Shown here: positions 1 to 64,000 of the stretch, piece by piece
Position numbering within the stretch: position 1 is the stretch's first letter
Layout: each line of letters opens with the position of its first letter
DNA from: Actinokineospora baliensis
Lineage (GTDB): Bacteria > Actinomycetota > Actinomycetes > Mycobacteriales > Pseudonocardiaceae
Length of the DNA: 64,000 nucleotides
Assembly: GCF_016907695.1 (NCBI RefSeq)
Contig: NZ_JAFBCK010000001.1
Location: 6,312,001 to 6,376,000 of the forward strand
Direction: 5' to 3'
Position numbers and translations under genes: made by a program
The notes under the pieces: model-generated
Seen by the model: only the letters and a program-made list of their open reading frames with translations
What the model was told of the DNA's origin: nothing
The model's database searches: none

Positions 1-301
1 CGGTGTCCACCACCGGCATGCCGATCGTGGCCGAGCGGGCGGCGGCGAGCACCGCGTGGCTGCTGGTGCTGGCCGCCACCTGCGCGAAACCGGCGTCCGT
101 CCACATCGGAACGGCCCGCCGGTAGCGCAGCGGCGGCGCGTCGGGGCCGGGGTACCAGCCGACGCCGAAGCCGTCGACGTTGACGGTGCCCCCGCCGCGC
201 ATGTCGGCGGGGGCCCAGGTCTGGCTCAGCAGCCCGCTCGGCCCGTCGAGCAACCCGGAGATGGGCACGGCGGGACCGAGGTAGCCCAGGTGGCGGCACA
301 T
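1..301 (-). CDS. egtC: Gamma-glutamyl-hercynylcysteine sulfoxide hydrolase, N-terminal part (cut by window edge)
   Basis: Class II glutamine-amidotransferase-type hydrolase that removes the gamma-glutamyl group from the EgtB product in ergothioneine synthesis. Only the first 100 residues are in the window. The reading begins MCRHLGYLGP; Cys2 would become the N-terminal nucleophile after Met removal, as in the family, and GFGVGWY follows at residues 44-50. The gene starts 4 bases after the egtB stop, making it the third gene of an egtA-egtB-egtC operon. The methyltransferase gene egtD would be expected beyond the left edge but cannot be seen. Confidence 0.88.
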   Translation of the reverse strand, partial: MCRHLGYLGPAVPISGLLDGPSGLLSQTWAPADMRGGGTVNVDGFGVGWYPGPDAPPLRYRRAVPMWTDAGFAQVAASTSSHAVLAAARSATIGMPVVDT

Positions 302-305
302 GCGC

Positions 306-1649
306 TCAGCGCGCCCCGGTCGCGTCGCGGGCGCACCGGAACCCGGAGAAGATCTGCCGCCGGATCGGGTGGTCCCAGTTGCGGAAGGTGCCGCGCACGG
401 CGGCCGCGTCGGTGCCGAACGAGCCACCGCGCAGCATCTTGTAGTCGCCGCCGAAGAACACCTCGGAGTACTCCCGGTACGGGAACGCCGAGAACCCCGG
501 GTACGGCCGGAAGTCCGAGTCGAGCCACTCCCAGACGTCCCCGATCAGCTGACGCACCCCCAGCGGCGACGCGCCCTTGGGGTACGAGCCGACCGGCGCG
601 GGCCGCAGGTGGCGCTGCCCCAGGTTGGCGTGCTCGACGCCGGGGTCCTCGTCGCCCCAGGGGTAGCGGCGGGACCGCCCGGTCGCCGGGTCGAACCGCG
701 CGGCCTTCTCCCACTCCGGTTCGGTCGGCAACCGCTTGCCCGCCCACTTCGCGTACGCGGCCGCCTCGTGGAAGCACACGTGCACGACCGGCTCGTCCAC
801 CGGGACCGGTTCCACCACACCGAAGCGGGTGCGGACCCAGCGGTCGCCGTCGCGCCGCCAGAACCGGGGCGCGATCAGGTCCGCCTTGCGCCGGTGGGCC
901 CAGCCGACCTCGCTCCACCAGTCGGGGTTGTCGTAGCCCCCGGCGTCGATGAAGGCCAGGTAGTCGCCGTTGCTGACCGGGACGGTGTCGATGTAGTACG
1001 CGTCGACGTGCGTCTGGAACGCGGGGCGCTCGTTGTCCAGCGCCCACGGCTCGGTGGAGGTGCCCATGGTGAACTCCCCCGCCGGGACGAACACCTCCCC
1101 GGCACCGATCGGGGCGACCAGGGCGGGATCCGGGTCGGGCGCATGCAACACCGGGGCACCCGAACGCAGTTGGTGCGTGGCGAGCATGGTCTCGTCGTGC
1201 TGCTGCTCGTGCTGGACGATCATGCCGAAGGCGAACCCCCGGTCCAGGAGCTTCCCGCCGTGCAGCGGCACCCGCTCCAGCACGTCGAACACCTTGTCGC
1301 GCACCTGACCCACGTACGCGCGGGCCTCGGTCGGCGACAGCAGCGGCAACGCGGGCCTGCTGGCCCTGGAGTGCTGGAACGCGTCGTAGAGCTCGTCGAT
1401 GTCGGAGCGGACCGGCTCGCGGCCGCCGACATCGCGCACCAGCCACAGCTCCTCCTGGTTGCCGATGTGCGCCAGGTCCCACACCAGCGGCGACATCAGC
1501 TCGGAGTGCTGGCGGACCAGGTCGTCGTCGTCGACCGCGTCGGTCAGCAGGGTGCTACGCGCCCGGGAGCGCAGCAGCGCCTCCGCGACGCGCTCGCGGA
1601 CGCGCTCGGTCTCGGTGTTGCTCCCCACGGGCAGATCTGTGCTGGTCAC
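306..1649 (-). CDS. egtB: Hercynine oxygenase (ergothioneine synthase EgtB)
   Basis: Non-haem iron sulfoxide synthase joining hercynine to gamma-glutamylcysteine. The 447-residue product has an N-terminal DinB-like helical domain carrying probable iron ligands: His61 in DLAHIGNQEE and a second cluster QHEQQHDETM near residue 150. A C-terminal formylglycine-generating-enzyme-like domain follows, with GEFTMGT, RLPTEPEWEKAAR, YPWGDE and RGGSF motifs. The start is the GTG at 1649, preceded by GGGAGGAAG and overlapping the egtA stop as GTGA. The frame stays open far upstream, but only because it lies under egtA. Family identity is firm; the iron-ligand assignment rests on motif resemblance. Confidence 0.94.
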   Translation of the reverse strand: MTSTDLPVGSNTETERVRERVAEALLRSRARSTLLTDAVDDDDLVRQHSELMSPLVWDLAHIGNQEELWLVRDVGGREPVRSDIDELYDAFQHSRASRPALPLLSPTEARAYVGQVRDKVFDVLERVPLHGGKLLDRGFAFGMIVQHEQQHDETMLATHQLRSGAPVLHAPDPDPALVAPIGAGEVFVPAGEFTMGTSTEPWALDNERPAFQTHVDAYYIDTVPVSNGDYLAFIDAGGYDNPDWWSEVGWAHRRKADLIAPRFWRRDGDRWVRTRFGVVEPVPVDEPVVHVCFHEAAAYAKWAGKRLPTEPEWEKAARFDPATGRSRRYPWGDEDPGVEHANLGQRHLRPAPVGSYPKGASPLGVRQLIGDVWEWLDSDFRPYPGFSAFPYREYSEVFFGGDYKMLRGGSFGTDAAAVRGTFRNWDHPIRRQIFSGFRCARDATGAR

Positions 1650-2893
1650 GACTTCCTCCCGTTCGTCGCTTCCGGTGCGTCCAACGCCTCGCGCAGCGCC
1701 ACCAGCCGGTCGGTGGCGTGCTCGGTGGGCAACCCCAGCCCGGCGGTGGCCGGGATCCCCAGGTCGAGCACCCGCCGCGCGGCGCGGGCGAGGTCGGGGT
1801 CGGCGAGGCCGAGGCGGGCGGCGTCGAGCCACCGGTCGGCGACCGGTGCGCACGCCTCCACCACGGCGTCGACGACCGCCCGGTCGGCCATCAGGGCCAC
1901 CAGCAGCGCGGCCGGGGCCAGCCAGTCGTCGCCAGCCTGGGCGTCGAGGTAGCGGACCTCGAAGTACCCGTGCGGGCGGATCGGCGGGAACAGCGTGGAC
2001 ATGTGGTAGTCGAGGTCGTCGAGCGAGGGCGGGTGCTCCAGCGCGCCGTCGAGCCAGTCGGCGAAGCTGACCCCGTTCGGGGCGTCCCAGACCCCGTCCG
2101 GCCGCCGCACGCACAGCAGCGGGGCGTCGAGCACGTAATCGGCCCACGCCTGGGCCGGGTCGTCGGTGACGGGGACCGGTCTGGAGCGGCGCGGGTCGAC
2201 GCCGAGCACGTGCAGCATCCGCGCCGACGCCCACCCGGTCGGCGCCCCGGCCAGGTCGGGCGAGTTGGCGAACAGTGAGATCAGGACCGGGCCGAGCCCG
2301 TTGAGCGCGGCCCACCTCGTCGGCACGTCGGCCGCCTCGCCGACGTCGAGGCAGACCTGCAGGCCCGCGCTGGCGCACATCATGGTGATGCCGTGCTCGC
2401 CGATGGGGGCGAAGGCGCGTTCCATCGCCGCGTAGCGGGGGGTGTCGAGGACCCGGCGCGGGGAGCGGTGGGCGTCGAGGCCGGTGTGGCCGAGGACGAG
2501 GCCCGCGCGGTCGAGGAGATCTTCGAGGTGGCGGTGGTCGGCGTGGACGGCGTCGGCCACGGCGGCCAGGGTGGGGGCGGGCAGTGAGGAAATCTCGACC
2601 TGCCCGCCGGGTTCCAGGGTGAGGGGGGAACCGGACGGCAGCGGCAGCCACGGGCTGTCGGCGCGCAGTGTGGTGGGGGAATGGGGGCCGAGCGCGGCGG
2701 CGAGGTGGTCGGGGTCGAGTCGCCGCCCGGGGTCGTCGCGGTGGTGCACGACCCACTCCAGCTCGACGCCCAGCAGACAGGGTGGACCGTGTTTGAAGCA
2801 GACCGAGGCGACGTAGGCCTCCGCCTCCACTCTGGCCCGCAACCGGCGGCGATCGGGCTCGACGGTGTGGCGCGAAGCGGACAAAGGGCTCAC
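1646..2893 (-). CDS. egtA: Glutamate-cysteine ligase EgtA
   Basis: ATP-dependent ligase making gamma-glutamylcysteine, the sulfur donor for EgtB. About 415 residues, usual for the actinobacterial GCS2-type family, with GVELEWVV, an LEPGGQVEIS core motif and PHGYFEVRYLDAQ near the C terminus. First gene of the egt operon; its TGA overlaps the egtB GTG. Two starts compete: the GTG at 2893 has an AAGGA directly against it, while an in-frame TTG at 2884 sits 7 bases after AAAGGAG and has the better spacing. The difference is three residues. The upstream gap of about 180 bp is shared with a divergent TetR gene. Confidence 0.92.
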   Translation of the reverse strand: MSPLSASRHTVEPDRRRLRARVEAEAYVASVCFKHGPPCLLGVELEWVVHHRDDPGRRLDPDHLAAALGPHSPTTLRADSPWLPLPSGSPLTLEPGGQVEISSLPAPTLAAVADAVHADHRHLEDLLDRAGLVLGHTGLDAHRSPRRVLDTPRYAAMERAFAPIGEHGITMMCASAGLQVCLDVGEAADVPTRWAALNGLGPVLISLFANSPDLAGAPTGWASARMLHVLGVDPRRSRPVPVTDDPAQAWADYVLDAPLLCVRRPDGVWDAPNGVSFADWLDGALEHPPSLDDLDYHMSTLFPPIRPHGYFEVRYLDAQAGDDWLAPAALLVALMADRAVVDAVVEACAPVADRWLDAARLGLADPDLARAARRVLDLGIPATAGLGLPTEHATDRLVALREALDAPEATNGRKS

Positions 2894-3028
2894 TCCTTTC
2901 TTTCACTCCTTGCCGGAAAACGACGCTACACGCGGCCACCGACAGCCGCACGGACCCGCTGGGCCGAACGGGGGGTGGGCCGGGGACGGGCTCCTAGGGC
3001 GGGCGTGACGCGCGCCGCGCACCCAAAA

Positions 3029-3038
3029 CGTACGTACG
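3029..3038. promoter_or_regulatory. Short palindrome in the egtA / TetR divergent gap
   Basis: CGTACGTACG is a perfect 10-bp palindrome 38 bp before the TetR-family start and inside the divergent promoter gap. TetR proteins usually bind such sites and often control themselves, so this is a candidate operator. The assignment is by position only. Confidence 0.3.
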
Positions 3039-3075
3039 GATTGCTTCGGCACCGGTCGGCTGACACCATCGACGG

Positions 3076-3678
3076 GTGCCCAGGGTGAGCCAAGACCATC
3101 TCGACGCGCGACGGCGCCAGATCCTCGACGGGGCCCGTTCGTGCTTCGCCCGCCACGGGTACGAGGGGGCCACCGTGCGCAGGTTGGAAGAGGCTACCGG
3201 ACTCTCCAGAGGGGCCATCTTCCACCATTTCCGCGACAAGGAGTCGCTGTTCCTCGCGTTGGCCGAGGACGACGTGCTGCGGATGACCGAGGTCGTCGCC
3301 GAACAGGGCCTGGTCCAGGTGATGCGGGACCTGCTCTCGACCACCCCCTCCGGTGGCGGCGGCGAGGCGCTGAACCCGGCCGACTGGCTGGGTACGAGGC
3401 TAGAGGTGTCCCGGCGGCTGCGCACCGACCTGGAATTCCGGTCCCGCTGGGCGGAACGGTCGCGCCAGCTCTCCGTCGCCACCCGCGACCGCCTGCTGCG
3501 CCAGCGGGAGGCGGGCAACCTGCGCGACGATGTGGACGTCGACGTGCTGACCGCGTTCCTGGAGCTGGTGCTGGAGGGCCTGGTGTCGCACCTGGCGATG
3601 GGCCTGCCCGCCGACGACATGGACCCGGTGCTCGACCTGGTCGAGGAAACCGTTCGACGGCACCGGCGTACCGGTTAG
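3076..3678 (+). CDS. TetR-family regulator, AcnR-like
   Basis: 200-residue DNA-binding regulator. The N-terminal helix-turn-helix reads GATVRRLEEATGLSRGAIFHHF, followed by the usual all-helical ligand-binding region. The first 60 residues closely resemble what I recall of mycobacterial Rv1474c, the regulator beside aconitase, and of corynebacterial AcnR. An aconitase-repressor role is therefore plausible, but no acn gene is in view; the neighbours are egtA (divergent) and an MFS transporter (downstream, same strand, 152 bp away). The GTG start at 3076 has no strong ribosome site and may give a leaderless or short-leader mRNA. Confidence 0.75.
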   Translation: MPRVSQDHLDARRRQILDGARSCFARHGYEGATVRRLEEATGLSRGAIFHHFRDKESLFLALAEDDVLRMTEVVAEQGLVQVMRDLLSTTPSGGGGEALNPADWLGTRLEVSRRLRTDLEFRSRWAERSRQLSVATRDRLLRQREAGNLRDDVDVDVLTAFLELVLEGLVSHLAMGLPADDMDPVLDLVEETVRRHRRTG

Positions 3679-3830
3679 TGGTGCGACCCAGAATGTTGGC
3701 CGTGTATCGGCCCGTCCACGGCGTGGCTGGCAAGGCGCCGGAACGGCCTCGTACTGGGCGTACTCGGTCGTTTCGGCAACGCAGCCAGGCGCGTCGTGGG
3801 CGGGTCGAGACATGGTCAAGGTTCTAGGTC

Positions 3831-5024
3831 GTGCCACTAGCTCATCGCGGGGTGCGCGCGTACGTGGCCGCGGCCGCCCTCGCCAGGGTCGCCGACGAGA
3901 TGGTCTCGGTGGCGGTGGTCCTGCTGGTCCTGCAGCGGACCGGCAGCCCGGCGCTGGCCGGGGCGATGGTGACCGCGTACACGCTGCCCTCCATTGTGTC
4001 CGGTCCGGTCGTGGGCGCGTGGCTCGACCGGATCCCCTACCGGCGGGCCGTGCTGGCCGCCGGGGGCGTGCTGCTGGCGGCGACCTGCGCCGGTCTGGTC
4101 CTGACGGTCGGCCGGGTCCCGGTGCTGCCGTTCGCGCTGGCGGCGCTCACCGGGCTCGCGTTGCCGCTGACCAGCGGCGGCTACTCCAGCCTGGTCCCCA
4201 AGCTGGTCCCGGCGCAGCGGTTGTCCAAGGCGAACGCCCTGGACGCGGCCACCTTCAACATCGGGGCGATCGCCGGTCCCGCGCTCGCCGGGACGGTGGC
4301 GGCGGTCGTGAGCCCCTCGGCGGCGGTGTGGTTGATCGTGGTGCTGGCGCTGTCGGGTTCGGTGTGCACGGCGTTCCTGCCGTCCACACCGGGCAACCCC
4401 AGCCCCGACCACGCTTCGCTGCTGCGGACGGTCCGGGCGGGACTGGCCCACCTGGTCACCACCCCCGCGCTGCGCGGCGCGACGCTGACGACGGTGCTCG
4501 GCTACGGATCGGTGGGCATCCTCGCCACGGCACTGCCGCTGCGGATGCAGGAGCTGGGGCAGGACCGCGCCGCGGCGGGCTACGTGTGGACCGCCATGGA
4601 GATCGGCTGCCTCGTGGCCGTGGCCTCCCTCGGTCGGTTCATCGCGGGTCCGCGCCCCGAGCTCACGGTGGTCGTCAGCACAGCGACCTTCGGCGCGCTG
4701 ATGCTGGCCTGGCCCGCCGTCGACGGTGTCACGTGGACGCTCGCGCTGGCGGCGGTCGCGGGCCTGGCCGACGGCTTGGCGCTGCCCGCGATCATGGCGA
4801 CCCGGCAGCGGCACTGCCCGCCCGCGCTGCTGGCCCAGGTGTCCACCACGGGGGCCAGCCTCAAGATCGGCACCTTCGCCCTCGGCGCGGCGGCGGGCGG
4901 CTGGCTGGTGCCCGCAGCAGGCCCGGCGACGGCGATCACCGTCACCGCCTGCGCGCAACTGCTGGCCGCCGCGCTCGGCGTGCTCGCGGGCGTGCGCTGG
5001 CGAAAGGCGAGCGCGGACCGCTGA
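3831..5024 (+). CDS. MFS transporter
   Basis: 397-residue integral membrane protein with about 12 hydrophobic segments. The loop after helix 2 carries the major-facilitator signature VVGAWLDRIPYRRAV. Family members of this size are mostly proton-driven exporters of small molecules; the substrate cannot be told from sequence. It follows the AcnR-like TetR gene on the same strand after 152 bp, so regulation by that protein is possible. The start is the GTG at 3831, just before PLAHRGVRAYVAAAAL. No obvious ribosome site. Confidence 0.82.
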   Translation: MPLAHRGVRAYVAAAALARVADEMVSVAVVLLVLQRTGSPALAGAMVTAYTLPSIVSGPVVGAWLDRIPYRRAVLAAGGVLLAATCAGLVLTVGRVPVLPFALAALTGLALPLTSGGYSSLVPKLVPAQRLSKANALDAATFNIGAIAGPALAGTVAAVVSPSAAVWLIVVLALSGSVCTAFLPSTPGNPSPDHASLLRTVRAGLAHLVTTPALRGATLTTVLGYGSVGILATALPLRMQELGQDRAAAGYVWTAMEIGCLVAVASLGRFIAGPRPELTVVVSTATFGALMLAWPAVDGVTWTLALAAVAGLADGLALPAIMATRQRHCPPALLAQVSTTGASLKIGTFALGAAAGGWLVPAAGPATAITVTACAQLLAAALGVLAGVRWRKASADR

Positions 5025-5251
5025 GGTCCGCTGGCGTCCGAGCAGCTGTGGGTCCCGCACCTGGTCGCGGGCGAGACGATCGCGCGGGTCGGCGACCGCT
5101 ACGACGGCGACCCGCTCGCCGCCTGGACCTCGGCCGCGGCCCCGGGTGGCGTCCGTCTCGTTGACCGGGCGCGGTTGCCCGCGCCACGCGGGACCGGATC
5201 GCTCTACACTGGGCCGGTTCGTCAGGACGGATCCGAGGAGTACGGCTTCCC
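5025..5251. other. Intergenic region and leader before the CNNM pair
   Basis: No convincing gene is visible. A TACACT -10-like hexamer lies at 5205-5210, which would give a leader of roughly 130 nt before the first CNNM gene. Bases 5237-5330 contain GGAGTA and a perfect 7-bp hairpin (GCCGGGA / TCCCGGC, 5293-5311). Bases 5030-5200 read through as an open frame without a start and may be coding debris. Confidence 0.4.
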
Positions 5252-5350
5252 GTGCGCAAGGCGCAGAAGAAGAGACCGGGCCGCAGTAGCGGGCCGGGAG
5301 AGAGTCCCGGCTGCCATATCGACCCGGAACCCGAGCGGGGTGCTCGGTGA
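5252..5350 (+). CDS. Possible 32-residue leader peptide coupled to the CNNM gene
   Basis: A GTG at 5252 opens a 32-codon frame beginning VRKAQKKRPGRSSGPG. It ends in a TGA that overlaps the GTG of the next gene as GTGA, the same coupling seen in real operons of this genome. GAGGAG lies 11 bases before the start. The peptide is very basic at the N terminus and has no known family. It could be a translational-coupling leader or chance; the hairpin at 5293-5311 lies inside it. I recognise no homologue. Confidence 0.35.
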   Translation: MRKAQKKRPGRSSGPGESPGCHIDPEPERGAR

Positions 5351-6669
5351 CCGGAGTCCTGCTCAGCGTCCTGGGCCTGCTGGCCGTGTGCGCGCTGACC
5401 CTCGGTACGGCGCTGTTCGTCACCGCCGAGTTCGCCCTCACCACCCTCGAGCGCAGCCAGGTCGACCGGCACGCCGAGCAGGTGGGCGACCGGCGGGCCC
5501 TGGCGATCCAGCGGGCGCACCGCACGCTGTCGTTCCAGCTCTCCGGCGCGCAGCTCGGCATCACCATCACCACCCTGATCACCGGCTACATCGCCGAACC
5601 GGCGCTGGCCGCGCTGGTGGAGCCCGCGCTGCTGTGGACCGGCATGGGCCGCACCGCGGTGGACGCGGTGGCGCTGGTGATCGCGCTGCTGGTGGCCACG
5701 TCGCTGTCGATGGTGTTCGGCGAGCTGGTGCCCAAGAACCTGGCCATCGCCAGGCCGCTGGCCAGCGCGCGGGCCGTCGCGGGCAGCCAGGCGGTGTTCT
5801 CCTCGGTGCTGCGCTGGCTGATCAACGGCCTCAACGGGTCGGCGAACTGGATCGTGCGCGGTCTCGGCGTGCAGCCGCAGGAGGAGTTGCGGTCGGCGCG
5901 CTCACCGCAGGAGCTCGGTGGTCTGGTCCGCTCCAGCGCCGCGTCCGGGTCCATCGACACCGGCACCGCGACGCTGCTCAGCCGCTCGCTGCGCTTCGGT
6001 GACCGGACCGCCGACGAGCTGATGACGCCCCGGGTGCGGGTGCAGGCGCTGCGCGCCGACGCCACGGTGGTCGACCTGATCGACCTGGCCCGCAGCACCG
6101 GGTTCTCCCGGTTCCCGGTGCACGGCGGCGACCTCGACGACGTGCGCGGGGTGGTGCACGTCAAGCAGGTGTTCGGCGTGCCGAGGCAGCTGCGGGCGAG
6201 CACGACGGTCGCCGAGCTGGCCAAGCCGGTGCCGACGGTGCCGGAGACCCTCGACGGCGACGTGCTGCTGGACCGGCTGCGCGGGTCCGGGCTGCAGGTG
6301 GCGCTGGTCGTCGACGAGTACGGCGGCACGGCGGGCCTGGTCACCCTGGAGGACCTGATCGAGGAGATCGTCGGCGACGTGCGCGACGAGCACGACCGCG
6401 GCGAGGTCAGCCCGGTCCGCCCGCTGGGCAGGGGCAGCTGGCTGGTGTCCGGGCTGCTGCGCGACGACGAGCTCGCCGAGGCCACCGGGTTCCGGATGCC
6501 CGCTGGCGAGTACGAGACGGTCGCGGGCCTGGTGCTGACCCGGCTCGGCCGCATCCCCGACGTCAACGACGAGATCCGGATCGACGGCTGGCGGGTGACG
6601 GTGCTGCGGATGGACCGGCACCGGGTGGCCGAGTTGCGGGTGGCGCGGCTGCCGGGGGTGACCACGTGA
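5347..6669 (+). CDS. CNNM / HlyC-CorC family membrane protein with CBS pair
   Basis: 440 residues in three parts: an N-terminal DUF21 transmembrane domain (about residues 1-200; GELVPKNLAI is its hallmark), a tandem CBS module (about 215-340; VDEYGGTAGLVTLEDLIEEIVGD), and a C-terminal CorC_HlyC domain ending near RMDRHRVAELRV. Family members such as CorC and MpfA are linked to magnesium or cobalt transport; older annotation calls them hemolysins. It is coupled to the next gene through a GTGA overlap, so the two probably form one heteromeric system in the membrane. Confidence 0.88.
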   Translation: MTGVLLSVLGLLAVCALTLGTALFVTAEFALTTLERSQVDRHAEQVGDRRALAIQRAHRTLSFQLSGAQLGITITTLITGYIAEPALAALVEPALLWTGMGRTAVDAVALVIALLVATSLSMVFGELVPKNLAIARPLASARAVAGSQAVFSSVLRWLINGLNGSANWIVRGLGVQPQEELRSARSPQELGGLVRSSAASGSIDTGTATLLSRSLRFGDRTADELMTPRVRVQALRADATVVDLIDLARSTGFSRFPVHGGDLDDVRGVVHVKQVFGVPRQLRASTTVAELAKPVPTVPETLDGDVLLDRLRGSGLQVALVVDEYGGTAGLVTLEDLIEEIVGDVRDEHDRGEVSPVRPLGRGSWLVSGLLRDDELAEATGFRMPAGEYETVAGLVLTRLGRIPDVNDEIRIDGWRVTVLRMDRHRVAELRVARLPGVTT

Positions 6670-7715
6670 GCGACCTGCTGGCGCTGGGCGCCACCGCGCT
6701 GCTGCTGCTGGGCAACGCGTTCTTCGTCGGCGCGGAGTTCGCGATCATCACCGCGCGCCGCGACCGGCTGGAGGCGCTGGCGCGCGAGGGCGACTCGCGG
6801 GCGGCGGCGGCCATCGAGGCGGGCAGGCAGTTGCCGCTGCTGATCGCCGGTGCCCAGCTCGGGGTGACGGTCTGCTCGCTGGGTCTTGGCGCGCTCGCCG
6901 AACCCGCCATCGCGCACCTGCTTGAGGGCCCGTTCGGCGCGCTGGGTCTGCCGGAGGCGGTCGTGCACGGGGTCGCGTTCGCACTGGCGCTCGGCGTCGT
7001 GGTCACGCTGCACACCGTGCTGGGCGAGATGGTGCCGAAGAACCTGGCCATCGCGGGCCCCGAGCGCGCCGCGACCACGCTGGTGCCGGTCCACCTGGCG
7101 TTCTGCAAGCTGGTCCGGCCGCTGCTGGGGATGTTCACCAAGGTCTCGACCGCGGTCCTGCGCCGATTCGGCGTGGAACCGCGCGAGGAGCTGGAGAACG
7201 CCTACACCCCCGACGAGCTGGCCACGCTGATCGCCGAGTCCCGCCGCGAGGGTCTGCTCGACGACTCCGAGCACCGCAGGCTGACCAACACGCTGTCGTC
7301 GGCGGGGCGCACGGTGGCCGAGGTGCTGGTGCCGCTGTCCGCGCTCAAGACCGTGCCGCACCCGCCGACGGTGGGCGCGGTGGCCGCGGCGGTGGCCGAA
7401 ACCGGGTTCTCCCGGTTCCCGGTCCGCATGCCCGACGGCTCCCTCAACGGCTACGTGCACGTCAAGGACGTCCTCGACCAGGTCGACTCGGACCCGGCGA
7501 CCAGGGTGGCCTGGTCGCGGGTGCGCGGGCTGCCGGAGCTGCCAGCGGATTCCCGGCTCGACGAGGCGCTCGCCGCGCTGCGCCGGGCCCAGAGCCACCT
7601 GGCCAAGGCCGTGTCCGCCGAGCGCGAGGTGCTCGGGGTGGTGGCGCTGGAAGACCTGGTGGAGGAGTACGTGGGCACGGTGCGCGATGGGACCCACATC
7701 GGTGACGATTCCTGA
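6666..7715 (+). CDS. CNNM-family membrane protein, short form without CorC domain
   Basis: 349-residue paralogue of the preceding gene: DUF21 membrane domain (GEMVPKNLAIAGPE) followed by a CBS pair ending in VVALEDLVEEYVGTVRDG. It stops right after the CBS module, so the CorC_HlyC domain of its neighbour is missing. This long/short tandem is known from other actinobacteria, including mycobacteria. The GTG start overlaps the upstream stop by 4 bases. A divalent-metal role is inferred from the family only. Confidence 0.87.
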   Translation: MSDLLALGATALLLLGNAFFVGAEFAIITARRDRLEALAREGDSRAAAAIEAGRQLPLLIAGAQLGVTVCSLGLGALAEPAIAHLLEGPFGALGLPEAVVHGVAFALALGVVVTLHTVLGEMVPKNLAIAGPERAATTLVPVHLAFCKLVRPLLGMFTKVSTAVLRRFGVEPREELENAYTPDELATLIAESRREGLLDDSEHRRLTNTLSSAGRTVAEVLVPLSALKTVPHPPTVGAVAAAVAETGFSRFPVRMPDGSLNGYVHVKDVLDQVDSDPATRVAWSRVRGLPELPADSRLDEALAALRRAQSHLAKAVSAEREVLGVVALEDLVEEYVGTVRDGTHIGDDS

Positions 7716-8601
7716 GGCCACCCGGGTGGTGCTGCCCGAGCCGGACTGGCACCGGCTGCGCGACGAGCACGTGGCACGGGTCCGGCAGTGGACCGACCCG
7801 CACCAACGGCGCCGGGTCCGCCGGGAGAAGCACCCGGTGCTGGACTTCCTGTTCACCTACTACTCGCACCGCCCTGCCCACCTCGAGCGCTGGCACCCCG
7901 GCCCCGGCGTGGTCCTGGCGGGCCCGTCGGCCGAGGAATACCTGCGGTGGCCCGCCTACACGGCCACCGCCGAGGGCGTGACGCTCGGGCCGCTGGCCCC
8001 CGGCCGCCGGGCCACGGCGGAGTTCGTGCTGTCACTGCTGTCGGCGACCGCAAGCCGCCCGCCCCGGCTCGGGTGCTTCGGCCTGCACGAGTGGGCCATG
8101 GTCTACCGCAGCGCCGAGGTGCGCCACGCCGCCTGGCCGCTGCGCCTGGGGGCGGAGGGGACCGACGCGGTGGTGGAGTCCTCGACGATCAAGTGCGGCC
8201 ACTTCGACGCGTTCCGGTTCTTCACCCCGCCCGCGCGACCGCTCAACACACTGCGGCCGAGCCGGGAGGGTCAGGTGGAGATGGAGCAGCCGGGCTGCCT
8301 GCACGCGACCATGGACCTGTTCAAGTGGTCCTACAAGCTCGACCCGCACACCCCGTCGGACCTCGTCGCCGACTGCTTCGCCCTCGCCGTCGACGTCCGC
8401 ACCCTGGACATGCGCGCCAGCCCGTACGACCTGTCGGCGCTGGGCTACTCCCCCGTCCAGATCGAAACCGAACGCGGCCGCGCGGAGTACGTGCGGGCGC
8501 AGTCGGCGTTCACCACCCGCGCCGCGCCACTGCGTGCACGGCTGATCTCCCTGTGCCACAACTTGTTGAGCGAGGTGCCCGGTGGAACCGACCACCAGTG
8601 A
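7687..8601 (+). CDS. Uncharacterised protein, family often labelled 3-methyladenine DNA glycosylase
   Basis: 304-residue soluble protein with conserved-looking blocks REKHPVLDFLFTYYSHRP, LERWHPGPGVVL and MDLFKWSYKL. I recognise this as an actinobacterial family that carries the label 3-methyladenine DNA glycosylase, but no helix-hairpin-helix or other glycosylase motif is visible, so the label should not be trusted. It overlaps the end of the short CNNM gene by 29 bases from the ATG at 7687; an in-frame GTG at 7702 would reduce this to 14. Probably co-transcribed with the CNNM pair. Confidence 0.7.
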   Translation: MGPTSVTIPEATRVVLPEPDWHRLRDEHVARVRQWTDPHQRRRVRREKHPVLDFLFTYYSHRPAHLERWHPGPGVVLAGPSAEEYLRWPAYTATAEGVTLGPLAPGRRATAEFVLSLLSATASRPPRLGCFGLHEWAMVYRSAEVRHAAWPLRLGAEGTDAVVESSTIKCGHFDAFRFFTPPARPLNTLRPSREGQVEMEQPGCLHATMDLFKWSYKLDPHTPSDLVADCFALAVDVRTLDMRASPYDLSALGYSPVQIETERGRAEYVRAQSAFTTRAAPLRARLISLCHNLLSEVPGGTDHQ

Positions 8602-8971
8602 CGTCCCCACTTTCCTGACCACCATCACCGACGACCAGCGGCGCGCGGACGCCGAACTGCTGGTGGCGCTGATGTCCGAGGTCACCGGCCACCCCGCCGT
8701 CCTGTGGGGCACGGCCATCATCGGCTTCGGCTCCCGCCACTACCGCTACGACTCCGGCCGAGAGGGCGACACGGTGGCGGTCGGCTTCTCGCCGCGCAAG
8801 GCCCAGACGGTGCTGTACCTGACGGGCGAGCTGGAGGACTACTCAGACCTGTTGGCATCGCTGGGAAAGCACACCACGGGCAAGAGCTGCCTCTACCTCA
8901 AGCGGGTCGACCAAGCCGATCCCGAGGCCCTGCGGGCGATCGTGCGGCGGTCCTACGACTCGGCCCAGTAG
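8582..8971 (+). CDS. DUF1801 (YdhG-like) protein
   Basis: 129-residue cytosolic protein of the DUF1801 fold: an N-terminal helix (RRADAELLVALMSEVTG), a central WGTAIIGFGSRHYRYDSG strand region and a C-terminal GKSCLYLKRVDQAD block. The biochemical role of the family is not established. It starts with GTG inside the last 20 bases of the preceding gene, indicating the same transcript. Confidence 0.8.
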   Translation: MEPTTSDVPTFLTTITDDQRRADAELLVALMSEVTGHPAVLWGTAIIGFGSRHYRYDSGREGDTVAVGFSPRKAQTVLYLTGELEDYSDLLASLGKHTTGKSCLYLKRVDQADPEALRAIVRRSYDSAQ

Positions 8972-8973
8972 AG

Positions 8974-9663
8974 GTGATCCCCGAGGGCAGGCAGGGCGCC
9001 TACATCGGCGACTCCACCACGTGGTGGCAGTTCAGCCGCATCGTAGCCGCGGGAGAAGGTGCCGCAGGTGGGCACCGGGTGGAGCGGCTTCTACCGCCTC
9101 TTCCCCGCGGGCGGGGACACGGTCTACGCGGTGGGAACGCCCACGTACTCATGGTCCAACCCGGACATGCTCTGCTACCACTCAACGTCTCGGGGAAGTG
9201 GGCCAACGGGGGCGGAGGCCGGGGAATCGGTACCGGGTGGCGGTTCTTGCACGGTGTGACCGCCGATCCCGCGAAGTGCGCCTCTCCCGAGGCCCCCGCT
9301 CCCCCAGTCCCCGTGTCCCTGCCCATGCCACACGGCGAACGCGCGTCGCTGTTCTACAACGAGAACACCGACGAACTCATCGCCGCCCGGGTCGACGACA
9401 ACGGCTTCCTGCGCACCGGCGTGCAGGCTCCGCCCGACAGCGGCCAGATCGTCTGGAACGGGATCTACAGGACCACCAGTGACGTCGTCACGCGCACCGG
9501 CCAGGTCTCCCCGACCGCGACCACCTACCGCGCCTGACAAACCGGCGTCGGCACCTCGGTGACCGACCCCCGAGTGGTGGTGACCAACAGCGGCGCCCTA
9601 CGAGTGCTGCTGGCCGGTGCCACGGGCAAGTACACCCCCACCCTGCCCCCCTTCACCGGCTAG
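8974..9663 (+). pseudogene. Decayed lectin-like (tachylectin-type) repeat protein
   Basis: No intact frame spans this stretch, yet pieces of a secreted-lectin-like sequence are visible in two frames. GTGWSGFYRLFPAGGDTVYA is read from about 9068, and GKWANGGGGRGIGTGWRF from about 9196 in another frame, so a frameshift lies near 9190. The second frame continues to a TGA at 9535-9537 and then onward, still in phase, to TAG at 9661. The repeated GTGW...F and VYAV motifs resemble tachylectin-2-type beta-propeller blades. The reading is mine by eye; decay is clear, family less so. Confidence 0.5.
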
Positions 9664-9882
9664 TCCGACCGAACCAACTGACCCAAGGCACCGGGGGCTT
9701 GGCCTGGCTCGGGTCGAGCACCGCAACCAAAGGCCAGCCGAAGTAGACGGCGAAGGCCCGAACCACCGCCCCACGGCGACCAGGCCTCTCCGGGTGGCCA
9801 CCAACCCCGGAGAGGTCCGTGTCCACCCAGCCAGCACACGGACGAATACACCCTCCCCACCCTGACCCCCTTCACCAGCTAG
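9621..9882. repeat. Diverged direct repeat of the pseudogene's 3' end
   Basis: About 43 bp ending the pseudogene (9621-9663, finishing TTCACCGGCTAG) recurs in diverged form at 9837-9882 (finishing TTCACCAGCTAG). The second copy runs into the stop codon of the convergent helicase gene. The 170 bp between them hold no gene. This looks like a partial duplication left over from decay of a repetitive locus. Confidence 0.5.
9785..9815 (-). terminator. Hairpin downstream of the HelR gene
   Basis: CCTCTCCGG (9785-9793) pairs perfectly with CCGGAGAGG (9807-9815) across a 13-base loop, about 60 bases beyond the helicase stop. There is no T-run. Candidate terminator for the minus-strand gene. Confidence 0.45.
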
Positions 9883-12056
9883 GCCGACCCCGTTTCGGCC
9901 AGCCCGCGCAGGGATGGGGGTAGGGGGCGTTGGTGCAGGACGCCGAGGCGTTGGGTGGCTCGGGTTAGGGCTACGTAGAGTTCGGCGGCGCCGCGGGGGC
10001 CGTCGGCGAGGATTGTGTCTGGGTCCACTACCAGGACGGCGTCGAACTCGAGGCCCTTGGTTTCCGAGGCGGGGACGGCGCCGGGGGTGCCGGGGGGACC
10101 GATGACGATGCTGGTGCCTTCGCGGGTGGATTCGGTGCGGGTGAAGGCTTCGATGGCTTCGGGGAGGTCGGCCGCGGTGACGTGGCGCGACCACGGGGCC
10201 ACGCCGCAGGAGCGGACGGAGTCGGGGGGTTGGACGGTGGGGGCGAAGTCGGCGAGGACGGCGGCCGCGACGGCCATGATCTCGGCCGGGGTGCGGTAGT
10301 TCACCGTCAGCGACCGGTACACCCAGCGGTCGGGGACGTAGGGCTCGAGCATCGCGGCCCAGGACCGGGCGCCCGCGGCCGCGCGGCGCTGGGCCAGGTC
10401 GCCGACCACGGTGAAGGAGCGGCCCGGGCAGCGGCGCATCAGCACCCGCCAGTCCATTTCGGACAGTTCCTGGGCTTCGTCGACCACCACGTGCCGGTAG
10501 GTCCAGTCCCGGTCGGCGGCGGCGCGCTCGGCGAGGTCGCGGGTGTCCTGCTCGACGAACCGCTCGGCCAGGTCCTCGGCGAAGAGCAGGTCGGTGGCGA
10601 AGAGGTGGTCCTCGTCGTCCATCATGTCCTCGCGGCTGATCATGCTGTCGAGCACCTTCGCGGCGTAGGCGGCCTCGGCCTTGCGCTCCCGCTCGGCCGC
10701 CTCGTCCGGCGCCTTGTCCGGGCCGAGCAGGTCGACCAGCTCGTCGAGCAGCGGCACGTCCGACACCGTCCACTCGGTACTGTCCACACGCAACAACGAC
10801 TCGTCAGCCCCCGCGGAACGCAGCCGTTCCGGGGACGCGTACAGCGACCCCAGCAGGTCTTGCGGGGTCAGCACCGGCCACAGCTCGTCGAGCGTGGCGG
10901 CGAACACCTCGTCGTCGGCGAGCTCGCCGACCAGGTCCTTGCGCACCTGCTCCCACCCGTCCTTGTCCGAGCGGGTCAACCACCCCTTGCCGATCCGGCC
11001 GATCGCCCGCTCGGTCAGCGCGTAGGTGATGATCTCGGTGAACACCGCGCGCGCCTGGTTGTGCGGCAACCCGCTCGCGCGCGCCTCCTCCCGCGCCCAC
11101 CCCGCGGTCTCGGCATCGATCCGCCCGGTGACGCCACCCAACTCGATGGCCACCGGCTCCCGCGGCACCCGCTGCCGGTCGGCGACCGCGGCCGCGAGCA
11201 CGTCGAGGATCTTCAGCGATCCCTTCAGCCGCGCGACCTCCGGCGCGTCCTCCGCGGTGACCCGCAGGCCGGGGACCAGGTCGCCCGCCGTCGCGAACAC
11301 CACGTCGGACTCACCGAGCGAGGGCAGGACCCGGCTGATGTGGTGCAGGAACGCCGGGTTCGGCCCGACGACGAGCACGCCGTGGCGCTCCATCCGCTCC
11401 CGCTGCGTGTACAGCAGGTACGCGACGCGGTGCAGCGCCACCACGGTCTTGCCGGTGCCGGGGCCGCCCTCGATCACCAGCACCCCGGGGTGCTCCAGCC
11501 GGATGATCTCGTCCTGCTCGGCCTGGATGGTCGCCACGATGTCGCGCATGCCCTCGCCGCGCGGGGCGTTGACCGCGGCGAGCAGCGCCGCGTCACCGCG
11601 CTCCTGCCCGTCCGGGCGACCGAGCACCTCGTCGGTGAAGTCGACCAGCGTGCGCCCGCGCGAGTGGAACTGGCGCCGCGCGCGCATGCCCTCCGGGCTG
11701 GCCGCTGTGGCGGTGTAGAACGCGCGCGACGCGGGCGCCCGCCAGTCCAGCAGCACCGGTTCGTAGTCGTTGGCCTCGTCGAACAGCCCGATCCGGCCGA
11801 TGTAGCGGTGTTCCCCCGACAGGGTGGCCAACCGGCCGAAGCACAGCCCGTTGTCGGCGACGTCGAGGCGCTTGACCTCCCTGGCCGAGGCGCGCACGTG
11901 CACGTCTCGCTCCATCGCCTCCAGGCCGCCGTTGCCGTCCACCGCCGCGGTGTAGCGCCCCTTGGCCCGCGCGCGCTCGGCGTCGAGCCTGGCGTAGAGC
12001 CCGGCCAGGTAGCCCTGCTCGGACCGCAGTTCGTCCGCATACCCCTGATTTGACAC
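9879..12056 (-). CDS. helR: HelR/HelD-family RNA polymerase-associated helicase-like ATPase
   Basis: 725-residue UvrD-like superfamily 1 ATPase of the actinobacterial HelD class. It has an N-terminal coiled-coil arm (about residues 5-65), Walker A GGPGTGKT at 197-204, a long inserted region, then Walker B VVVDEAQELSEMDW and VNYRTPAEIM in the C-terminal ATPase half. HelD proteins pull stalled RNA polymerase off DNA; the HelR type also displaces rifamycins from RNAP and gives resistance. The start chosen is the GTG at 12056 with GAGGGG just upstream; an upstream ATG in frame lacks this. The RAE-like element at 12207 supports the HelR subtype. Transcribed alone. Confidence 0.85.
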   Translation of the reverse strand: MSNQGYADELRSEQGYLAGLYARLDAERARAKGRYTAAVDGNGGLEAMERDVHVRASAREVKRLDVADNGLCFGRLATLSGEHRYIGRIGLFDEANDYEPVLLDWRAPASRAFYTATAASPEGMRARRQFHSRGRTLVDFTDEVLGRPDGQERGDAALLAAVNAPRGEGMRDIVATIQAEQDEIIRLEHPGVLVIEGGPGTGKTVVALHRVAYLLYTQRERMERHGVLVVGPNPAFLHHISRVLPSLGESDVVFATAGDLVPGLRVTAEDAPEVARLKGSLKILDVLAAAVADRQRVPREPVAIELGGVTGRIDAETAGWAREEARASGLPHNQARAVFTEIITYALTERAIGRIGKGWLTRSDKDGWEQVRKDLVGELADDEVFAATLDELWPVLTPQDLLGSLYASPERLRSAGADESLLRVDSTEWTVSDVPLLDELVDLLGPDKAPDEAAERERKAEAAYAAKVLDSMISREDMMDDEDHLFATDLLFAEDLAERFVEQDTRDLAERAAADRDWTYRHVVVDEAQELSEMDWRVLMRRCPGRSFTVVGDLAQRRAAAGARSWAAMLEPYVPDRWVYRSLTVNYRTPAEIMAVAAAVLADFAPTVQPPDSVRSCGVAPWSRHVTAADLPEAIEAFTRTESTREGTSIVIGPPGTPGAVPASETKGLEFDAVLVVDPDTILADGPRGAAELYVALTRATQRLGVLHQRPLPPSLRGLAETGSA

Positions 12057-12206
12057 GTGCCCCTCACAGCGCATAATCTGGTCACAGATTCGGCGGCTTT
12101 CCACGGCTTTTCCTTACAGCCCATGGAGAGTACGCCGATTTTTCATTGTCCGCCCGCTGTCAAGCCCGCCGCGGAGCGCACAGGCGAGGATTCTGCGGCA
12201 CCACCG

Positions 12207-12225
12207 GGGTCTTGCCGCAAGCCCC
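12207..12225. promoter_or_regulatory. Rifamycin-associated element (RAE)-like inverted repeat
   Basis: GGGTCTTGCCGCAAGCCCC is a 19-bp near-perfect palindrome (one mismatched pair) about 150 bp before the helR start. It matches, as I recall it, the 19-bp RAE found before rifamycin-resistance genes in actinomycetes, whose genes are induced by rifampicin. A TTGACA hexamer on the minus strand follows 44 bp downstream (12158-12163), though no well-spaced -10 is evident. Confidence 0.75.
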
Positions 12226-12233
12226 CCGGTGCG

Positions 12234-12689
12234 CTATACGTTGGAAGGGGAAGCGGTCAGCACCGCTCGCATCCCGGCCACCGCCAACTGGTCCGCCCGC
12301 TCGTTCTCCGGGTGCCCGTTGTGCCCCTTCACCCAGTGCCACTCGACCTCGTGCCGCGCCTGCGCCTCGACCAACCGCTGCCACAGGTCGACGTTCTTCA
12401 CCGGTTGCCGCGCCGAGGTCAGCCACCCGTTGGCCCGCCACTGCGCGACCCACTTGGTGATCCCGTTGCGCACGTACGTGCTGTCGGTGTACATGTGGAC
12501 GGTCGACGGCCGCTTGAGCGCTTCCAGGGCCTGGATCGGCGCCATCAGCTCCATGCGGTTGTTCGTCGTCTCCTCGGCGAATCCGCCGGAGAGCTCGCGT
12601 TCGTGCGAGCCGTAGCGCAGGACCGCGCCCCACCCGCCGGGGCCGGGGTTGGGCGAGCAGGCGCCGTCGGTGTAGATCTCGACGATCAC
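12234..12689 (-). CDS. rnhA: Ribonuclease HI
   Basis: 151-residue endonuclease that cuts the RNA strand of RNA-DNA hybrids. All catalytic positions are visible: Asp in [17 protein letters not shown], Glu in [13 protein letters not shown], Asp in [15 protein letters not shown], the basic handle around WRANGW, and Asp in [11 protein letters not shown]. It starts with GTG in a GTGA overlap with the lipoprotein gene upstream and is therefore its co-transcribed partner. The stop lies just 8 bp from the RAE that serves the next gene downstream. Confidence 0.95.
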
Positions 12690-13204
12690 GGGGTGCCGCC
12701 GGTGATGTCGGCGGCGAGCTTCTTGGCCGCGTCCTCGGTGAAGTTCCCGGTGATCTGCAGGGAACCCCCGGTGATCGGCGAGGCGATGCGCGGCGCCGAG
12801 ATCAGCGTGCCGTCGACCATGATCGCCAACTGCTCGTCGACGTGTTCGGTGGTCCACTTGGTGAACAGCGCCGAGGTCGCGGCGGGCAGCTTGATGGTGA
12901 CCACCCACCCGGATTCGGTCTTCTCCGCGCGCACGTCTTCGAACTCGGTGAACTCGCCGATGGACGGCGCCAGCGTGTACACCGTGTTGTCCGGGCCGAT
13001 CACCTCGTCGGGACCGGACACCTCCAGGCCCGGTTTCACCGAGGTCACCGGCCGCAGCTCGACCGGGACCCGGGCCTTCACCGGCCCGCTGCCGGGCTGC
13101 TCGGTGGGCGCACCCGCGACGGGCTCGCCGCCGCACCCGGCCACCAGTAACCCCGTCAACAGGAACAGGGCGGCGACCAAGGCGGTGAGAACGGGTTTGC
13201 GCAT
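12686..13204 (-). CDS. Lipoprotein with SecD-type P1-head domain
   Basis: 172 residues. A typical lipoprotein signal ends in LLVAGC (Cys at about residue 23), so it should be anchored outside the membrane. The C-terminal part ([34 protein letters not shown]) matches the head subdomain of the first periplasmic domain of SecD, here without any transmembrane channel part. Function of such stand-alone heads is unknown. The ATG at 13204 is chosen because it begins the signal peptide ([18 protein letters not shown]). Its stop overlaps the rnhA start. Confidence 0.75.
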
Positions 13205-13257
13205 GGGAGAGATCCTAGGGCCAAGCACCCGGGCGGCGTCGGCACTTGTCCACAGGG

Positions 13258-15018
13258 TCAATCCCGCACGGTGACGGCCTGGCCGAGGGCGGCGACCACG
13301 CCGCGCGCGTCCGGCAGCACGGTCAACCGCCCGCCGGTGGACGCCGCCAGGTCGCGCAGTGCGGCGCGGTCCGGGTCGCGACCGATCGCGATCACCTCGA
13401 CCGGCACCGGCTTGTCCTTCTCCCCGGCCCGCCGGATCGCGGCTTTGGCCTGGGACAACGACATCGCGCCGTCCGCGCCGCCGTCGGTGATGACGATGAG
13501 CTGGTTCACCCGCCCCGGAACGTATCCCTGCACCGCGGAGCGGTACCCGGCGACGACGGACTCGTAGAAGTCCGTGGCCCCGTTCGCGGTGAGACCGTCC
13601 ACAGCCGTGTGCAGCGAGGCGCGCCGGTTGACGATGGGTCCTGTCGGCACGGCCACCGCGTACGGCTTGCCCTTCTCCAGTCCGCGCGAGAACGGCCACA
13701 GGCCAAGGGATCCGGACACCGTGTAGTCCGCGTACCCCTTCAGCGCCTCCTTGACCCAGTCCAGCCGGGTGCGGCCGTCACCGCCGTCGGTGCCCATGGT
13801 CCGCGAGACGTCCACCATGATCGTCACGATGCCGCCGCCCTCGACGGCGTTCGCCCAGGTGGTGGCGATCCGCTGGGTGGTGTTCGGGTCGGACCTGGCG
13901 AACCCCGGGACGATCTCGGCCCAGGTCATGCCCATCGCGGCGGTGGGCCGCTCCGGCGCGCCCAGCCCGCGCAGGCCCGCGGCGGAGAACTCCCGCTGCT
14001 GCGCGGGTTCTTGCAGGAAGCGGCGGAACCGCTCGGCGGCCTCGGTGCGCACCGGACCCACCTCGGGCCCGGTCAGCGCCACGAACGGGAAGTCGGCGAC
14101 CGGGGTGGGTCCGTCGGCGACGACCTCCCACAGCGGTCGCTTGGCCGCCGGGCGGCCGTCGTCGCCGAGGTTGCGGCGGAACAGGTCCACCTCCAGGGCG
14201 GCCACAGCGCCGTAGAGTGCGTCGACCATCAGCGGGTTCTCGCCGAGCGCGGCCAACGCGGACCTGGTGCTGTCCGGCACGTCGGCCGGTTGCGCCTGCG
14301 CCAGCGCGGCGAGCGCGGCGCTGACCGCGGGTTTGGCGAGCACGTTCTGCGTCACCGGGCTTTCCTGCGCGACGCCGACCAGGGTGCTCTGCACGGCGAG
14401 CGCGCTGGCCGTGTTGGTCAGCGGCGCGGGCAGCGCGACGGTGAGCCTGCCCCAATCCGGTTCACCGAAACGGGCCCAGCCGCTGGTGTCGGAGGTCAGC
14501 GCGGCCAACTCGGCCCAGCGGAACCGGGCGGCGCCGGTGAGCAACCGGGCGGCGGGTTCCGGCGCGGCGAGCACGACCGGGCTGCTGGCGACGGGTTCCG
14601 GCGCCGCGGCGAGCAACGCGTCGTCGGTCGCGGCCAACCGGTCGGTCCACAGCGAGGACTCCGGCAGCCACGCGTCCGGGCGGTCGCCGAGTTCGCGGGT
14701 GTTCCACTCCCCCACCAGACCGGCGAGGGCGACCGGGGATTCGGCCGAGCTCACGTTGACCCGCACGCAGTGCTCGTCGACCACGGTCGGTCCCGCGTTC
14801 CACCGCTTGGCGGCCTCCCGGACCGGCCGCTCGGCCGACGGGGTCACCGCGACCCGCAGCACCTCCGGTCCGGCCGGGCAGCCCTGTTCCCGCGCGGCCG
14901 CCTGGTCGATCTTGGCGCTGACCCACCCCCAGCCCGCCCACCCCAGCACCAGCAGGGAGACCAGACCGAGGGCGGCCAGCCCCAGACTCACTCTCTTGCG
15001 CCCCCGATGTCGTGACAT
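13258..15018 (-). CDS. Membrane-anchored substrate-binding / von Willebrand A fusion protein
   Basis: 586 residues. One N-terminal membrane segment (LGLAALGLVSLLVLGWAGWG) follows a basic start. A middle region (about 40-370) resembles periplasmic binding proteins (VLRVAVTPSAERPVREAAKRW; TEAAERFRRFLQEPAQQREF). A C-terminal VWA domain begins at IVTIMVDVSRTMGTDGG and includes VNQLIVITDGGADGA. The metal site reads DVSRT, with Thr where Ser is usual. ATG at 15018 follows AAAGGA by 5 bases. A good sigma70-type promoter lies at 15074-15101. Likely a surface-exposed binding or scaffold protein; the ligand is unknown. Confidence 0.82.
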   Translation of the reverse strand: MSRHRGRKRVSLGLAALGLVSLLVLGWAGWGWVSAKIDQAAAREQGCPAGPEVLRVAVTPSAERPVREAAKRWNAGPTVVDEHCVRVNVSSAESPVALAGLVGEWNTRELGDRPDAWLPESSLWTDRLAATDDALLAAAPEPVASSPVVLAAPEPAARLLTGAARFRWAELAALTSDTSGWARFGEPDWGRLTVALPAPLTNTASALAVQSTLVGVAQESPVTQNVLAKPAVSAALAALAQAQPADVPDSTRSALAALGENPLMVDALYGAVAALEVDLFRRNLGDDGRPAAKRPLWEVVADGPTPVADFPFVALTGPEVGPVRTEAAERFRRFLQEPAQQREFSAAGLRGLGAPERPTAAMGMTWAEIVPGFARSDPNTTQRIATTWANAVEGGGIVTIMVDVSRTMGTDGGDGRTRLDWVKEALKGYADYTVSGSLGLWPFSRGLEKGKPYAVAVPTGPIVNRRASLHTAVDGLTANGATDFYESVVAGYRSAVQGYVPGRVNQLIVITDGGADGAMSLSQAKAAIRRAGEKDKPVPVEVIAIGRDPDRAALRDLAASTGGRLTVLPDARGVVAALGQAVTVRD

Positions 15019-15073
15019 CACGTCCTTTCCGCGCGACGGATATGCCGGTCCGTGTCCGCGCCAGGCGCAATGC

Positions 15074-15101
15074 ACTCTATTAGGGGAACTGAATGCGTCA
15101 A
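15074..15101 (-). promoter_or_regulatory. Sigma70-type promoter of the VWA gene
   Basis: On the minus strand TTGACG (15096-15101) and TAGAGT (15074-15079) are separated by 16 bp, about 55 bp ahead of the ATG at 15018. Both hexamers are close to the principal-sigma consensus. Confidence 0.6.
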
Positions 15102-15116
15102 CCCGAGTGACTCGGG
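15102..15116 (-). terminator. Hairpin after the aldo/keto reductase gene
   Basis: CCCGAG and CTCGGG form a 6-bp stem with a 3-base loop, 14 bases after the reductase stop and directly abutting the next gene's -35 box. The T-run is on the opposite (plus-strand) side, so termination strength on the minus strand is uncertain. Confidence 0.4.
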
Positions 15117-15129
15117 ATGTTTTTCACCG

Positions 15130-15957
15130 TTACCCGTTGAACTGCTCGGGGTCCGGCCCGGTGCGCTGCCCGTTCTCCAGGCCCGCCAACGAGATCAGGT
15201 CGTCGCCGTCGAGCGCGAAGTCGAAGACGTCGACGTTGGCGCGGATCCGCTCCGGGGTGACCGACTTGGGGATCACCACGTTGCCCAGCTGCACGTGCCA
15301 GCGCAGGATCACCTGCGCCGGGGTCTTGCCGTGCTTGTCGGCGAGACCGGCGATCACCGGGTCCGACAGCAGCTGGCCGGAGGCGAGCGGGCTCCACGCC
15401 TCGGTCGCGATGCCGTGCTCGGCGTGGAAGGCGCGCAGCTCGGTCTGCGGCAGGTTCGGGTGCAGCTCGATCTGGTTGAGCACCGGCACCACGTCGGTCT
15501 CGTCGAAGAGCCTGCGCAGGTGCGGGACGTGGAAGTTGGACACGCCGATCGAGCGGGCCCGGCCGTCGGCGCGGATCTTCTCGAACGCCCGCCAGGTGTC
15601 GACGTAGGTGTCGCGCGAGGGCGTCGGCCAGTGGATCAGGTACAGGTCGACCTGGTCGAGGCCGAGCCGCTCGAGGCTGGCGTCGAAGGCGCGCAGCGTC
15701 GCGTCGTAGCCCTGGTCGGTGTTCCAGAGCTTCGTGGTGACGTGGATCTCCTCGCGCGGCAGACCGGACTCGGCGATCGCCCGGCCGGTGCCGGTCTCGT
15801 TGCGGTACGCGGCCGCGGTGTCGATGGCGCGGTAGCCGGCTTCCAGGGCCGTGCTGACCGCGGCGCCGACGACGTCGTCGGGCACCTGCCACACCCCGAA
15901 GCCGACCTGCGGGATGGTGGTGCCGTCGTGGAGCGCGACGGCTGGGACGTTCGGCAT
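15130..15957 (-). CDS. Aldo/keto reductase
   Basis: 275-residue NADPH-dependent oxidoreductase of the AKR superfamily (2,5-diketo-D-gluconate reductase-like group). The catalytic tetrad is visible: Asp in AIDTAAAYRNE with Tyr four residues on, Lys in VTTKLWN, and His in YLIHWPTP. The cofactor region is IPKSVTPERIRANVDVFDF. Full family length. Start ATG at 15957 gives MPNVPAVALHDGTTIPQVG, the normal N terminus. Substrate not predictable. Stands alone between gcvP and the VWA gene. Confidence 0.9.
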   Translation of the reverse strand: MPNVPAVALHDGTTIPQVGFGVWQVPDDVVGAAVSTALEAGYRAIDTAAAYRNETGTGRAIAESGLPREEIHVTTKLWNTDQGYDATLRAFDASLERLGLDQVDLYLIHWPTPSRDTYVDTWRAFEKIRADGRARSIGVSNFHVPHLRRLFDETDVVPVLNQIELHPNLPQTELRAFHAEHGIATEAWSPLASGQLLSDPVIAGLADKHGKTPAQVILRWHVQLGNVVIPKSVTPERIRANVDVFDFALDGDDLISLAGLENGQRTGPDPEQFNG

Positions 15958-16038
15958 GGAGTTCCTACCGTTCTGGGGTTGCGGGGTGACACTTCGCCCA
16001 ACACCGCGGGCGCCCGCCATCTTCCCAGGCCGCAACGG

Positions 16039-16074
16039 GGGTGGCCCACCGAGAAACCACTCGGCGGGCCACCC
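16039..16074 (-). terminator. Terminator hairpin of gcvP
   Basis: A 15-bp stem with a single A-C mismatch (arms 16039-16053 and 16060-16074; outer part GGGTGGCCC / GGGCCACCC) closes a 6-base loop, 15 bp beyond the gcvP stop. Strong GC hairpin of the type that ends transcription in actinomycetes, without a T-run. Confidence 0.65.
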
Positions 16075-16088
16075 TCGACAAACCGCGC

Positions 16089-18962
<2,874 letters not shown>

Positions 18963-19019
18963 AGTGGCTCCTCGGGCGTGCAGGGGGGTCGGGCCTGGCA
19001 CGGGCGGTCCGCCCGTGTG

Positions 19020-19250
19020 GCCCTCCCCCTCTGTCCGTGCCCGAAGGCGCCTGAGAGCTTCACCGCGCCCCTGCCCGGGACGCGACTTGCACCTTCGGCG
19101 GGGCTCCCCGGTCGTGCCGGCTCGCCCGCTTTCCAGAGGCGTCTCACCCGCACGGTCCGTTTGCCTGAGAGGTTCCGGGGAGGATTTGCTCCTTCGGCGC
19201 CGTGCCGGTCTGGTGGACCGGACGGACTCTCCCGCACGGGTTCAGCGACG
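19020..19250 (-). ncRNA. Tandem glycine riboswitch
   Basis: In the gcvP leader, read on the minus strand, two successive glycine aptamers are recognisable. The first runs from GTGCGGGAGAGTCC to CGCCGAAGGAGCAA and CCTCTCAGGCAAA; the second from GGTGAGACGCC and CTCTGGAAAGC to CCGCCGAAGGTGCAA and GAAGCTCTCAGGCGCC, closing on GGACAGAGGGGGAG. A TAGACT -10 hexamer lies at 19259-19264, so the RNA starts near 19252. About 55 nt separate the second aptamer from the TTG start. Known tandem glycine switches turn expression on with glycine. Confidence 0.93.
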
Positions 19251-19344
19251 CGTTGACGAGTCTAACCCGTCCAGGGTGCGTTTCTCGTCCGGCAGGGTGC
19301 AATTCGATTGCGGACCGGGTGCGGCTACCGGTCGACTGCCCGGT

Positions 19345-20130
19345 ATGGGCTCCACCTTGGACACCGCGGCCGTTCGCGCGGCCTACGACGCGCAGCTGCG
19401 CCGTGACCTGCCCCCTTCAGGCGGCGCGGCCACCGCCGAGCGCACCGACCAGCTGACCAGGCACCTCGGGGTGGGGCCGGACGGGTGGTCTGGCGTCGTC
19501 TGGTCCTCACTCGACGAGGCGACGGCCGACCAGGTGATCGCGGACACCGTCGCGTGGCTGCGCACGGTCGAGGGCCACGCCGAGTGGAAGCTGCACCACC
19601 ACGACACCCCCGCTGACCTGGGTGCCCGGCTGACCGCGGCCGGGCTGGTCGCGGACGGGGTCGAGTCGGTGATGGTCGCCGAGGCCGCGGCGGTACCGCA
19701 CTTCGAACCGCCTGCGGGGGTGCGGCTGGTCGAGGTGGCCGACGACGCGGACATCGACCGCGCGGTGCTGGTGCACGACCTCGCCTTCGGCGGCGACCAC
19801 AGCGGGCTCGGCAGGCGGATGCGCGTCGGGCTGGCGGCGGGGCTCATGGACGTCGTCCTCGCCGTGGCGGGTGACGAACCGGTCAGCGCCGCCCGCACGG
19901 ACTACTACCCGGGCACCGAGTTCGCGGGCCTCTGGGGCGGCGGGACCGTCGAGGCGTGGCGCGGCCGCGGGATCTACCGGGCGCTGGTGAGCCACCGGGC
20001 ACGCCGCGCTGAGCAGCGAGGGGTGCGCTACCTGCAGGTGGACGCGCTGCCGACGAGCCGCCCCATCCTGGAGCGGGTCGGCTTCACCGCGATCGCGCTG
20101 ACAACCCCGTACACAGTGCCCCGGGGCTAG
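19345..20130 (+). CDS. GNAT-family acetyltransferase
   Basis: 261-residue protein. The C-terminal GNAT fold (about 135-261) shows the acetyl-CoA loop region GTVEAWRGRGIYRALVSHRARRAEQRG and the final strand RPILERVGFTAIALTTPY. The N-terminal 130 residues have no recognisable motif. Divergent from gcvP and ending in a 4-base overlap (CTAG) with convergent resR. The ATG at 19345 lacks a ribosome site and may be leaderless. Substrate unknown. Confidence 0.8.
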   Translation: MGSTLDTAAVRAAYDAQLRRDLPPSGGAATAERTDQLTRHLGVGPDGWSGVVWSSLDEATADQVIADTVAWLRTVEGHAEWKLHHHDTPADLGARLTAAGLVADGVESVMVAEAAAVPHFEPPAGVRLVEVADDADIDRAVLVHDLAFGGDHSGLGRRMRVGLAAGLMDVVLAVAGDEPVSAARTDYYPGTEFAGLWGGGTVEAWRGRGIYRALVSHRARRAEQRGVRYLQVDALPTSRPILERVGFTAIALTTPYTVPRG

Positions 20131-20696
20131 CCCGCGTTGCGGGCCTTCCTGCGCTGGGTGAGCTCGTCGTCCACCGGCACCTCGACGCCGTCCGCGCGCT
20201 CGGCCGGGAACTCGTGGATGGTGCCGCTGATCTCCCGGATGGCGCCGCTGACGGCGATGCCGAACACGCCCTGGCCGCCCTGCAGCAGGTCGACGACCTC
20301 CTCCGGCGAGGTGCACTCGTAGACCGTGGTGCCATCGCTGAAGAGGGTGATCCTGGCCAGGTCGCGCACGCCGCGCCTGCGCAGGTGGTCGACCGCGACC
20401 CGGATGTTCTGCAGGGACACACCGGTGTCGAGCAGCCGCTTGACGACCTTGAGGACGAGCACGTCCTTGAACGAGTAGAGCCGCTGCGACCCCGAGCCCT
20501 GCGCGCTGCGCACGGTCGGCACGACCAGGCCGGTGCGGGCCCAGTAGTCGAGCTGCCGGTAGGTGATGCCCGCGATCTGGCACGCGGCGGGACCGCGGTA
20601 GCCGACGAGCTCGTCGGGCAGCGAGGCGTCCGGGAACAGTTCGCCCTGCTCGCCGCCGAAGACGGAGTCAGCCCCAGCGGGACCTTCCTCGAACAC
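20127..20696 (-). CDS. resR: MerR-family growth regulator (Rv1830 / ResR orthologue)
   Basis: 189 residues. A MerR-type winged helix starts at YRGPAACQIAGITYRQLDYW and continues through SGSQRLYSFKDVLVLKVVKRLLDTGVSLQNIR; the C-terminal part (GQGVFGIAVSGAIREISGT) is specific to the Rv1830 group. In M. tuberculosis this protein is called ResR and affects growth and cell size. The start is the GTG at 20696, 5 bases after GAGGGGAGG. Its neighbours (BFN, FtsR, GarA, GcvH) are in the same order as in mycobacteria. A promoter is visible at 20852-20880. Confidence 0.88.
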   Translation of the reverse strand: MFEEGPAGADSVFGGEQGELFPDASLPDELVGYRGPAACQIAGITYRQLDYWARTGLVVPTVRSAQGSGSQRLYSFKDVLVLKVVKRLLDTGVSLQNIRVAVDHLRRRGVRDLARITLFSDGTTVYECTSPEEVVDLLQGGQGVFGIAVSGAIREISGTIHEFPAERADGVEVPVDDELTQRRKARNAG

Positions 20697-20712
20697 GCCT
20701 GCCTCCCCTCGT

Positions 20713-20732
20713 CCGGCCACCGATGTGGCCGG
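20713..20732. promoter_or_regulatory. Inverted repeat in the resR leader
   Basis: CCGGCCAC and GTGGCCGG form a perfect 8-bp inverted repeat with a 4-base loop, only a few bases ahead of the resR ribosome site. It could be a MerR-type operator or a hairpin in the mRNA affecting translation. Confidence 0.4.
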
Positions 20733-20851
20733 CGAACGAGACCGCCCGTTCCACCCTGCGGAACGCCTCGGTCGAGCGGCGCACACCCGGTCCGGCGGTG
20801 GTCGGTGCGGTGGTGCTCGCGCCCCGGCCCGGAGTGTTTCGCTCGTCTGTG

Positions 20852-20880
20852 ACGGTAAGACGGGGGCGCGGGGAGGTCAA
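20852..20880 (-). promoter_or_regulatory. Promoter of resR
   Basis: On the minus strand TTGACC (20875-20880) and TACCGT (20852-20857) are 17 bp apart. This places the start of transcription about 145 bp before the resR GTG. Confidence 0.5.
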
Positions 20881-20981
20881 CGCGACGCGCGGGGAGGGGA
20901 TGGGAGTCGCTGGTGGGGAGGGTCTTCGCCGGGGAATCAGGCAGCGGTAAGTCGGGGATCAGGAGCAGGTTGTGCGGCGGC

Positions 20982-21455
20982 TCAGGTGTCGGCGCCGCGG
21001 AAGTCCTCGGGCGAGACCGAGTCGAGGAACTCGCGGAACTTCTCCACCTCGTCCTCCTGCTCGTCCGGGATGATCAACCCGGCTTCCTGCAGCACCGAGT
21101 CCTCGGCGTGGATCGGCACCCCGACGCGCAGCGCCAGCGCGACCGAGTCGCTCGGCCGCGCGGAGACCCGCACGTCGCCGTCGAAGACCAGTTCGGCGAA
21201 GAAGGTGCCCTCGCGCAGATCGGTGATCCGCACCTGTTCCAGTTCGCGGCCGAGCGCGCCGATCACGTCCTTGAGCAGGTCGTGGGTCAGCGGTCTCGCG
21301 GGCCGCACCCCCTGCTGCTCCAGGGCGATCGCCGTGGCCTCCACCGATCCGATCCAGATCGGCAGGTACCGCTCTCCCTCGGTCTCGCGCAGCAACAAGA
21401 TCGGCTGGTTCGCGGGCAACTCCACCCGCACCCCCACGACGCGCATCTCGCTCAT
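20982..21455 (-). CDS. Bifunctional nuclease (BFN, DUF151) family protein
   Basis: 157 residues of the BFN/DUF151 domain: LPIWIGSVEATAIA, LTHDLLKDVIGALG, FFAELVFDG, and the hallmark SARPSDSVALALRVGVPI. Plant BFN1 was reported to have DNase and RNase activity; the bacterial members, including Rv1829 in the same gene order, are not characterised. ATG start at 21455 preceded by GAGGCGAG. Possible partner of the two MerR regulators that flank it. Confidence 0.9.
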   Translation of the reverse strand: MSEMRVVGVRVELPANQPILLLRETEGERYLPIWIGSVEATAIALEQQGVRPARPLTHDLLKDVIGALGRELEQVRITDLREGTFFAELVFDGDVRVSARPSDSVALALRVGVPIHAEDSVLQEAGLIIPDEQEDEVEKFREFLDSVSPEDFRGADT

Positions 21456-21617
21456 CGGGCTCGCCTCCCTCCGCTCGCTGGGGCATCGGCGTCCCGTTCC
21501 ATCGAGGATCGCTCATCGCCTACTTCGACGCTACCCGCCATCTGGTCCCCACGCCCGCCTATCTCACGTCTCCCGCACAGTGATCGGTTCACCCCGCGCG
21601 CCGCCGTGCGCACCCGG

Positions 21618-22370
21618 CTACCGGCCGGTGACTCTGCGCAGACCGGCCCTCACCAGCAGCGAGTGCAGCGTCACCGTGAGCGCCGCGAGGTCGTCGGCCG
21701 CCTCGTCCGCGCGCGCCCGAGCCGCCGGATCACGTTGCCGGAACAGAGGAGTGAGCACCTGCTCGATCAAACCGACCTCGCGGTCGGCCGCGGCGCGGAA
21801 CGCGCGCAGGTGCCGGGGTTCGATTCCGTACTCCGCCAGCGCGGCCGCGGTCGCGGCGACGGTGAGCGCGTCGCTGTCGAACGACCCGTCGGCGTTGGCG
21901 CCCAACAACCCGTACTGCTCCAGTTCGAGCAGGGTCTGCGCCGTGATCCCGCCGCGCTCGACCACTTCGTCGCGGGTGAGCGTGCCGGTCACGGCCAGGG
22001 GCAGCGTGATCGCCGGTGTCGAGCCGTCGAACGCGGGGGCGTCGAGCACCGGGACGTCGGGTACCGGGGCCAGACCGCGCGCCGGGCGGGCCACCGTCCC
22101 CGGTGGCCCGCCCGAGCGGTCGAGCTGTTGCTTGATGACCTTCAGCGGCAGGTAGTGGTCGCGCTGCGCGGCGAGCACGAAGCGCAGCCTGGCCACGTCC
22201 GCCTCGGTGAACCGCCGGTACCCCGACGGCGAGCGCTGCGGGCTGACCAGCCCCTCCGACTCGAGGAAGCGGATCTTGGAGATGGTCACGTCCGGGAAGT
22301 CCGGCCGCAGCCGCGCCAGTACGGCGCCGATGCTGGACCCGCCCCTGGGCTGCCGACCCGCGGCCGTCAC
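21618..22370 (-). CDS. ftsR: MerR-family cell-division regulator (FtsR / Rv1828 orthologue)
   Basis: 250 residues: an N-terminal winged helix (IGAVLARLRPDFPDVTISKI, then a GLVSPQRSPSGYRRFTEADV block) and an effector region of unknown ligand. The corynebacterial orthologue FtsR activates ftsZ; M. tuberculosis Rv1828 sits in the same place next to garA. The GTG at 22370 lies 6 bp after the garA stop, with GGGAGG almost touching it, so translation is probably coupled to garA. Confidence 0.88.
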   Translation of the reverse strand: MTAAGRQPRGGSSIGAVLARLRPDFPDVTISKIRFLESEGLVSPQRSPSGYRRFTEADVARLRFVLAAQRDHYLPLKVIKQQLDRSGGPPGTVARPARGLAPVPDVPVLDAPAFDGSTPAITLPLAVTGTLTRDEVVERGGITAQTLLELEQYGLLGANADGSFDSDALTVAATAAALAEYGIEPRHLRAFRAAADREVGLIEQVLTPLFRQRDPAARARADEAADDLAALTVTLHSLLVRAGLRRVTGR

Positions 22371-22376
22371 GCCTCC

Positions 22377-22829
22377 CTAGGCCCCCGCGCCGGGGCCGGT
22401 GAGGAACACCAGGCGGAACTTGCCGATCTGCACCTCGTCGCCACCGGCGAGCACGGCCTGGTCGACCGGCTCGCGGTTGACGTAGGTGCCGTTGAGGCTG
22501 CCGACGTCGATCACCACGAACTCGCCGCCCTCGCGGCGGAACTCCGCGTGCCGCCGGGAGACGGTGACGTCGTCGAGGAAGATGTCGCTGTCGGGGTGCC
22601 TGCCCGCGCTGGTGGTGTCGCGGTCGAGCAGGAACCGCGACCCCGCGTTGGGGCCGCGCTTGACCACCAGCAGCGCCGAGCCCGCGGGCAGGGCGTCGAC
22701 ACCCGCGACCGCGGGTTCGGGCGCCCGGGCCGCCTGGGCCTCGGGGTCGGTGAGGAAGTCGGCCCGGAAGACCGAAGTCCGCTCCGGAGACTGCTCCGGC
22801 GGGACGCCGGGCCCGTCGTTGGTGCTCAC
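22377..22829 (-). CDS. garA: FHA-domain regulator of 2-oxoglutarate metabolism (GarA/OdhI)
   Basis: 150 residues. An unstructured N tail is followed by an FHA domain (about 55-145) with phospho-Thr-binding residues in GRHPDSDIFLDD, VSRRHAEF and GSLNGTYVN. Unphosphorylated GarA/OdhI inhibits 2-oxoglutarate dehydrogenase and tunes glutamate synthesis; serine/threonine kinases switch it off by phosphorylating the tail. The tail here reads PERTSVFRADFL: Thr18 matches the PknB-type site, but the adjacent PknG-site Thr of mycobacteria is replaced by Arg17. First of a garA-ftsR pair; GTG/ATG start region preceded by AGGAGGAGC. Confidence 0.95.
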   Translation of the reverse strand: MSTNDGPGVPPEQSPERTSVFRADFLTDPEAQAARAPEPAVAGVDALPAGSALLVVKRGPNAGSRFLLDRDTTSAGRHPDSDIFLDDVTVSRRHAEFRREGGEFVVIDVGSLNGTYVNREPVDQAVLAGGDEVQIGKFRLVFLTGPGAGA

Positions 22830-22913
22830 CTGAGCTCCTCCTGCTGGTCAGTTGCGCTGAACAGTTGCCAACGTACCGTGCGCGATCAGGCGCCGGGGCA
22901 GTGGTACCCCTTC

Positions 22914-22936
22914 GCGGTCGGCTGGGTGCCGACCGC
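22914..22936 (-). terminator. Hairpin between gcvH and garA
   Basis: GCGGTCGGC (22914-22922) and GCCGACCGC (22928-22936) pair perfectly with a 5-base loop, 37 bp after the gcvH stop and 85 bp before garA. Likely separates the two transcripts. Confidence 0.55.
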
Positions 22937-22972
22937 GGCCCGACCCGCTGGTCAAGATCGTCTCACGCCCGC

Positions 22973-23353
22973 TCAGGCTTCGGTGAGGGCCTGGTAGGCA
23001 TCGGCGTCGAGCAGCGCCTCGAGCGCCTCGGGGTCGTCGACCCTGATCTCGATGAGCCACCCCTCGCCGTAGGGGTCGGAGTTGAGCAGGTCGGACTGCT
23101 CGGCCACCGCGTCGTTGACCGCCACGACCTCCCCGCTGAGCGGGGCGTAGAGGTCGGAGACGCTCTTGGTCGACTCGACCTCGCCGATCGAGGCGCCCGC
23201 CTCGACCCGGTCGCCGAGCTCGGGCAGCTGCACGAACACGACGTCGCCGAGCTGCTGCTGGGCGTACTCGGTGATGCCGACGCGGACCAGGTCGTCGGCC
23301 TTGGTCGCCACCCACTCGTGCTCGTCGGTGTAGCGGAGTTCTTCGGGAATCAC
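22973..23353 (-). CDS. gcvH: Glycine cleavage system H protein
   Basis: 126-residue lipoyl carrier that shuttles the aminomethyl group between GcvP, GcvT and lipoamide dehydrogenase. The lipoylated Lys lies in GEVESTKSVSDLYAPLSGEV; the N terminus (LRYTDEHEWV) and C-terminal EGWLIEIRV are typical. ATG at 23353 preceded by a GAAAGAGGG ribosome site. No riboswitch precedes it, in contrast to gcvP. It follows the phosphatidyltransferase gene by 43 bp and may share its transcript. Confidence 0.97.
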   Translation of the reverse strand: MIPEELRYTDEHEWVATKADDLVRVGITEYAQQQLGDVVFVQLPELGDRVEAGASIGEVESTKSVSDLYAPLSGEVVAVNDAVAEQSDLLNSDPYGEGWLIEIRVDDPEALEALLDADAYQALTEA

Positions 23354-23396
23354 TCGAGCCCTCTTTCGGACCTTGACCCTGATGGTGGCGCAGAGC

Positions 23397-24014
23397 TTAA
23401 ACGGCGGCGCTCCCGGCCAACCGCAGCGCCGCTCGTGTCTGCACGAGGTACAGCAAGCCGGACCAGATGAACAAGAGCCCGCCCCAGATGACGAACGCGT
23501 AGGCGACCGGCCGGACCACCGAGGCGAGGGTGGAACCGCCTTGGGCCAACAAGAGCAACGGGAACGCGTACATCAGGTTGAACGTCGCTGCCTTACCGAC
23601 GTAGGTGACCTCGGGCGGGGCGAACCCGCCCCGGCGCAGCACGAGGATGCACCCGCCGACGAGCACGTCGCGGGCGACCAGCAGCGCCGCGACCCACCAC
23701 GGCACGATGTCGCGCGCGACGAAGGCGACGATCGTGACCAGCGTGTAGAGCCGGTCGGCCGCCGGGTCCAGCAGGGCGCCGAGCCTGCTGGTCTGGTCGA
23801 GCCAGCGCGCGATCTTGCCGTCCAGCCAGTCGCTGAGCCCGCTGAACAGCAGCACGACCAGCGCCCAGCCATCGGCCTTGGGCACCAGCAGCAGGTACAG
23901 GAACAGCGGCACCCCGGCCAGCCGCAGCATGCTCAGGATGTTCGGGATCGTCCACACGCGATCCGCCGAAGCGCTTTCTCCCCGCTCCGCCCTCTCTTCC
24001 CGCAGCTCAGCCAT
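23397..24014 (-). CDS. CDP-alcohol phosphatidyltransferase (PgsA-like)
   Basis: 205-residue integral membrane enzyme with five to six hydrophobic segments. The complete family signature DWLDGKIARW...G...DPAADR (D-x2-DG-x2-AR-x8-G-x3-D-x3-D) is present, binding the CDP-diacylglycerol and metal. The position before gcvH matches mycobacterial pgsA2 (Rv1822). Product could be phosphatidylglycerophosphate, cardiolipin or another phospholipid; this cannot be told from sequence. The ATG at 24014 lacks a ribosome site, so the true start might be upstream. Confidence 0.87.
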   Translation of the reverse strand: MAELREERAERGESASADRVWTIPNILSMLRLAGVPLFLYLLLVPKADGWALVVLLFSGLSDWLDGKIARWLDQTSRLGALLDPAADRLYTLVTIVAFVARDIVPWWVAALLVARDVLVGGCILVLRRGGFAPPEVTYVGKAATFNLMYAFPLLLLAQGGSTLASVVRPVAYAFVIWGGLLFIWSGLLYLVQTRAALRLAGSAAV

Positions 24015-24139
24015 GCGGGAAGAGTAGGGCAGGCGGGAGACGACTACGCCCGGTGGTTCATCCCCTCGAAAAGACCATTCCCAGTCCCCCCAGTTTCCCC
24101 AGTCCCCAGTTGACCCCCGGCTCCGTGCCGGGCCCCGGA

Positions 24140-24358
24140 CTAGTCCTCGCGGCGGTGCGTCCAGCCCTGCCGCTCGAGAGCGGTGGGGCTGAGCGCGGTC
24201 GGCCTGCCGAACGCGTCGAGACCGACCCAACGGGCCGCTCCCCCGGTGTACTCCAGCACGTAAGCGTGCCCCTGGCTCCAGACCACGCTGCACGGCGCGG
24301 TCGGCAGGGTCGGCCCGGATCCGGATCCGGCCTGGTGAGAGATCGTTTCGGTACTCAT
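24140..24358 (-). CDS. Small conserved-looking hypothetical protein
   Basis: 72 residues, starting MSTETISHQAGSGSG and containing CSVVWSQGHAYVLEYTGG. ATG at 24358 has GGAGG 8 bases upstream, which together with actinobacterial codon use makes it a likely real gene. No membrane segment, no recognised domain. Stands alone between the phosphatidyltransferase and a DJ-1/PfpI gene, all on the minus strand. Confidence 0.6.
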   Translation of the reverse strand: MSTETISHQAGSGSGPTLPTAPCSVVWSQGHAYVLEYTGGAARWVGLDAFGRPTALSPTALERQGWTHRRED

Positions 24359-24494
24359 CGGCTTACCTCCGCTCCGGACGTCGGCAACCGAGGAGTGTGT
24401 GTTAGCTCTCTCGGCGGCCGAATCGAACTGAATCGATGCGATCCCACCCCGTGACCGCGCTAAGCCAACGGCTTGCGCTCGGGATGGGAAGGCG

Positions 24495-25055
24495 TCAGGT
24501 GCGGACGGTCGCGACGGTGTCGACCAGCGCGGCGCAGAAGGCGGGCAGGTCGTCGGGGTTGCGGCTGGTGATCAGCGGGGCGTTGCCGGAGTGGTCGACC
24601 ACCACCTGTTCGTCGACCCAGTCCGCGCCCGCGTTGCGCAGGTCGGTGCGCAGGCTCGGCCACGACGTCAGGGTCCTGCCGCGCACGACATCGGCCTCGA
24701 CCAGCGTCCACGGGCCGTGGCAGATGGCCGCGACGGGCTTGCCGGAGTCGACAAAGGACTTGGCGAACGCCACGGCCCTCGGGTCGGTCCGCAGGAAATC
24801 GGGGTTGGCGACCCCACCTGGCAGCACCAGGCCGTCGAACTCGGCGGCCTCGACCTGGTCGACGGTCTTGTCCACCGGGAAGGTGTCGGCCTTGTCCAGG
24901 TGGTGGTAGGCCTGCACCTCGCCGGACTCGGTGGAGACCAGCACGGGCTTGCCGCCCGCCTTCGCCACCGCCTGCCACGGTTCGGTGAGCTCCACCTGTT
25001 CGATGCCCTCCGGCGCCACGAGGAACGCGATCGTGCGGTCGGTGAGGGCTGCCAT
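24495..25055 (-). CDS. DJ-1/PfpI-family protein
   Basis: 186 residues of the class I glutamine-amidotransferase-like fold. The nucleophile elbow AAICHGPWTL holds Cys-His, the acid partner region is DGLVLPGGVANPDFLRTD, and the C-terminal DEQVVVDHSGNAPLITSRNP is typical of the PfpI/YhbO group. Relatives act as stress proteins with reported glyoxalase- or deglycase-like activity. ATG at 25055 follows GGAAGGAA. Divergent from the FAD-linked oxidase gene with a 58-bp gap. Confidence 0.9.
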   Translation of the reverse strand: MAALTDRTIAFLVAPEGIEQVELTEPWQAVAKAGGKPVLVSTESGEVQAYHHLDKADTFPVDKTVDQVEAAEFDGLVLPGGVANPDFLRTDPRAVAFAKSFVDSGKPVAAICHGPWTLVEADVVRGRTLTSWPSLRTDLRNAGADWVDEQVVVDHSGNAPLITSRNPDDLPAFCAALVDTVATVRT

Positions 25056-25113
25056 GGCTGATTCCTTCCGGTCGGGTGCACAGCAGGGGTGCCCATCGGG
25101 GACGATCCCAATC

Positions 25114-26490
25114 ATGGGGACAGTGGACAGCGAGCTGGTCGACGCTCTGGTCGGGGTGGTCGGGGCTGGGCACGTGCTGACGGATCCGGAGGTGGTGGCG
25201 GGGTTCGCCACCGACTGGACGGGGCGGTTCACCGGTTCGGCGGGGGCGGTGGCGCGGCCCGCGGATCGGGACGAGGTCGCCGGGGTCTTGCGGGTGTGCC
25301 GCGAGCTGGGTGTGCCGGTTGTGCCGCAAGGGGGCAACACCGGACTCGTGGGGGGCGGGATCCCTTACGGGGGCGGGGTTGTGCTGAGCCTGACGCGGTT
25401 GGACCACCTCGGGCCCGTGGATCCGGTGACCCGCCAGGTGACCGCCGGGGCTGGGGTGACCCTTGCCGCGCTGACCGCGCACGCGGCGGCTGCCGGGCTG
25501 GACTTCGCGATCGACATCGCCTCCCGCGACAGCGCCACCGTGGGTGGGCTCCTCGCGACGAACGCGGGCGGGTTGCGGGTTCTGCGCTGGGGGTCCACAC
25601 GCGACCAAGTGGCCGATGTCGAAGCGGTGTTGGCCGACGGTCAGGTGGTCGGCGGTGTTACCGGGCTGCCCAAGGACAGCACCGGGTACGACCTCGCCGG
25701 GGCTCTGGTCGGCAGCGAGGGCACGCTCGCGGTGATCACAGCGGCACGACTGCGTCTGATTCCCGCGTTCACCGAACGCGCTACGGCGACACTTGCCTTC
25801 GACCGAACTGAAGACGCGGTGGCAGCCATTGCGGCCCTTCGTGTTCTGCCGTCCCTGACTTCCGCCGAGGTCTACTACGACGACGGCCTGCGCCTGGTCT
25901 GCGCGCACAGGCGGATACCCCCGCCCTTCGCGACGACCTACCCGACGTATCTGCTCGTGGAGTGCGCCGACAACGAGGACCCCACCGAAGCCCTCGGCGC
26001 GGTCGTCGAAACGCTTGTGGGACTGAGAGATTCGGCGCTCGCGGTCGACGAGCCAGCCCGCCGTGCACTGTGGACACATCGCGAAGCGCACGCTGAAGCG
26101 ATCAACGCCCTGGGGCCGCCGCTGAAGCTCGACGTCGGTGTGCCACCAGCCCAAGCGGCGGAGTTCGAACGCGAGATCCGTGCGATGGCGGCGGAAGTCG
26201 CGCCCGCGGCAACAACAGTCCTCTTCGGACACCTCGCCGAGGGCAACTTCCACGTCAACGTGGTCGGCGCGGATGAACGGGCGGACGCGCTGACCGACCG
26301 GGTGCTGCGCGCGGCGGCGGCCAGGGGCGGCACGATCTCGGCCGAGCACGGGGTCGGGGTCGCCAAGGCGGCCTGGCTGGGGTTGACCCGGTCCCCCGCC
26401 GAGCGCGCCCTCTACCGGGCCATCAAGCACGCCTGGGACCCGGACCGCGTGCTCAACCCGGACGTTCTTGTTGCCGATCCGGCAACATAG
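25114..26490 (+). CDS. FAD-linked oxidase (GlcD / D-2-hydroxy acid dehydrogenase family)
   Basis: 458 residues. An N-terminal PCMH-type FAD-binding domain (GVPVVPQGGNTGLVGGGIP; SRDSATVGGLLATNAGG; GLPKDSTGYDLAGALVGSEG) is followed by a C-terminal domain with HLAEGNFHVNV and ISAEHGVGVAKA, which bind the hydroxy acid and metal. Relatives oxidise D-lactate, glycolate or D-2-hydroxyglutarate; the substrate is not predictable here. Start ATG at 25114 chosen because it gives the usual N terminus; another ATG lies upstream in frame. Confidence 0.88.
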   Translation: MGTVDSELVDALVGVVGAGHVLTDPEVVAGFATDWTGRFTGSAGAVARPADRDEVAGVLRVCRELGVPVVPQGGNTGLVGGGIPYGGGVVLSLTRLDHLGPVDPVTRQVTAGAGVTLAALTAHAAAAGLDFAIDIASRDSATVGGLLATNAGGLRVLRWGSTRDQVADVEAVLADGQVVGGVTGLPKDSTGYDLAGALVGSEGTLAVITAARLRLIPAFTERATATLAFDRTEDAVAAIAALRVLPSLTSAEVYYDDGLRLVCAHRRIPPPFATTYPTYLLVECADNEDPTEALGAVVETLVGLRDSALAVDEPARRALWTHREAHAEAINALGPPLKLDVGVPPAQAAEFEREIRAMAAEVAPAATTVLFGHLAEGNFHVNVVGADERADALTDRVLRAAAARGGTISAEHGVGVAKAAWLGLTRSPAERALYRAIKHAWDPDRVLNPDVLVADPAT

Positions 26491-26528
26491 TTTGCGAGTT
26501 CGCGGTTCACCCCCGCATCATCGGAGCC

Positions 26529-27188
26529 ATGACTCACCACCACGGGACCCACCAGCACGGGCACCAGCAGACCGAGCCGCGCGACCCCGCCGAGTTCTGG
26601 GAGGGCTTCTACGCCGAGAAGGACCAGATCTGGTCGGGCAACCCCAACGACCTGCTCGTCCGCGAGGTCACCGACCTGCCACCGGGCACCGCGCTCGACC
26701 TGGGCTGCGCCGAGGGCGGCGACGCGGTCTGGCTCGCCGAGCGGGGGTGGGCGGTGACCGGGGTGGACGTGTCGGCGACCGCGCTCGGCCGGGCACTGGA
26801 ACTGGCCACGGCCCGGGGCGTCGCAGGCTCGATCACCTTCGAGCGGCACGACCTGAACGCGACCTTCCCCGAAGGCCGGTTCGACCTGGTGTGCGCCCAG
26901 TTCTTCCACTCCCCCGTCGAGCAGGAGGGCGAGCGGCAGCGGACGCTGCGCCGGGCGTCGGAGGCCGTGGCGCCCGGTGGCGTGCTGCTGATCGTCAGCC
27001 ACTACGGGTGGCCCACCTGGATGACCGAGCCGCGCCACGACGTGCACTTCCCCGGCACCGACGAGGTGCTGGCGTTCCTGGAGCTCGACGACCGGTGGAC
27101 CGTGGAGCTCGCCGAGGTCGTGACCCGGCCCTCGACCAGCCCGGACGGTGTCGAGGGCACGCGCTCGGACCACGTGGTCCGGGCCCGG

Positions 27189-27200
<12 letters not shown>
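26529..27200 (+). CDS. SAM-dependent methyltransferase with His-rich N terminus
   Basis: 223-residue class I methyltransferase. The SAM loop is ALDLGCAEGGDAVWLAERGW, followed by VTGVDVSATALGRA and DLVCAQFFHSP. The first 14 residues are histidine-rich (MTHHHGTHQHGHQQ), which could bind metal. Thiopurine/tellurite-type methyltransferases are the nearest by motif; the acceptor is unknown. It ends in a 12-base convergent overlap with the acyl-CoA synthetase gene. Confidence 0.84.
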
Positions 27201-28895
<1,695 letters not shown>

Positions 28896-28917
28896 TGCTG
28901 CTCCCCTTCTGGTCGGC

Positions 28918-29197
28918 GGCTCTTGGTCGGTGGCTGCCGGTCGGTGGCTGCCAGTCGGTTGCTCCTGGTCGGTGGCTCCCGGGCGGTGGCTCCCGGGCGG
29001 CGGCTCCCGGGCGGCGGCTCCCGGGCGGCGGCTCCCGGGCGGCGGCTGCCAGTCGGCGGCTCCCGGGCGGCGGCTCCCGGGCGGCGGCTCCCGGGCGGCG
29101 GCTGCCAGTCGGCGGCTCCCGGGCGGCGGCTCCCGGGCGGCGGCTCCCGGGCGGCGGCTCCCGGGCGGCGGCTGCCAGTCGGCGGCTCCTGGTCGGC
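28918..29197. repeat. 20-copy tandem array of a 14-bp unit
   Basis: Exactly 280 bp made of 14-bp units; the main form is GGCTCCCGGGCGGC, with variants such as GGCTGCCAGTCGGC and GGCTCTTGGTCGGT. The outer units are the most diverged and the central ones nearly identical, the usual pattern of array growth from the middle. It begins 23 bp before the acyl-CoA synthetase start and ends 8 bp before hairpin element copy 1. No spacers, so not CRISPR. Confidence 0.9.
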
Positions 29198-29204
29198 GGG
29201 GGGA

Positions 29205-29349
29205 GCTCGATGCGGTGAACTTGTTTGCGCGGGGCCCCTGCGCCACCCGTGGCAGGACCGCAAAAGCCGGGGCCGAAAAGCATGGCCCTGCAGCGAGGCA
29301 AGGCTACGGATACCGCCACCCCACGCAAAACAAGTCCACCGCATCGAGC
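29205..29349 (+). repeat. Dispersed hairpin element, copy 1
   Basis: 145 bp bounded by about 30-bp imperfect inverted repeats: it starts GCTCGATGCGG and ends CCGCATCGAGC. The inner part keeps GGCAGGACCGCAAA and a GGGGCC...GGCCCTG hairpin found in copies 2 and 3. Arms here carry CTTG / CAAG where the other copies carry CCTG / CAGG, a paired change that keeps the helix. It lies between the 14-bp array and the 3' end of the enoyl-CoA hydratase gene; bases 29350-29435 hold nothing recognisable. Confidence 0.85.
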
Positions 29350-29435
29350 GCTTGGCACCGTCGTCGGCTACGGCTGCGGCCTGCGCGAGCCTGCAGCGAT
29401 CCGGACGAGCCTGCACCAGGCAGCCCGGGTTGGGG

Positions 29436-30260
29436 CTATTGGCCGGTGAACTTCGGTGGCCTGCGCTCCAGGAACGCCTGGACGGCCTCGCCGAGGTCCT
29501 TGCTGGGCAGGAACGCCGCGTTCCAGGCCGCGACGTACCTCAGGCCGTCGGCGACCCGGCGTTCGCGCTCGTGGCCCAGTACGTCCTTGGTGCCCTGGAC
29601 GACCAGCGGCGGGTTGGCGGCGATGTCCGCGGCCAACTGCCTCGCCGCGGCCAGCACGGCGGCCTGGTCGGGGTGCACGTCGTTGACGAGCCCGATGCGC
29701 AGCGCCCGTTCGGCGTCGATGTCCTTGCCGGTGAGGGCGAGCTCGCGCAGGTGCCCTTCGCCGATGACGCCGCCCAGCCGCTGCAGGCTGCCCAGGTCGG
29801 CGACGATGGCGACCTTGACCTCCCGGAGGCTGAACTTGGCGTCGGCGCTGGCGACCCTGATGTCGGCCGCGGCGATCACGTCCAGCCCGGCGCCGATGCA
29901 CCACCCGCTGACTGCGGCGACCACCGGCTTGCGGCACGCGGCCACGGCGGTGACGGCGTCCTGCAGCGCCCGGATCTCGCCGAGGAACCGGGTGCGCGGC
30001 GCGGCGAGGGCTCCGTCGCCGAGCAGGTCACCCCAGGTGGGCATCATCGCGGGCAGGTCGAGCCCGTAGGAGAAGTTGGCGCCGCTACCAGTAAGGACAA
30101 CGGCCCGCACCTCCGGATCCGCGTCCAAGCCGCCGAACACGACCGGCAGCTCCCGCCAGAGGTCCGGCCCCAAGGCGTTGCCCTTACCGGGCCCGAGCAG
30201 GGTTACCTCGGCCACGTGGTCGGCCACCTCGACCGCGACCGACACCAGGTTCTCCGTCAT
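29436..30260 (-). CDS. Enoyl-CoA hydratase/isomerase family protein
   Basis: 274-residue crotonase-fold protein. The oxyanion-hole motifs are VVLTGSGANFSYGLDLP and KPVVAAVSGWCIGAGLDVI. Asp rather than Glu appears in SLREVKVAIVADLG, a pattern also seen in delta3,5-delta2,4-dienoyl-CoA isomerases, so isomerase activity is an alternative to hydratase. The ATG at 30260 has no ribosome site but a TAGTAA hexamer 10 bases ahead, consistent with a nearly leaderless mRNA. Separated from the acyl-CoA synthetase by repeat DNA. Confidence 0.86.
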   Translation of the reverse strand: MTENLVSVAVEVADHVAEVTLLGPGKGNALGPDLWRELPVVFGGLDADPEVRAVVLTGSGANFSYGLDLPAMMPTWGDLLGDGALAAPRTRFLGEIRALQDAVTAVAACRKPVVAAVSGWCIGAGLDVIAAADIRVASADAKFSLREVKVAIVADLGSLQRLGGVIGEGHLRELALTGKDIDAERALRIGLVNDVHPDQAAVLAAARQLAADIAANPPLVVQGTKDVLGHERERRVADGLRYVAAWNAAFLPSKDLGEAVQAFLERRPPKFTGQ

Positions 30261-30388
30261 ACCGGCGACATTACTAGTCGGTAACCAGATCGGACACTTC
30301 CCCCGATCGTGTGGCGTCGTGATCACCTGGGCGCGCCGGGTGCCGGGGTAGGTTCCTGGCGCAAGCCGGGTAGCGAGGAGAACTGCGG

Positions 30389-30553
30389 ATGGCGAACCAG
30401 AGCGTGATGTCCACGCCGATCTTCGACCAGCTGTTGCGCGAGATGACCGAGGGCGCGGCGGCGGCGGAGCAGCAGCAGGACGGCGCGCAGCCGGTCGGCA
30501 CCCCCGCGCCGAAGCCGAGCCAGGGCGGCAGGCGGCGGGCCCGCACCAGCTGA
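30389..30553 (+). CDS. Small hypothetical protein (54 residues)
   Basis: Begins MANQSVMSTPIFDQLLREM, continues through a Glu/Gln/Ala stretch and ends in a basic GGRRRARTS tail. GAGGAG sits 8 bases before the ATG, giving good support for translation. No domain is recognised. It lies between divergent enoyl-CoA hydratase and a same-strand ArsR regulator. Confidence 0.6.
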   Translation: MANQSVMSTPIFDQLLREMTEGAAAAEQQQDGAQPVGTPAPKPSQGGRRRARTS

Positions 30554-30629
30554 GCAGTGGGAACGCTCCCCCGGATGGCGCTCGGCATAGTCATTTGACA
30601 CGGTCGGTCCGCATTCAGAGACTCGCTGT

Positions 30630-31148
30630 ATGGACATGGGGGATACTCGCTCGACCCTGCACGGGATGCGCGCGCTCGCGCACCCGTTGCGGATGCGCAT
30701 CCTGTCGCTGGTGACCGACCGCGCGATGAGCGCGGCCGAGGTCGCCAGGGAGCTCGGCGACAGCCAGCCCAACATCAGCTACCACCTGCGCAAGCTCGCC
30801 GACGCCGGTCTGGTGGAGATCGTGGAGGAGGTGCCGATCCGCGGCGGCATCGCCAAGCGGTACCGGCACATCCCGCCCGCGGTGGCCGCGCCGCGCGACC
30901 CGGGAGACGACCACCTGATCACCTCGGCCCTGGTGGCCGGGCTGGGTGCGCGCACCGCGCGGCGCGCACCGGGCGCCGAGACCGCCACCGACGCCGAGCT
31001 GTGGGTGGACCCGCAGGTGTGGCGCGATACGGTGGCGCACGTGCGGGAGATGAGCCTGCGGCTGCGCGACGCGGCGCAGCCGCCGAGGACACCGGGCACG
31101 GTCCGGGTCAGCACCACGATCTCGATGTTCGAGATGGACCGCTGTTGA
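30630..31148 (+). CDS. ArsR-type winged-helix regulator
   Basis: 172 residues with an N-terminal winged helix (ALAHPLRMRILSLVTDRAMS, then ELGDSQPNISYHLRKLADAG). No metal-binding Cys cluster is evident; the only Cys is the last residue. The C-terminal half is not recognised. It is coupled by a 4-base TTGA overlap to an MFS gene and very likely controls that gene. Confidence 0.84.
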   Translation: MDMGDTRSTLHGMRALAHPLRMRILSLVTDRAMSAAEVARELGDSQPNISYHLRKLADAGLVEIVEEVPIRGGIAKRYRHIPPAVAAPRDPGDDHLITSALVAGLGARTARRAPGAETATDAELWVDPQVWRDTVAHVREMSLRLRDAAQPPRTPGTVRVSTTISMFEMDRC

Positions 31149-32368
31149 CCTCGTCGGCCGGGATGCTCGCCCCGCTGCGCGTGCCGATGTTCCGCAGGCT
31201 GGCCATCGGCCGGATCACCACCTACATCGGCAACGCCATCGCGCCGGTCGCGCTGGCGTTCGCCGTGCTCGACCTGACCGGGTCGGTGGTGGCGCTCGGC
31301 GTGGTGGTCGGCGCGCGGTCCATCGCGAACGTGCTGCTGCTGCTCATGGGCGGCGTCCTGGCCGACCGGTTGCCCCGCGGGGTCATCCTGCAGGGCGCGA
31401 GCCTGGCCGCCGCCGCCTCGCAGGCGGCGACGGCGCTGGCCGTGCTCCTCGACTTCGCCTCGATCCCGCTGCTGGTGGTGCTCAGCGTGGTCAACGGCGC
31501 GGTCGCCGCGGCGTCGCTGCCCGCCGCGTCCGCGCTGACCCCGCAGACGGTGCCGCCCGGCATGATCCGCCAGGCCAACGCCGTGGTCAGGATGGGGATC
31601 AACTCGGCGCTGATCACCGGCGCCTCCCTCGGCGGAATGTTGGCCGCGTTGACCAGCCCCGGCTGGGCGATGGCCGCGACCGCGGCGGTGTTCCTGGTGG
31701 CGTCGTTCTGCTACGCGCGGGTGCGAGCACCGGAGATCGCCGAGAGCGAGCCGACCCGGCCGCTGGCCGACCTGCGCGCGGGCTGGGCCGAGTTCACCGC
31801 CCGCACCTGGGTCTGGTCGATCGTGCTGGCGTTCATGGTGGTCAACGCGGCGATCACCGGCGGCATGCAGGTGCTGGGCCCGTCCATCGCCGACTCCACC
31901 TTCGGCCGACTGGCCTGGGGTTTCATCCTCGGCGCGCAGACCGTCGGCGCCCTGGTCGGCGGCATCGTCGCCAGCCGTTGGCAGCCGCGCCGAGCACTGC
32001 TGTTCGGCACCGCCCTGATCGCGGTCGAGGCCGTGCCGCTGCTGGTCCTGGCGCACGCGCCCGCCGTGATCCCGATGCTCGTGGCCATGTTCGTCGGCGG
32101 CATCGCGATCGAGCAGTTCGGCATCGCCTGGGACGTGTCCCTGCAGGAGAACGTCCCCCAAGACCGCCTGGCCCGCGTCTACTCCTACGACGCCGTCGGC
32201 TCCTTCATCGCCCTCCCGCTCGGCGAGATCGCCGTCGGCCCGCTGGCCATCCACTTCGGCACGGCCGCCACGCTGACCGGTCTCGCCGTGCTCGTCCTGC
32301 TGGCCATCCTGGCCGCTTCACTCACGCCCAGCGTCCGCGGTCTGATCCGCCAACCGAGCCCCGCCTAG
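31145..32368 (+). CDS. MFS transporter
   Basis: About 407 residues with 12 predicted membrane helices; VLADRLPRGVILQG is the loop 2-3 motif. Resembles the enterobactin-exporter/drug-efflux type, substrate unknown. Two starts are possible: TTG at 31145, overlapping the regulator stop, or ATG at 31163 six codons on. Ends with a 4-base convergent overlap (CTAG) with the MarR gene. Confidence 0.83.
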   Translation: MTSSAGMLAPLRVPMFRRLAIGRITTYIGNAIAPVALAFAVLDLTGSVVALGVVVGARSIANVLLLLMGGVLADRLPRGVILQGASLAAAASQAATALAVLLDFASIPLLVVLSVVNGAVAAASLPAASALTPQTVPPGMIRQANAVVRMGINSALITGASLGGMLAALTSPGWAMAATAAVFLVASFCYARVRAPEIAESEPTRPLADLRAGWAEFTARTWVWSIVLAFMVVNAAITGGMQVLGPSIADSTFGRLAWGFILGAQTVGALVGGIVASRWQPRRALLFGTALIAVEAVPLLVLAHAPAVIPMLVAMFVGGIAIEQFGIAWDVSLQENVPQDRLARVYSYDAVGSFIALPLGEIAVGPLAIHFGTAATLTGLAVLVLLAILAASLTPSVRGLIRQPSPA

Positions 32369-32835
32369 CACTGGATTTCGTCCACCGCCGCGCACGGGTT
32401 CGAGCCGTCGTCCTGGCGGGTGGCGAGCTTGCGCAGCAGGTCGCGCAGCAGGTCCCGTTCCTGGGCGGCCAGCGGGGCCAAGACGTGTTCCTCGACGCGG
32501 CGCAGCGCTTCGGCGGTCTCCGCGAAGCGCGCTAATCCGGTCTCTGTGGCGGAAAGCAGGCGAGCGCGGCGATCGGCGGGGTCGGGGCGGCGCTCGACGA
32601 GGCCGGAGCGCTCGAGGTCGTCGATGAGGTAGGTCATCACGGTCTTGTCCAGCCCGAGGCGGTGCGCCAGGACCTGCTGGCTGCACGACTCGCCAGTGGT
32701 GGCGCTGGCGAGGACCTGGTAACCGCGGGGTCCGCCGGGCAGGTCGGCGAGCACCTCCTCGGCCGCGCGCACGTAGCCGCGGAACACCACGCCCAGCGCC
32801 CACCCCAGATCGGACTCGACGGCGGGTGTGGTCAC
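32365..32835 (-). CDS. MarR-family regulator
   Basis: 156 residues with the MarR winged helix: SCSQQVLAHRLGLDKTVMTYLIDDLERSGLVERRPDPADRRAR is the recognition-helix and wing region (quoted in parts: CSQQVLAHRLGLDKTVMTYL; DDLERSGLVERRPDPADRR). It is divergent from the azoreductase gene, with an inverted repeat between them, the standard arrangement for a MarR repressor sensing the substrate of the enzyme. Confidence 0.88.
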   Translation of the reverse strand: MTTPAVESDLGWALGVVFRGYVRAAEEVLADLPGGPRGYQVLASATTGESCSQQVLAHRLGLDKTVMTYLIDDLERSGLVERRPDPADRRARLLSATETGLARFAETAEALRRVEEHVLAPLAAQERDLLRDLLRKLATRQDDGSNPCAAVDEIQC

Positions 32836-32885
32836 CGTCGCATCCTACCGAGGGGACGTGGACAGCGAATCCCTCCGCGTGCAAG

Positions 32886-32906
32886 ATAGTCTGCAGTACA
32901 GACGAT
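32886..32906. promoter_or_regulatory. Likely MarR operator between marR-type and azoreductase genes
   Basis: GTCTG (32889-32893) and CAGAC (32899-32903) form a palindrome around CAGTA, extended by a further AT/AT pair on each side. It sits 22 bp before the azoreductase GTG and 50 bp before the MarR start. Confidence 0.6.
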
Positions 32907-32927
32907 CTGCCCAACGGAGGACTTCCC

Positions 32928-33575
32928 GTGAACCTGTTCCGCCTCGACAGCAGCATCCGCCACACCGGCTCGGTCAGCCGCGCCGTCGCCGACACGGTCA
33001 CCGACAACTGGCTGGCCGCGCACCCGAACGGCACCATCACCCGCCGAGACCTGGTGACCGACGGATTACCCCCCACCGCCTGGACCGACGCCCTGGCCGC
33101 AGCCGCCGTCCCCGCCGACGAGCGCACCCCCGCCCACCTCGCGGCCCTCACCCTGGCCACCGCGATCGCGGATGAGGTAGCCGCCGCCGACTCCCTGGTC
33201 ATCGCGACCCCGCTCTACAACTTCGGCATCTCCCACCACCTCAAGGTCTGGATCGACCTGCTGCTCACCGACCCCCGCTTCGCCCCCGGAACCCAGCCCC
33301 TAGTCGGCAAGCAAGCCGCCCTAGTCATCGCCCGAGGCGGCGGCTACTCCCCCGGCACCCCCCGAGAGGGCTGGGACCACGCCACCCCCTGGCTAACCCG
33401 AATCCTCCAAGACGTCCTGGGCGCACAGGTGTCGGTCATCCCCGCCGAACTGACCCTGGCCACCACGGTTCCGTCGATGGCAGAGCTGATCCCGTTGGCG
33501 GAGCAGTCGGTGAGCGCCGCACACGAACTGGCGGCTAGCACTGGTCGGGCGTTCGCGGAGCGGGTTGCCGTGTAG
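32928..33575 (+). CDS. FMN-dependent NADH azoreductase / quinone reductase
   Basis: 215-residue flavodoxin-fold protein of the AzoR family: LDSSIRHTGSVSRAVAD binds FMN phosphate, and ATPLYNFGISHHLKVWIDLL contains the FMN-contacting PxYNFxxP-like motif. VIARGGGYSPGTPREGWDH fits the substrate side. Such enzymes reduce quinones and azo dyes. GTG at 32928 follows CGGAGG. Divergently paired with a MarR regulator. Confidence 0.9.
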   Translation: MNLFRLDSSIRHTGSVSRAVADTVTDNWLAAHPNGTITRRDLVTDGLPPTAWTDALAAAAVPADERTPAHLAALTLATAIADEVAAADSLVIATPLYNFGISHHLKVWIDLLLTDPRFAPGTQPLVGKQAALVIARGGGYSPGTPREGWDHATPWLTRILQDVLGAQVSVIPAELTLATTVPSMAELIPLAEQSVSAAHELAASTGRAFAERVAV

Positions 33576-33757
33576 GTGCTGTTCCATGGCGACAGCGCCA
33601 CCCACCAAGTCCACAAAGGACCAGTTCGCGCCATGTCACGACTCGGACACGCCGGTAACACAACGGGACCGCACCCCGACTCTTCGCACAGTGAAATAGG
33701 GCAACCGTCCGTGTCCGGACAGTCCCCGAACGCACACGAGCGGAAGGCGTCTCGACC
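33576..33757. promoter_or_regulatory. Upstream region of the HsdR-N gene
   Basis: No gene is visible in these 182 bp. TGTCCGGACA, a perfect 10-bp palindrome, lies at 33712-33721, 37 bp before the ATG, and could be an operator. The ribosome site is weak (GGAAGG, 11 bases before the ATG). Confidence 0.3.
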
Positions 33758-34909
33758 ATGGACATCGCGGAGCGGGCCCAGGCCCTGGCATTGAAGATCC
33801 GCAAGCACAAGGCGACGATCGAGACCGAGGAAGCGACGAAGAACGCCTTCGTGATGCCGTTCATCAGCCTGGTGCTCGGCTACGACGTGTTCAACCCGGC
33901 CGAGGTCATCCCCGAGTTCACCGCCGACGTCGGGACCAAGAAGGGCGAGAAGATCGACTACGCGCTGGTCCACAACGGACAGGTGCAGATCCTGGTCGAG
34001 GCCAAGAAGGTCAACGACCCGCTGCGGGTGGAGCACGCCTCCCAGCTCTTCCGCTACTTCTCGGTGACCAACGCCAGGATCGCGATCCTCACCAACGGCG
34101 AGGTGTACCAGTTCTACACCGACCTCGACGCGCCGAACCGGATGGACTCGAAGCCCTTCCTGGTCCTGGACTTCAGCGACGTCGACACCACCCTGCTGCC
34201 GGAACTGGCGAAGCTGAGCAAGGACTCGTTCGACCTCGACTCCGTGATCAGCGCGGCGGGCGAGCTCAAGTACATCGGCCAGATCAAGCGCGTCCTGGCG
34301 GCGGAGTTCAAGGAGCCCTCCGAGGCCTGGGTCCGCTACTTCACCACCAAGGTCTACGACGGCTCGTTCACCCAACGGGTGCGGGAGCAGTTCACCACCC
34401 TCGTCGACAAGGCGATGCGCCAGTTCCTCAACGAGCAGGTCAACGACCGGCTCAAGAGCGCCCTCGGCGGGCCGGACTCGTTCGTCAGCGTGTCGAACGC
34501 GGCGGAACCCGCGCCCGCCGAGGCGGAGGTCGAGGCACAGGCACCCGCACCGGGCGAGACTGATCTCGTCACGACGGAGGAGGAACTCGAGGGCTACCGG
34601 GTGGTCCGCGCGATCGTCTGCAGCGAGGTCGCCAGCAACCGCGTAGTCGGCCGGGACACGAAGACCTACTTCGGCGTCCTGCTCGACGACAACAACCGCA
34701 AGCCGATCGCCCGGTTGTGGTTCAACCGGACGAAGAAGTACCTCGGCGTGTTCGACGAGAACAAGGTGGAGACGAGGTTCGCGTTGGAGCGGGTGGAGGA
34801 CATCTACCAGTACGCAGACCGGCTGCGGGCGACTGTGGCGCGGTATGGCGCGGGAGTGGTGATTCCGAGTCCCGCTGGGGAGGCGTTGGTGCCTGCGGTG
34901 GCGGAGTGA
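33758..34909 (+). CDS. Orphan type I restriction HsdR N-terminal-domain nuclease-like protein
   Basis: 383 residues. The first 120 carry a PD-(D/E)xK-type nuclease core as in HsdR: TEEATKNAFVMPF (Glu24/25), KIDYALV (Asp67) and VEAKK (Glu81-x-Lys83). A helical middle (about 120-250) and a Pro/Ala/Glu-rich linker lead to a C-terminal domain (about 290-375; RVVGRDTKTYFGVLLDDNN). There is no helicase motor and no HsdM or HsdS nearby, so it is not a working type I system by itself. A defence role is possible but unproven. Bordered on the right by repeat DNA and an insertion sequence. Confidence 0.8.
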   Translation: MDIAERAQALALKIRKHKATIETEEATKNAFVMPFISLVLGYDVFNPAEVIPEFTADVGTKKGEKIDYALVHNGQVQILVEAKKVNDPLRVEHASQLFRYFSVTNARIAILTNGEVYQFYTDLDAPNRMDSKPFLVLDFSDVDTTLLPELAKLSKDSFDLDSVISAAGELKYIGQIKRVLAAEFKEPSEAWVRYFTTKVYDGSFTQRVREQFTTLVDKAMRQFLNEQVNDRLKSALGGPDSFVSVSNAAEPAPAEAEVEAQAPAPGETDLVTTEEELEGYRVVRAIVCSEVASNRVVGRDTKTYFGVLLDDNNRKPIARLWFNRTKKYLGVFDENKVETRFALERVEDIYQYADRLRATVARYGAGVVIPSPAGEALVPAVAE

Positions 34910-35092
34910 GGATCATGCTCGTGCTTCGCCGTTGACTTGTCCACAACGGGCTTGGTTGTGCACAGGGGTTCTCTGTTGCTCGGGTTTGTCGGTGTGTCTC
35001 GGTAAGCTGTGTATCGGGGGGTCTTGTGGCGGGTGATCTTCGTTGGACGCCTCGCCTTCGGCATCGCGCGCCGATCCGCGATTTGAGTGCGG
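34910..35092. other. Gene-free stretch before hairpin element copy 2
   Basis: Contains two TTGT(C/G)CACA nonamers at 34937-34945 and 34956-34964, arranged so that TGTCCACAAC and GTTGTGCACA also form an interrupted inverted repeat; this may be a terminator for the HsdR-N gene. From about 35030 on, the sequence resembles the DNA just left of copy 3 (both have GATCCGCGATTT), so the repeated unit is larger than the hairpin. Confidence 0.45.
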
Positions 35093-35238
35093 GCTCGATG
35101 TGGTGGACCTGTTTTGCGTGGGGCCCCTACGACAGCCGTGGCAGGACCGCAAAGCAGGGGCCGAAAAGCGTGGCCCTGTCCGCGCAGGAACGCTACGACT
35201 GCCGCTCCCCCACACAAAACAGGTCCACCCCATCGAGC
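35093..35238 (+). repeat. Dispersed hairpin element, copy 2
   Basis: 146 bp, starting GCTCGATGTGG and ending CCCATCGAGC, with imperfect 30-bp inverted ends containing GGACCTGTTTTG and CAAAACAGGTCC. The inside matches copy 3 closely (GGCAGGACCGCAAAGCAGGG) and copy 1 more distantly. Same orientation as the other two. Located between the convergent HsdR-N and IS/MFS genes. Confidence 0.87.
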
Positions 35239-35242
35239 AGTT

Positions 35243-35600
35243 GGCACCAGCGACTTCCGGGAGCGGTGGCTGGGTTCGGTGGGCTGACTCGGTGGGTTGG
35301 GTTTGGGTGGCTGACTCGGTGGGTTGAGGTGGCACCGGCGCTTCCGGGAGCGGTGGCTGGGTTCGGTGGGCTGGCTCGGTGGGTTGAGGTGGCACCGGCG
35401 GCTTCTGGGAGCGGTTATGGGGCTGGCGGGGTTGGCTCGGTGGGTTGGGTTGGGCGGGCTGGCTCGGTGGGTTGAGGTGGCACCGGCGGCTTCTGGGAGC
35501 GGTTATGGGGCTGGCGGGGCTGGCCCGGTGGGCTGGGGTGGCACCAGCGACTTCTGGGAGCGGTGGCGGGGTTGGCTCGGAGAGCGAACGGGCTGGCTCG
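35243..35600 (+). repeat. Degenerate GGCACC-led tandem array after copy 2
   Basis: Five units begin with GGCACC(A/G)GCG at 35243, 35331, 35391, 35479 and 35540, so spacing alternates 88, 60, 88 and 61 bp. Each unit has CTTC(C/T)GGGAGCGGT right after the start and then shorter GGTGGGTTG / GGCTGGC(T/C)CGG repeats. All frames are open because of base composition; no protein is credible. Ends just before the insertion sequence. Confidence 0.75.
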
Positions 35601-35675
35601 GGAAGTGTTCTGCCCCAAGGGTCTAGGGCGTGGTGAGGAGCCGCGCGGTTTCCGGACAGGGGATTAACTGTCTAT

Positions 35676-36539
35676 TCAAGCGGCGATTTGTTGGTTCTTG
35701 TGTTCGATGTATACCTCGTGCGGTGGGCGGTAGCCTATCGCTGAGTGAAGTCGTCGGCGATTATACCAGAACTCGATGTAGCGAGTGATGTGCTGCCGGG
35801 CTTCGTCTCGGGTGGAGTAAGCCGTCCGGTTGACGCATTCGTTTTTGAGTGTGCCGAAGAACGATTCGGCCATCGCGTTGTCGAAACAGATTCCGGTTCG
35901 CCCTGCTGATTGCTTCAACCGGAGGCTGGTGAGGACGTTGTGGTACTCGGTGGACATGTAATTGCTGCCGCGGTCGCTGTGGAATATCGCACCGTCGGCG
36001 AGTGGGCGGTTTCGGGCCGCGTTGCGGATAGCGCGGCTGATGAGCGGTGTCTGGTAGTTGTCGTCCATCGCGTAGCCGATCACTTCTTTCGTGCAGCAAT
36101 CCAGCACGGTGGCCAGGTAAAGCCAGCCTTCCATCGTGGGAACGTAGGTGATGTCGCCGACCAGCTTGCGTCCCGGCGCGGGCGCGGTGAAGTCACGGCC
36201 GACCAGGTCGCCCACCGGCGCGGCCGCCGCGGTGGTCAGCCCGAACCGCCGGGGTCTTGGCTGGCAGGGAACCAGCCCCAGTTCACGCATGAGGTGCCGG
36301 ACCAGTTCAACACCCACGCACACGCCTGCCCGCCGCAACTGGGCATGGACCCGCCGGTGGCCGTAAGTCGAGTCCGAGGCCTCGAACGCGTCCCGGATAA
36401 ACGCTTTCAGCTCCTCTCGCCGTCGCGCGGTGGCCGATTCCGCCCGGCCGCGCCATTCGTAGTAGCCGGACCTGGAAACGTCGAGCAGTCGGCACATGAA
36501 CAGGACTGGATACGCGTACTTCGCAGGTTCAAGTCGCAT
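35676..36539 (-). CDS. IS3-family transposase, OrfB (DDE integrase domain)
   Basis: 287 residues counted from the ATG at 36539; in the element it is normally made as an OrfAB fusion. A helical HTH_21 segment (LLDVSRSGYYEWRGR; STYGHRRVHAQLRRAG) precedes the rve core with DDE residues in LVGDITYVPT, IFHSDRGSNYMS and DNAMAESFFGTLKNE. The frame is open upstream to the slip site at 36599 (reading VVSKYEFIET just before the Met), as expected for the fusion. Performs cut-out and insertion of the element. Confidence 0.93.
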   Translation of the reverse strand: MRLEPAKYAYPVLFMCRLLDVSRSGYYEWRGRAESATARRREELKAFIRDAFEASDSTYGHRRVHAQLRRAGVCVGVELVRHLMRELGLVPCQPRPRRFGLTTAAAAPVGDLVGRDFTAPAPGRKLVGDITYVPTMEGWLYLATVLDCCTKEVIGYAMDDNYQTPLISRAIRNAARNRPLADGAIFHSDRGSNYMSTEYHNVLTSLRLKQSAGRTGICFDNAMAESFFGTLKNECVNRTAYSTRDEARQHITRYIEFWYNRRRLHSAIGYRPPHEVYIEHKNQQIAA

Positions 36540-36565
36540 CGTTTCGATGAACTCGTACTTGCTGA

Positions 36566-36868
36566 CTACTCGGCATCCTTCGCGAAGTACGCTGCGGCTT
36601 TTTTCAGGAAAGACACTTCCATCTCGAGTTCGCGGTTACGGCGTTCCAACTCTCGTAGTCGCGCTCGTTCGTCCGTTGCCAACGGCTCCGACACGGCGAC
36701 GGCCGAGTCCGCGCCTTGTTCCCGCTCATAGCTCCGCACCCATACACGCAGTGTCTCCGAGTTCATATTCAACTCGCGCGCCGTCTCGGCGATCGGCCGT
36801 TTCGACCGCAACGCCATCTGAACTGCTTCCTCACGAAACTCCGGCGAGTACGGACTCCGATGGGCCAC
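36566..36868 (-). CDS. IS3-family transposase, OrfA (helix-turn-helix)
   Basis: 100 residues. An N-terminal HTH (YSPEFREEAVQMALRSKRPI; NMNSETLRVWVRSYE) binds the ends, and a leucine-zipper coiled coil (ERARLRELERRNRELEMEVS) follows. GTG at 36868 is preferred because GAGGGAG lies 5-6 bases upstream; an ATG at 36898 is also in frame. Overlaps the end of the MFS reading frame. Confidence 0.9.
   Translation of the reverse strand: MAHRSPYSPEFREEAVQMALRSKRPIAETARELNMNSETLRVWVRSYEREQGADSAVAVSEPLATDERARLRELERRNRELEMEVSFLKKAAAYFAKDAE
36599..36604 (-). promoter_or_regulatory. Programmed -1 frameshift site of the IS3 element
   Basis: On the minus strand, a run of six A followed by GCC lies at codons Lys-Lys-Ala near the end of orfA. 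Slipping back one base here joins orfA to the orfB frame without any stop before the orfB Met, the standard way IS3 elements make OrfAB. Confidence 0.65.
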
Positions 36869-36878
36869 GTGCACTCCC

Positions 36879-38138
36879 TCAACTTCCCGACAGGACAATC
36901 TTACTGGGTTCCTGTCCGGAAACCTCGAGGCCCCTCATGGGGCTGGTGGTGCGTTGGCGTGGGAGGAGGAAGGGGGTGGCGAGGAGTAGGAGTCCGGCTA
37001 GGGCGATCGCCGTTCGGGGGGTGGTGTGGTGGGCTAGGTAGCCCCACAGGAGGGTGGTTGCGGCGATGGTGAGGCTGCTGCTGATGGACCACGCCGTAAG
37101 CAGGCGGGTGTGGTGGGTGGGGGTGGTGTGGGTCAGGCGGTAGGCGGCGAGGGTGGGGGTGTGGATGCTGATGGAGATGATCAGGGCGAACTGGGTCAAT
37201 AGGACGGTGACCAGGCCGGGGAGGCCGGGTTGGGTGAAGGCCAGGCCCAGGGGGCATAGGGCGCGCAGGGTTCCGGTCGTGTTCAAGACGATCGCCGGGG
37301 TGTAGTGGGAAGCTAGGCGAGGGGCTAGGCGGGAGCCGAGTAGGCCTGCTGTGCAGGGGAGGGCGAAAGCCAGGGTGTACTGCCAGGCGGGGAAGTTCAG
37401 GTGGGTGAGCATGAGGACGGCCACTTGGGGTTCCGCGGCCATGATGAGGGCGTTGACCGCGAGGGTGTTGGTGAAGTGGCGGCGCAGGGGGCGGTTGGCG
37501 AAGATGTGGCGCCAGCCTTCGATGAGGTCGGACCAGCGGCGAGACACCTTGCTGGGCCGCGGTGGTTCTGGGGTGCGGATCGCGGAGATTCCCAAGGCGG
37601 ACAACAGGTAGCTCACCGCGTCCAGGGTGGTTGTGGCCACTGGGCCCAAGAATGACACTGCGGCCGCGCCGACGGGTGGGCCGATCACGGTGGCGGACCA
37701 GGTGGTGGATTCGAGGCGGCTGGTGGCCAGGAGGAGCCGGTCGGCGGGGATGAGGGTTCGCAGGTACGCGCCGCTGGCTGCGGCGGAGGCGATCTTGGCA
37801 GTGGCGGTGGTCGTGGCGACGATCAGCAGGTGGGGGAAGGTGAGGGCGCCTAGGGCGTAAGCCACGGGGATGGTGAGGAGGGCGGCGAAGCGGGTGAGGT
37901 CCATTGTGATCATCACGGGTCGTTTGGCGCGGCCCTCCATCCACGGGCCCAGGGGGACGGCCAGCAGGGCACCGATCACGAGGCCGGACGACGCCAGCGC
38001 GGCCACCTCGGTCGAGGTGGCGTGGAGCACCGTGATGGCGATGATCGAGAACGCACCGAAGGCGAGGCCGGTGCCGTACGCGCTCACGGCGTAGGCGGCC
38101 CACAGCCAGCGGAAGGACCGGCCGAGCGCGGAAGTCAT
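36879..38138 (-). CDS. MFS transporter with 3' end altered by the IS
   Basis: 419 residues as now read, with 12 membrane helices and the LGPWMEGRAKRPVMI loop. The last about 15 residues (LEVSGQEPSKIVLSGS) are encoded by the insertion sequence end, which supplies the stop codon; the native C terminus has been lost or replaced after residue about 403. All membrane helices are intact, so it may still work. ATG at 38138. Divergent from a LysR regulator that probably controls it; the substrate is unknown. Confidence 0.82.
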   Translation of the reverse strand: MTSALGRSFRWLWAAYAVSAYGTGLAFGAFSIIAITVLHATSTEVAALASSGLVIGALLAVPLGPWMEGRAKRPVMITMDLTRFAALLTIPVAYALGALTFPHLLIVATTTATAKIASAAASGAYLRTLIPADRLLLATSRLESTTWSATVIGPPVGAAAVSFLGPVATTTLDAVSYLLSALGISAIRTPEPPRPSKVSRRWSDLIEGWRHIFANRPLRRHFTNTLAVNALIMAAEPQVAVLMLTHLNFPAWQYTLAFALPCTAGLLGSRLAPRLASHYTPAIVLNTTGTLRALCPLGLAFTQPGLPGLVTVLLTQFALIISISIHTPTLAAYRLTHTTPTHHTRLLTAWSISSSLTIAATTLLWGYLAHHTTPRTAIALAGLLLLATPFLLPRQRTTSPMRGLEVSGQEPSKIVLSGS

Positions 38139-38195
38139 GCGGGCCAGCCAAACCGATGACCGGGGGCAGGCACCAACAACGGGTCGAGCGGCGTG

Positions 38196-38214
38196 CCACA
38201 ACCGGGCGTTGTGG
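38196..38214. promoter_or_regulatory. LysR-type operator candidate
   Basis: CCACAAC and GTTGTGG form a perfect 7-bp inverted repeat with a 5-base centre in the 91-bp gap between the MFS and LysR genes, 15 bp before the LysR start. Placement fits autoregulation plus control of the divergent transporter. Confidence 0.55.
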
Positions 38215-38229
38215 GGGTACGGTCGGGCC

Positions 38230-39150
38230 GTGGACCTCGATGCCGTGCGGACCTTCGTCGCCGTCGCCGGGAGTGGGCAGTTCCAGGCGGCCGCGGACGA
38301 CCTGGAGATCACGCAGCAGGCGGCGTCGAAGCGGGTGGCCGCGCTGGAGCGGGAACTCGGGGTGCGGCTGTTCGCGCGGATCGCCAGGGGTGTCCGGCTC
38401 ACCGTCGACGGGCAAGCGCTGCTGCCCCACGCGCGCGAACTCCTGCGCGCCGCCGAACGCGTCACCGCCGCCGTGACACCCGGGCGCCGGGCACTGCGCG
38501 TCGACGTGGTCAGCCGCAGGATCGCGCCGTCGCACGCGCTGCGCGCCTTCTACCAACAACGCCCCGGCATCGAACTCGACGTGGTGGCGCTGACCAACGC
38601 CGACGCCCGCGCCGCGCTCGCGGAGGTCAGCGCGGGCACCCTCGACGCCACCTTCCGGTCGCTGCGGACCACAACCGTCCCAACAGGACTGAGCGCCGCA
38701 CGGGTCATCGACGACCGGCACGAGCTGCTGGTCGGACCCCGGCACCCGTTGGCGGACAACGAGACCGTGACCCCAGCCGAGCTCACCGACCACCCGATCT
38801 GGATGCCGGGCATGTCCGACCCCGAGCCGCTGGGTTACTACGACGACCTGGCGGCGGCGTTCGGGCTGACCATCGACACCGTGGGACCGATGTTCGGCAT
38901 CGAGGCGCTGCTCGCCGAGATCGCCGACTCCCCCCGGCTGGCCATGCTCGTCGGCGAGGGCTCGCGCTACCTCTGGCCCGAGAGCTACGACCTGCGCCGC
39001 GTCCCGGTCACCGACCCCACCCCGGTGTACCCGCTGTCGGTCGTCTGGCGGACCGACAACCCGCACCCGGTGCTGGCCGACCTGCTCGACCACCTCCGCA
39101 CCGGGTACCGGCCGTCCGGGGACACTTGGGCGCCGGACTGGGCGCGCTGA
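38230..39150 (+). CDS. LysR-family regulator
   Basis: 306 residues. The N-terminal winged helix ([40 protein letters not shown]) is complete, followed by a substrate-binding domain (about 90-295). GTG at 38230 gives the normal LysR N terminus VDLDAVRTF. Divergent to the MFS gene; its stop lies only 3 bp from the convergent uvrB stop. Confidence 0.9.
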
Positions 39151-39153
39151 CCC

Positions 39154-41328
39154 TCAGCGGATGCCCGCGGCGTCCATGCCGCGCAGTTCCCGCTTGAGGT
39201 CGTGGATCTCGTCGCGCAGCCGGGCGGCCAGCTCGAACTGCAGGTCGCGGGCGGCGTTCATCATCTGGTCGGTGAGCTGCTGGACCAGGTCGGCCAGCTC
39301 CGCCCTCGGCATCGACTTGACGTCGCGGTCGGACACCAGGCCCGCCGACTTGGTTGACCCCGCCTCTCCGGTGGCCCGCTTGCCCCGGGAGGTGTTGCGG
39401 CCGGACCCGCCGATCGGCACCGGGTCCGCCTCCTCGGCCTCGGTGAACACGCGGTCGAGGATGTCGGCGATCTTCTTGCGCAGCGGCTGCGGGTCGATGC
39501 CGCGCTCGGTGTTGTAGGCGACCTGCTTCTCGCGCCTGCGGTTGGTCTCGTCGATGGCGTGCCGCATCGAGTCGGTGATCTTGTCGGCGTACATGTGGAC
39601 CTCGCCGGAGACGTTGCGCGCCGCGCGGCCGATGGTCTGGATCAGCGAGGTGCCGCTGCGCAGGAAACCCTCCTTGTCCGCGTCGAGGATGGCGACCAGC
39701 GAGACCTCCGGCAGGTCGAGGCCCTCGCGCAGCAGGTTGATGCCGATGAGCACGTCGTAGTCACCGGAGCGCAGTTGCCGCAGCAGTTCGATGCGGCGCA
39801 GGGTGTCGACCTCGGAGTGCAGGTAGCGCACCCGGATGCCCAGCTCCAGCAGGTAGTCGGTGAGGTCCTCGGCCATCTTCTTGGTCAGCGTGGTGACCAG
39901 CACCCGCTCGTCGCGCTCGGCCCGCACCCGGATCTCGTGCACCAGGTCGTCGATCTGGCCCTCGGTCGGCTTGACCACGACCTCGGGGTCGATCAGCCCG
40001 GTCGGGCGGATGACCTGCTCGACGAACTCGCCTGCCGCCTGGCCCATCTCGTACGGGCCGGGCGTGGCGGACAGGTACACCGTCTGGCCGATCCGCTGGG
40101 TGAACTCCTCCCAGGTCAGCGGCCGGTTGTCCACCGCGCTCGGCAGCCGGAAGCCGTGCTCGACCAGGTTGCGCTTGCGGGACATGTCGCCCTCGTACAT
40201 GCCGCCGATCTGCGGCACCGTCACGTGCGACTCGTCGATGACCAGCAGGAAGTCGTCCGGGAAGTAGTCGATCAGGGTGGCGGGCGCGGTCCCGGCGGCG
40301 CGGCCGTCGATGTGCCGGGAGTAGTTCTCGATGCCCGAGCAGAACCCGACCTGGCGCATCATCTCGATGTCGTAGGCGGTGCGCATCCGCAGCCGCTGCG
40401 CCTCCAGCAGCTTGCCCTGGCGCTCGAGCTCGGCGAGCCGCTCCTCGAGCTCCGACTCGATGCCGCCGATCGCGCGCTCCATCCGCTCCGGACCGGCCAC
40501 GTAGTGCGTCGCCGGGAAGATCCGCAGCTCGTCGCACTCGCGGACGATGTCGCCGGTGAGCGGGTGCAGGTAGTACAGCTTGTCGATCTCGTCGCCGAAG
40601 AACTCGACCCGGATGGCCAGCTCCTCGTACGCCGGGATGATCTCCACCGTGTCGCCGCGGACCCGGAAGGTGCCCCTGGCGAAGGCGATGTCGTTGCGGT
40701 TGTACTGCACGTCCACCAGCGCGCGCAGGAACGTGTCGCGCTCGACGGCGCCGCCGACGGCCAGCCCGATCGAGCGGTCCAGGTAGGACTGCGGGGTGCC
40801 GAGGCCGTAGATGCACGACACGGAGGCGACCACGATCACGTCGCGGCGCGAGAGCAGGCTCATCGTCGCCGAGTGCCGCAGCCGCTCGACGTCGTCGTTG
40901 ATCGACGAGTCCTTCTCGATGTAGGTGTCGGTCTGCGGGATGTAGGCCTCGGGCTGGTAGTAGTCGTAGTAGCTGACGAAGTACTCGACCGCGTTGTCCG
41001 GGAAGAACTCCCGCAGCTCGTTGGCCAGCTGCGCGGCCAGCGTCTTGTTCGGCGCCATCACCAGCGTGGGCCGCTGCACCCGCTCGACCAGCCACGCCGT
41101 GGTGGCCGACTTGCCGGTACCGGTGGCGCCCAGCAGCACCACGTCCTGCTCGCCCGAGGTGATCCGGCGCTCCAGCTCGTCGATGGCGGCGGGCTGGTCA
41201 CCGGCGGGCTGGTAGGGCGCGGCCATCCGGAACTTCCCGCCCGCGCGCGGGATGTCGCTGACTGGCCGGTGCTCGGAGTGGGCGAGCACAGGTGCGTTCT
41301 GCTGGGATTTCTCGGTCGCGAAAGCCAC
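39154..41328 (-). CDS. uvrB: UvrABC excinuclease subunit B
   Basis: 724-residue DNA damage verification subunit. Features in order: Walker [11 protein letters not shown], the beta-hairpin [20 protein letters not shown] that threads between DNA strands, helicase motif DESH ([18 protein letters not shown]), motif [11 protein letters not shown], and a C-terminal UVR domain ([20 protein letters not shown]) for UvrA/UvrC contact. Slightly longer than E. coli UvrB because of an N-terminal lead of about 30 residues and a linker near 640. The GTG at 41328 is not strongly fixed; [15 protein letters not shown] further in is the conserved start of the fold. Confidence 0.97.
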
Positions 41329-41374
41329 AGAACGAGACTACGCCCGCCCACCGACAATCCCGGATGGGCGGCGG

Positions 41375-42520
41375 TCAGCTGCAGTCGCAGCAGCACCCGT
41401 CGCAGCAGCAGCCGTCTCCGCAGCAGTTGCAGCACGAACAGTCGCAGCTACCGCAGTCGCAGCCGGTGCACCAACCCGACTTGGGTTCGCCGGTCCAGGG
41501 GTCGTGGTACGGGTCGGCGCAGCAGTACTGGCAGGTGCAGCACAGCACCAGCGCCACCCCGCAGCCCGGCACCGTAGACCGCCTCTTACCCCACTTCGGG
41601 CCTTGGCCGTGACCGTGTTGGGGCGGGGTGGGCGTCAACGGCACGTGCCCGGGTTGGTGGCTGGCTTCGAGGTGGCCGAAGGTGCGGTGCACGGCCGCGT
41701 CGAGTTCGTGCACTAGAAGGGCGTGCACCAGCTTCTGGTCGTCGAACTCCGCTTCGCGTAGAGCCAGCCGGACCCCGAGCACGGCGTCGTCGCACAGCCG
41801 CCGCGCCTCGGCCAGGTCCGTGCCGGTGGCCGTCAGCGGGTTCCACGCACCGGTCTCGGCGTCGGCGTCGCGGTCCTCGACCGCGTCGAGCAGGTGCGCG
41901 ACCCGCCCGAACATCCGCCCGGCCTCGGCCAGCGGCGCGGCGTTGTCCGGACGACCGGTGAGTACCGCGGTGTGCGCGAACGCGGCGGCCGTCGCCGTCT
42001 CGGTCGGCTCGGTCGCCAACAGCACCGAGGACCCGGTGGCCAGGCCGGACTCCAGCTCGCCCTGCCTGCCGACGGCGTCGAGCAGCACGGCGGTGGAGAA
42101 CCCGATCCGCTCCCCCGTCGCCGCGCCCTGCCTGGCCCAGCGGGTGGCGACCCGGCGGGCGACCCCGGCGACCGGGGCCTTGCGGAACGCGCCGTCACCG
42201 TCGTCGACGTGGTCGCGCACCTTCGCCGAGGCGAGCACCAGCGACACCGCGGCGGCCAGCCGGGCACCCGCTCCCTCGGCGACCGGCGCCGGGCGCATCC
42301 CGCGCAACGGGCACGGCCCCGCTACGCGGCGCCCGCCCACGCTGGGTGACTGCGCCTCGACCAAGGCGGACACGACGAGCCCGTCGTAGTTGGTGACCGT
42401 CCGCGCGAGGTGCCCGTGGTCGTCGCGCAGCGCGAGGCACAGTCCACAAAGGTGGGCCATCCACGAAGTGCGCAAGGTCGGCGACAACCGGTGCCGACAG
42501 GGCCGAAGGATCCCGAACAC
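41375..42520 (-). CDS. DUF5685-family protein with cysteine-rich tail
   Basis: 381 residues. The N-terminal and middle part is the actinobacterial DUF5685 family (begins MFGILRPCRHRLSPTLRTSW, includes HLCGLCLALRDDHGH); function unknown. The last about 65 residues hold 22 cysteines in CC, CxC and CCC clusters (for example GDGCCCDGCCCDCS), which could bind several metal ions or form a disulfide knot. There is no signal peptide. Sits between uvrB and a divergent DUF402 gene. Confidence 0.82.
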   Translation of the reverse strand: MFGILRPCRHRLSPTLRTSWMAHLCGLCLALRDDHGHLARTVTNYDGLVVSALVEAQSPSVGGRRVAGPCPLRGMRPAPVAEGAGARLAAAVSLVLASAKVRDHVDDGDGAFRKAPVAGVARRVATRWARQGAATGERIGFSTAVLLDAVGRQGELESGLATGSSVLLATEPTETATAAAFAHTAVLTGRPDNAAPLAEAGRMFGRVAHLLDAVEDRDADAETGAWNPLTATGTDLAEARRLCDDAVLGVRLALREAEFDDQKLVHALLVHELDAAVHRTFGHLEASHQPGHVPLTPTPPQHGHGQGPKWGKRRSTVPGCGVALVLCCTCQYCCADPYHDPWTGEPKSGWCTGCDCGSCDCSCCNCCGDGCCCDGCCCDCS

Positions 42521-42647
42521 GCTGACTGACCTCCACGAACTCCCACGACCGATCGGGGCGGGAGCCTAGCGCGCATTCACCCGTACGGGGGGCAAAAACC
42601 CTCCGAAAGGTCTGGGCTTTGCCCGGGGCGCTGGGCACGATGGCGAC

Positions 42648-43247
42648 ATGCGCGCATCAACCGAACCGGTCCTCGGTGATCTGCCCATCCCACCGTCCCG
42701 TCAGGACGAACACGCCCACGAGATCCACCCGCCGAAGGTGGAGCTGTTCGACCCGGCGGCGATGACCAACACCGACCCCAAGGGGTTCGCCCGTGCGGTG
42801 GAGGTCTACCGCGAGACCCCGGACGGCCTCTACATGTCGCGCCCGGTGGACGGTCACCACCGGATCGCGCACTTCGAGTCGCTGCTGCTGCCCGAGGCGG
42901 GCCTGCGGGTGTCGAAGTGGCGCCCGCGCCCGGGGGTGGACCTCGGGCACGACTTCTACATCGACGTCGTGGACATCACCCGCGACGGCCGGGTCTGGCG
43001 CACGGTCGACCTCTACCTCGACGTGCTCGTGCGCACCGGCCGCGACACCCGGGTGGAGGACTGCGACGAACTGCTGGCGGCGTTCCGCGCCGGGCTGGTC
43101 GACCTGGCCACCGCCGAACGGGCGATGGCCCGCGGCTACGCCCTGGTCGCCGAGGTCGCCGAGACCGGGCACGACGTGGACCGCTGGCTGGCCACCACCG
43201 GCGTCCCCGCGCCCTGGCGGTCGCAGACCCGGCCGTGGCAGACCTGA
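42648..43247 (+). CDS. DUF402-family protein (Rv1632c orthologue)
   Basis: 199 residues. The conserved block begins IHPPKVELFDPAAMTNTDPK and continues through DFYIDVVDITRDGRVWRTVD and DLYLDVLVRTGRD, matching as I recall mycobacterial Rv1632c, which also lies between uvrB and coaE. DUF402/FomD-like relatives include nucleotide-ester hydrolases that need divalent metal, so a phosphohydrolase role is conceivable. The first about 27 residues are poorly conserved and the true ATG could be internal. Confidence 0.82.
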   Translation: MRASTEPVLGDLPIPPSRQDEHAHEIHPPKVELFDPAAMTNTDPKGFARAVEVYRETPDGLYMSRPVDGHHRIAHFESLLLPEAGLRVSKWRPRPGVDLGHDFYIDVVDITRDGRVWRTVDLYLDVLVRTGRDTRVEDCDELLAAFRAGLVDLATAERAMARGYALVAEVAETGHDVDRWLATTGVPAPWRSQTRPWQT

Positions 43248-43394
43248 TAGTGGCCAGGGCGACGCTGGGTCAACGGTCCGGGACCGCGCGCGTCGAAATA
43301 TCGCCCAACCGATAGCTGAGCGCACACGATCTGTGACATAACGAATCGACCCCGGTAGTCACAGAACGCACGTTCCCGACTACGCTCTGGCCGC

Positions 43395-43913
43395 GTGGGC
43401 ACGGCCATCACCCCGCAACTGGTCGACGTCGTCGACACGGTCACCGCGGTTCGCAGCTACTCCTCCGGGATGACCCGGACCCTCCGCACCTGCCAGGTCG
43501 AGCGCTGGGGCCTGCGCATGGAGTGCCCGACCCCGGAGGACCCGTTCTCCGACGCCGAGGTGACCTGGCTGCTGCCGCACCTGAACCTGCGGCTCACCCA
43601 GAGCAAACCGCGCTCGCGGCACGCCAAGGGCAGCCCCAGCGTGCTCACCGCGGTCCGCGTGCACCGCGACGGCCGGACCTGGCGGACCACCGACCTGCTG
43701 CTCGGGCTGGCCGCGCCGGGCGGGACGACGGCGCGGATCGTGCGCTCGGAGGAGTTCGCGGCCGCGGTCGCCGGGCGGGTGCTGCGCGTCGGCGACGCCG
43801 ACCTCGCGCTGTGCACCGTGCACCAGACCCTCGAGGAGCTCAGCCGGTTCCGGCACGACCTGTCGTCCTGGCTGGCCTACAAGCACGTGTTCGAGGTCTG
43901 GCCCCCGTATTAG
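43395..43913 (+). CDS. Second DUF402-like protein
   Basis: 172 residues, probably a diverged tandem paralogue of the previous gene: both share a DGR(V/T)WRT(V/T)DL(Y/L)L strand-turn segment and a helical C terminus (HQTLEELSRFRHDLSSWL). The metal-binding region is less clear. GTG at 43395, 147 bp after the first copy. It ends in a 4-base convergent overlap with coaE. Function unknown. Confidence 0.65.
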   Translation: MGTAITPQLVDVVDTVTAVRSYSSGMTRTLRTCQVERWGLRMECPTPEDPFSDAEVTWLLPHLNLRLTQSKPRSRHAKGSPSVLTAVRVHRDGRTWRTTDLLLGLAAPGGTTARIVRSEEFAAAVAGRVLRVGDADLALCTVHQTLEELSRFRHDLSSWLAYKHVFEVWPPY

Positions 43914-45085
43914 TCGGCCGTCCAGCCGGTCGCCGCCGCCCACTGCTCGGCCCGCTGGATCGCCTGGTCGAACCACCGTTCCTTCGCGTCGCCGTAGGCG
44001 GGGATGGTCGCGTGCTCACCCGCGACCGACCGCTTGAGCCGCTCGTAGTCGGCGCGCGCGGCCTCGTCGGCGCGCAGCCAGGCCGGGAACAGCAGGCTGA
44101 GCCGGGCGAACGGCGAGTCCACCGCCCGCACGTGCACGTTCGCCCACCGCCCCGGGTCGACGCCGACGTGCACGTGCTTCGGGGTCTCCGGCGAGCCGGG
44201 CGGGTGCCCGATGTCGCTGTCGAAGCCGTGCGCGCGGGGGAACCCGGCGTTCGAGAGCGCCTCGGCCAGGGAGTCGTCGAGCACCGGTACGGTGATCTGG
44301 AAGTCCAGGATGTCCTTGGCGGCCAGGCCGGGTACCGACGTGGAGCCGATGTGGTCGACGCGTAGGGCGGCGTCACCGACGGCGAGGCGGAGCCGGGCCA
44401 GCAGCCGCTCGGCCTGCGCGGGCCAGGTCAGGTCGTAGTCGACGATGCGCGGCGCGCCGCGGCTGAACGGGCGGCGGAGCCGGATGTTGGCCTCGTACGG
44501 GGCGAGCCGGTCGGTCCACAGCGCGTCCACCACCGCCCGGGTCTCCTCCGGGGTTCCCGCGTTGGACAGCCAGATGTCAGCGGCCGCGCGCCGGGCGTCG
44601 TCGTCGGCCTGCGCGGCGATGCGGGCACGGGCGTCGGACTCGGCGAGCCCGCGGTGGTCGACCAACCTGCGCACCCGCTCCTCGACCGGGGTGTCCACGA
44701 CGATCACCAGGTGGTAGAGCGCACCCATGCCGTTCTCCACCAGCAACGGCACGTCCTGCACGACCACGGCGTCCGGCGGCACGGCGGCGACCAGTTCGGC
44801 CGTCCGCTCGCGCACCAGCGGGTGCACGATCGCGTTGAGCCGCAGGCGAGCGGCCTCGTCGGTGAACACGATGCCCGCCAGCTTCGGCCGGTCCAAAGCA
44901 CCGTCGGCGGTCAGCACCTCCGGGCCGAACTCAGCGGCGACCGCAGCGAGGCCGGGCGTGCCGGGGGCGACGACCTCCCTGGCGACCCGGTCGGAGTCGA
45001 CGACGACAGCTCCGTGGTCGGCCAGCCTGGCCGCCACGGTGGATTTCCCGGACCCGATCCCCCCGGTGAGGCCGACGCGCAGCAT
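43910..45085 (-). CDS. coaE: Dephospho-CoA kinase fused to GrpB-family domain
   Basis: 391 residues. Residues 1-200 are dephospho-CoA kinase, the last step of CoA synthesis: P-loop GLTGGIGSGKSTVAARL, DSDRVAREVV and PLLVENGM. Residues about 215-391 are a GrpB/UPF0157 nucleotidyltransferase-like domain (RVDHIGSTSVPGLAAKDILD; HVHVGVDPGRWANVH). The same fusion exists in mycobacteria (Rv1631). ATG at 45085. Next to rpsA and the DUF402 gene as in M. tuberculosis. Confidence 0.95.
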   Translation of the reverse strand: MLRVGLTGGIGSGKSTVAARLADHGAVVVDSDRVAREVVAPGTPGLAAVAAEFGPEVLTADGALDRPKLAGIVFTDEAARLRLNAIVHPLVRERTAELVAAVPPDAVVVQDVPLLVENGMGALYHLVIVVDTPVEERVRRLVDHRGLAESDARARIAAQADDDARRAAADIWLSNAGTPEETRAVVDALWTDRLAPYEANIRLRRPFSRGAPRIVDYDLTWPAQAERLLARLRLAVGDAALRVDHIGSTSVPGLAAKDILDFQITVPVLDDSLAEALSNAGFPRAHGFDSDIGHPPGSPETPKHVHVGVDPGRWANVHVRAVDSPFARLSLLFPAWLRADEAARADYERLKRSVAGEHATIPAYGDAKERWFDQAIQRAEQWAAATGWTAD

Positions 45086-45227
45086 GGGGTCGCATTCTTC
45101 CACCACCGAGTGGTTCGCGGGTGAACTGTTGACAGGACCCGCCCAGGACACGCCGACCGGTTGCCCCGATTTGCCACATCCGCCGGCTACGGTGTGGCAA
45201 GGGCGATCACCCAAGCGGAGGAACGAC

Positions 45228-45431
45228 ATGCGCGACACGAGGCGCCGCGGACGGCACCGGCTCGGCACGCCGGGCCTGGTGCACTGCACCGAGTACGTCA
45301 GCGTGCCCGTGCACGCCTCGTGGTGGTCGATGCTCCTGGCCCCCGCCCGCCACAGCCTCGCCGGTCTCCGCCGCAGGGCAGCCGCGGCCGCCGCCGAACG
45401 CGCCTGGGCACCCCAGGTCCGCACCGCCTAG
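45228..45431 (+). CDS. Small basic hypothetical protein (67 residues)
   Basis: Begins MRDTRRRGRHRLGTPGLVHC and is rich in Arg and Ala, with one modestly hydrophobic stretch (SWWSMLLAPARH). AAGCGGAGG lies 6 bases before the ATG, so translation is well supported. No family recognised. Overlaps the convergent lipoprotein gene by 4 bases at its stop (CTAG). Confidence 0.6.
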   Translation: MRDTRRRGRHRLGTPGLVHCTEYVSVPVHASWWSMLLAPARHSLAGLRRRAAAAAAERAWAPQVRTA

Positions 45432-45994
45432 CGTTCGGTCAACGCCAGGTCGGCCAGCTTGGCGACCTGTTCCGCTGTGGCCAGGCTCGGCTGGGCGCTC
45501 ACCGACACCGTGATCTTGCCGTGCGCTACGACGACCGTGCGGGTTGTGCCGTCGAGTAGGAAGCCCTTGTCCAGGCCGACCTGGATCTCCTCGGGGGCGA
45601 TGCCGTTGTCGCGTTCGGTGTCGACGGTTTCCTGGATGCGTTGGGCGGCCGCCGTGCTGTCGGTGTAGGCGGCCATGCCGACGGTCAGGACGGCGGCGGT
45701 GGCGGGTTGGTTCTGGGGGATGCCGTAGTAGCAGTCGAGGCGGCCGGTGCGGCCGATCTTGGGGAGGGCGACCCCGGCCACGACCTCCGTGCGCCCGGTG
45801 ATGACGGTGTCCACTGTGGCGTCGAGGTCGGCGCGGGTGAGGACCTTGGCGCAGGTGGTCGGGAGGGTGCGTTGGGTGCGCGGCTTGGGGGTGGTCGTGG
45901 CGAACGTGGGGATCTCCGGTGCCTTGGGGGCCGCCGGGGGCGCGGAGGTGCACGCCGCCAGCGCCAAGAGCAGGGGCAGCAGCAGGGTCCGCAT
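45428..45994 (-). CDS. Putative lipoprotein
   Basis: 188 residues: signal peptide MRTLLLPLLLALAAC with lipobox Cys15, a Pro/Ala/Thr-rich linker to about residue 45, then a globular domain with two Cys (TTCAKVLTRADLD; GRLDCYYGIPQNQ) likely to be disulfide-bonded outside the cell. It resembles the broad class of actinobacterial DUF3558-like or similar exported proteins, but no domain can be named with confidence. Confidence 0.75.
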   Translation of the reverse strand: MRTLLLPLLLALAACTSAPPAAPKAPEIPTFATTTPKPRTQRTLPTTCAKVLTRADLDATVDTVITGRTEVVAGVALPKIGRTGRLDCYYGIPQNQPATAAVLTVGMAAYTDSTAAAQRIQETVDTERDNGIAPEEIQVGLDKGFLLDGTTRTVVVAHGKITVSVSAQPSLATAEQVAKLADLALTER

Positions 45995-46044
45995 CCGCAG
46001 ACGGTAAGCCCCGCCGCGGCGTCGCGAAAGTGCACGATGGGCGC

Positions 46045-46464
46045 ATGCGCTTGGGCATGGTGACGCTGGTGGTGCGCGACTACGACGAGGCGGTGGCCTT
46101 CTACGCCGGTGTCCTCGGGTTCCGGTTGGAGCAGGACACCGACCTCGGCGGGCGGAAGCGGTGGGTGGTCCTCGACGCCGGGCCGGTGCGGCTGCTGCTG
46201 GCGGAGGCGGCCGCGCCGGAGCAGGCGAAAGCGATCGGCGCACAGGCCGGGGGCCGGGTGGGCTGGTTCCTGGAGTCCGAGGACTTCGCGGCCGATCACG
46301 CGCGGCTCGTCGCGGCGGGGGTCGAGTTCGAGGAGGAGCCCCGGCAGGAGGCGTACGGCACCGTCGCGGTGTTCCGCGACCTCTACGGCAACCGGTGGGA
46401 CCTGCTCCAAAGCCGAAGGCCCCGCACCGGTGCCGGTGCGGGGCCTTCGGAGGACTTCAGCTAG
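46045..46464 (+). CDS. VOC-superfamily (glyoxalase-like) protein
   Basis: 139 residues forming one or two beta-alpha-beta-beta-beta modules: MVTLVVRDYDEAVAFYAGVL starts the first, with a second at VGWFLESEDFAADHARLVAA and the closing FRDLYGNRWDLLQ. Metal ligands cannot be fixed with confidence. The last about 17 codons run through a strong hairpin that also ends rpsA, so the C-terminal tail (SRRPRTGAGAGPSEDFS) may be there only because of the terminator. Confidence 0.82.
   Translation: MRLGMVTLVVRDYDEAVAFYAGVLGFRLEQDTDLGGRKRWVVLDAGPVRLLLAEAAAPEQAKAIGAQAGGRVGWFLESEDFAADHARLVAAGVEFEEEPRQEAYGTVAVFRDLYGNRWDLLQSRRPRTGAGAGPSEDFS
46413..46450. terminator. Bidirectional hairpin shared by rpsA and the VOC gene
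   Basis: CCGAAGGCCCCGCACCGG (46413-46430) is followed after 2 bases by its exact complement (46433-46450). As drawn it forms an about 16-bp stem, the strongest hairpin in the window. It lies 16 bp beyond the rpsA stop and inside the last codons of the convergent VOC gene. Confidence 0.8.
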
Positions 46465-46465
46465 C

Positions 46466-47971
46466 TCACACGCCGCCGGAGAGCTTCTCGCGCAGTGCCG
46501 CGAGCTGCTCGTCGGAGGCGAGGGTGCCGCCGCTCTGGGCGGGCTTCTCGCCGCCGCCGGTGGAGGAGTAGTTCTGCTCCCCGCCGCCGGTCGCCGCGGC
46601 GATGACGCCCTCGGCCTCGGCGGCCGCGTCGGCCTCCGCCGCCTTGGCGATCTGCTTCATGTGCTGCTCGTAGCGGGCGTGCGCGTCGGCGTACTGGCGC
46701 TCCCACTCCTCGCGCTGCTTCTCGAAGCCTTCCTGCCACTCCTGGGTGTCCGGGTCGAAGCCCTCGGGGTAGATGTAGTTCCCCTCGGCGTCGTACTCGG
46801 CGGCCATGCCGTACTGGGTCGGGTCGAACTCGGTCTCGGTGGTGAAGCCCTCGTTCGCCTGCTTGAGCGACAGCGAGATGCGGCGCCGCTCCAGGTCGAT
46901 GTCGATGACCTTGACCATGACGTCGTTGCCGACCTGCACGACCTGCTCCGGGATCTCCACGTGGCGCTCGGCCAGCTCGGAGATGTGGACCAGGCCCTCG
47001 ATGCCCTCGTCCACCCGGACGAACGCGCCGAACGGAACCAGCTTGGTGACCTTGCCCGGCACGATCTGGCCGATCGCGTGGGTGCGGGCGAACTGGCGCC
47101 ACGGGTCTTCCTGGGTCGCCTTCAGCGACAGGGACACGCGCTCGCGCTCCATGTCCACGTCGAGCACCTCGACGGTGACCTCCTGGCCGACCTCGACGAC
47201 CTCGGAGGGGTGGTCGATGTGCTTCCAGGACAGCTCCGAGACGTGCACCAAGCCGTCGACGCCGCCGAGGTCCACGAACGCACCGAAGTTGACGATCGAG
47301 GACACGACGCCCTTGCGGACCTGGCCCTTCTGCAGCTGGTTGAGGAACTCGCTGCGCACCTCGGACTGGGTCTGCTCCAGCCACGCGCGGCGCGAGAGCA
47401 CCACGTTGTTGCGGTTCTTGTCCAGCTCTATGATCTTCGCCTCGAGCTCGCGGCCCACGTACGGCTGCAGGTCGCGCACCCGGCGCATCTCCACCAGCGA
47501 GGCGGGGAGGAAGCCGCGAAGACCGATGTCGAGGATGAGACCACCCTTGACGACCTCGATGACCGTGCCCTTGACCGGCTCGTCCGACTCCTTGAGCGCC
47601 TCGATCGTGCCCCACGCCCGCTCGTACTGAGCGCGCTTCTTGGACAGGATCAGGCGGCCCTCCTTGTCCTCCTTCTGGAGAACGAGGGCCTCGACCTCGT
47701 CACCGACGCTGACCACGTCGGCTGGGTCGACATCGTGCTTGATCGACAGCTCGCGCGAGGGGATGACGCCCTCGGTCTTGTAGCCGATGTCGAGCAGGAC
47801 CTCGTCCCGGTCGACCTTGACGATCGTGCCCTCAACGATGTCGCCGTCGTTGAAGTACTTGATCGTCGCGTCGATCGCGGCGAGGAACTCCTCCTCGGAC
47901 GCGAAGTCGTTGATGGCGACCTGCGGCTTCGGCGCGGCCGCAGCCGGGACAATGGTGGTGTCGGTGGACAT
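46466..47971 (-). CDS. rpsA: 30S ribosomal protein S1
   Basis: 501 residues with four S1 RNA-binding domains. The domain starts are GDIVEGTIVKVDRDEVLLDI, GTVIEVVKGGLILDIGLRGF, KGVVSSIVNFGAFVDLGGVD and GKVTKLVPFGAFVRVDEGIE. An acidic, repetitive C-terminal tail follows, typical for actinobacterial S1, which helps load mRNA onto the 30S subunit. ATG at 47971 gives MSTDTTIVPAAAAP; the frame upstream lies in the leader. A promoter at 48161-48190 implies a leader of about 180 nt. Confidence 0.96.
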   Translation of the reverse strand: MSTDTTIVPAAAAPKPQVAINDFASEEEFLAAIDATIKYFNDGDIVEGTIVKVDRDEVLLDIGYKTEGVIPSRELSIKHDVDPADVVSVGDEVEALVLQKEDKEGRLILSKKRAQYERAWGTIEALKESDEPVKGTVIEVVKGGLILDIGLRGFLPASLVEMRRVRDLQPYVGRELEAKIIELDKNRNNVVLSRRAWLEQTQSEVRSEFLNQLQKGQVRKGVVSSIVNFGAFVDLGGVDGLVHVSELSWKHIDHPSEVVEVGQEVTVEVLDVDMERERVSLSLKATQEDPWRQFARTHAIGQIVPGKVTKLVPFGAFVRVDEGIEGLVHISELAERHVEIPEQVVQVGNDVMVKVIDIDLERRRISLSLKQANEGFTTETEFDPTQYGMAAEYDAEGNYIYPEGFDPDTQEWQEGFEKQREEWERQYADAHARYEQHMKQIAKAAEADAAAEAEGVIAAATGGGEQNYSSTGGGEKPAQSGGTLASDEQLAALREKLSGGV

Positions 47972-48137
47972 TAGGTAGGTGGCTCCGGTACGGATTGGGG
48001 TCGCTGGGTTCAGTTCTGGGGCGCCGCGGGATCGGGCCGCCGACGGACACCCGGAGAACAGGAACCAACACCGCCAACGCCACGCCACCCCGGACCATTC
48101 CCGCCAGGGCTTCCCAGCGGTCGGAAAACCCGGGGCA

Positions 48138-48190
48138 GCGCGGTACCACCGCGCGGATGTATCCTACGCGGCCCCAGGAGAGCCGGGCAA
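48138..48190 (-). promoter_or_regulatory. rpsA promoter and 5'-end hairpin
   Basis: On the minus strand TTGCCC (48185-48190) and TAGGAT (48161-48166) are spaced 18 bp. The expected transcript starts near 48153, exactly at a perfect 7-bp hairpin (GCGCGGT / ACCGCGC, 48138-48154). The leader then runs about 180 nt to the rpsA ATG. Confidence 0.5.
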
Positions 48191-48240
48191 ACCCGGGGTA
48201 CCCTCCTGCCGCCCGCGCCCCCGCACGGCAGGATGGCCCG

Positions 48241-49065
48241 GTGGCGAGCGAGACCAGCGCGGAGCGGGCACTGGGGACCACCGGCGTGGCGCGGATGAGC
48301 GTGGGGTCGGCCGAGTCCGTGGCGGCGAACATCGCCTGGTGGGACGCCGACGCCGACGACTACCACCGCGAGCACGGCGAGTTCCTCGGCGTCAGCGACT
48401 TCATGTGGTGCCCGGAGCGGCTGCGCGAGGCGGAGGCGGGCCTGCTGGGGCCGGTCGCGGGCAAGGACGTGCTGGAGGTCGGCTGCGGGTCGGCGCCGTG
48501 CGCGCGCTGGCTGGCCGACCAGGGCGCCCGCGTGGTGGGGCTGGACCTGTCGAGCGGGATGCTGCGCTACGCCGCCGCCGCCAACACCGCGACCGGGACG
48601 CGGGTGCCGCTGGTGCGGGCCAACGCGGAGCGGCTGCCGTTCGCCTCGGGGTCGTTCGACCTGGCCTGCTCGGCCTTCGGCGCGGTGCCGTTCGTCGCCG
48701 ACGTGCGGGCGGTGTTCAGCGAGGTCGCCAGGGTGCTGCGGCCGGGCGGCACGTGGACGTTCGCGGTGACCCACCCGATGCGGTGGATCTTCGCCGACGA
48801 CCCGGGGCCGGACGGGCTGCGGGTCAGCGGGTCCTACTTCGACCGGACCCCGTACGTGGAGGTCGACGCCGAGGGGGTGCCGACCTACGTCGAGCACCAC
48901 CGCACGCTCGGCGACTACGTGCGGGCGCTGGCCGCGGCCGGGTTCGACCTGTTCGACCTGGTGGAGCCGGAGTGGCCGGAGGGGCACACGCAGCAGTGGG
49001 GCCAGTGGAGCCCGCTGCGCGGCGAGCTGTTCCCGGGGACCGCGATCTTCCGCTGCCGCCGGTGA
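48241..49065 (+). CDS. SAM-dependent methyltransferase
   Basis: About 274 residues. Class I SAM motifs: VLEVGCGSAPCARWLADQGA, RVVGLDLSSGML, and ERLPFASGSFDLACSAFGAV. FAVTHPMRWIFADDPGPDG follows. The start is uncertain: GTG at 48241 or ATG at 48295 (MSVGSAESVAANIAWWD) would both keep the domain. Coupled by GTGA to an acetyltransferase gene. Acceptor unknown. Divergent from rpsA. Confidence 0.84.
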   Translation: MASETSAERALGTTGVARMSVGSAESVAANIAWWDADADDYHREHGEFLGVSDFMWCPERLREAEAGLLGPVAGKDVLEVGCGSAPCARWLADQGARVVGLDLSSGMLRYAAAANTATGTRVPLVRANAERLPFASGSFDLACSAFGAVPFVADVRAVFSEVARVLRPGGTWTFAVTHPMRWIFADDPGPDGLRVSGSYFDRTPYVEVDAEGVPTYVEHHRTLGDYVRALAAAGFDLFDLVEPEWPEGHTQQWGQWSPLRGELFPGTAIFRCRR

Positions 49066-49982
49066 CCGCCCCGCTGGTGCGCGCGCAGTCGGCCCGGTTC
49101 GCCGCGCTCGACCCGCTGCTGCCCGCGGTCGTCGACCCGCCGCCGGGTGAGGTGATCACGGCGGCCCTGGCCGACGGCGAGCGGGTGGCAGGCGTGATCA
49201 CGAAGACCTCGGCGGACCCGGGGACGCCGCAGACGCTGTGGTCGGCCGCGCAGGTGTGGGAACTGCACCCGCTGGTCGGTTCGGCGGGGCGGGCGGGCAT
49301 CGACGGCCTGCTGCGCCGGTGGCCCTCGATCGTGGCCAGGGTCGCCCCCGGCCGGGACTCGGCGTGCGTGGTGACCTGGCCCAGCCGCGACGTCGAGGCG
49401 ACGGCGGCGTTCCTGGCGCACGGGTTCATCCCGCTGGCCGTGCTCGCGGTCCGGACGGGCCGCGCGCGACCGGGCGGCGAGCAGACCGGGGCCGCGATCC
49501 GGCGGGCGACGGCGAGCGACCTGGACGCGCTGGTGGCGTCGGCGATGGCCGAGGTCGAGTACTCCTCACTGGTGGGCGGCGCGGTGTTGCGGGCGGGCGC
49601 GGCGAGCATCAAGCGGGACACCCTGCGCCGCCACCTCGCCCAGGGCGACCCGGTGTGGATCGCCGAGGTCGACGGCGTCCCGGTCGGCCACGTCGAGGGG
49701 TGGCACACGAACTCGACGGCGGGCTCCTGGGCGGAGACGCGGGTGCGGCACGGCCGCTGGGGTTACGTGAACTGCCTGTCGGTGCTGCCGTCCGCGCGCG
49801 GCACCGGGGTGGGCCGGGCGCTGATGGACGTCGCCCACGCCGCGCTGCTGGGGCCTGGCACGGCCGGGTCGTTCCTCTACTACAACCCGCCCAACCCGGT
49901 GTCGCCGGTGTTCTGGGCACGGCAGGGCTACCGGCCGCTGTGGACCGTCTGGGAGACCCGGCCCGCGGGCGCGGTGCGATAG
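49062..49982 (+). CDS. GNAT-family acetyltransferase
   Basis: 306 residues. The C-terminal half (about 150-300) is a GNAT domain with VWIAEVDGVPVGHVEGWH, the acetyl-CoA loop LSVLPSARGTGVGRALMDVA and the tail FWARQGYRPLWTVWETR. The N-terminal half may be a degenerate second GNAT lobe (WELHPLVGSAGRAGIDGLL). The GTG overlaps the methyltransferase stop by 4 bases, so both are made from one mRNA. Confidence 0.83.
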   Translation: MTAPLVRAQSARFAALDPLLPAVVDPPPGEVITAALADGERVAGVITKTSADPGTPQTLWSAAQVWELHPLVGSAGRAGIDGLLRRWPSIVARVAPGRDSACVVTWPSRDVEATAAFLAHGFIPLAVLAVRTGRARPGGEQTGAAIRRATASDLDALVASAMAEVEYSSLVGGAVLRAGAASIKRDTLRRHLAQGDPVWIAEVDGVPVGHVEGWHTNSTAGSWAETRVRHGRWGYVNCLSVLPSARGTGVGRALMDVAHAALLGPGTAGSFLYYNPPNPVSPVFWARQGYRPLWTVWETRPAGAVR

Positions 49983-49987
49983 AGGGG

Positions 49988-50278
49988 TCAGCCGAGAAGG
50001 TCGAGGCTGACCACGACCTGCAGCGCGCCGAGCAGCGCGATCACGGCGGCGGCGACCCGCCAGTGCGGCGCCTTGTCGGCCTCGGTCTCCCACTTCATCG
50101 CCATCGCCCAGGCGATGGCGATGGCGCCGATGCCCGCGATGACCCCGCCGATGTTGAGCGACTCGTCGACGACCACCTGGCCGTTGACCTTCCGCGTCTC
50201 GGTGATGCCGACGAAGAACAGGTACGGGACGAGCGCACAGGCCAGGCCCGCGATGAGCAGTTTGAGCTGTCTTGTCAC
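49988..50278 (-). CDS. Small membrane protein (96 residues)
   Basis: Three hydrophobic segments: LLIAGLACALVPYLFFVGI, IGGVIAGIGAIAIAWAMAM and VAAAVIALLGALQVVVSLDL. Short charged links lie between them. No family is recognised. GTG at 50278 lacks a good ribosome site. Sits alone on the minus strand between two plus-strand operons. Confidence 0.6.
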   Translation of the reverse strand: MTRQLKLLIAGLACALVPYLFFVGITETRKVNGQVVVDESLNIGGVIAGIGAIAIAWAMAMKWETEADKAPHWRVAAAVIALLGALQVVVSLDLLG

Positions 50279-50375
50279 GCGAGCTCGGATGGTCCGATTC
50301 GTCCGGTGGTTCCCCCGATCGGGTCACCGGGATCACCCCCGGCCCGGTTGCGGTCCGGTCGACCGCGGCGCAGTA

Positions 50376-50399
50376 TTTGAACTGACCGGTCAGTTCAAA
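50376..50399. promoter_or_regulatory. Perfect 24-bp palindromic operator before the ABC/YhgE/TetR operon
   Basis: Half-site TTTGAACTGACC is followed immediately by its exact complement. It ends 9 bp before the ATG of the first operon gene, where a bound repressor would block transcription start. The TetR gene closing the operon is the obvious candidate ligand-responsive repressor. Confidence 0.75.
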
Positions 50400-50408
50400 G
50401 GAGGCGGC

Positions 50409-51035
50409 ATGGAGGTCTACGCGGACCAGGTCGTGGTCACCGGCGCGCACGGGCGGCTCTTGGAGCCGACCTCGCTGCGGGTGCGCCCGGGCGAGGTGGC
50501 GGTGGTCGCGGGCGAACCCAATGCCGGGCATACCGCGTTCGGCCTCGCGCTGACCGGTCGGATCACCCCGTCGGGCGGATCTGTCACCCCGTCGGCGGAC
50601 GAGCTGCGGGCGCACGCGGTGCTGGTGGACGCCCCGGAGGTGACCGCGCCGGAGCCGAACCTGCGGGTCGCCGACGTGATCGCCGAGGAGTTGGCGCTGG
50701 CCGGTGCCCGCAGCGGCCGGAGCACCGTCGCCGAGTTGCTCACCGAGCACGGCCTCGAGGCGGGGACCCGGTTCGAGGACGTCCCCGGCGGCGCGCGGGT
50801 CGCGTTGCTGACCGAGCTCGCCGCCCGCAGGCCGGGCGCCGAACTGCTGGTGCTCGACACCCCCGACCGGCACTCCAGCAACCCCGCCGACTGGCTGCCA
50901 ACCGCGATGGCACAGGCACGAGACGGACGCGCCGTCGTCGTGCTCTGCGGCACCTCCACCGCGCTGCGCCTGCCCGTCACCCCAGCCCGACTCGGCGAGT
51001 CGGACCAGCCCGCGCCCCTGGAGCCGACCCTGTGA
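50409..51035 (+). CDS. ABC-transporter ATPase-like protein with degenerate Walker motifs
   Basis: 208 residues of ABC-ATPase shape. The Walker A loop reads GEPNAGHT at 35-42, with His41 where the catalytic Lys should be, and the Walker B region reads LLVLDTPD with Thr instead of Glu. Nucleotide hydrolysis is therefore doubtful. It is translationally coupled (GTGA) to the YhgE/Pip gene and probably acts as its cytosolic partner or regulator. GGAGG-like AAAGGAGG lies 5-6 bases before the ATG. Confidence 0.78.
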   Translation: MEVYADQVVVTGAHGRLLEPTSLRVRPGEVAVVAGEPNAGHTAFGLALTGRITPSGGSVTPSADELRAHAVLVDAPEVTAPEPNLRVADVIAEELALAGARSGRSTVAELLTEHGLEAGTRFEDVPGGARVALLTELAARRPGAELLVLDTPDRHSSNPADWLPTAMAQARDGRAVVVLCGTSTALRLPVTPARLGESDQPAPLEPTL

Positions 51036-53011
51036 GTGTCTTCCGCCTCGCCCGCAACGAACTCCGCCGGGTCAGCTCGGGCACCCTGCCCAAGTTGGCC
51101 GTCTTGGCCCTAGTGCTCGTGCCGCTCCTCTATGGCTCGCTGTACCTCTATGCCAATGCTGACCCTTACAACCGGCTGGACAAGATCCCGGCGGCACTGG
51201 TGGTGACCGACAAGGGGTTGGTGCGCGCGGATGGCACCCGGGTCGACGCGGGCCGCAAGGTGGCCGACGAGCTGAAGGCGTCCGGCAAGTTCGACTGGCG
51301 GGAGGTGGACGCCAAAGCGGCCGAGGACGGCGTGCGCACCGGCGAGTACACCTTCTCGATCACCCTCCCGGACGACTTCTCCGCGTCGCTGGCGTCCTCG
51401 TCGGACTTCGCCCCGCGCCAGGGGATGATCACGGTGACCACCAACGACGCCAACAACTACCTGGTCGGCACGATCGCCGACCGGGTGGTCAGCGCGGTGC
51501 GCGAGTCGGTGGCGGCGTCGGTCGGTACGGAGGCGGCGGAGAAGTTCCTGGTCGGGTTCGGCACCGTCTACGAGCGGACCCAGCAGGCGGCCGACGGTGC
51601 CGCGCGGCTGGCCGACGGCGCCGCCCAGGCCAACTCCGGCGCGACCCAGTTGGCGACCGGCCAGCGCGAGCTCGCCGACGGCGCCACCCGCCTCGCCGAC
51701 GGCGCGACCACGGCCGCGACCGGCGCGAAGAAGCTGTCGACCGGCCTGGACACCCTGCAGACCAAGACGAAAGACCTACCCGCGCAGGCGACGGAGCTGG
51801 CGACCGGGGCGCGCAAGGTCGCGACCGGCAACGACCAGGTCGCCCGCACCGCGGAGACCATGTCCGCCGCGGCTCAGAAGGCCGTCGACCACCTCGGCGA
51901 GCTCGACTCGGCGATCGCGGCGAAGCTGCGCGACGCCGGGCTGTCCTCCGGCGACGTCGACCAGGTGTTGGCGCAGCTGCGGACCCTGCGCACCCCGGTC
52001 GAGCAGGCGAACACACAGGTCAAGTCCGCGAGCGGGCAGCTTCGGGCGCTGGCGACCGGCGCGGACCAGGTCGCGGGCGGAGCCGAAGCGCTGGCGACGG
52101 CGGCACCCGCGCTCGCGGGCGGCATCTCGGACGCCGCGGCGGGCGGCCGTGAGCTGGCGGCGGGCACGACCAAGCTCCGCGACGGCGCTGTGACGTTGCG
52201 CGACGGCGAGAACGCCGCGGTGACCGGCGTCGACCAACTGGTAGCGGGAACCAAGTCGCTGTCGGACGGCTCGGTGCAGCTGCGCGACGGTCTCACCGCC
52301 GGGCTGGGCCAGATCCCGCACCCCGACGACGCGACCCGCGACGCCACCGCCAAGACCATCGGCGACCCGGTGTCGGTGCACACCGTCGGCGAGAACAGCG
52401 CGGGCAGCTACGGCGCGGGCCTCGCCCCGTTCTTCCTCGGCCTGGCGCTGTGGATCGGCGCGTTCGTGCTGTTCCTGCTGATCCGGCCGCTGTCGGCGCG
52501 GGCGCTGGCCGCCGGTCACTCGGCGGCGCGCACGGCGCTGGCGGGCTGGCTGACGCCCGCGGCGCTCGGGGTGGCGCAGGTCGTGCTGATGTTCGCCGTG
52601 GTCACCACCGTGATCGGCATCCACCCGGCGCGGCCGCTGGCCACGCTCGGGTTCCTGGTGCTGACCTCGCTGACGTTCGTGTCGGTGGTGCACGCGCTCA
52701 ACGCCGCGCTCGGCCCGGTCGGCAAGTTCGTCGCCCTGGTGGTGCTGATCTTGCAGCTGATCAGCGCTGGCGGGACCTTCCCCTGGCAGACGCTGCCGGA
52801 CGCGCTGATCCCGCTGCACCGGGTGCTGCCGATGGGGTACGTCGTCGACGGGCTGCGGCACCTGCTCTACGGTGGCGCCGCCGGCGGCATCGGTGCGGAC
52901 GTGGGCGTGCTGCTGGCGTACCTGATCGGAGGGCTCGTGGTGTCGACCTTCGCCGCGCGCAGGCAGCGGGTGTGGACCGCGGCGCGGCTGAAACCGGAAC
53001 TGGTCTTGTGA
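51032..53011 (+). CDS. YhgE/Pip-family membrane protein
   Basis: 659 residues: one N-terminal membrane helix (LAVLALVLVPLLYGSLYLYA), a long extracytoplasmic region (about 40-440) with alanine-rich repeats built on LADGA, LATG and related words, likely coiled coil, and five to six membrane helices at the C terminus of ABC2 type (LGLALWIGAFVLFLLIRPL; PWQTLPDALIPLHRVLPMGY). Relatives include the Lactococcus phage receptor Pip and Bacillus YueB, and ESX-linked proteins. Likely works with the preceding ATPase-like protein. GTG overlaps both neighbours as GTGA. Confidence 0.9.
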   Translation: MSVFRLARNELRRVSSGTLPKLAVLALVLVPLLYGSLYLYANADPYNRLDKIPAALVVTDKGLVRADGTRVDAGRKVADELKASGKFDWREVDAKAAEDGVRTGEYTFSITLPDDFSASLASSSDFAPRQGMITVTTNDANNYLVGTIADRVVSAVRESVAASVGTEAAEKFLVGFGTVYERTQQAADGAARLADGAAQANSGATQLATGQRELADGATRLADGATTAATGAKKLSTGLDTLQTKTKDLPAQATELATGARKVATGNDQVARTAETMSAAAQKAVDHLGELDSAIAAKLRDAGLSSGDVDQVLAQLRTLRTPVEQANTQVKSASGQLRALATGADQVAGGAEALATAAPALAGGISDAAAGGRELAAGTTKLRDGAVTLRDGENAAVTGVDQLVAGTKSLSDGSVQLRDGLTAGLGQIPHPDDATRDATAKTIGDPVSVHTVGENSAGSYGAGLAPFFLGLALWIGAFVLFLLIRPLSARALAAGHSAARTALAGWLTPAALGVAQVVLMFAVVTTVIGIHPARPLATLGFLVLTSLTFVSVVHALNAALGPVGKFVALVVLILQLISAGGTFPWQTLPDALIPLHRVLPMGYVVDGLRHLLYGGAAGGIGADVGVLLAYLIGGLVVSTFAARRQRVWTAARLKPELVL

Positions 53012-53589
53012 GCGGGCCCGCGCGGACCGGCGCCACGAAGCGCAAGCTGTTCGACGCGACGCTGCGGCTGGCCGGTACCCGGGGCATGGTCGGGTTGACC
53101 GTGGACGAGATCGCCGCCGAGGCTGGCGTCGCGAAGGGGACGGTCTACTACAACTTCGGCAGCAAGGACGGGCTGATCGACGCCCTCCTGCGCTATGGGG
53201 TCGACCTGCTCGCGGCCCGGCTGCGCGCGGCGGACGGGTCTGCGGCGGACACGCTGACCGCGCTGATCGACGGCATGGTCGGCTTCTTCGCCGAGTACCC
53301 GGCGTTCGCGCAGCTGCTGGTCAGCGAGCTGTGGCGGACACCGGGGCAGTGGCGGGAGACGTTGACGCTGCTGCGCGCGGAGGTCACCTCGATCATCCGC
53401 GGCCACCTGGAGCGGCTGGCCGACTCGGGGGAACTGCCCGCCGGGGTCGAGGTGCCGACGGCGTCGGCGGCGCTGTTCGGGACGGTGCTGGTGGTGACCC
53501 TGGACTGGCAGGTGTTCACCCCGGACCGCACGGCGGTGCAGGTGCGGGACTCGGTGCTGGCGCTGGTGCGCGGCCTGCGCGCCGGGTGA
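53008..53589 (+). CDS. TetR-family regulator of the YhgE operon
   Basis: 193 residues with an N-terminal TetR helix-turn-helix (LTVDEIAAEAGVAKGTVYYNFGSKDGL) in the part VDEIAAEAGVAKGTVYYNF, and a TetR_C-type ligand domain. Third gene of the operon, coupled by a 4-base overlap. Likely represses the operon through the 24-bp palindrome at 50376, giving autoregulation. Ligand unknown. Confidence 0.88.
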   Translation: MSGPARTGATKRKLFDATLRLAGTRGMVGLTVDEIAAEAGVAKGTVYYNFGSKDGLIDALLRYGVDLLAARLRAADGSAADTLTALIDGMVGFFAEYPAFAQLLVSELWRTPGQWRETLTLLRAEVTSIIRGHLERLADSGELPAGVEVPTASAALFGTVLVVTLDWQVFTPDRTAVQVRDSVLALVRGLRAG

Positions 53590-53616
53590 GCGGCCCGCCC
53601 ACCCGGCGGGCGCGGG

Positions 53617-54087
53617 TCAGTGCGCGATCAGGGCGCGGCGGGTGGCGCGCAGGATGCCCTCGGTGATCTCGGCGCTCGAGGGCCTGCGGGTGCGCCCCGC
53701 GTAGCCGACGGGGCTCAGCACGACGTGCTGGGTGGGGTGGTCCGGCAGGGCCGTTGTGGAGGGGCGGTCGTGGGCCTCGACGACAGGGGCACCCGGGGCC
53801 AGCAGCGGCTCCACCGCGCGGAGGGCGGGGGCGAGGGTGTCGTCGGGCAGCCAGGTGATGAGCAGCTCGGCGGGGTTGTCGATGATGCGGGCGGTCCGGC
53901 TCGCCAGCAGCTGGGGCTTGGACCAGTCGACCTCCACCCAGGTTGCCCTGCCGCAGCCGCTGTGGTGATCGGCCGCCAGCGGCGCGTAGTGCCTGCACGG
54001 CAGCACCACGTGCCACCCGTTGGCCACCAACCGCTCCGCGCACCCGGTGAGCATCCCGGTCCCGCCCATGACCAATGCCGTTCTCAT
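53617..54087 (-). CDS. Short Rossmann-fold (NAD(P)-binding) protein
   Basis: 156 residues beginning MRTALVMGGTGMLTGCAERL, a nucleotide-binding GxxGxxxG-like turn after the first strand. There is no SDR catalytic YxxxK. The C-terminal half (VVLSPVGYAGRTRRPSSAEI) is like that of small SDR-related proteins often called short-chain dehydrogenase. Follows bluB by 20 bp on the same strand and may be its partner, for example in supplying reduced flavin, but that is conjecture. Confidence 0.65.
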   Translation of the reverse strand: MRTALVMGGTGMLTGCAERLVANGWHVVLPCRHYAPLAADHHSGCGRATWVEVDWSKPQLLASRTARIIDNPAELLITWLPDDTLAPALRAVEPLLAPGAPVVEAHDRPSTTALPDHPTQHVVLSPVGYAGRTRRPSSAEITEGILRATRRALIAH

Positions 54088-54107
54088 CGCCACGCCGCCT
54101 CTCCGTG

Positions 54108-54743
54108 TCAGGCGGTGCCGTCCCCGCGGGTGTAGCGCTCGAAATGGGTCACCTGCTCCACCGGGATCCGGCTCCGCCAACCGTGTCGTTCCAGGTCCGG
54201 CACCTCCTGCCGCCGCTCGACCGGACCCAGGCACAGCCAGGCGACCGGGCGCACCGACGCGGGGATGTCCAGGAGGGACCGGAGGTGGTCCTCCTGGTAA
54301 AAACTAACCCAACCCACCCCCAAGTTCTCCGCCGTCGCGGCCAGCCAGAGGTTCTGGATCGCCAAGCAGACGGAGTAGAGCCCGGCGTCGGCGATCGCGT
54401 GCCTGCCCAGCACCGCGGGCCCACCCCTGGCCGGGTCGTAGGTGACCACGATGGACAGGGTCGACTCGAGGACGCCGTCGACCTTGACCCGCTCGAAGGT
54501 CGCCGCCCGCTCCCCCGTGAGCCCCGCGGCGAACCGCGCCCGCTCCTGCTGCACGTGCTCGTAAAACCCAGCCCTCGTCGCGGCGTCCCGAACCACCACG
54601 AAGTCCCACGGCTGCGACATCCCCACACTCGGCGCCGCGTGCGCCGCCCCCAACACCCGCCCCAACACCTCGTCGTCGACCGCCGCACCGGTGAACTCGG
54701 CCCGCACATCCCGCCGCATCGCAATGGCCTCGTAGACATCCAC
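54108..54743 (-). CDS. bluB: 5,6-dimethylbenzimidazole synthase
   Basis: 211-residue nitroreductase-fold protein of the BluB type, which breaks down FMNH2 with oxygen to make the lower ligand of cobalamin. Seen: MRRDVRAEFTG, HAAPSVGMSQPWDFVVV (FMN-binding loop with the group-specific SVGMSQPW) and AIQNLWLAATAENLGVGWVS. Full length. No cobalamin riboswitch is visible upstream; instead there is an 8-bp tandem array 205 bp before the start. Confidence 0.92.
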   Translation of the reverse strand: MDVYEAIAMRRDVRAEFTGAAVDDEVLGRVLGAAHAAPSVGMSQPWDFVVVRDAATRAGFYEHVQQERARFAAGLTGERAATFERVKVDGVLESTLSIVVTYDPARGGPAVLGRHAIADAGLYSVCLAIQNLWLAATAENLGVGWVSFYQEDHLRSLLDIPASVRPVAWLCLGPVERRQEVPDLERHGWRSRIPVEQVTHFERYTRGDGTA

Positions 54744-54947
54744 CCAGCCACCCTATGTCACCCGAACGAGCGGACTCGGTTCCCGAGTGGACAGTCTCCC
54801 CGCAGGCCCACATCCCGCCTGGCGCTTTCCCCGGCCACCTCGCTTGCGCCTTCGTGGCCGCCTTACGGGGCAGCCAGTCCGCCTCCCCCATCTAGCCGCG
54901 CGGCCCCGACTCAACCGCGCGTCCCGGTCTCCACTCGCCCCTGAGGC

Positions 54948-55177
54948 GCCACGCCGCCACGCCGCCACGCCGCCACGCCGCCACGCCGCCACGCCGCCAC
55001 GCCGCCACGCCGCCACGCCGCCACGCCGCCACGCCGCCACGCCGCCACGCCGCCACGCCGCCACGCCGCCACGCCGCCACGCCGCCACGCCGCCACGCCG
55101 CCACGCCGCCACGCCGCCACGCCGCCACGCCGCCACGCCGCCACGCCGCCACGCCGCCACGCCGCCACGCCGCCACG
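54948..55177. repeat. Perfect 8-bp tandem array, about 29 copies
   Basis: 230 bp made of uninterrupted CGCCACGC-type octamers (CCGCCACG read cyclically). No interior variant was seen. Because 8 is not a multiple of 3, every frame encodes the same eight-residue repeat, so open frames here mean nothing. It lies between bluB (start 205 bp away) and the 3' end of the DUF3592 gene. Confidence 0.95.
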
Positions 55178-55473
55178 AGTGTCCAACCGGCACGCCCAGC
55201 CCCGTCAACGCCCTCAACCAGGTGAACTTCCTGCCGAGCTCCGTCCACTCCCCAGGTCGCTCTCCGTCCACAACGCCCCGAGTTGTCCACAGCTCTTCGC
55301 GCCGCCTTCCCGCGCCCCCAGACCCCGATAGACTGGCACCGGGGTCGGCCCCCGGAGAGGGTGGGGACTGGGACCCGCTCACCGCGCGGGCGCGCGAAGA
55401 GGGGGCGTGCGCGTAAGAGGGCCGTGCGTGCAAGGGGGGCGTGCGTGTAAGAGAGGCGCGTGCGCAAGAGGGA
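55178..55473. other. Gene-free stretch with short degenerate repeats
   Basis: No gene is supported. TTGTCCACAG at 55280-55290 and several similar words occur. Bases 55405-55470 contain about four imperfect 17-20-bp copies of a GCGTGCG(C/T)GTAAGAGG-type word just after the DUF3592 stop (on the minus strand), perhaps decaying tandem repeats. Confidence 0.4.
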
Positions 55474-56178
55474 TCAGTTGGGGGTGGAGAGTTCTCGGCC
55501 GGGGATGGGGCGGCGGTTGGGGTAGACGAGGACGGCGCCGCCTGCGGCGCCGCCGAGGAGGACTCGGCCGGGGTGGGGGCGGGAGCGGCCGGTGTCGATG
55601 ATGACCTCGGTGTGCGGGGCCACGTCCAGGCAGACGCGGACCAGGGGGGCGTCGGCGGTGGCGGTGCCGGGGCGCCAGCCGTGGCGGCGGGTGGCGATTA
55701 GGCGGCGGGACCAGCGGGCGATGAGGATGGTGCCCGCGGCGGTGAGGCCGACGGCGGCCATGGTGGTGGCGAGTTCGACCGCGGTGAGGGCGAAGGGCGG
55801 GTCGGTCCCGGCTTGGGCGGTGGCGAGGCGCTCGGGGTCGGCGGGGTCGTAGGTGAGGGTGATCGGGTCGCCTGCCCGGATCGGCGGGTCGGGGACCAGC
55901 AGGGTCAGGGTGCGCACCCGCTCCTGGCCGTCCACGGCGAACCGGACGTCGATCGAGCCGGACGTGTGCCGGGTGCGGTCCACGACGGCGACAACCACGC
56001 CCGGCACGCGGACGCCGTCGGTGAGCAGGGTGGCGCGCTGGTCGTCTATGGCCGCGTCGGTCAGGCAGGCTGCGACGAACAGCAGCACCCCGGCGGCGAA
56101 CAGCGCCACCGACCTCAGGAGCGCTCGGCGCACCGCGGCGGTCGCCGTCGCCGCGCCGAGCGAGCGTTGCCCTTCCAT
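55474..56178 (-). CDS. DUF3592-type membrane protein
   Basis: 234 residues. Two membrane helices (VALFAAGVLLFVAACLTDAA and TTMAAVGLTAAGTILIARWS) flank an extracytoplasmic beta domain of the DUF3592 kind (VRVPGVVVAVVDR; DPITLTYDPADPERLATA). The C-terminal cytosolic part is basic then proline-rich. ATG at 56178 follows GGGGAGGGGGC. It lies 33 bp after polA on the same strand and is probably read from the same mRNA. Function unknown. Confidence 0.8.
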   Translation of the reverse strand: MEGQRSLGAATATAAVRRALLRSVALFAAGVLLFVAACLTDAAIDDQRATLLTDGVRVPGVVVAVVDRTRHTSGSIDVRFAVDGQERVRTLTLLVPDPPIRAGDPITLTYDPADPERLATAQAGTDPPFALTAVELATTMAAVGLTAAGTILIARWSRRLIATRRHGWRPGTATADAPLVRVCLDVAPHTEVIIDTGRSRPHPGRVLLGGAAGGAVLVYPNRRPIPGRELSTPN

Positions 56179-56210
56179 GCGCCCCCTCCCCGATCTGGGA
56201 GGATCATGGA

Positions 56211-58925
56211 CTAGTGGGCGGCCTGGTTCCAGGACCGGCCGAACCCGACCGACACGTCCAGCGGCACCCGCAGGTGGAACGCGGCCGCCATCTGCGCCCG
56301 GACCAGGGTCTCGGCCCGCTCCCGCTCCCCCTCGGCGACCTCGAGCACGAGTTCGTCGTGGACCTGCAGCAGCATCCGGGTGCGCAGGTCGGCGGCGCCG
56401 AGCTCGCGGTGCACGTTGAGCATGGCGACCTTGATGATGTCGGCCGCGCTGCCCTGGATCGGGGCGTTGAGCGCCATCCGCTCGGCCATCTCCCGGCGCT
56501 GGCGGTTGTCGCTGGTCAGGTCGGGCAGGTAGCGGCGGCGACCGAAGATCGTCTCGGTGTAGCCGTCCTTGCGCGCCTTGGCCACCACCTCGTGCAGGTA
56601 GTCGCGGACCCCGCCGAAGCCCTGGAAGTAGTCGTCCATCAGGCCGCGGGCCTCCTCGGTGGAGATCCGCAGCTGCTGCGAGAGCCCGTAGGCCGAGAGC
56701 CCGTACGCCAGGCCGTAGTTCATCGCCTTGATCTTGGCGCGCTGCTCCTGCGACACCGAGGTCGGCTCGACGCCGAACACGCGGGCGGCGGTGGCGGCGT
56801 GGAAGTCGAACCCGGAGTTGAACGCCTCGATCAGCGCCGCGTCCTCCGACAGGTGCGCCATGATCCGCATCTCGATCTGGCTGTAGTCCGCGGTGAGCAG
56901 CTCGGCGAAGTCGCCGCCGACCACGAACGCATCGCGGATGGTGCGGCCCGCCTCGGTGCGGATCGGGATGTTCTGCAGGTTCGGCTCGGTGGAGGACAAC
57001 CGGCCGGTGGCGGCGATGGTCTGGTTGAACGTGGTGTGGATGCGCCCGTCCTCGGACACCGACTTGATCAGGCCCTCGACGGTGACCCGGAGCCTGGTCG
57101 CGTCCCGGTGCTCGAGCATGTGCGCCAGGAACGGGTGCTCGGTCTGCTCGTAGAGCGTGGTCAGCGCCTCGGCGTCGGTGGTGTAGCCGGTCTTGGTGCG
57201 CTTGGTCTTGGGCATCTGCAGCTCGTCGAACAGCACGACCTGCAGCTGCTTGGGCGACCCGAGGTTGATCTCCTTGCCGATCACGTCGAACGCGGCCCGC
57301 TCGGCGTCGCGCACCCTGGCGGCGAACTCCGACTCCAGGACCGACAGCCGCTCGGTGTCGACCGCGATGCCGACCGCCTCCAGCTCGGCGAGCACCCGCA
57401 GCAGCGGCAGCTCCATGTCCGCCAGCAGCGGCGCCTGCCCGGTCTCGGCGAGCGCCGCGTCCAGCGCGTCGGCGAGCTCGGCGATGGCCCTGGCGCGCAG
57501 GATCTCCCCCGCGGCCAGCTTGCGCTCGTCCTCGCCCTCGTCGTCGAGCAGGGACAGCTGCTGCTCGCCGTCGGCGTCCTCGACGCGCAGCTCGCGCTGC
57601 AGGTAGCGCAGGACGAGGTCGTCGAGGTTGAAGGTGCGCTGACCGGGGCGGACCAGGTACGCGGCCAGCGCGGTGTCGGTGATCAGACCACCGACCGCCC
57701 AGCCGCGGTGGCGCACGGCGTGCAGCGAGCGCTTGACGTCGTGGGCCAGCTTGGGCGCGGCCGGGTCGGCCAGCCAGTCCCGGAAGGCCTTCTCGTCGTC
57801 CTCGGTCAGGGTGGTGACGTCGACGTAGAGGCCCTCGCCGACCGCGGTGGCCAGCGCGACCGACTTCAGCTCGACGGCCTGGCCGGACACGCCGGTGGCG
57901 GTCTCGCGGAAGGACAGTCCGATCCTGGTGCCCCTCGGCGCGTGCGTGGCCAACCAGCCGGGCAGCTCCCCCGCCGCGACGGCGCCGCCGCTGACCTCGA
58001 AACCCTCCTCGGCCTCGGGTTCGGCGGTCGACAGGGTCGCGAAGAGCCGGTCGCGCAGCACCCGGAACTCCAGCTCGTCGAACAGCCGGTGCACGGCGTC
58101 GCGGTCCCAGTCGCGCACCGCGAGGTCCTCGGGCACGACCTCCAGCGGCACGTCGCGGACCAGCTCGGTGAGCTGCCGGTTGAGCAGCACGTTGGCCAGG
58201 TTCGCCCGCAGCAGCTCCCCCGCCTTGCCCTTGACCTCGTCGACCCGGTCCACCAGGTCGCCGAGCGAGCCGAACTGCTGGATCCACTTGGTGATGGTCT
58301 TCTCGCCGACGCCCTTGATGTTGGGCAGGTTGTCGCTGGGGTCCCCGCGCAGCGCCGCGAAGTCCGGGTACTGCGCCGGGGTCAGGCCGTACTTGTCCTG
58401 CACCAGCGCCGGGGTGTAGCGGGCCAGCTCGGAGACGCCCTTCACCGGGTAGAGCACGGTGACCTCGTCGGTGACCAACTGCAGCGCGTCGCGGTCGCCG
58501 GTGCAGATGGCCACGTGGTACCCGGCGGCGGTCGCCTGCGTGGTGAGCGTGGCGATGAGGTCGTCAGCCTCGAAGTTGTCCTTGGCCAGCTTGGGGATGT
58601 TCAGCGTCTCGAGGACGTCCTCGATCAGGCTGACCTGCCCCTTGAACTCGTCCGGGCTGGCGCTGCGGTTGGCCTTGTACTCGGGGTAGTGCTCGGTGCG
58701 GAAGGTCTTGCGGGAGACGTCGAAGCAGACCGCGAGGTGGGTGGGCGCCTCGTCGCGCAGCAGGTTGATCAGCATCGAGGTGAAGCCGTAGACGGCGTTG
58801 GTGTGCTGACCGGTGCCGGTCTGGAAGTTCTCCTTGGGCAGCGCGAAGAACGCCCGGTACGCCATGGAGTGGCCGTCGATGAGCAGCAGCCGGGGGGTGG
58901 TACGGGTCTCAGTCTTCGCAGGCAC
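56211..58925 (-). CDS. polA: DNA polymerase I
   Basis: 904 residues: an N-terminal 5'-3' exonuclease (LLLIDGHSMAYRAFFALP; GDRDALQLVTDEV; ALRGDPSDNLPNIKGVGEK), a central 3'-5' exonuclease fold whose catalytic acidic residues appear missing (as usual in actinobacteria), and a family A polymerase domain with motif A LLTADYSQIEMRIMAHLSED, motif B RAKIKAMNYGLAYG, and motif C LQVHDELVLEVAE. It fills gaps after repair and Okazaki processing. The gap of 43 bp to the divergent thioesterase holds both promoters. Confidence 0.97.
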   Translation of the reverse strand: MPAKTETRTTPRLLLIDGHSMAYRAFFALPKENFQTGTGQHTNAVYGFTSMLINLLRDEAPTHLAVCFDVSRKTFRTEHYPEYKANRSASPDEFKGQVSLIEDVLETLNIPKLAKDNFEADDLIATLTTQATAAGYHVAICTGDRDALQLVTDEVTVLYPVKGVSELARYTPALVQDKYGLTPAQYPDFAALRGDPSDNLPNIKGVGEKTITKWIQQFGSLGDLVDRVDEVKGKAGELLRANLANVLLNRQLTELVRDVPLEVVPEDLAVRDWDRDAVHRLFDELEFRVLRDRLFATLSTAEPEAEEGFEVSGGAVAAGELPGWLATHAPRGTRIGLSFRETATGVSGQAVELKSVALATAVGEGLYVDVTTLTEDDEKAFRDWLADPAAPKLAHDVKRSLHAVRHRGWAVGGLITDTALAAYLVRPGQRTFNLDDLVLRYLQRELRVEDADGEQQLSLLDDEGEDERKLAAGEILRARAIAELADALDAALAETGQAPLLADMELPLLRVLAELEAVGIAVDTERLSVLESEFAARVRDAERAAFDVIGKEINLGSPKQLQVVLFDELQMPKTKRTKTGYTTDAEALTTLYEQTEHPFLAHMLEHRDATRLRVTVEGLIKSVSEDGRIHTTFNQTIAATGRLSSTEPNLQNIPIRTEAGRTIRDAFVVGGDFAELLTADYSQIEMRIMAHLSEDAALIEAFNSGFDFHAATAARVFGVEPTSVSQEQRAKIKAMNYGLAYGLSAYGLSQQLRISTEEARGLMDDYFQGFGGVRDYLHEVVAKARKDGYTETIFGRRRYLPDLTSDNRQRREMAERMALNAPIQGSAADIIKVAMLNVHRELGAADLRTRMLLQVHDELVLEVAEGERERAETLVRAQMAAAFHLRVPLDVSVGFGRSWNQAAH

Positions 58926-58968
58926 GGTGCGAGTCTAGGGTGGGGCACCGACACCCATCGGAGGACCC

Positions 58969-59409
58969 ATGAGCGGGATCGACCGCGACAAGCTGCCCGG
59001 GGTACGCCCGGACTTCGCCGACCAGTTCCTGCCGGACAAGCTGGGCATCGATGTCACCGACTGGACCCCGACCCGGCTGGTGGGGACCATGCCGGTGAAG
59101 GGCAACCTGCAGCCCTACGGCCTGCTGCACGGCGGCGCGAACGCGGTCCTGGCCGAGACGCTCGGGTCGATCGCCGCCGTCCTCAACTCCCCCTCCGGCA
59201 AACTCGCCGTCGGCCTGGAACTGTCCTGCACGCACCACCGGGCGGTCCGCTCCGGGGTCGTCACCGCGGTCTGCACACCGCTGCACATCGGCCGCACCAC
59301 ATCCACCTTCGAGATCGTCATCACCGACGACGAGGACCGGCGGACCTGTACGGCGCGCCTCACGTGCGTGTCCATCGCCAAGGCGCCGGGAGATCCTGGT
59401 CCTGCCTGA
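58969..59409 (+). CDS. PaaI-type hotdog thioesterase
   Basis: 146 residues of the hotdog fold. The PaaI/4HBT signature NLQPYGLLHGGANAVLAETL includes the catalytic-region HGG; CTHHRAVRSGVVTAVCTPLH follows. Such enzymes hydrolyse aromatic or short acyl-CoAs, for example 1,4-dihydroxy-2-naphthoyl-CoA in menaquinone synthesis. ATG preceded by CGGAGGA 5-6 bases upstream. Divergent from polA. Confidence 0.9.
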   Translation: MSGIDRDKLPGVRPDFADQFLPDKLGIDVTDWTPTRLVGTMPVKGNLQPYGLLHGGANAVLAETLGSIAAVLNSPSGKLAVGLELSCTHHRAVRSGVVTAVCTPLHIGRTTSTFEIVITDDEDRRTCTARLTCVSIAKAPGDPGPA

Positions 59410-59488
59410 CGCGGGTCGTTTCGGCTTCGCCGTTGGATCTTCGGCTCGTCGCTTCGCGCCTTGCATCGGATCCGCGATTTACGTGCAG

Positions 59489-59633
59489 GCTCGATGCGGT
59501 GGACCTGTTTTGCGTGGGGCCCCTACGACAGCCGTGGCAGGACCGCAAAGCAGGGGCCGAAAAGCATGGCCCTGCAGCGAGGCGACGCTACGGCTGCCGT
59601 CCCCCCACACAAAACAGGTCCACCCCATCGAGC
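59489..59633 (+). repeat. Dispersed hairpin element, copy 3
   Basis: 145 bp, starting GCTCGATGCGG and ending CCCATCGAGC, with the same 30-bp inverted ends and inside as copy 2. Its left flank (GATCCGCGATTT at 59469-59480) and right flank (TGGCACCAGCGACTTCCG) also match copy 2, so the shared unit is about 230 bp. It lies between the convergent thioesterase and livF genes. Confidence 0.88.
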
Positions 59634-59637
59634 AGAT

Positions 59638-60085
59638 GGCACCAGCGACTTCCGAGTGTCCAGTGGTTGGCAATGCGGCCGGGGCGGGCGGGACGGCGGT
59701 GGGCTGGGGTGGCACCAGCGGCTTCCGAGTGTCCAGTGGTTGGCAATGCGGCCGGGGCGGGCGGGAAGGCGGTGGGCTGGGGTGGCACCAGGGCTCCGAG
59801 TGTCCAGTGGCTGGGTTCAGTGGTCGGAGTCGGGTGGTTGGGCTGGCGGGGTTAGCTCGGTGGGCTGGGTTGGCACACCCGCTTCTGGGAGCGGTGGTCG
59901 GGCTGGCGGGGCTGACTCGGCGGGCTGGTTGGGTGGGCTGACTCGGCGGGATGAGCTGGCACCAGCAACTTCTGCGAGCGACGGCCGGGTTCGGCGGTCG
60001 GGGTAGGGGTGACACCAACGACCTCTGCGAGCGGCGGCTGCCTTGGGTTGCTCGGAGTCGGTGGTTGGGCGGAACGCCTGCTTCT
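59638..60085 (+). repeat. GGCACC-led tandem array after copy 3
   Basis: Units begin at 59638, 59711, 59784, 59872, 59958 and (as GACACC) 60011. The first two 73-bp units differ at only two positions and contain CTTCCGAGTGTCCAGTGG; later units revert to the CTTCTGGGAGCGGT form seen after copy 2. Bases 60086-60333 are gene-free and show nothing further beyond a GGAAGCGGGG-rich stretch. Confidence 0.8.
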
Positions 60086-60333
60086 AGTAGCGACAGCCGA
60101 CTCCCCACGCCCCGCGCCTGCCCGGGCTCACCACCCCCGCGGGGAACCCCGCCCCGGGCCCAAGACAGCCCCCACCCTCCCTGGGGGGCGTCCCTGTTCC
60201 AGTCTACCGGGCCCCACCGACAGTTGATCTTGGAAGCGGGGCTGCGAAGATCTACATGTGGACAACTTCTGTCGCTGAACCGGGTGAAGGTGGCGGGCGA
60301 CCGGGGAACAGTCCACACGGGACGAAAGGCGAA

Positions 60334-60360
60334 GGGGCCGCACCCAGCGGGTGCGGCCCC
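60334..60360 (-). terminator. Terminator of the liv operon
   Basis: GGGGCCGCACCC and GGGTGCGGCCCC pair perfectly over 12 bp around a 3-base loop, 15 bp after the livF stop. A clean GC-rich actinobacterial terminator. Confidence 0.8.
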
Positions 60361-60375
60361 TCCACATCAGACCGG

Positions 60376-61089
60376 TCAGCCTTCGCCGAGGTAGGCGGCG
60401 CGGACCCGCTCGTCGGCGAGCAGGTCGTGGCCGGGGCCTTCCAGGGTGGTGCGGCCGAGGTCGACCACGTAGCCGCGGTCGGACAGGGCCAGGGCGGCGA
60501 GGGCGTTCTGCTCGACCAGCAGGATGGTGGTGCCTTGGGCCTGCAGGTCCTTGATGGTGTCGAAGATCCGCTGGGTCATGATCGGCGAGAGGCCCATGGA
60601 GGGCTCGTCGAGCATGAGCAGGCGGGGGCGCGACATCATGGCTCGGCCGATGGCGAGCATCTGCTGCTCGCCGCCGGAGAACAGGCCCGCTTTCTGGGAC
60701 TTGCGCTGACCCAGCACCGGGAACAGCTCGTACACCCGCTGCATGTCCGCGGCCACGCCCGAGTCCTTGCGGACGTAGGCGCCCAGTTGCAGGTTCTCCT
60801 CGACCGTCATCCGGCCGAACAGCCTGCGGCCCTCGGGGCAGTGCGCGACACCGCGCTCGAGGATGGTGTGGGCGGCCAGGGCGTCGATCGGCTTGCCCTC
60901 GAGCAGGATCTGGCCCGACTTGGGCCGCAGGAGGCCCGAGATCGTGCGCAGCGTGGTCGTCTTGCCCGCGCCGTTGCTGCCGATGAGGCTGACGATCTGG
61001 CCCTCGCCGACGGAGAAGGACACGTCCCGGACCGCCTCGATGGCGCCGTAGGCGACGCTGAGGTTGCGCACCTCTAGCAGTGCGGTCAC
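60376..61089 (-). CDS. livF: Branched-chain amino acid ABC transporter ATPase LivF
   Basis: 237-residue ABC ATPase: Walker A GSNGAGKTTTLRTISGLL, Q-loop CPEGRRLFGRMTVEENL, signature LFSGGEQQMLAIGRAMM, Walker B RLLMLDEPSMGLSP, H-loop with Gln in LLVEQNALAAL (typical of LivF). Energises import of Leu/Ile/Val or related amino acids, amides or urea. GTG overlaps the livG stop as GTGA, with GGAGG upstream. Last gene of the operon. Confidence 0.94.
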   Translation of the reverse strand: MTALLEVRNLSVAYGAIEAVRDVSFSVGEGQIVSLIGSNGAGKTTTLRTISGLLRPKSGQILLEGKPIDALAAHTILERGVAHCPEGRRLFGRMTVEENLQLGAYVRKDSGVAADMQRVYELFPVLGQRKSQKAGLFSGGEQQMLAIGRAMMSRPRLLMLDEPSMGLSPIMTQRIFDTIKDLQAQGTTILLVEQNALAALALSDRGYVVDLGRTTLEGPGHDLLADERVRAAYLGEG

Positions 61090-61979
61090 CGGTTGCCTCC
61101 CTCGCTGCCGCCGTCCACGTCGCGGATCGGCTCCATCACCTGCGTCGCCTCGGGGCCGCTGTGGCCGACCTCCTCGGCGTACCCGCGGACCTCGGCCTCG
61201 ACCTCGTCCGGCGGCTTGCCCAGGTACGCCTCGATGACCCGGGGGTCGGCGCGCACCACGTCCGGCGTGCCCTCGACCAGCAGCTGGCCCTGGACCAGCA
61301 CGGAGACGTGGTCGCACAACGAGAAGATGAACTTCGTGTCGTGCTCGATGACCACCACCGCCACGCCGGTCTCGCGGATCGCGAAGATCAGCTGCCGGGT
61401 CGCCTCGGTCTCCTGCGGGTTCATGCCCGCGGTCGGCTCGTCGAGCAGCAGGACCGCCGGGTCGGTGGCCAGCGCCCTGGCGATCTCGAGCCTGCGCTGG
61501 TCGCCGTAGGGCAGGTTGCGCGCCAGCTCGTCGTGCACGCTGGTCAGGCCGACGAACTCCAGCAGTTCCATCGACCGGTCCCGCGCGTCCTGCTCGCCCT
61601 TGCGGTAGGCCGGACCGTGGAACAGCGAGGCGATCGGGCCCTGCTTCATCCGCGCGTGCCGACCGACCAGGACGTTCTCCAGCGAGGTCATGCTGGGGAA
61701 CAGCCGGATGTTCTGGAACGTGCGGGCCACCCCGGCCACGGTCACCGCGGCCGGGTCGGTGGGCAGCACCCGGCCGCGCAGCTGCACGTTGCCCGTGGTG
61801 GGCGTGTACAGGCCGGTGAGGCAGTTGAAGAACGTGGTCTTGCCCGCGCCGTTGGGCCCGATCAGCCCGAGGATCTGGCCCTCCTGCAGCCGCAGGCTGA
61901 CGTTGGACAGCGCGGTGAGACCACCGAACACCATCGACACGCTGTTCGCCGCGAGCACCGGCGGTTGGCTGGTGGTCAT
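61086..61979 (-). CDS. livG: Branched-chain amino acid ABC transporter ATPase LivG
   Basis: 297-residue ABC ATPase: Walker A GPNGAGKTTFFNCLTGLY, signature LPYGDQRRLEIARALATDP, Walker B VLLLDEPTAGMNPQE, H-loop VVVIEHDTKFIFSLCDHV. The C-terminal extension (LGKPPDEVEAEVRGYAEEVG) after the usual LivG end is about 35 residues. Forms a heterodimer with LivF below LivH/LivM. Coupled to both neighbours by 4-base overlaps. Confidence 0.94.
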   Translation of the reverse strand: MTTSQPPVLAANSVSMVFGGLTALSNVSLRLQEGQILGLIGPNGAGKTTFFNCLTGLYTPTTGNVQLRGRVLPTDPAAVTVAGVARTFQNIRLFPSMTSLENVLVGRHARMKQGPIASLFHGPAYRKGEQDARDRSMELLEFVGLTSVHDELARNLPYGDQRRLEIARALATDPAVLLLDEPTAGMNPQETEATRQLIFAIRETGVAVVVIEHDTKFIFSLCDHVSVLVQGQLLVEGTPDVVRADPRVIEAYLGKPPDEVEAEVRGYAEEVGHSGPEATQVMEPIRDVDGGSEGGNR

Positions 61980-63817
61980 CGGGTCACCGCCTTCGAGTCG
62001 CCTGGGGTGTCGTCGTGCACGTTGAGCTCCTCGATGGGCACGCCTTCGGCGCCCTCGTTGGCCAGTTCGGCCCTGCGGTGCCGGTCGGGGACCAGGCCCT
62101 GCGGGCGGAACCGCATGATCAGCACCAGCGCCAGGCCGAAGAGCATGAGCCGCCAGTCGGAGAACTCGCGCAGCTTCTCCGGCAGCACCAGCAGCAGCGC
62201 GGCACCGAGCACGGCGCCGGGGATGGACCCCATGCCGCCGAGGATGACCGCCGCGAGCAGCGTCACCGACTCGATGAACTGGAAGCTGTCGTAGGCCACG
62301 GTGGAGGTCTTGTGCGCGAAGACCGCACCCGCCAGACCGGCCAGCATCGCGCCGATGAGGAAGGCGAGGATCTTGGCCTGCCCGGTCTTGATGCCCATGG
62401 CCCGCGCGGCGTCCTCGTCCTCGCGGATGGCGATCCAGGCCCGGCCGATGCGCGCGTTCTTCAGGTTCGCGAACACGACCATGACCAGGGCGACGAGCAC
62501 GATGATGAGCACGTAGTACAGGACGCCGGAGGGCAGTTCGATCGAGCCGATGGTCAGCGGCTTGTCGAAGGACGCGCCGAACCAGTTGATCGGCGGCACG
62601 TTGGGGATCGCGTTGGCGCCACCGGTGACACCGCCGATGTTGTTCTGCGCGGCCTTCTTGAAGATCTCACCGAAGGCCAGGGTCACGATGGCCAGGTAGT
62701 CACCGCGCACCCGCAGCGTCGGGGAACCGACGACGGCGCCGAAGATGCCCGCCACGACCGCGGCGATGAGCGCGGCGACCACGAAGGGCAACTCGATGCC
62801 GATAGCGGAAGCCGCGGCACCCGAGAAGTTCGCCGCGACGAACGCGCCGATGCCCAGGAACGCCACGTACCCCAGGTCGAGCAGACCGGCGAGGCCGACG
62901 ACGATGTTGAGGCCGATGGCGGTCGCGGCGTAGACGCCGATGTTGGCCGCCGTGGTCATCCAGTAGTCGGTGCCCGCCTCGGTGAACGGCAGCCCGAGGG
63001 CCACCACCAGCAGCACGACCACGCTGAACCACTTGTGGTTGTCCGACAGCGCCGAGATCCACCCGGTGAGGCCGACGGCGTGCAGGGCGCCGAACACACC
63101 GGCGAGGAACGCCAGCAGGGACAGGAAGACCGGGCCGGCGTACGGGTTGCCGACGCCGCCCTGGCCGCCGGAGTTGAGCATCATCGCGACCACGAGCAGC
63201 AGCACGACGAAGGCCACGACCAGCACGGCGTAGGCGACGAGCGTGGGGATCGCGCGCTTCCAGTGCGGGATCGGCTCCAGCACCCCGCCCGCCTTGGCGG
63301 CGAACACCAGCAGCACACCGGCGATCAGGGTGATGATGCCGCCGAAGGCGAAGGTCTCGCCGTCGGAGGTGATGGCGCCGAAGCCACCACCGTCGATGAT
63401 CGGGAAGAGCATGTTGACCAGCGCGATGCCGATCGTGCTCGCGCCGAGGGCGCGCAGGACCCGGCGCTTGGGCAGTGGCAGGAACACCACCACGACGGCC
63501 AGGACGCCGATGATCAGCGTGTGCAGGCGGAACCCGCTCAGCGCCCACGGGGAGTCGAAGAACTGCAGGGTCGCCTTGTCCGGGTACGGACCGTCGTTGA
63601 GGACGAAGGTCACCCAGGGCAGCAGCGCGCCGATGACGGCGACCACACCACCGGCGATGCCCAGCGGGCGGTCGAAGGTCGGGCGCTTGGCGAGGTAGGG
63701 GGTCGCCACCCGCCACAGCAGGCGCACCAGCAGGACGACGGCCGCGATGGCCGCGCCAATAAGCAGGATCTGGCCGAGCCAGATCCAGCCGTCCGGGTAC
63801 TCGATCCAGTCGTTCAC
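61976..63817 (-). CDS. livM: Branched-chain amino acid ABC transporter permease LivM, N-terminally extended
   Basis: 613 residues, well above the 300-420 usual for LivM. The C-terminal about 340 residues are the canonical permease (GLNIVVGLAGLLDLGYVAFL; RGDYLAIVTLAFGEIFKKAA). The N-terminal about 270 residues add some seven hydrophobic helices (WIWLGQILLIGAAIAAVVLL; GIAGGVVAVIGALLPWVTFV), not part of the classic fold. It ends with a hydrophilic tail (about 580-613). GTG start overlaps the livH stop as GTGA. Confidence 0.9.
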   Translation of the reverse strand: MNDWIEYPDGWIWLGQILLIGAAIAAVVLLVRLLWRVATPYLAKRPTFDRPLGIAGGVVAVIGALLPWVTFVLNDGPYPDKATLQFFDSPWALSGFRLHTLIIGVLAVVVVFLPLPKRRVLRALGASTIGIALVNMLFPIIDGGGFGAITSDGETFAFGGIITLIAGVLLVFAAKAGGVLEPIPHWKRAIPTLVAYAVLVVAFVVLLLVVAMMLNSGGQGGVGNPYAGPVFLSLLAFLAGVFGALHAVGLTGWISALSDNHKWFSVVVLLVVALGLPFTEAGTDYWMTTAANIGVYAATAIGLNIVVGLAGLLDLGYVAFLGIGAFVAANFSGAAASAIGIELPFVVAALIAAVVAGIFGAVVGSPTLRVRGDYLAIVTLAFGEIFKKAAQNNIGGVTGGANAIPNVPPINWFGASFDKPLTIGSIELPSGVLYYVLIIVLVALVMVVFANLKNARIGRAWIAIREDEDAARAMGIKTGQAKILAFLIGAMLAGLAGAVFAHKTSTVAYDSFQFIESVTLLAAVILGGMGSIPGAVLGAALLLVLPEKLREFSDWRLMLFGLALVLIMRFRPQGLVPDRHRRAELANEGAEGVPIEELNVHDDTPGDSKAVTR

Positions 63818-64000
63818 GCGCGCACCCTTTCCGGCTCACCGAACAGGCCCTGCGGCCGGAAGACGAGCACCACGATCAGCAGGACGAAGATCCACACCAG
63901 GTCGTACTGCGTCCCGCCGGGGAGGTACTGCCCGGACAGGTTCTTGATCAGGCCGATCGCGAAGCCGCCGATGACAGCGCCCTTGATGCTGCCGACACCG
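63814..64000 (-). CDS. livH: Branched-chain amino acid ABC transporter permease LivH, C-terminal part (window edge)
   Basis: The last 61 codons of the partner permease: GSIKGAVIGGFAIGLIKNLS, then a final membrane helix WIFVLLIVVLVFRPQGLFGE, ending PERVRA. The gene runs off the right edge. The stop overlaps the livM start. The substrate-binding protein gene (livJ/livK type) would be expected beyond the window. Confidence 0.88.
   Translation of the reverse strand, partial: GVGSIKGAVIGGFAIGLIKNLSGQYLPGGTQYDLVWIFVLLIVVLVFRPQGLFGEPERVRA

Follow-up and report, generated by a model that had tools for sequence, protein, structure and literature searches.

Interspersed hairpin repeats of Actinokineospora and the case for selection on one folded strand

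Bacterial palindromic repeats that reach high copy number are usually regarded as junk in decay or as remnants left by transposases. REPINs, as outlined in one account, are miniature non-autonomous repeats that are predicted to form hairpins as single-stranded DNA (ssDNA) or mRNA, reach more than 100 copies, and lie outside genes (PMC3116915). REPs occur where the neighboring genes are convergent or unidirectional, and the G-T pairs of their stems have been taken as evidence of transcription (PMC3733652). They are also the targets of specific insertion sequences (PMC1525189). In enterobacteria, the 127-bp ERIC (IRU/RU-1) sequences are palindromic and intergenic, fold as RNA hairpins, and affect RNA in an orientation-dependent manner (PMC2229807). 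The same source describes the NEMIS or Correia elements of Neisseria, about 107 and 155 bp in length, whose stem-loop transcripts are proposed to be cut by RNase III (PMC2229807). Miniature inverted-repeat transposable elements (MITEs) are small intergenic elements with terminal inverted repeats and stable predicted stem-loop transcripts, and in the families covered by the same account many copies are truncated, as with QMITE2, for which only 10 of 78 copies are full length (PMC10969869).

The repeat described here, termed the rod, occurs three times in a 64,000-nucleotide stretch of the Actinokineospora baliensis genome (the window). It is a distinct family that resembles the REPIN, ERIC, and NEMIS repeats. 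Rfam returned only a glycine riboswitch in the window, at 19143-19244 and away from the rods, and ten rod loci searched with E up to 1 gave no rod match above the gathering score; the sub-threshold matches were one miRNA hairpin model over one rod, on both strands, and cobalamin elsewhere. A description of the family was likewise not found in literature searches. The initial annotation, made from the sequence alone, could assign the element to no family.

Window copies and spread of the family

The covariance model matches exactly three places in the window and no others, and the minus strand outscores the plus strand at each (Table 1). The intervals are identical to those of the initial annotation, which also gave all three copies the same orientation. 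The ends GCTCGATG and CATCGAGC and the inner GGCAGGACCGCAAA that it described are present, with inverted arms of about 31 bp, and the two copies that it placed between convergent gene ends are copies 2 and 3 by our own gene finder. Copy 1, whose left arm lacks one T, is flanked by two minus-strand genes and shares their orientation. Copy 2 has as a convergent neighbor the transposase gene of an insertion sequence residing in the same island. Genes were predicted with our own codon-usage caller, except for the copy 2 transposase, which was found by tblastn. Five folding tests gave z-scores of -7.2 to -10.6, and in each of them none of 200 shuffles was as good. Copy number, flanking repeat modules, wobble strand polarity, and the insertion sequence are additions to the initial annotation.

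Table 1. Positions of rod copies, flanking modules, and neighboring features in the window
Feature	Position	Strand	Basis or remark
Rod copy 1	29205..29349	-	Covariance model, 141.1 bits
AMP-binding enzyme, neighbor of copy 1	27189-28895	-	
Enoyl-CoA hydratase, neighbor of copy 1	29436-30260	-	
Rod copy 2	35093..35238	-	Covariance model, 165.7 bits; convergent genes either side
Copy 2, upstream module A array reaching the insertion sequence	35239..35633	-	Boundary approximate
IS3-type insertion sequence in the copy 2 island	35634..36937	-	Transposase 35679-36539; TGG on both sides
Rod copy 3	59489..59633	-	Covariance model, 170.1 bits
Thioesterase, convergent neighbor of copy 3	58969-59409	+	
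ABC ATPase, convergent neighbor of copy 3	60376-61089	-	
Copy 3, outer stem P1, 5' strand, GGGG at its end	59603..59633	-	Alignment positions, pairing counted
Copy 3, outer stem P1, 3' strand, CCCC at its start	59489..59519	-	Alignment positions, pairing counted
Copy 3, conserved AGGGG bulge adjoining CCCC	59520..59524	-	Alignment
Copy 3, nearest upstream module A unit (CCACTGGACACTCGGAAGTCGCTGGTGCCA...)	59634..59666	-	Island sequence
Copy 3, further module A units after the first	to about 59960	-	Approximate
Copy 3, downstream module B (CTGCACGTAAATCGCGGATCC... and small hairpin)	59440..59488	-	Boundary approximate

In 98 stretches of 20 kb spaced evenly along the same genome (1.96 Mb, or 26% of it, with two window-adjoining positions left out), the covariance model found 48 further full-length copies, which extrapolates to about 188 copies in the 7.68-Mb genome. 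All 48 span the whole model (positions 1-145), and a BLAST search of the 1.96-Mb sample and the window with one copy (E<=0.01) recovered no fragments beyond the full copies. Damaged copies do occur elsewhere in this genome, namely one rod interrupted by an insertion sequence and two short stem remnants. An exact-core scan of contigs returned at least 120 loci, and 67 of those listed belong to Actinokineospora, 61 of them with a both-ended rod; the other 6 fetched loci, from other species of the genus, lacked an intact end by pattern, one lying at a contig end and at least 4 having a lost or altered arm. Decay is thus not absent. Among the exact-core matches listed, those inspected from other organisms resembled chance matches in other sequence.

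Two covariance models were used for the genome searches, R1 from 101 copies and R2 from 51 diverse copies. R1 matches 15 of 16 Actinokineospora genomes, A. baliensis included, with 1 to at least 150 copies per genome, and one congener (G005) has no copies with either model. The broader R2 matches at least 48 of 390 genomes and at least 11 of 46 genera of the family Pseudonocardiaceae, whereas among 394 genomes sampled across the class its 2 matches are both Actinokineospora. The genus and family counts are lower bounds, a capped number of candidates (150, 26, or 8 per genome) having been scored, and the family and class searches had stricter filters that weak relatives outside the family may escape. 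In the matches listed for other genera, the architecture is preserved; the outer stem is shorter by eye, and some of the motifs are variants, for example AGAGGCTCC or AAGGGCCCC. Plasmid and phage records gave no BLAST match to a window copy. The scarcity of copies elsewhere that the initial annotation considered as evidence against a maintained structure was therefore not observed, given the estimated copy number and the presence of the rod in nearly all genomes of the genus.

Fold, covariation, and strand polarity

The rod is predicted to be about 115-150 nt long, and its outer stem, which measures about 31 bp in Actinokineospora, closes with GGGG/CCCC. Inward of this stem, the model places an asymmetric loop with a conserved AGGGG, followed by a second stem, and its innermost parts are partly conserved UAARCU-type loop bases and then an inner hairpin. 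The fold was evaluated on 51 hand-chosen sequences, drawn from 85 collected copies reduced to 64 by removal of near-duplicates and excluding more distant copies, in a MAFFT alignment that was not fitted to the structure. Among 9,496 column pairs, 13 covary significantly (E<0.05) against a tree-based null, and all 13 fall within the predicted fold; the outer stem accounts for 12 of them and the second stem for one. This null, in which inferred substitutions are replayed on the tree at random columns, is a test of our own used in place of R-scape. In the same 51 sequences, 96.0% of structure cells are paired versus 73.4% in shuffles, both sides have changed somewhere in 32 of 36 pairs, and none of 500 shuffles attains any of five pairing measures; sliding the partners lowers pairing to 35-46%. 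The 5' arm has an identity of 0.825 within genomes versus 0.605 between them (60 and 1,215 pairs).

The inner features were assessed in 74 sequences from other genomes. By an alignment-free measure, the second stem could be scored in 69 of them; its longest run was 11 bp at the median and at least 6 bp in 68, whereas the shuffled interior gives a median run of 6 bp and 38 sequences with at least 6 bp. A permissive pattern for the UAARCU-type loop matches 50 of the 74 copies. The paired change noted initially in the window, CTTG/CAAG in copy 1 versus CCTG/CAGG in copies 2 and 3, is both real and general: over 101 copies, this arm pair is U-A in 53, C-G in 46, G-C in one, and unpaired in one. 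With every significant covarying pair lying in the fold, the arms do not change independently of one another, and the earlier proposal of a structure kept by selection, as opposed to mere decaying duplicates, is upheld.

A transition in one arm of such a stem leaves a G·U pair on one strand and an A·C mismatch on the other. If duplex DNA alone mattered, the two would be expected to be equally common. The strand that is minus in the window instead shows 41 G·U versus 6 A·C genome-position events in the 51 sequences (p=1.8e-7); two divergent sequences (L249 and L246), misaligned by the pairing walk, account for 5 of these A·C events and for 4 of these G·U events. Over 101 copies, the count is 346 G·U versus 9 A·C cells. 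In 39 of 51 sequences, the chosen strand also gives a more stable fold than the complementary one. Although the strand was assigned by the models, it is also fixed independently, because AGGGG is found on the chosen strand of 62 of the 74 other-genome copies and on the opposite strand of 0 of 74. A mutational bias of a transcribed strand could mimic part of the wobble polarity but not the double changes. Since the arms have largely been rewritten with pairing kept, and since the mismatches are G·U and not A·C, selection appears, on this comparative evidence, to act on a folded single strand, either RNA or ssDNA. Copy number, family spread, covariation, and the one-sided G·U polarity were all computed here.

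Islands, genomic placement, and associated genes

None of the 51 copies in the sample and window overlaps a predicted gene; 43 lie in 30 intergenic regions and 8 at stretch edges. The occupied regions comprise 17 convergent, 11 co-directional, and 2 divergent ones, against 69, 217, and 108, respectively, among 394 background regions of at least 200 bp. Convergent regions are thus enriched (Fisher p=4e-7) and divergent ones depleted (p=0.005), in a length-cut comparison that is rough because occupied regions are long partly through the islands they hold. Between co-directional genes, the unbiased sample of the A. baliensis genome has 9 sense and 8 antisense copies, and all genomes together have 41 sense versus 22 antisense (p=0.023; 195 de-duplicated copies, from loci fetched for holding copies). 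The 150 copies listed for the A. baliensis genome are divided into 75 plus and 75 minus, with no strand bias by chromosome arm; DnaA-box count and GC skew gave a signal too weak for placing the origin. Neighbors within 1.5 kb among these copies are on the same strand in 25 cases, diverging in 10, and converging in one, and 31 of the 36 adjacent distances measure 237-336 bp from start to start.

Each rod forms the center of a mosaic island. Read on the fold strand, module A consists of units that end in TGGTGCCA and are often in tandem; near rods, 40 of its 43 matches are upstream on the same strand and the other 3 downstream. Module B contains a small hairpin, and 32 of 32 near-rod matches lie downstream on the same strand. 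Both also occur far from rods, in 17 of 60 matches for module A and 73 of 105 for the module B pattern. In a degenerate arrangement, the rod is reversed relative to its module, and other species carry flank modules of their own. Starting from 129 copies in other genomes, 8 sites could be compared by having both neighbors adjacent in the A. baliensis sample. At 6 of them this genome is empty and at the other 2 it is occupied, with one of the occupied sites probably being a paralogous polyketide synthase match. At the cleanest filled/empty site, the flanking genes share 95 and 98% identity with their A. diospyrosa counterparts, and the sequence is continuous on either side of an insertion of about 580 bp that holds the rod and modules. 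In three species, a rod seems to lie at comparable distances in the gap between a HAD-like gene and leuC, a pattern that speaks for retention at this site. Within the A. baliensis genome, a joined-flank query, with 40 of its 188 candidates scored, gave no full-length empty site. The computations presented here include both the gene-free, mainly convergent setting of the islands and their turnover between species.

The element in the copy 2 island is 1,304 bp long, encodes a transposase with rve and HTH_21 domains, and is one that we take to be of the IS3 type. The A. baliensis genome has 7 copies of it, all in or beside rod islands. Five are within 1.3 kb of a listed rod, a zone that makes up 4.0% of the genome (binomial p=1.9e-6), the sixth sits in module A, with one end 28 bases away from an additional rod, and the seventh interrupts a rod. 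The bases repeated on both flanks are TGG, CAAC, and GCT at one copy each and CTGG and GGAC at two copies each; GCT is the three-base start of a rod. In A. globicatena, a 61%-identical relative ends within a rod arm. Rod islands are therefore targets of this insertion sequence. The initial annotation had suggested a search for a transposase with matching ends; the ends of the recurring insertion sequence are unrelated to those of the rod, and no lone rod ends were found in the 1.96-Mb sample and window. Judged by its ends, it looks like a visitor and not the mover of the rod.

Other candidate enzymes were sought by domain. Y1_Tnp (PF01797), for which a control search matched 5 of 14 genomes, was found in 2 of the 16 genus genomes (G001 and G012), and was not found in the A. 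baliensis genome; 13 of the 15 rod-bearing members of the genus gave no match, and no rod lies within 1.5 kb of either Y1 gene in the two positive genomes. RVT_1 (PF00078) was found in 3 of 16 genus genomes and not in A. baliensis, and six fetched RVT_1 loci held no rod. A retroelement moved by a resident reverse transcriptase is not supported, no RVT_1 protein having been detected in the host. An integron attC site was dropped as well, as the rod ends do not look like attC core sites. Apart from the insertion sequence, no gene family recurs beside the copies, whose other neighbors are ordinary genes, and proteins beside copies in other genera included no linked mobility enzyme.

Interpretation and comparison with known repeats

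We regard the rod as a new lineage-specific interspersed repeat family that is likely a non-autonomous selfish element, spreading with its modules via the folded strand, and place the probability of this reading at about 0.5. The folded single strand, minus in the window, would be recognized by a trans-acting factor, either as RNA from read-through of neighboring genes or as ssDNA, and the element would spread together with the flanking modules by means of it. Under such spread, the arms would be free to change provided that both sides change together, and chromosomal effects, for example on mRNA 3'-end processing, would be by-products. The observations on its side are the covariation, the wobble polarity, the strand of AGGGG, the turnover of islands, the full-length copies, and the balanced strands; on the other side are that no enzyme was found, that an island of about 580 bp and not a bare rod was inserted, that damaged copies exist, and that the HAD/leuC site may be retained. 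A bolder and more doubtful version is of a self-propagating element in which the fold, not the sequence, is the replication signal and the enzyme is neither a Y1 HUH transposase nor a reverse transcriptase. If it were true, recognition of the fold would let each species rewrite the arms freely and homogenize its own hundred-odd copies.

A strong rival is a host role at mRNA 3' ends, in which a rod transcribed by read-through would act in cis to protect or cleave 3' ends or to insulate convergent genes. Such roles have been proposed for ERIC, NEMIS, and REP transcripts. The wobble polarity is of the RNA type, and convergent regions are enriched (17 of 30 occupied versus 69 of 394 regions, Fisher p=4e-7); the seeming retention at HAD/leuC in three species agrees as well. 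Among rods flanked by co-directional genes, the mild preponderance of sense copies (41 to 22) is easier to reconcile with a cis RNA role than with pure selfishness, but the unbiased A. baliensis sample is without it (9 to 8). This genome is moreover empty at 6 of the 8 testable orthologous sites, and congener G005 does without any copy detectable by either model. On balance, a host-serving RNA is a tentative possibility, less probable than the selfish element. The initial annotation had offered a structured RNA, a REP-like element, and a MITE as options, and a structured RNA (or ssDNA) is the best fit of these.

The MITE option is doubtful. An ordinary element derived from an insertion sequence, whose DDE transposase reads the terminal repeats as duplex DNA, would account for the terminal inverted repeats, small size, and many intergenic copies with mostly intact ends, but the terminal sequences of the rod differ between subfamilies even in one genome, and wobble polarity is not expected under duplex recognition. 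Lone ends are absent from the 26% sample, no target duplication is evident by eye in the flanks inspected, the recurring insertion sequence has unrelated ends and its own 3-4-base duplications, and the insertion of about 580 bp includes modules, all of which make this origin unlikely. Paired changes in long inverted repeats would also be produced by template switching during replication (palindrome correction), which keeps arms complementary without structural selection. It would not, however, spare the conserved unpaired AGGGG and loop bases, nor leave G·U on one strand without A·C mismatches, and it is quite improbable. A REP-like nature holds in part, in position and as an insertion-sequence target. 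Mobilization as ssDNA by a RAYT (Y1) transposase, as for REP/REPIN elements, would suit the high copy number, convergent placement, hairpin of more than 100 nt, close neighbors, and use as an insertion target. Yet Y1_Tnp was found in only 2 of 16 genus genomes, not in that of the host, and neither Y1 gene has a rod within 1.5 kb, so that this mechanism is very improbable.

With hundreds of natural copies in fifteen congeneric genomes, the statistical evidence for selection on a defined folded strand is strong, which makes the question of RNA versus ssDNA versus duplex directly testable in laboratory strains of Actinokineospora. The rod is also a candidate RNA family for Rfam, and its islands add a new example of repeats targeted by an insertion sequence.

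Compared with known systems, the rod is like REPs and REPINs in being a miniature extragenic hairpin repeat with high copy number, convergent placement, and insertion-sequence targeting. It differs in unit size (145 bp in the window versus 20-40 bp for single REPs), in its second stem, AGGGG loop, and directional flanking modules, and in a host without a detected Y1 transposase; no GTAG or CGTC terminal tag was seen by eye in the rod ends inspected. ERIC, compared by description, is of similar size, palindromic, and intergenic with an RNA-hairpin fold. However, ERIC copies are also found within genes, while none of the 51 sampled rods overlaps a predicted gene, and the rod is set apart by arms rewritten between species, significant covariation, and conserved internal motifs. 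The inverted ends and intergenic position of NEMIS/Correia elements are shared by the rod, but their filled/empty sites correspond roughly to the element itself, while the one clear case for the rod is a larger island. Like MITEs, the rod is small, inverted-ended, and intergenic; unlike them, it was full length in 48 of 48 sampled copies (damaged ones exist elsewhere), and its ends are not conserved in sequence. What is new is the family itself, together with how large the signals of covariation and polarity are, the G-T argument having already been used for REPs in the account cited above (PMC3733652).

Repeats around the rods and within them

Module A, which near rods (the folded intergenic repeats of about 145 bp) lies mostly upstream on the folded strand, is a dispersed repeat in its own right, partly tandem in the islands of the A. 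baliensis genome (e.g., window 59634-59960) and also found distant from rods. Its units of about 60-90 bp terminate in TGGTGCCA. Copy 1 of the rod is flanked by a tandem array with a unit of about 15 bp (GGCGGCTCCCGGGCG; window 29100-29204).

The inner hairpin within the rod (window 59489-59633, for example) seems to offer its 5′ strand two alternative 3′ pairing partners, between which the alignment is indecisive, and this alternative pairing may form a conformational switch. Rods reduced to the stem occur near full copies.

Features located in the window and in fetched loci (L)
Feature	Location	Strand	Remark
Short rod, interior deleted, stem alone left	L388 1304-1378		near full copies
Short rod, interior deleted, stem alone left	L390 3048-3095		near full copies
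IS3-type insertion sequence	window 35634-36937; L385-L391		7 copies in the A. baliensis genome
Glycine riboswitch (RF00504)	window 19143-19244	minus	67.3 bits

An insertion sequence, a possibly shared site and a rod-free genome

All seven copies of the IS3-type element are held by or adjoin rod islands, and the target bases of two (L389, L391) lie within a rod or at its extreme end. In three species, a rod stands between a HAD-like gene and leuC (L005, L190, L248; positions ~1500-1665), with similar distances and identical sense, but with different arm sequences; these are possibly a retained orthologous copy. Neither covariance model finds a rod in the 8.1-Mb Actinokineospora genome G005, which offers a natural contrast for tracing the cognate enzyme.

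Paired rods

Close rod pairs on opposite strands mostly diverge in the A. baliensis genome. Facing pairs, about 120-135 bp apart, occur in the Actinokineospora genomes G002 and G006 (L186, L197, L202, L223). The two members belong to different rod subfamilies in all three G002 pairs, a mixed arrangement that resembles that of BIMEs.
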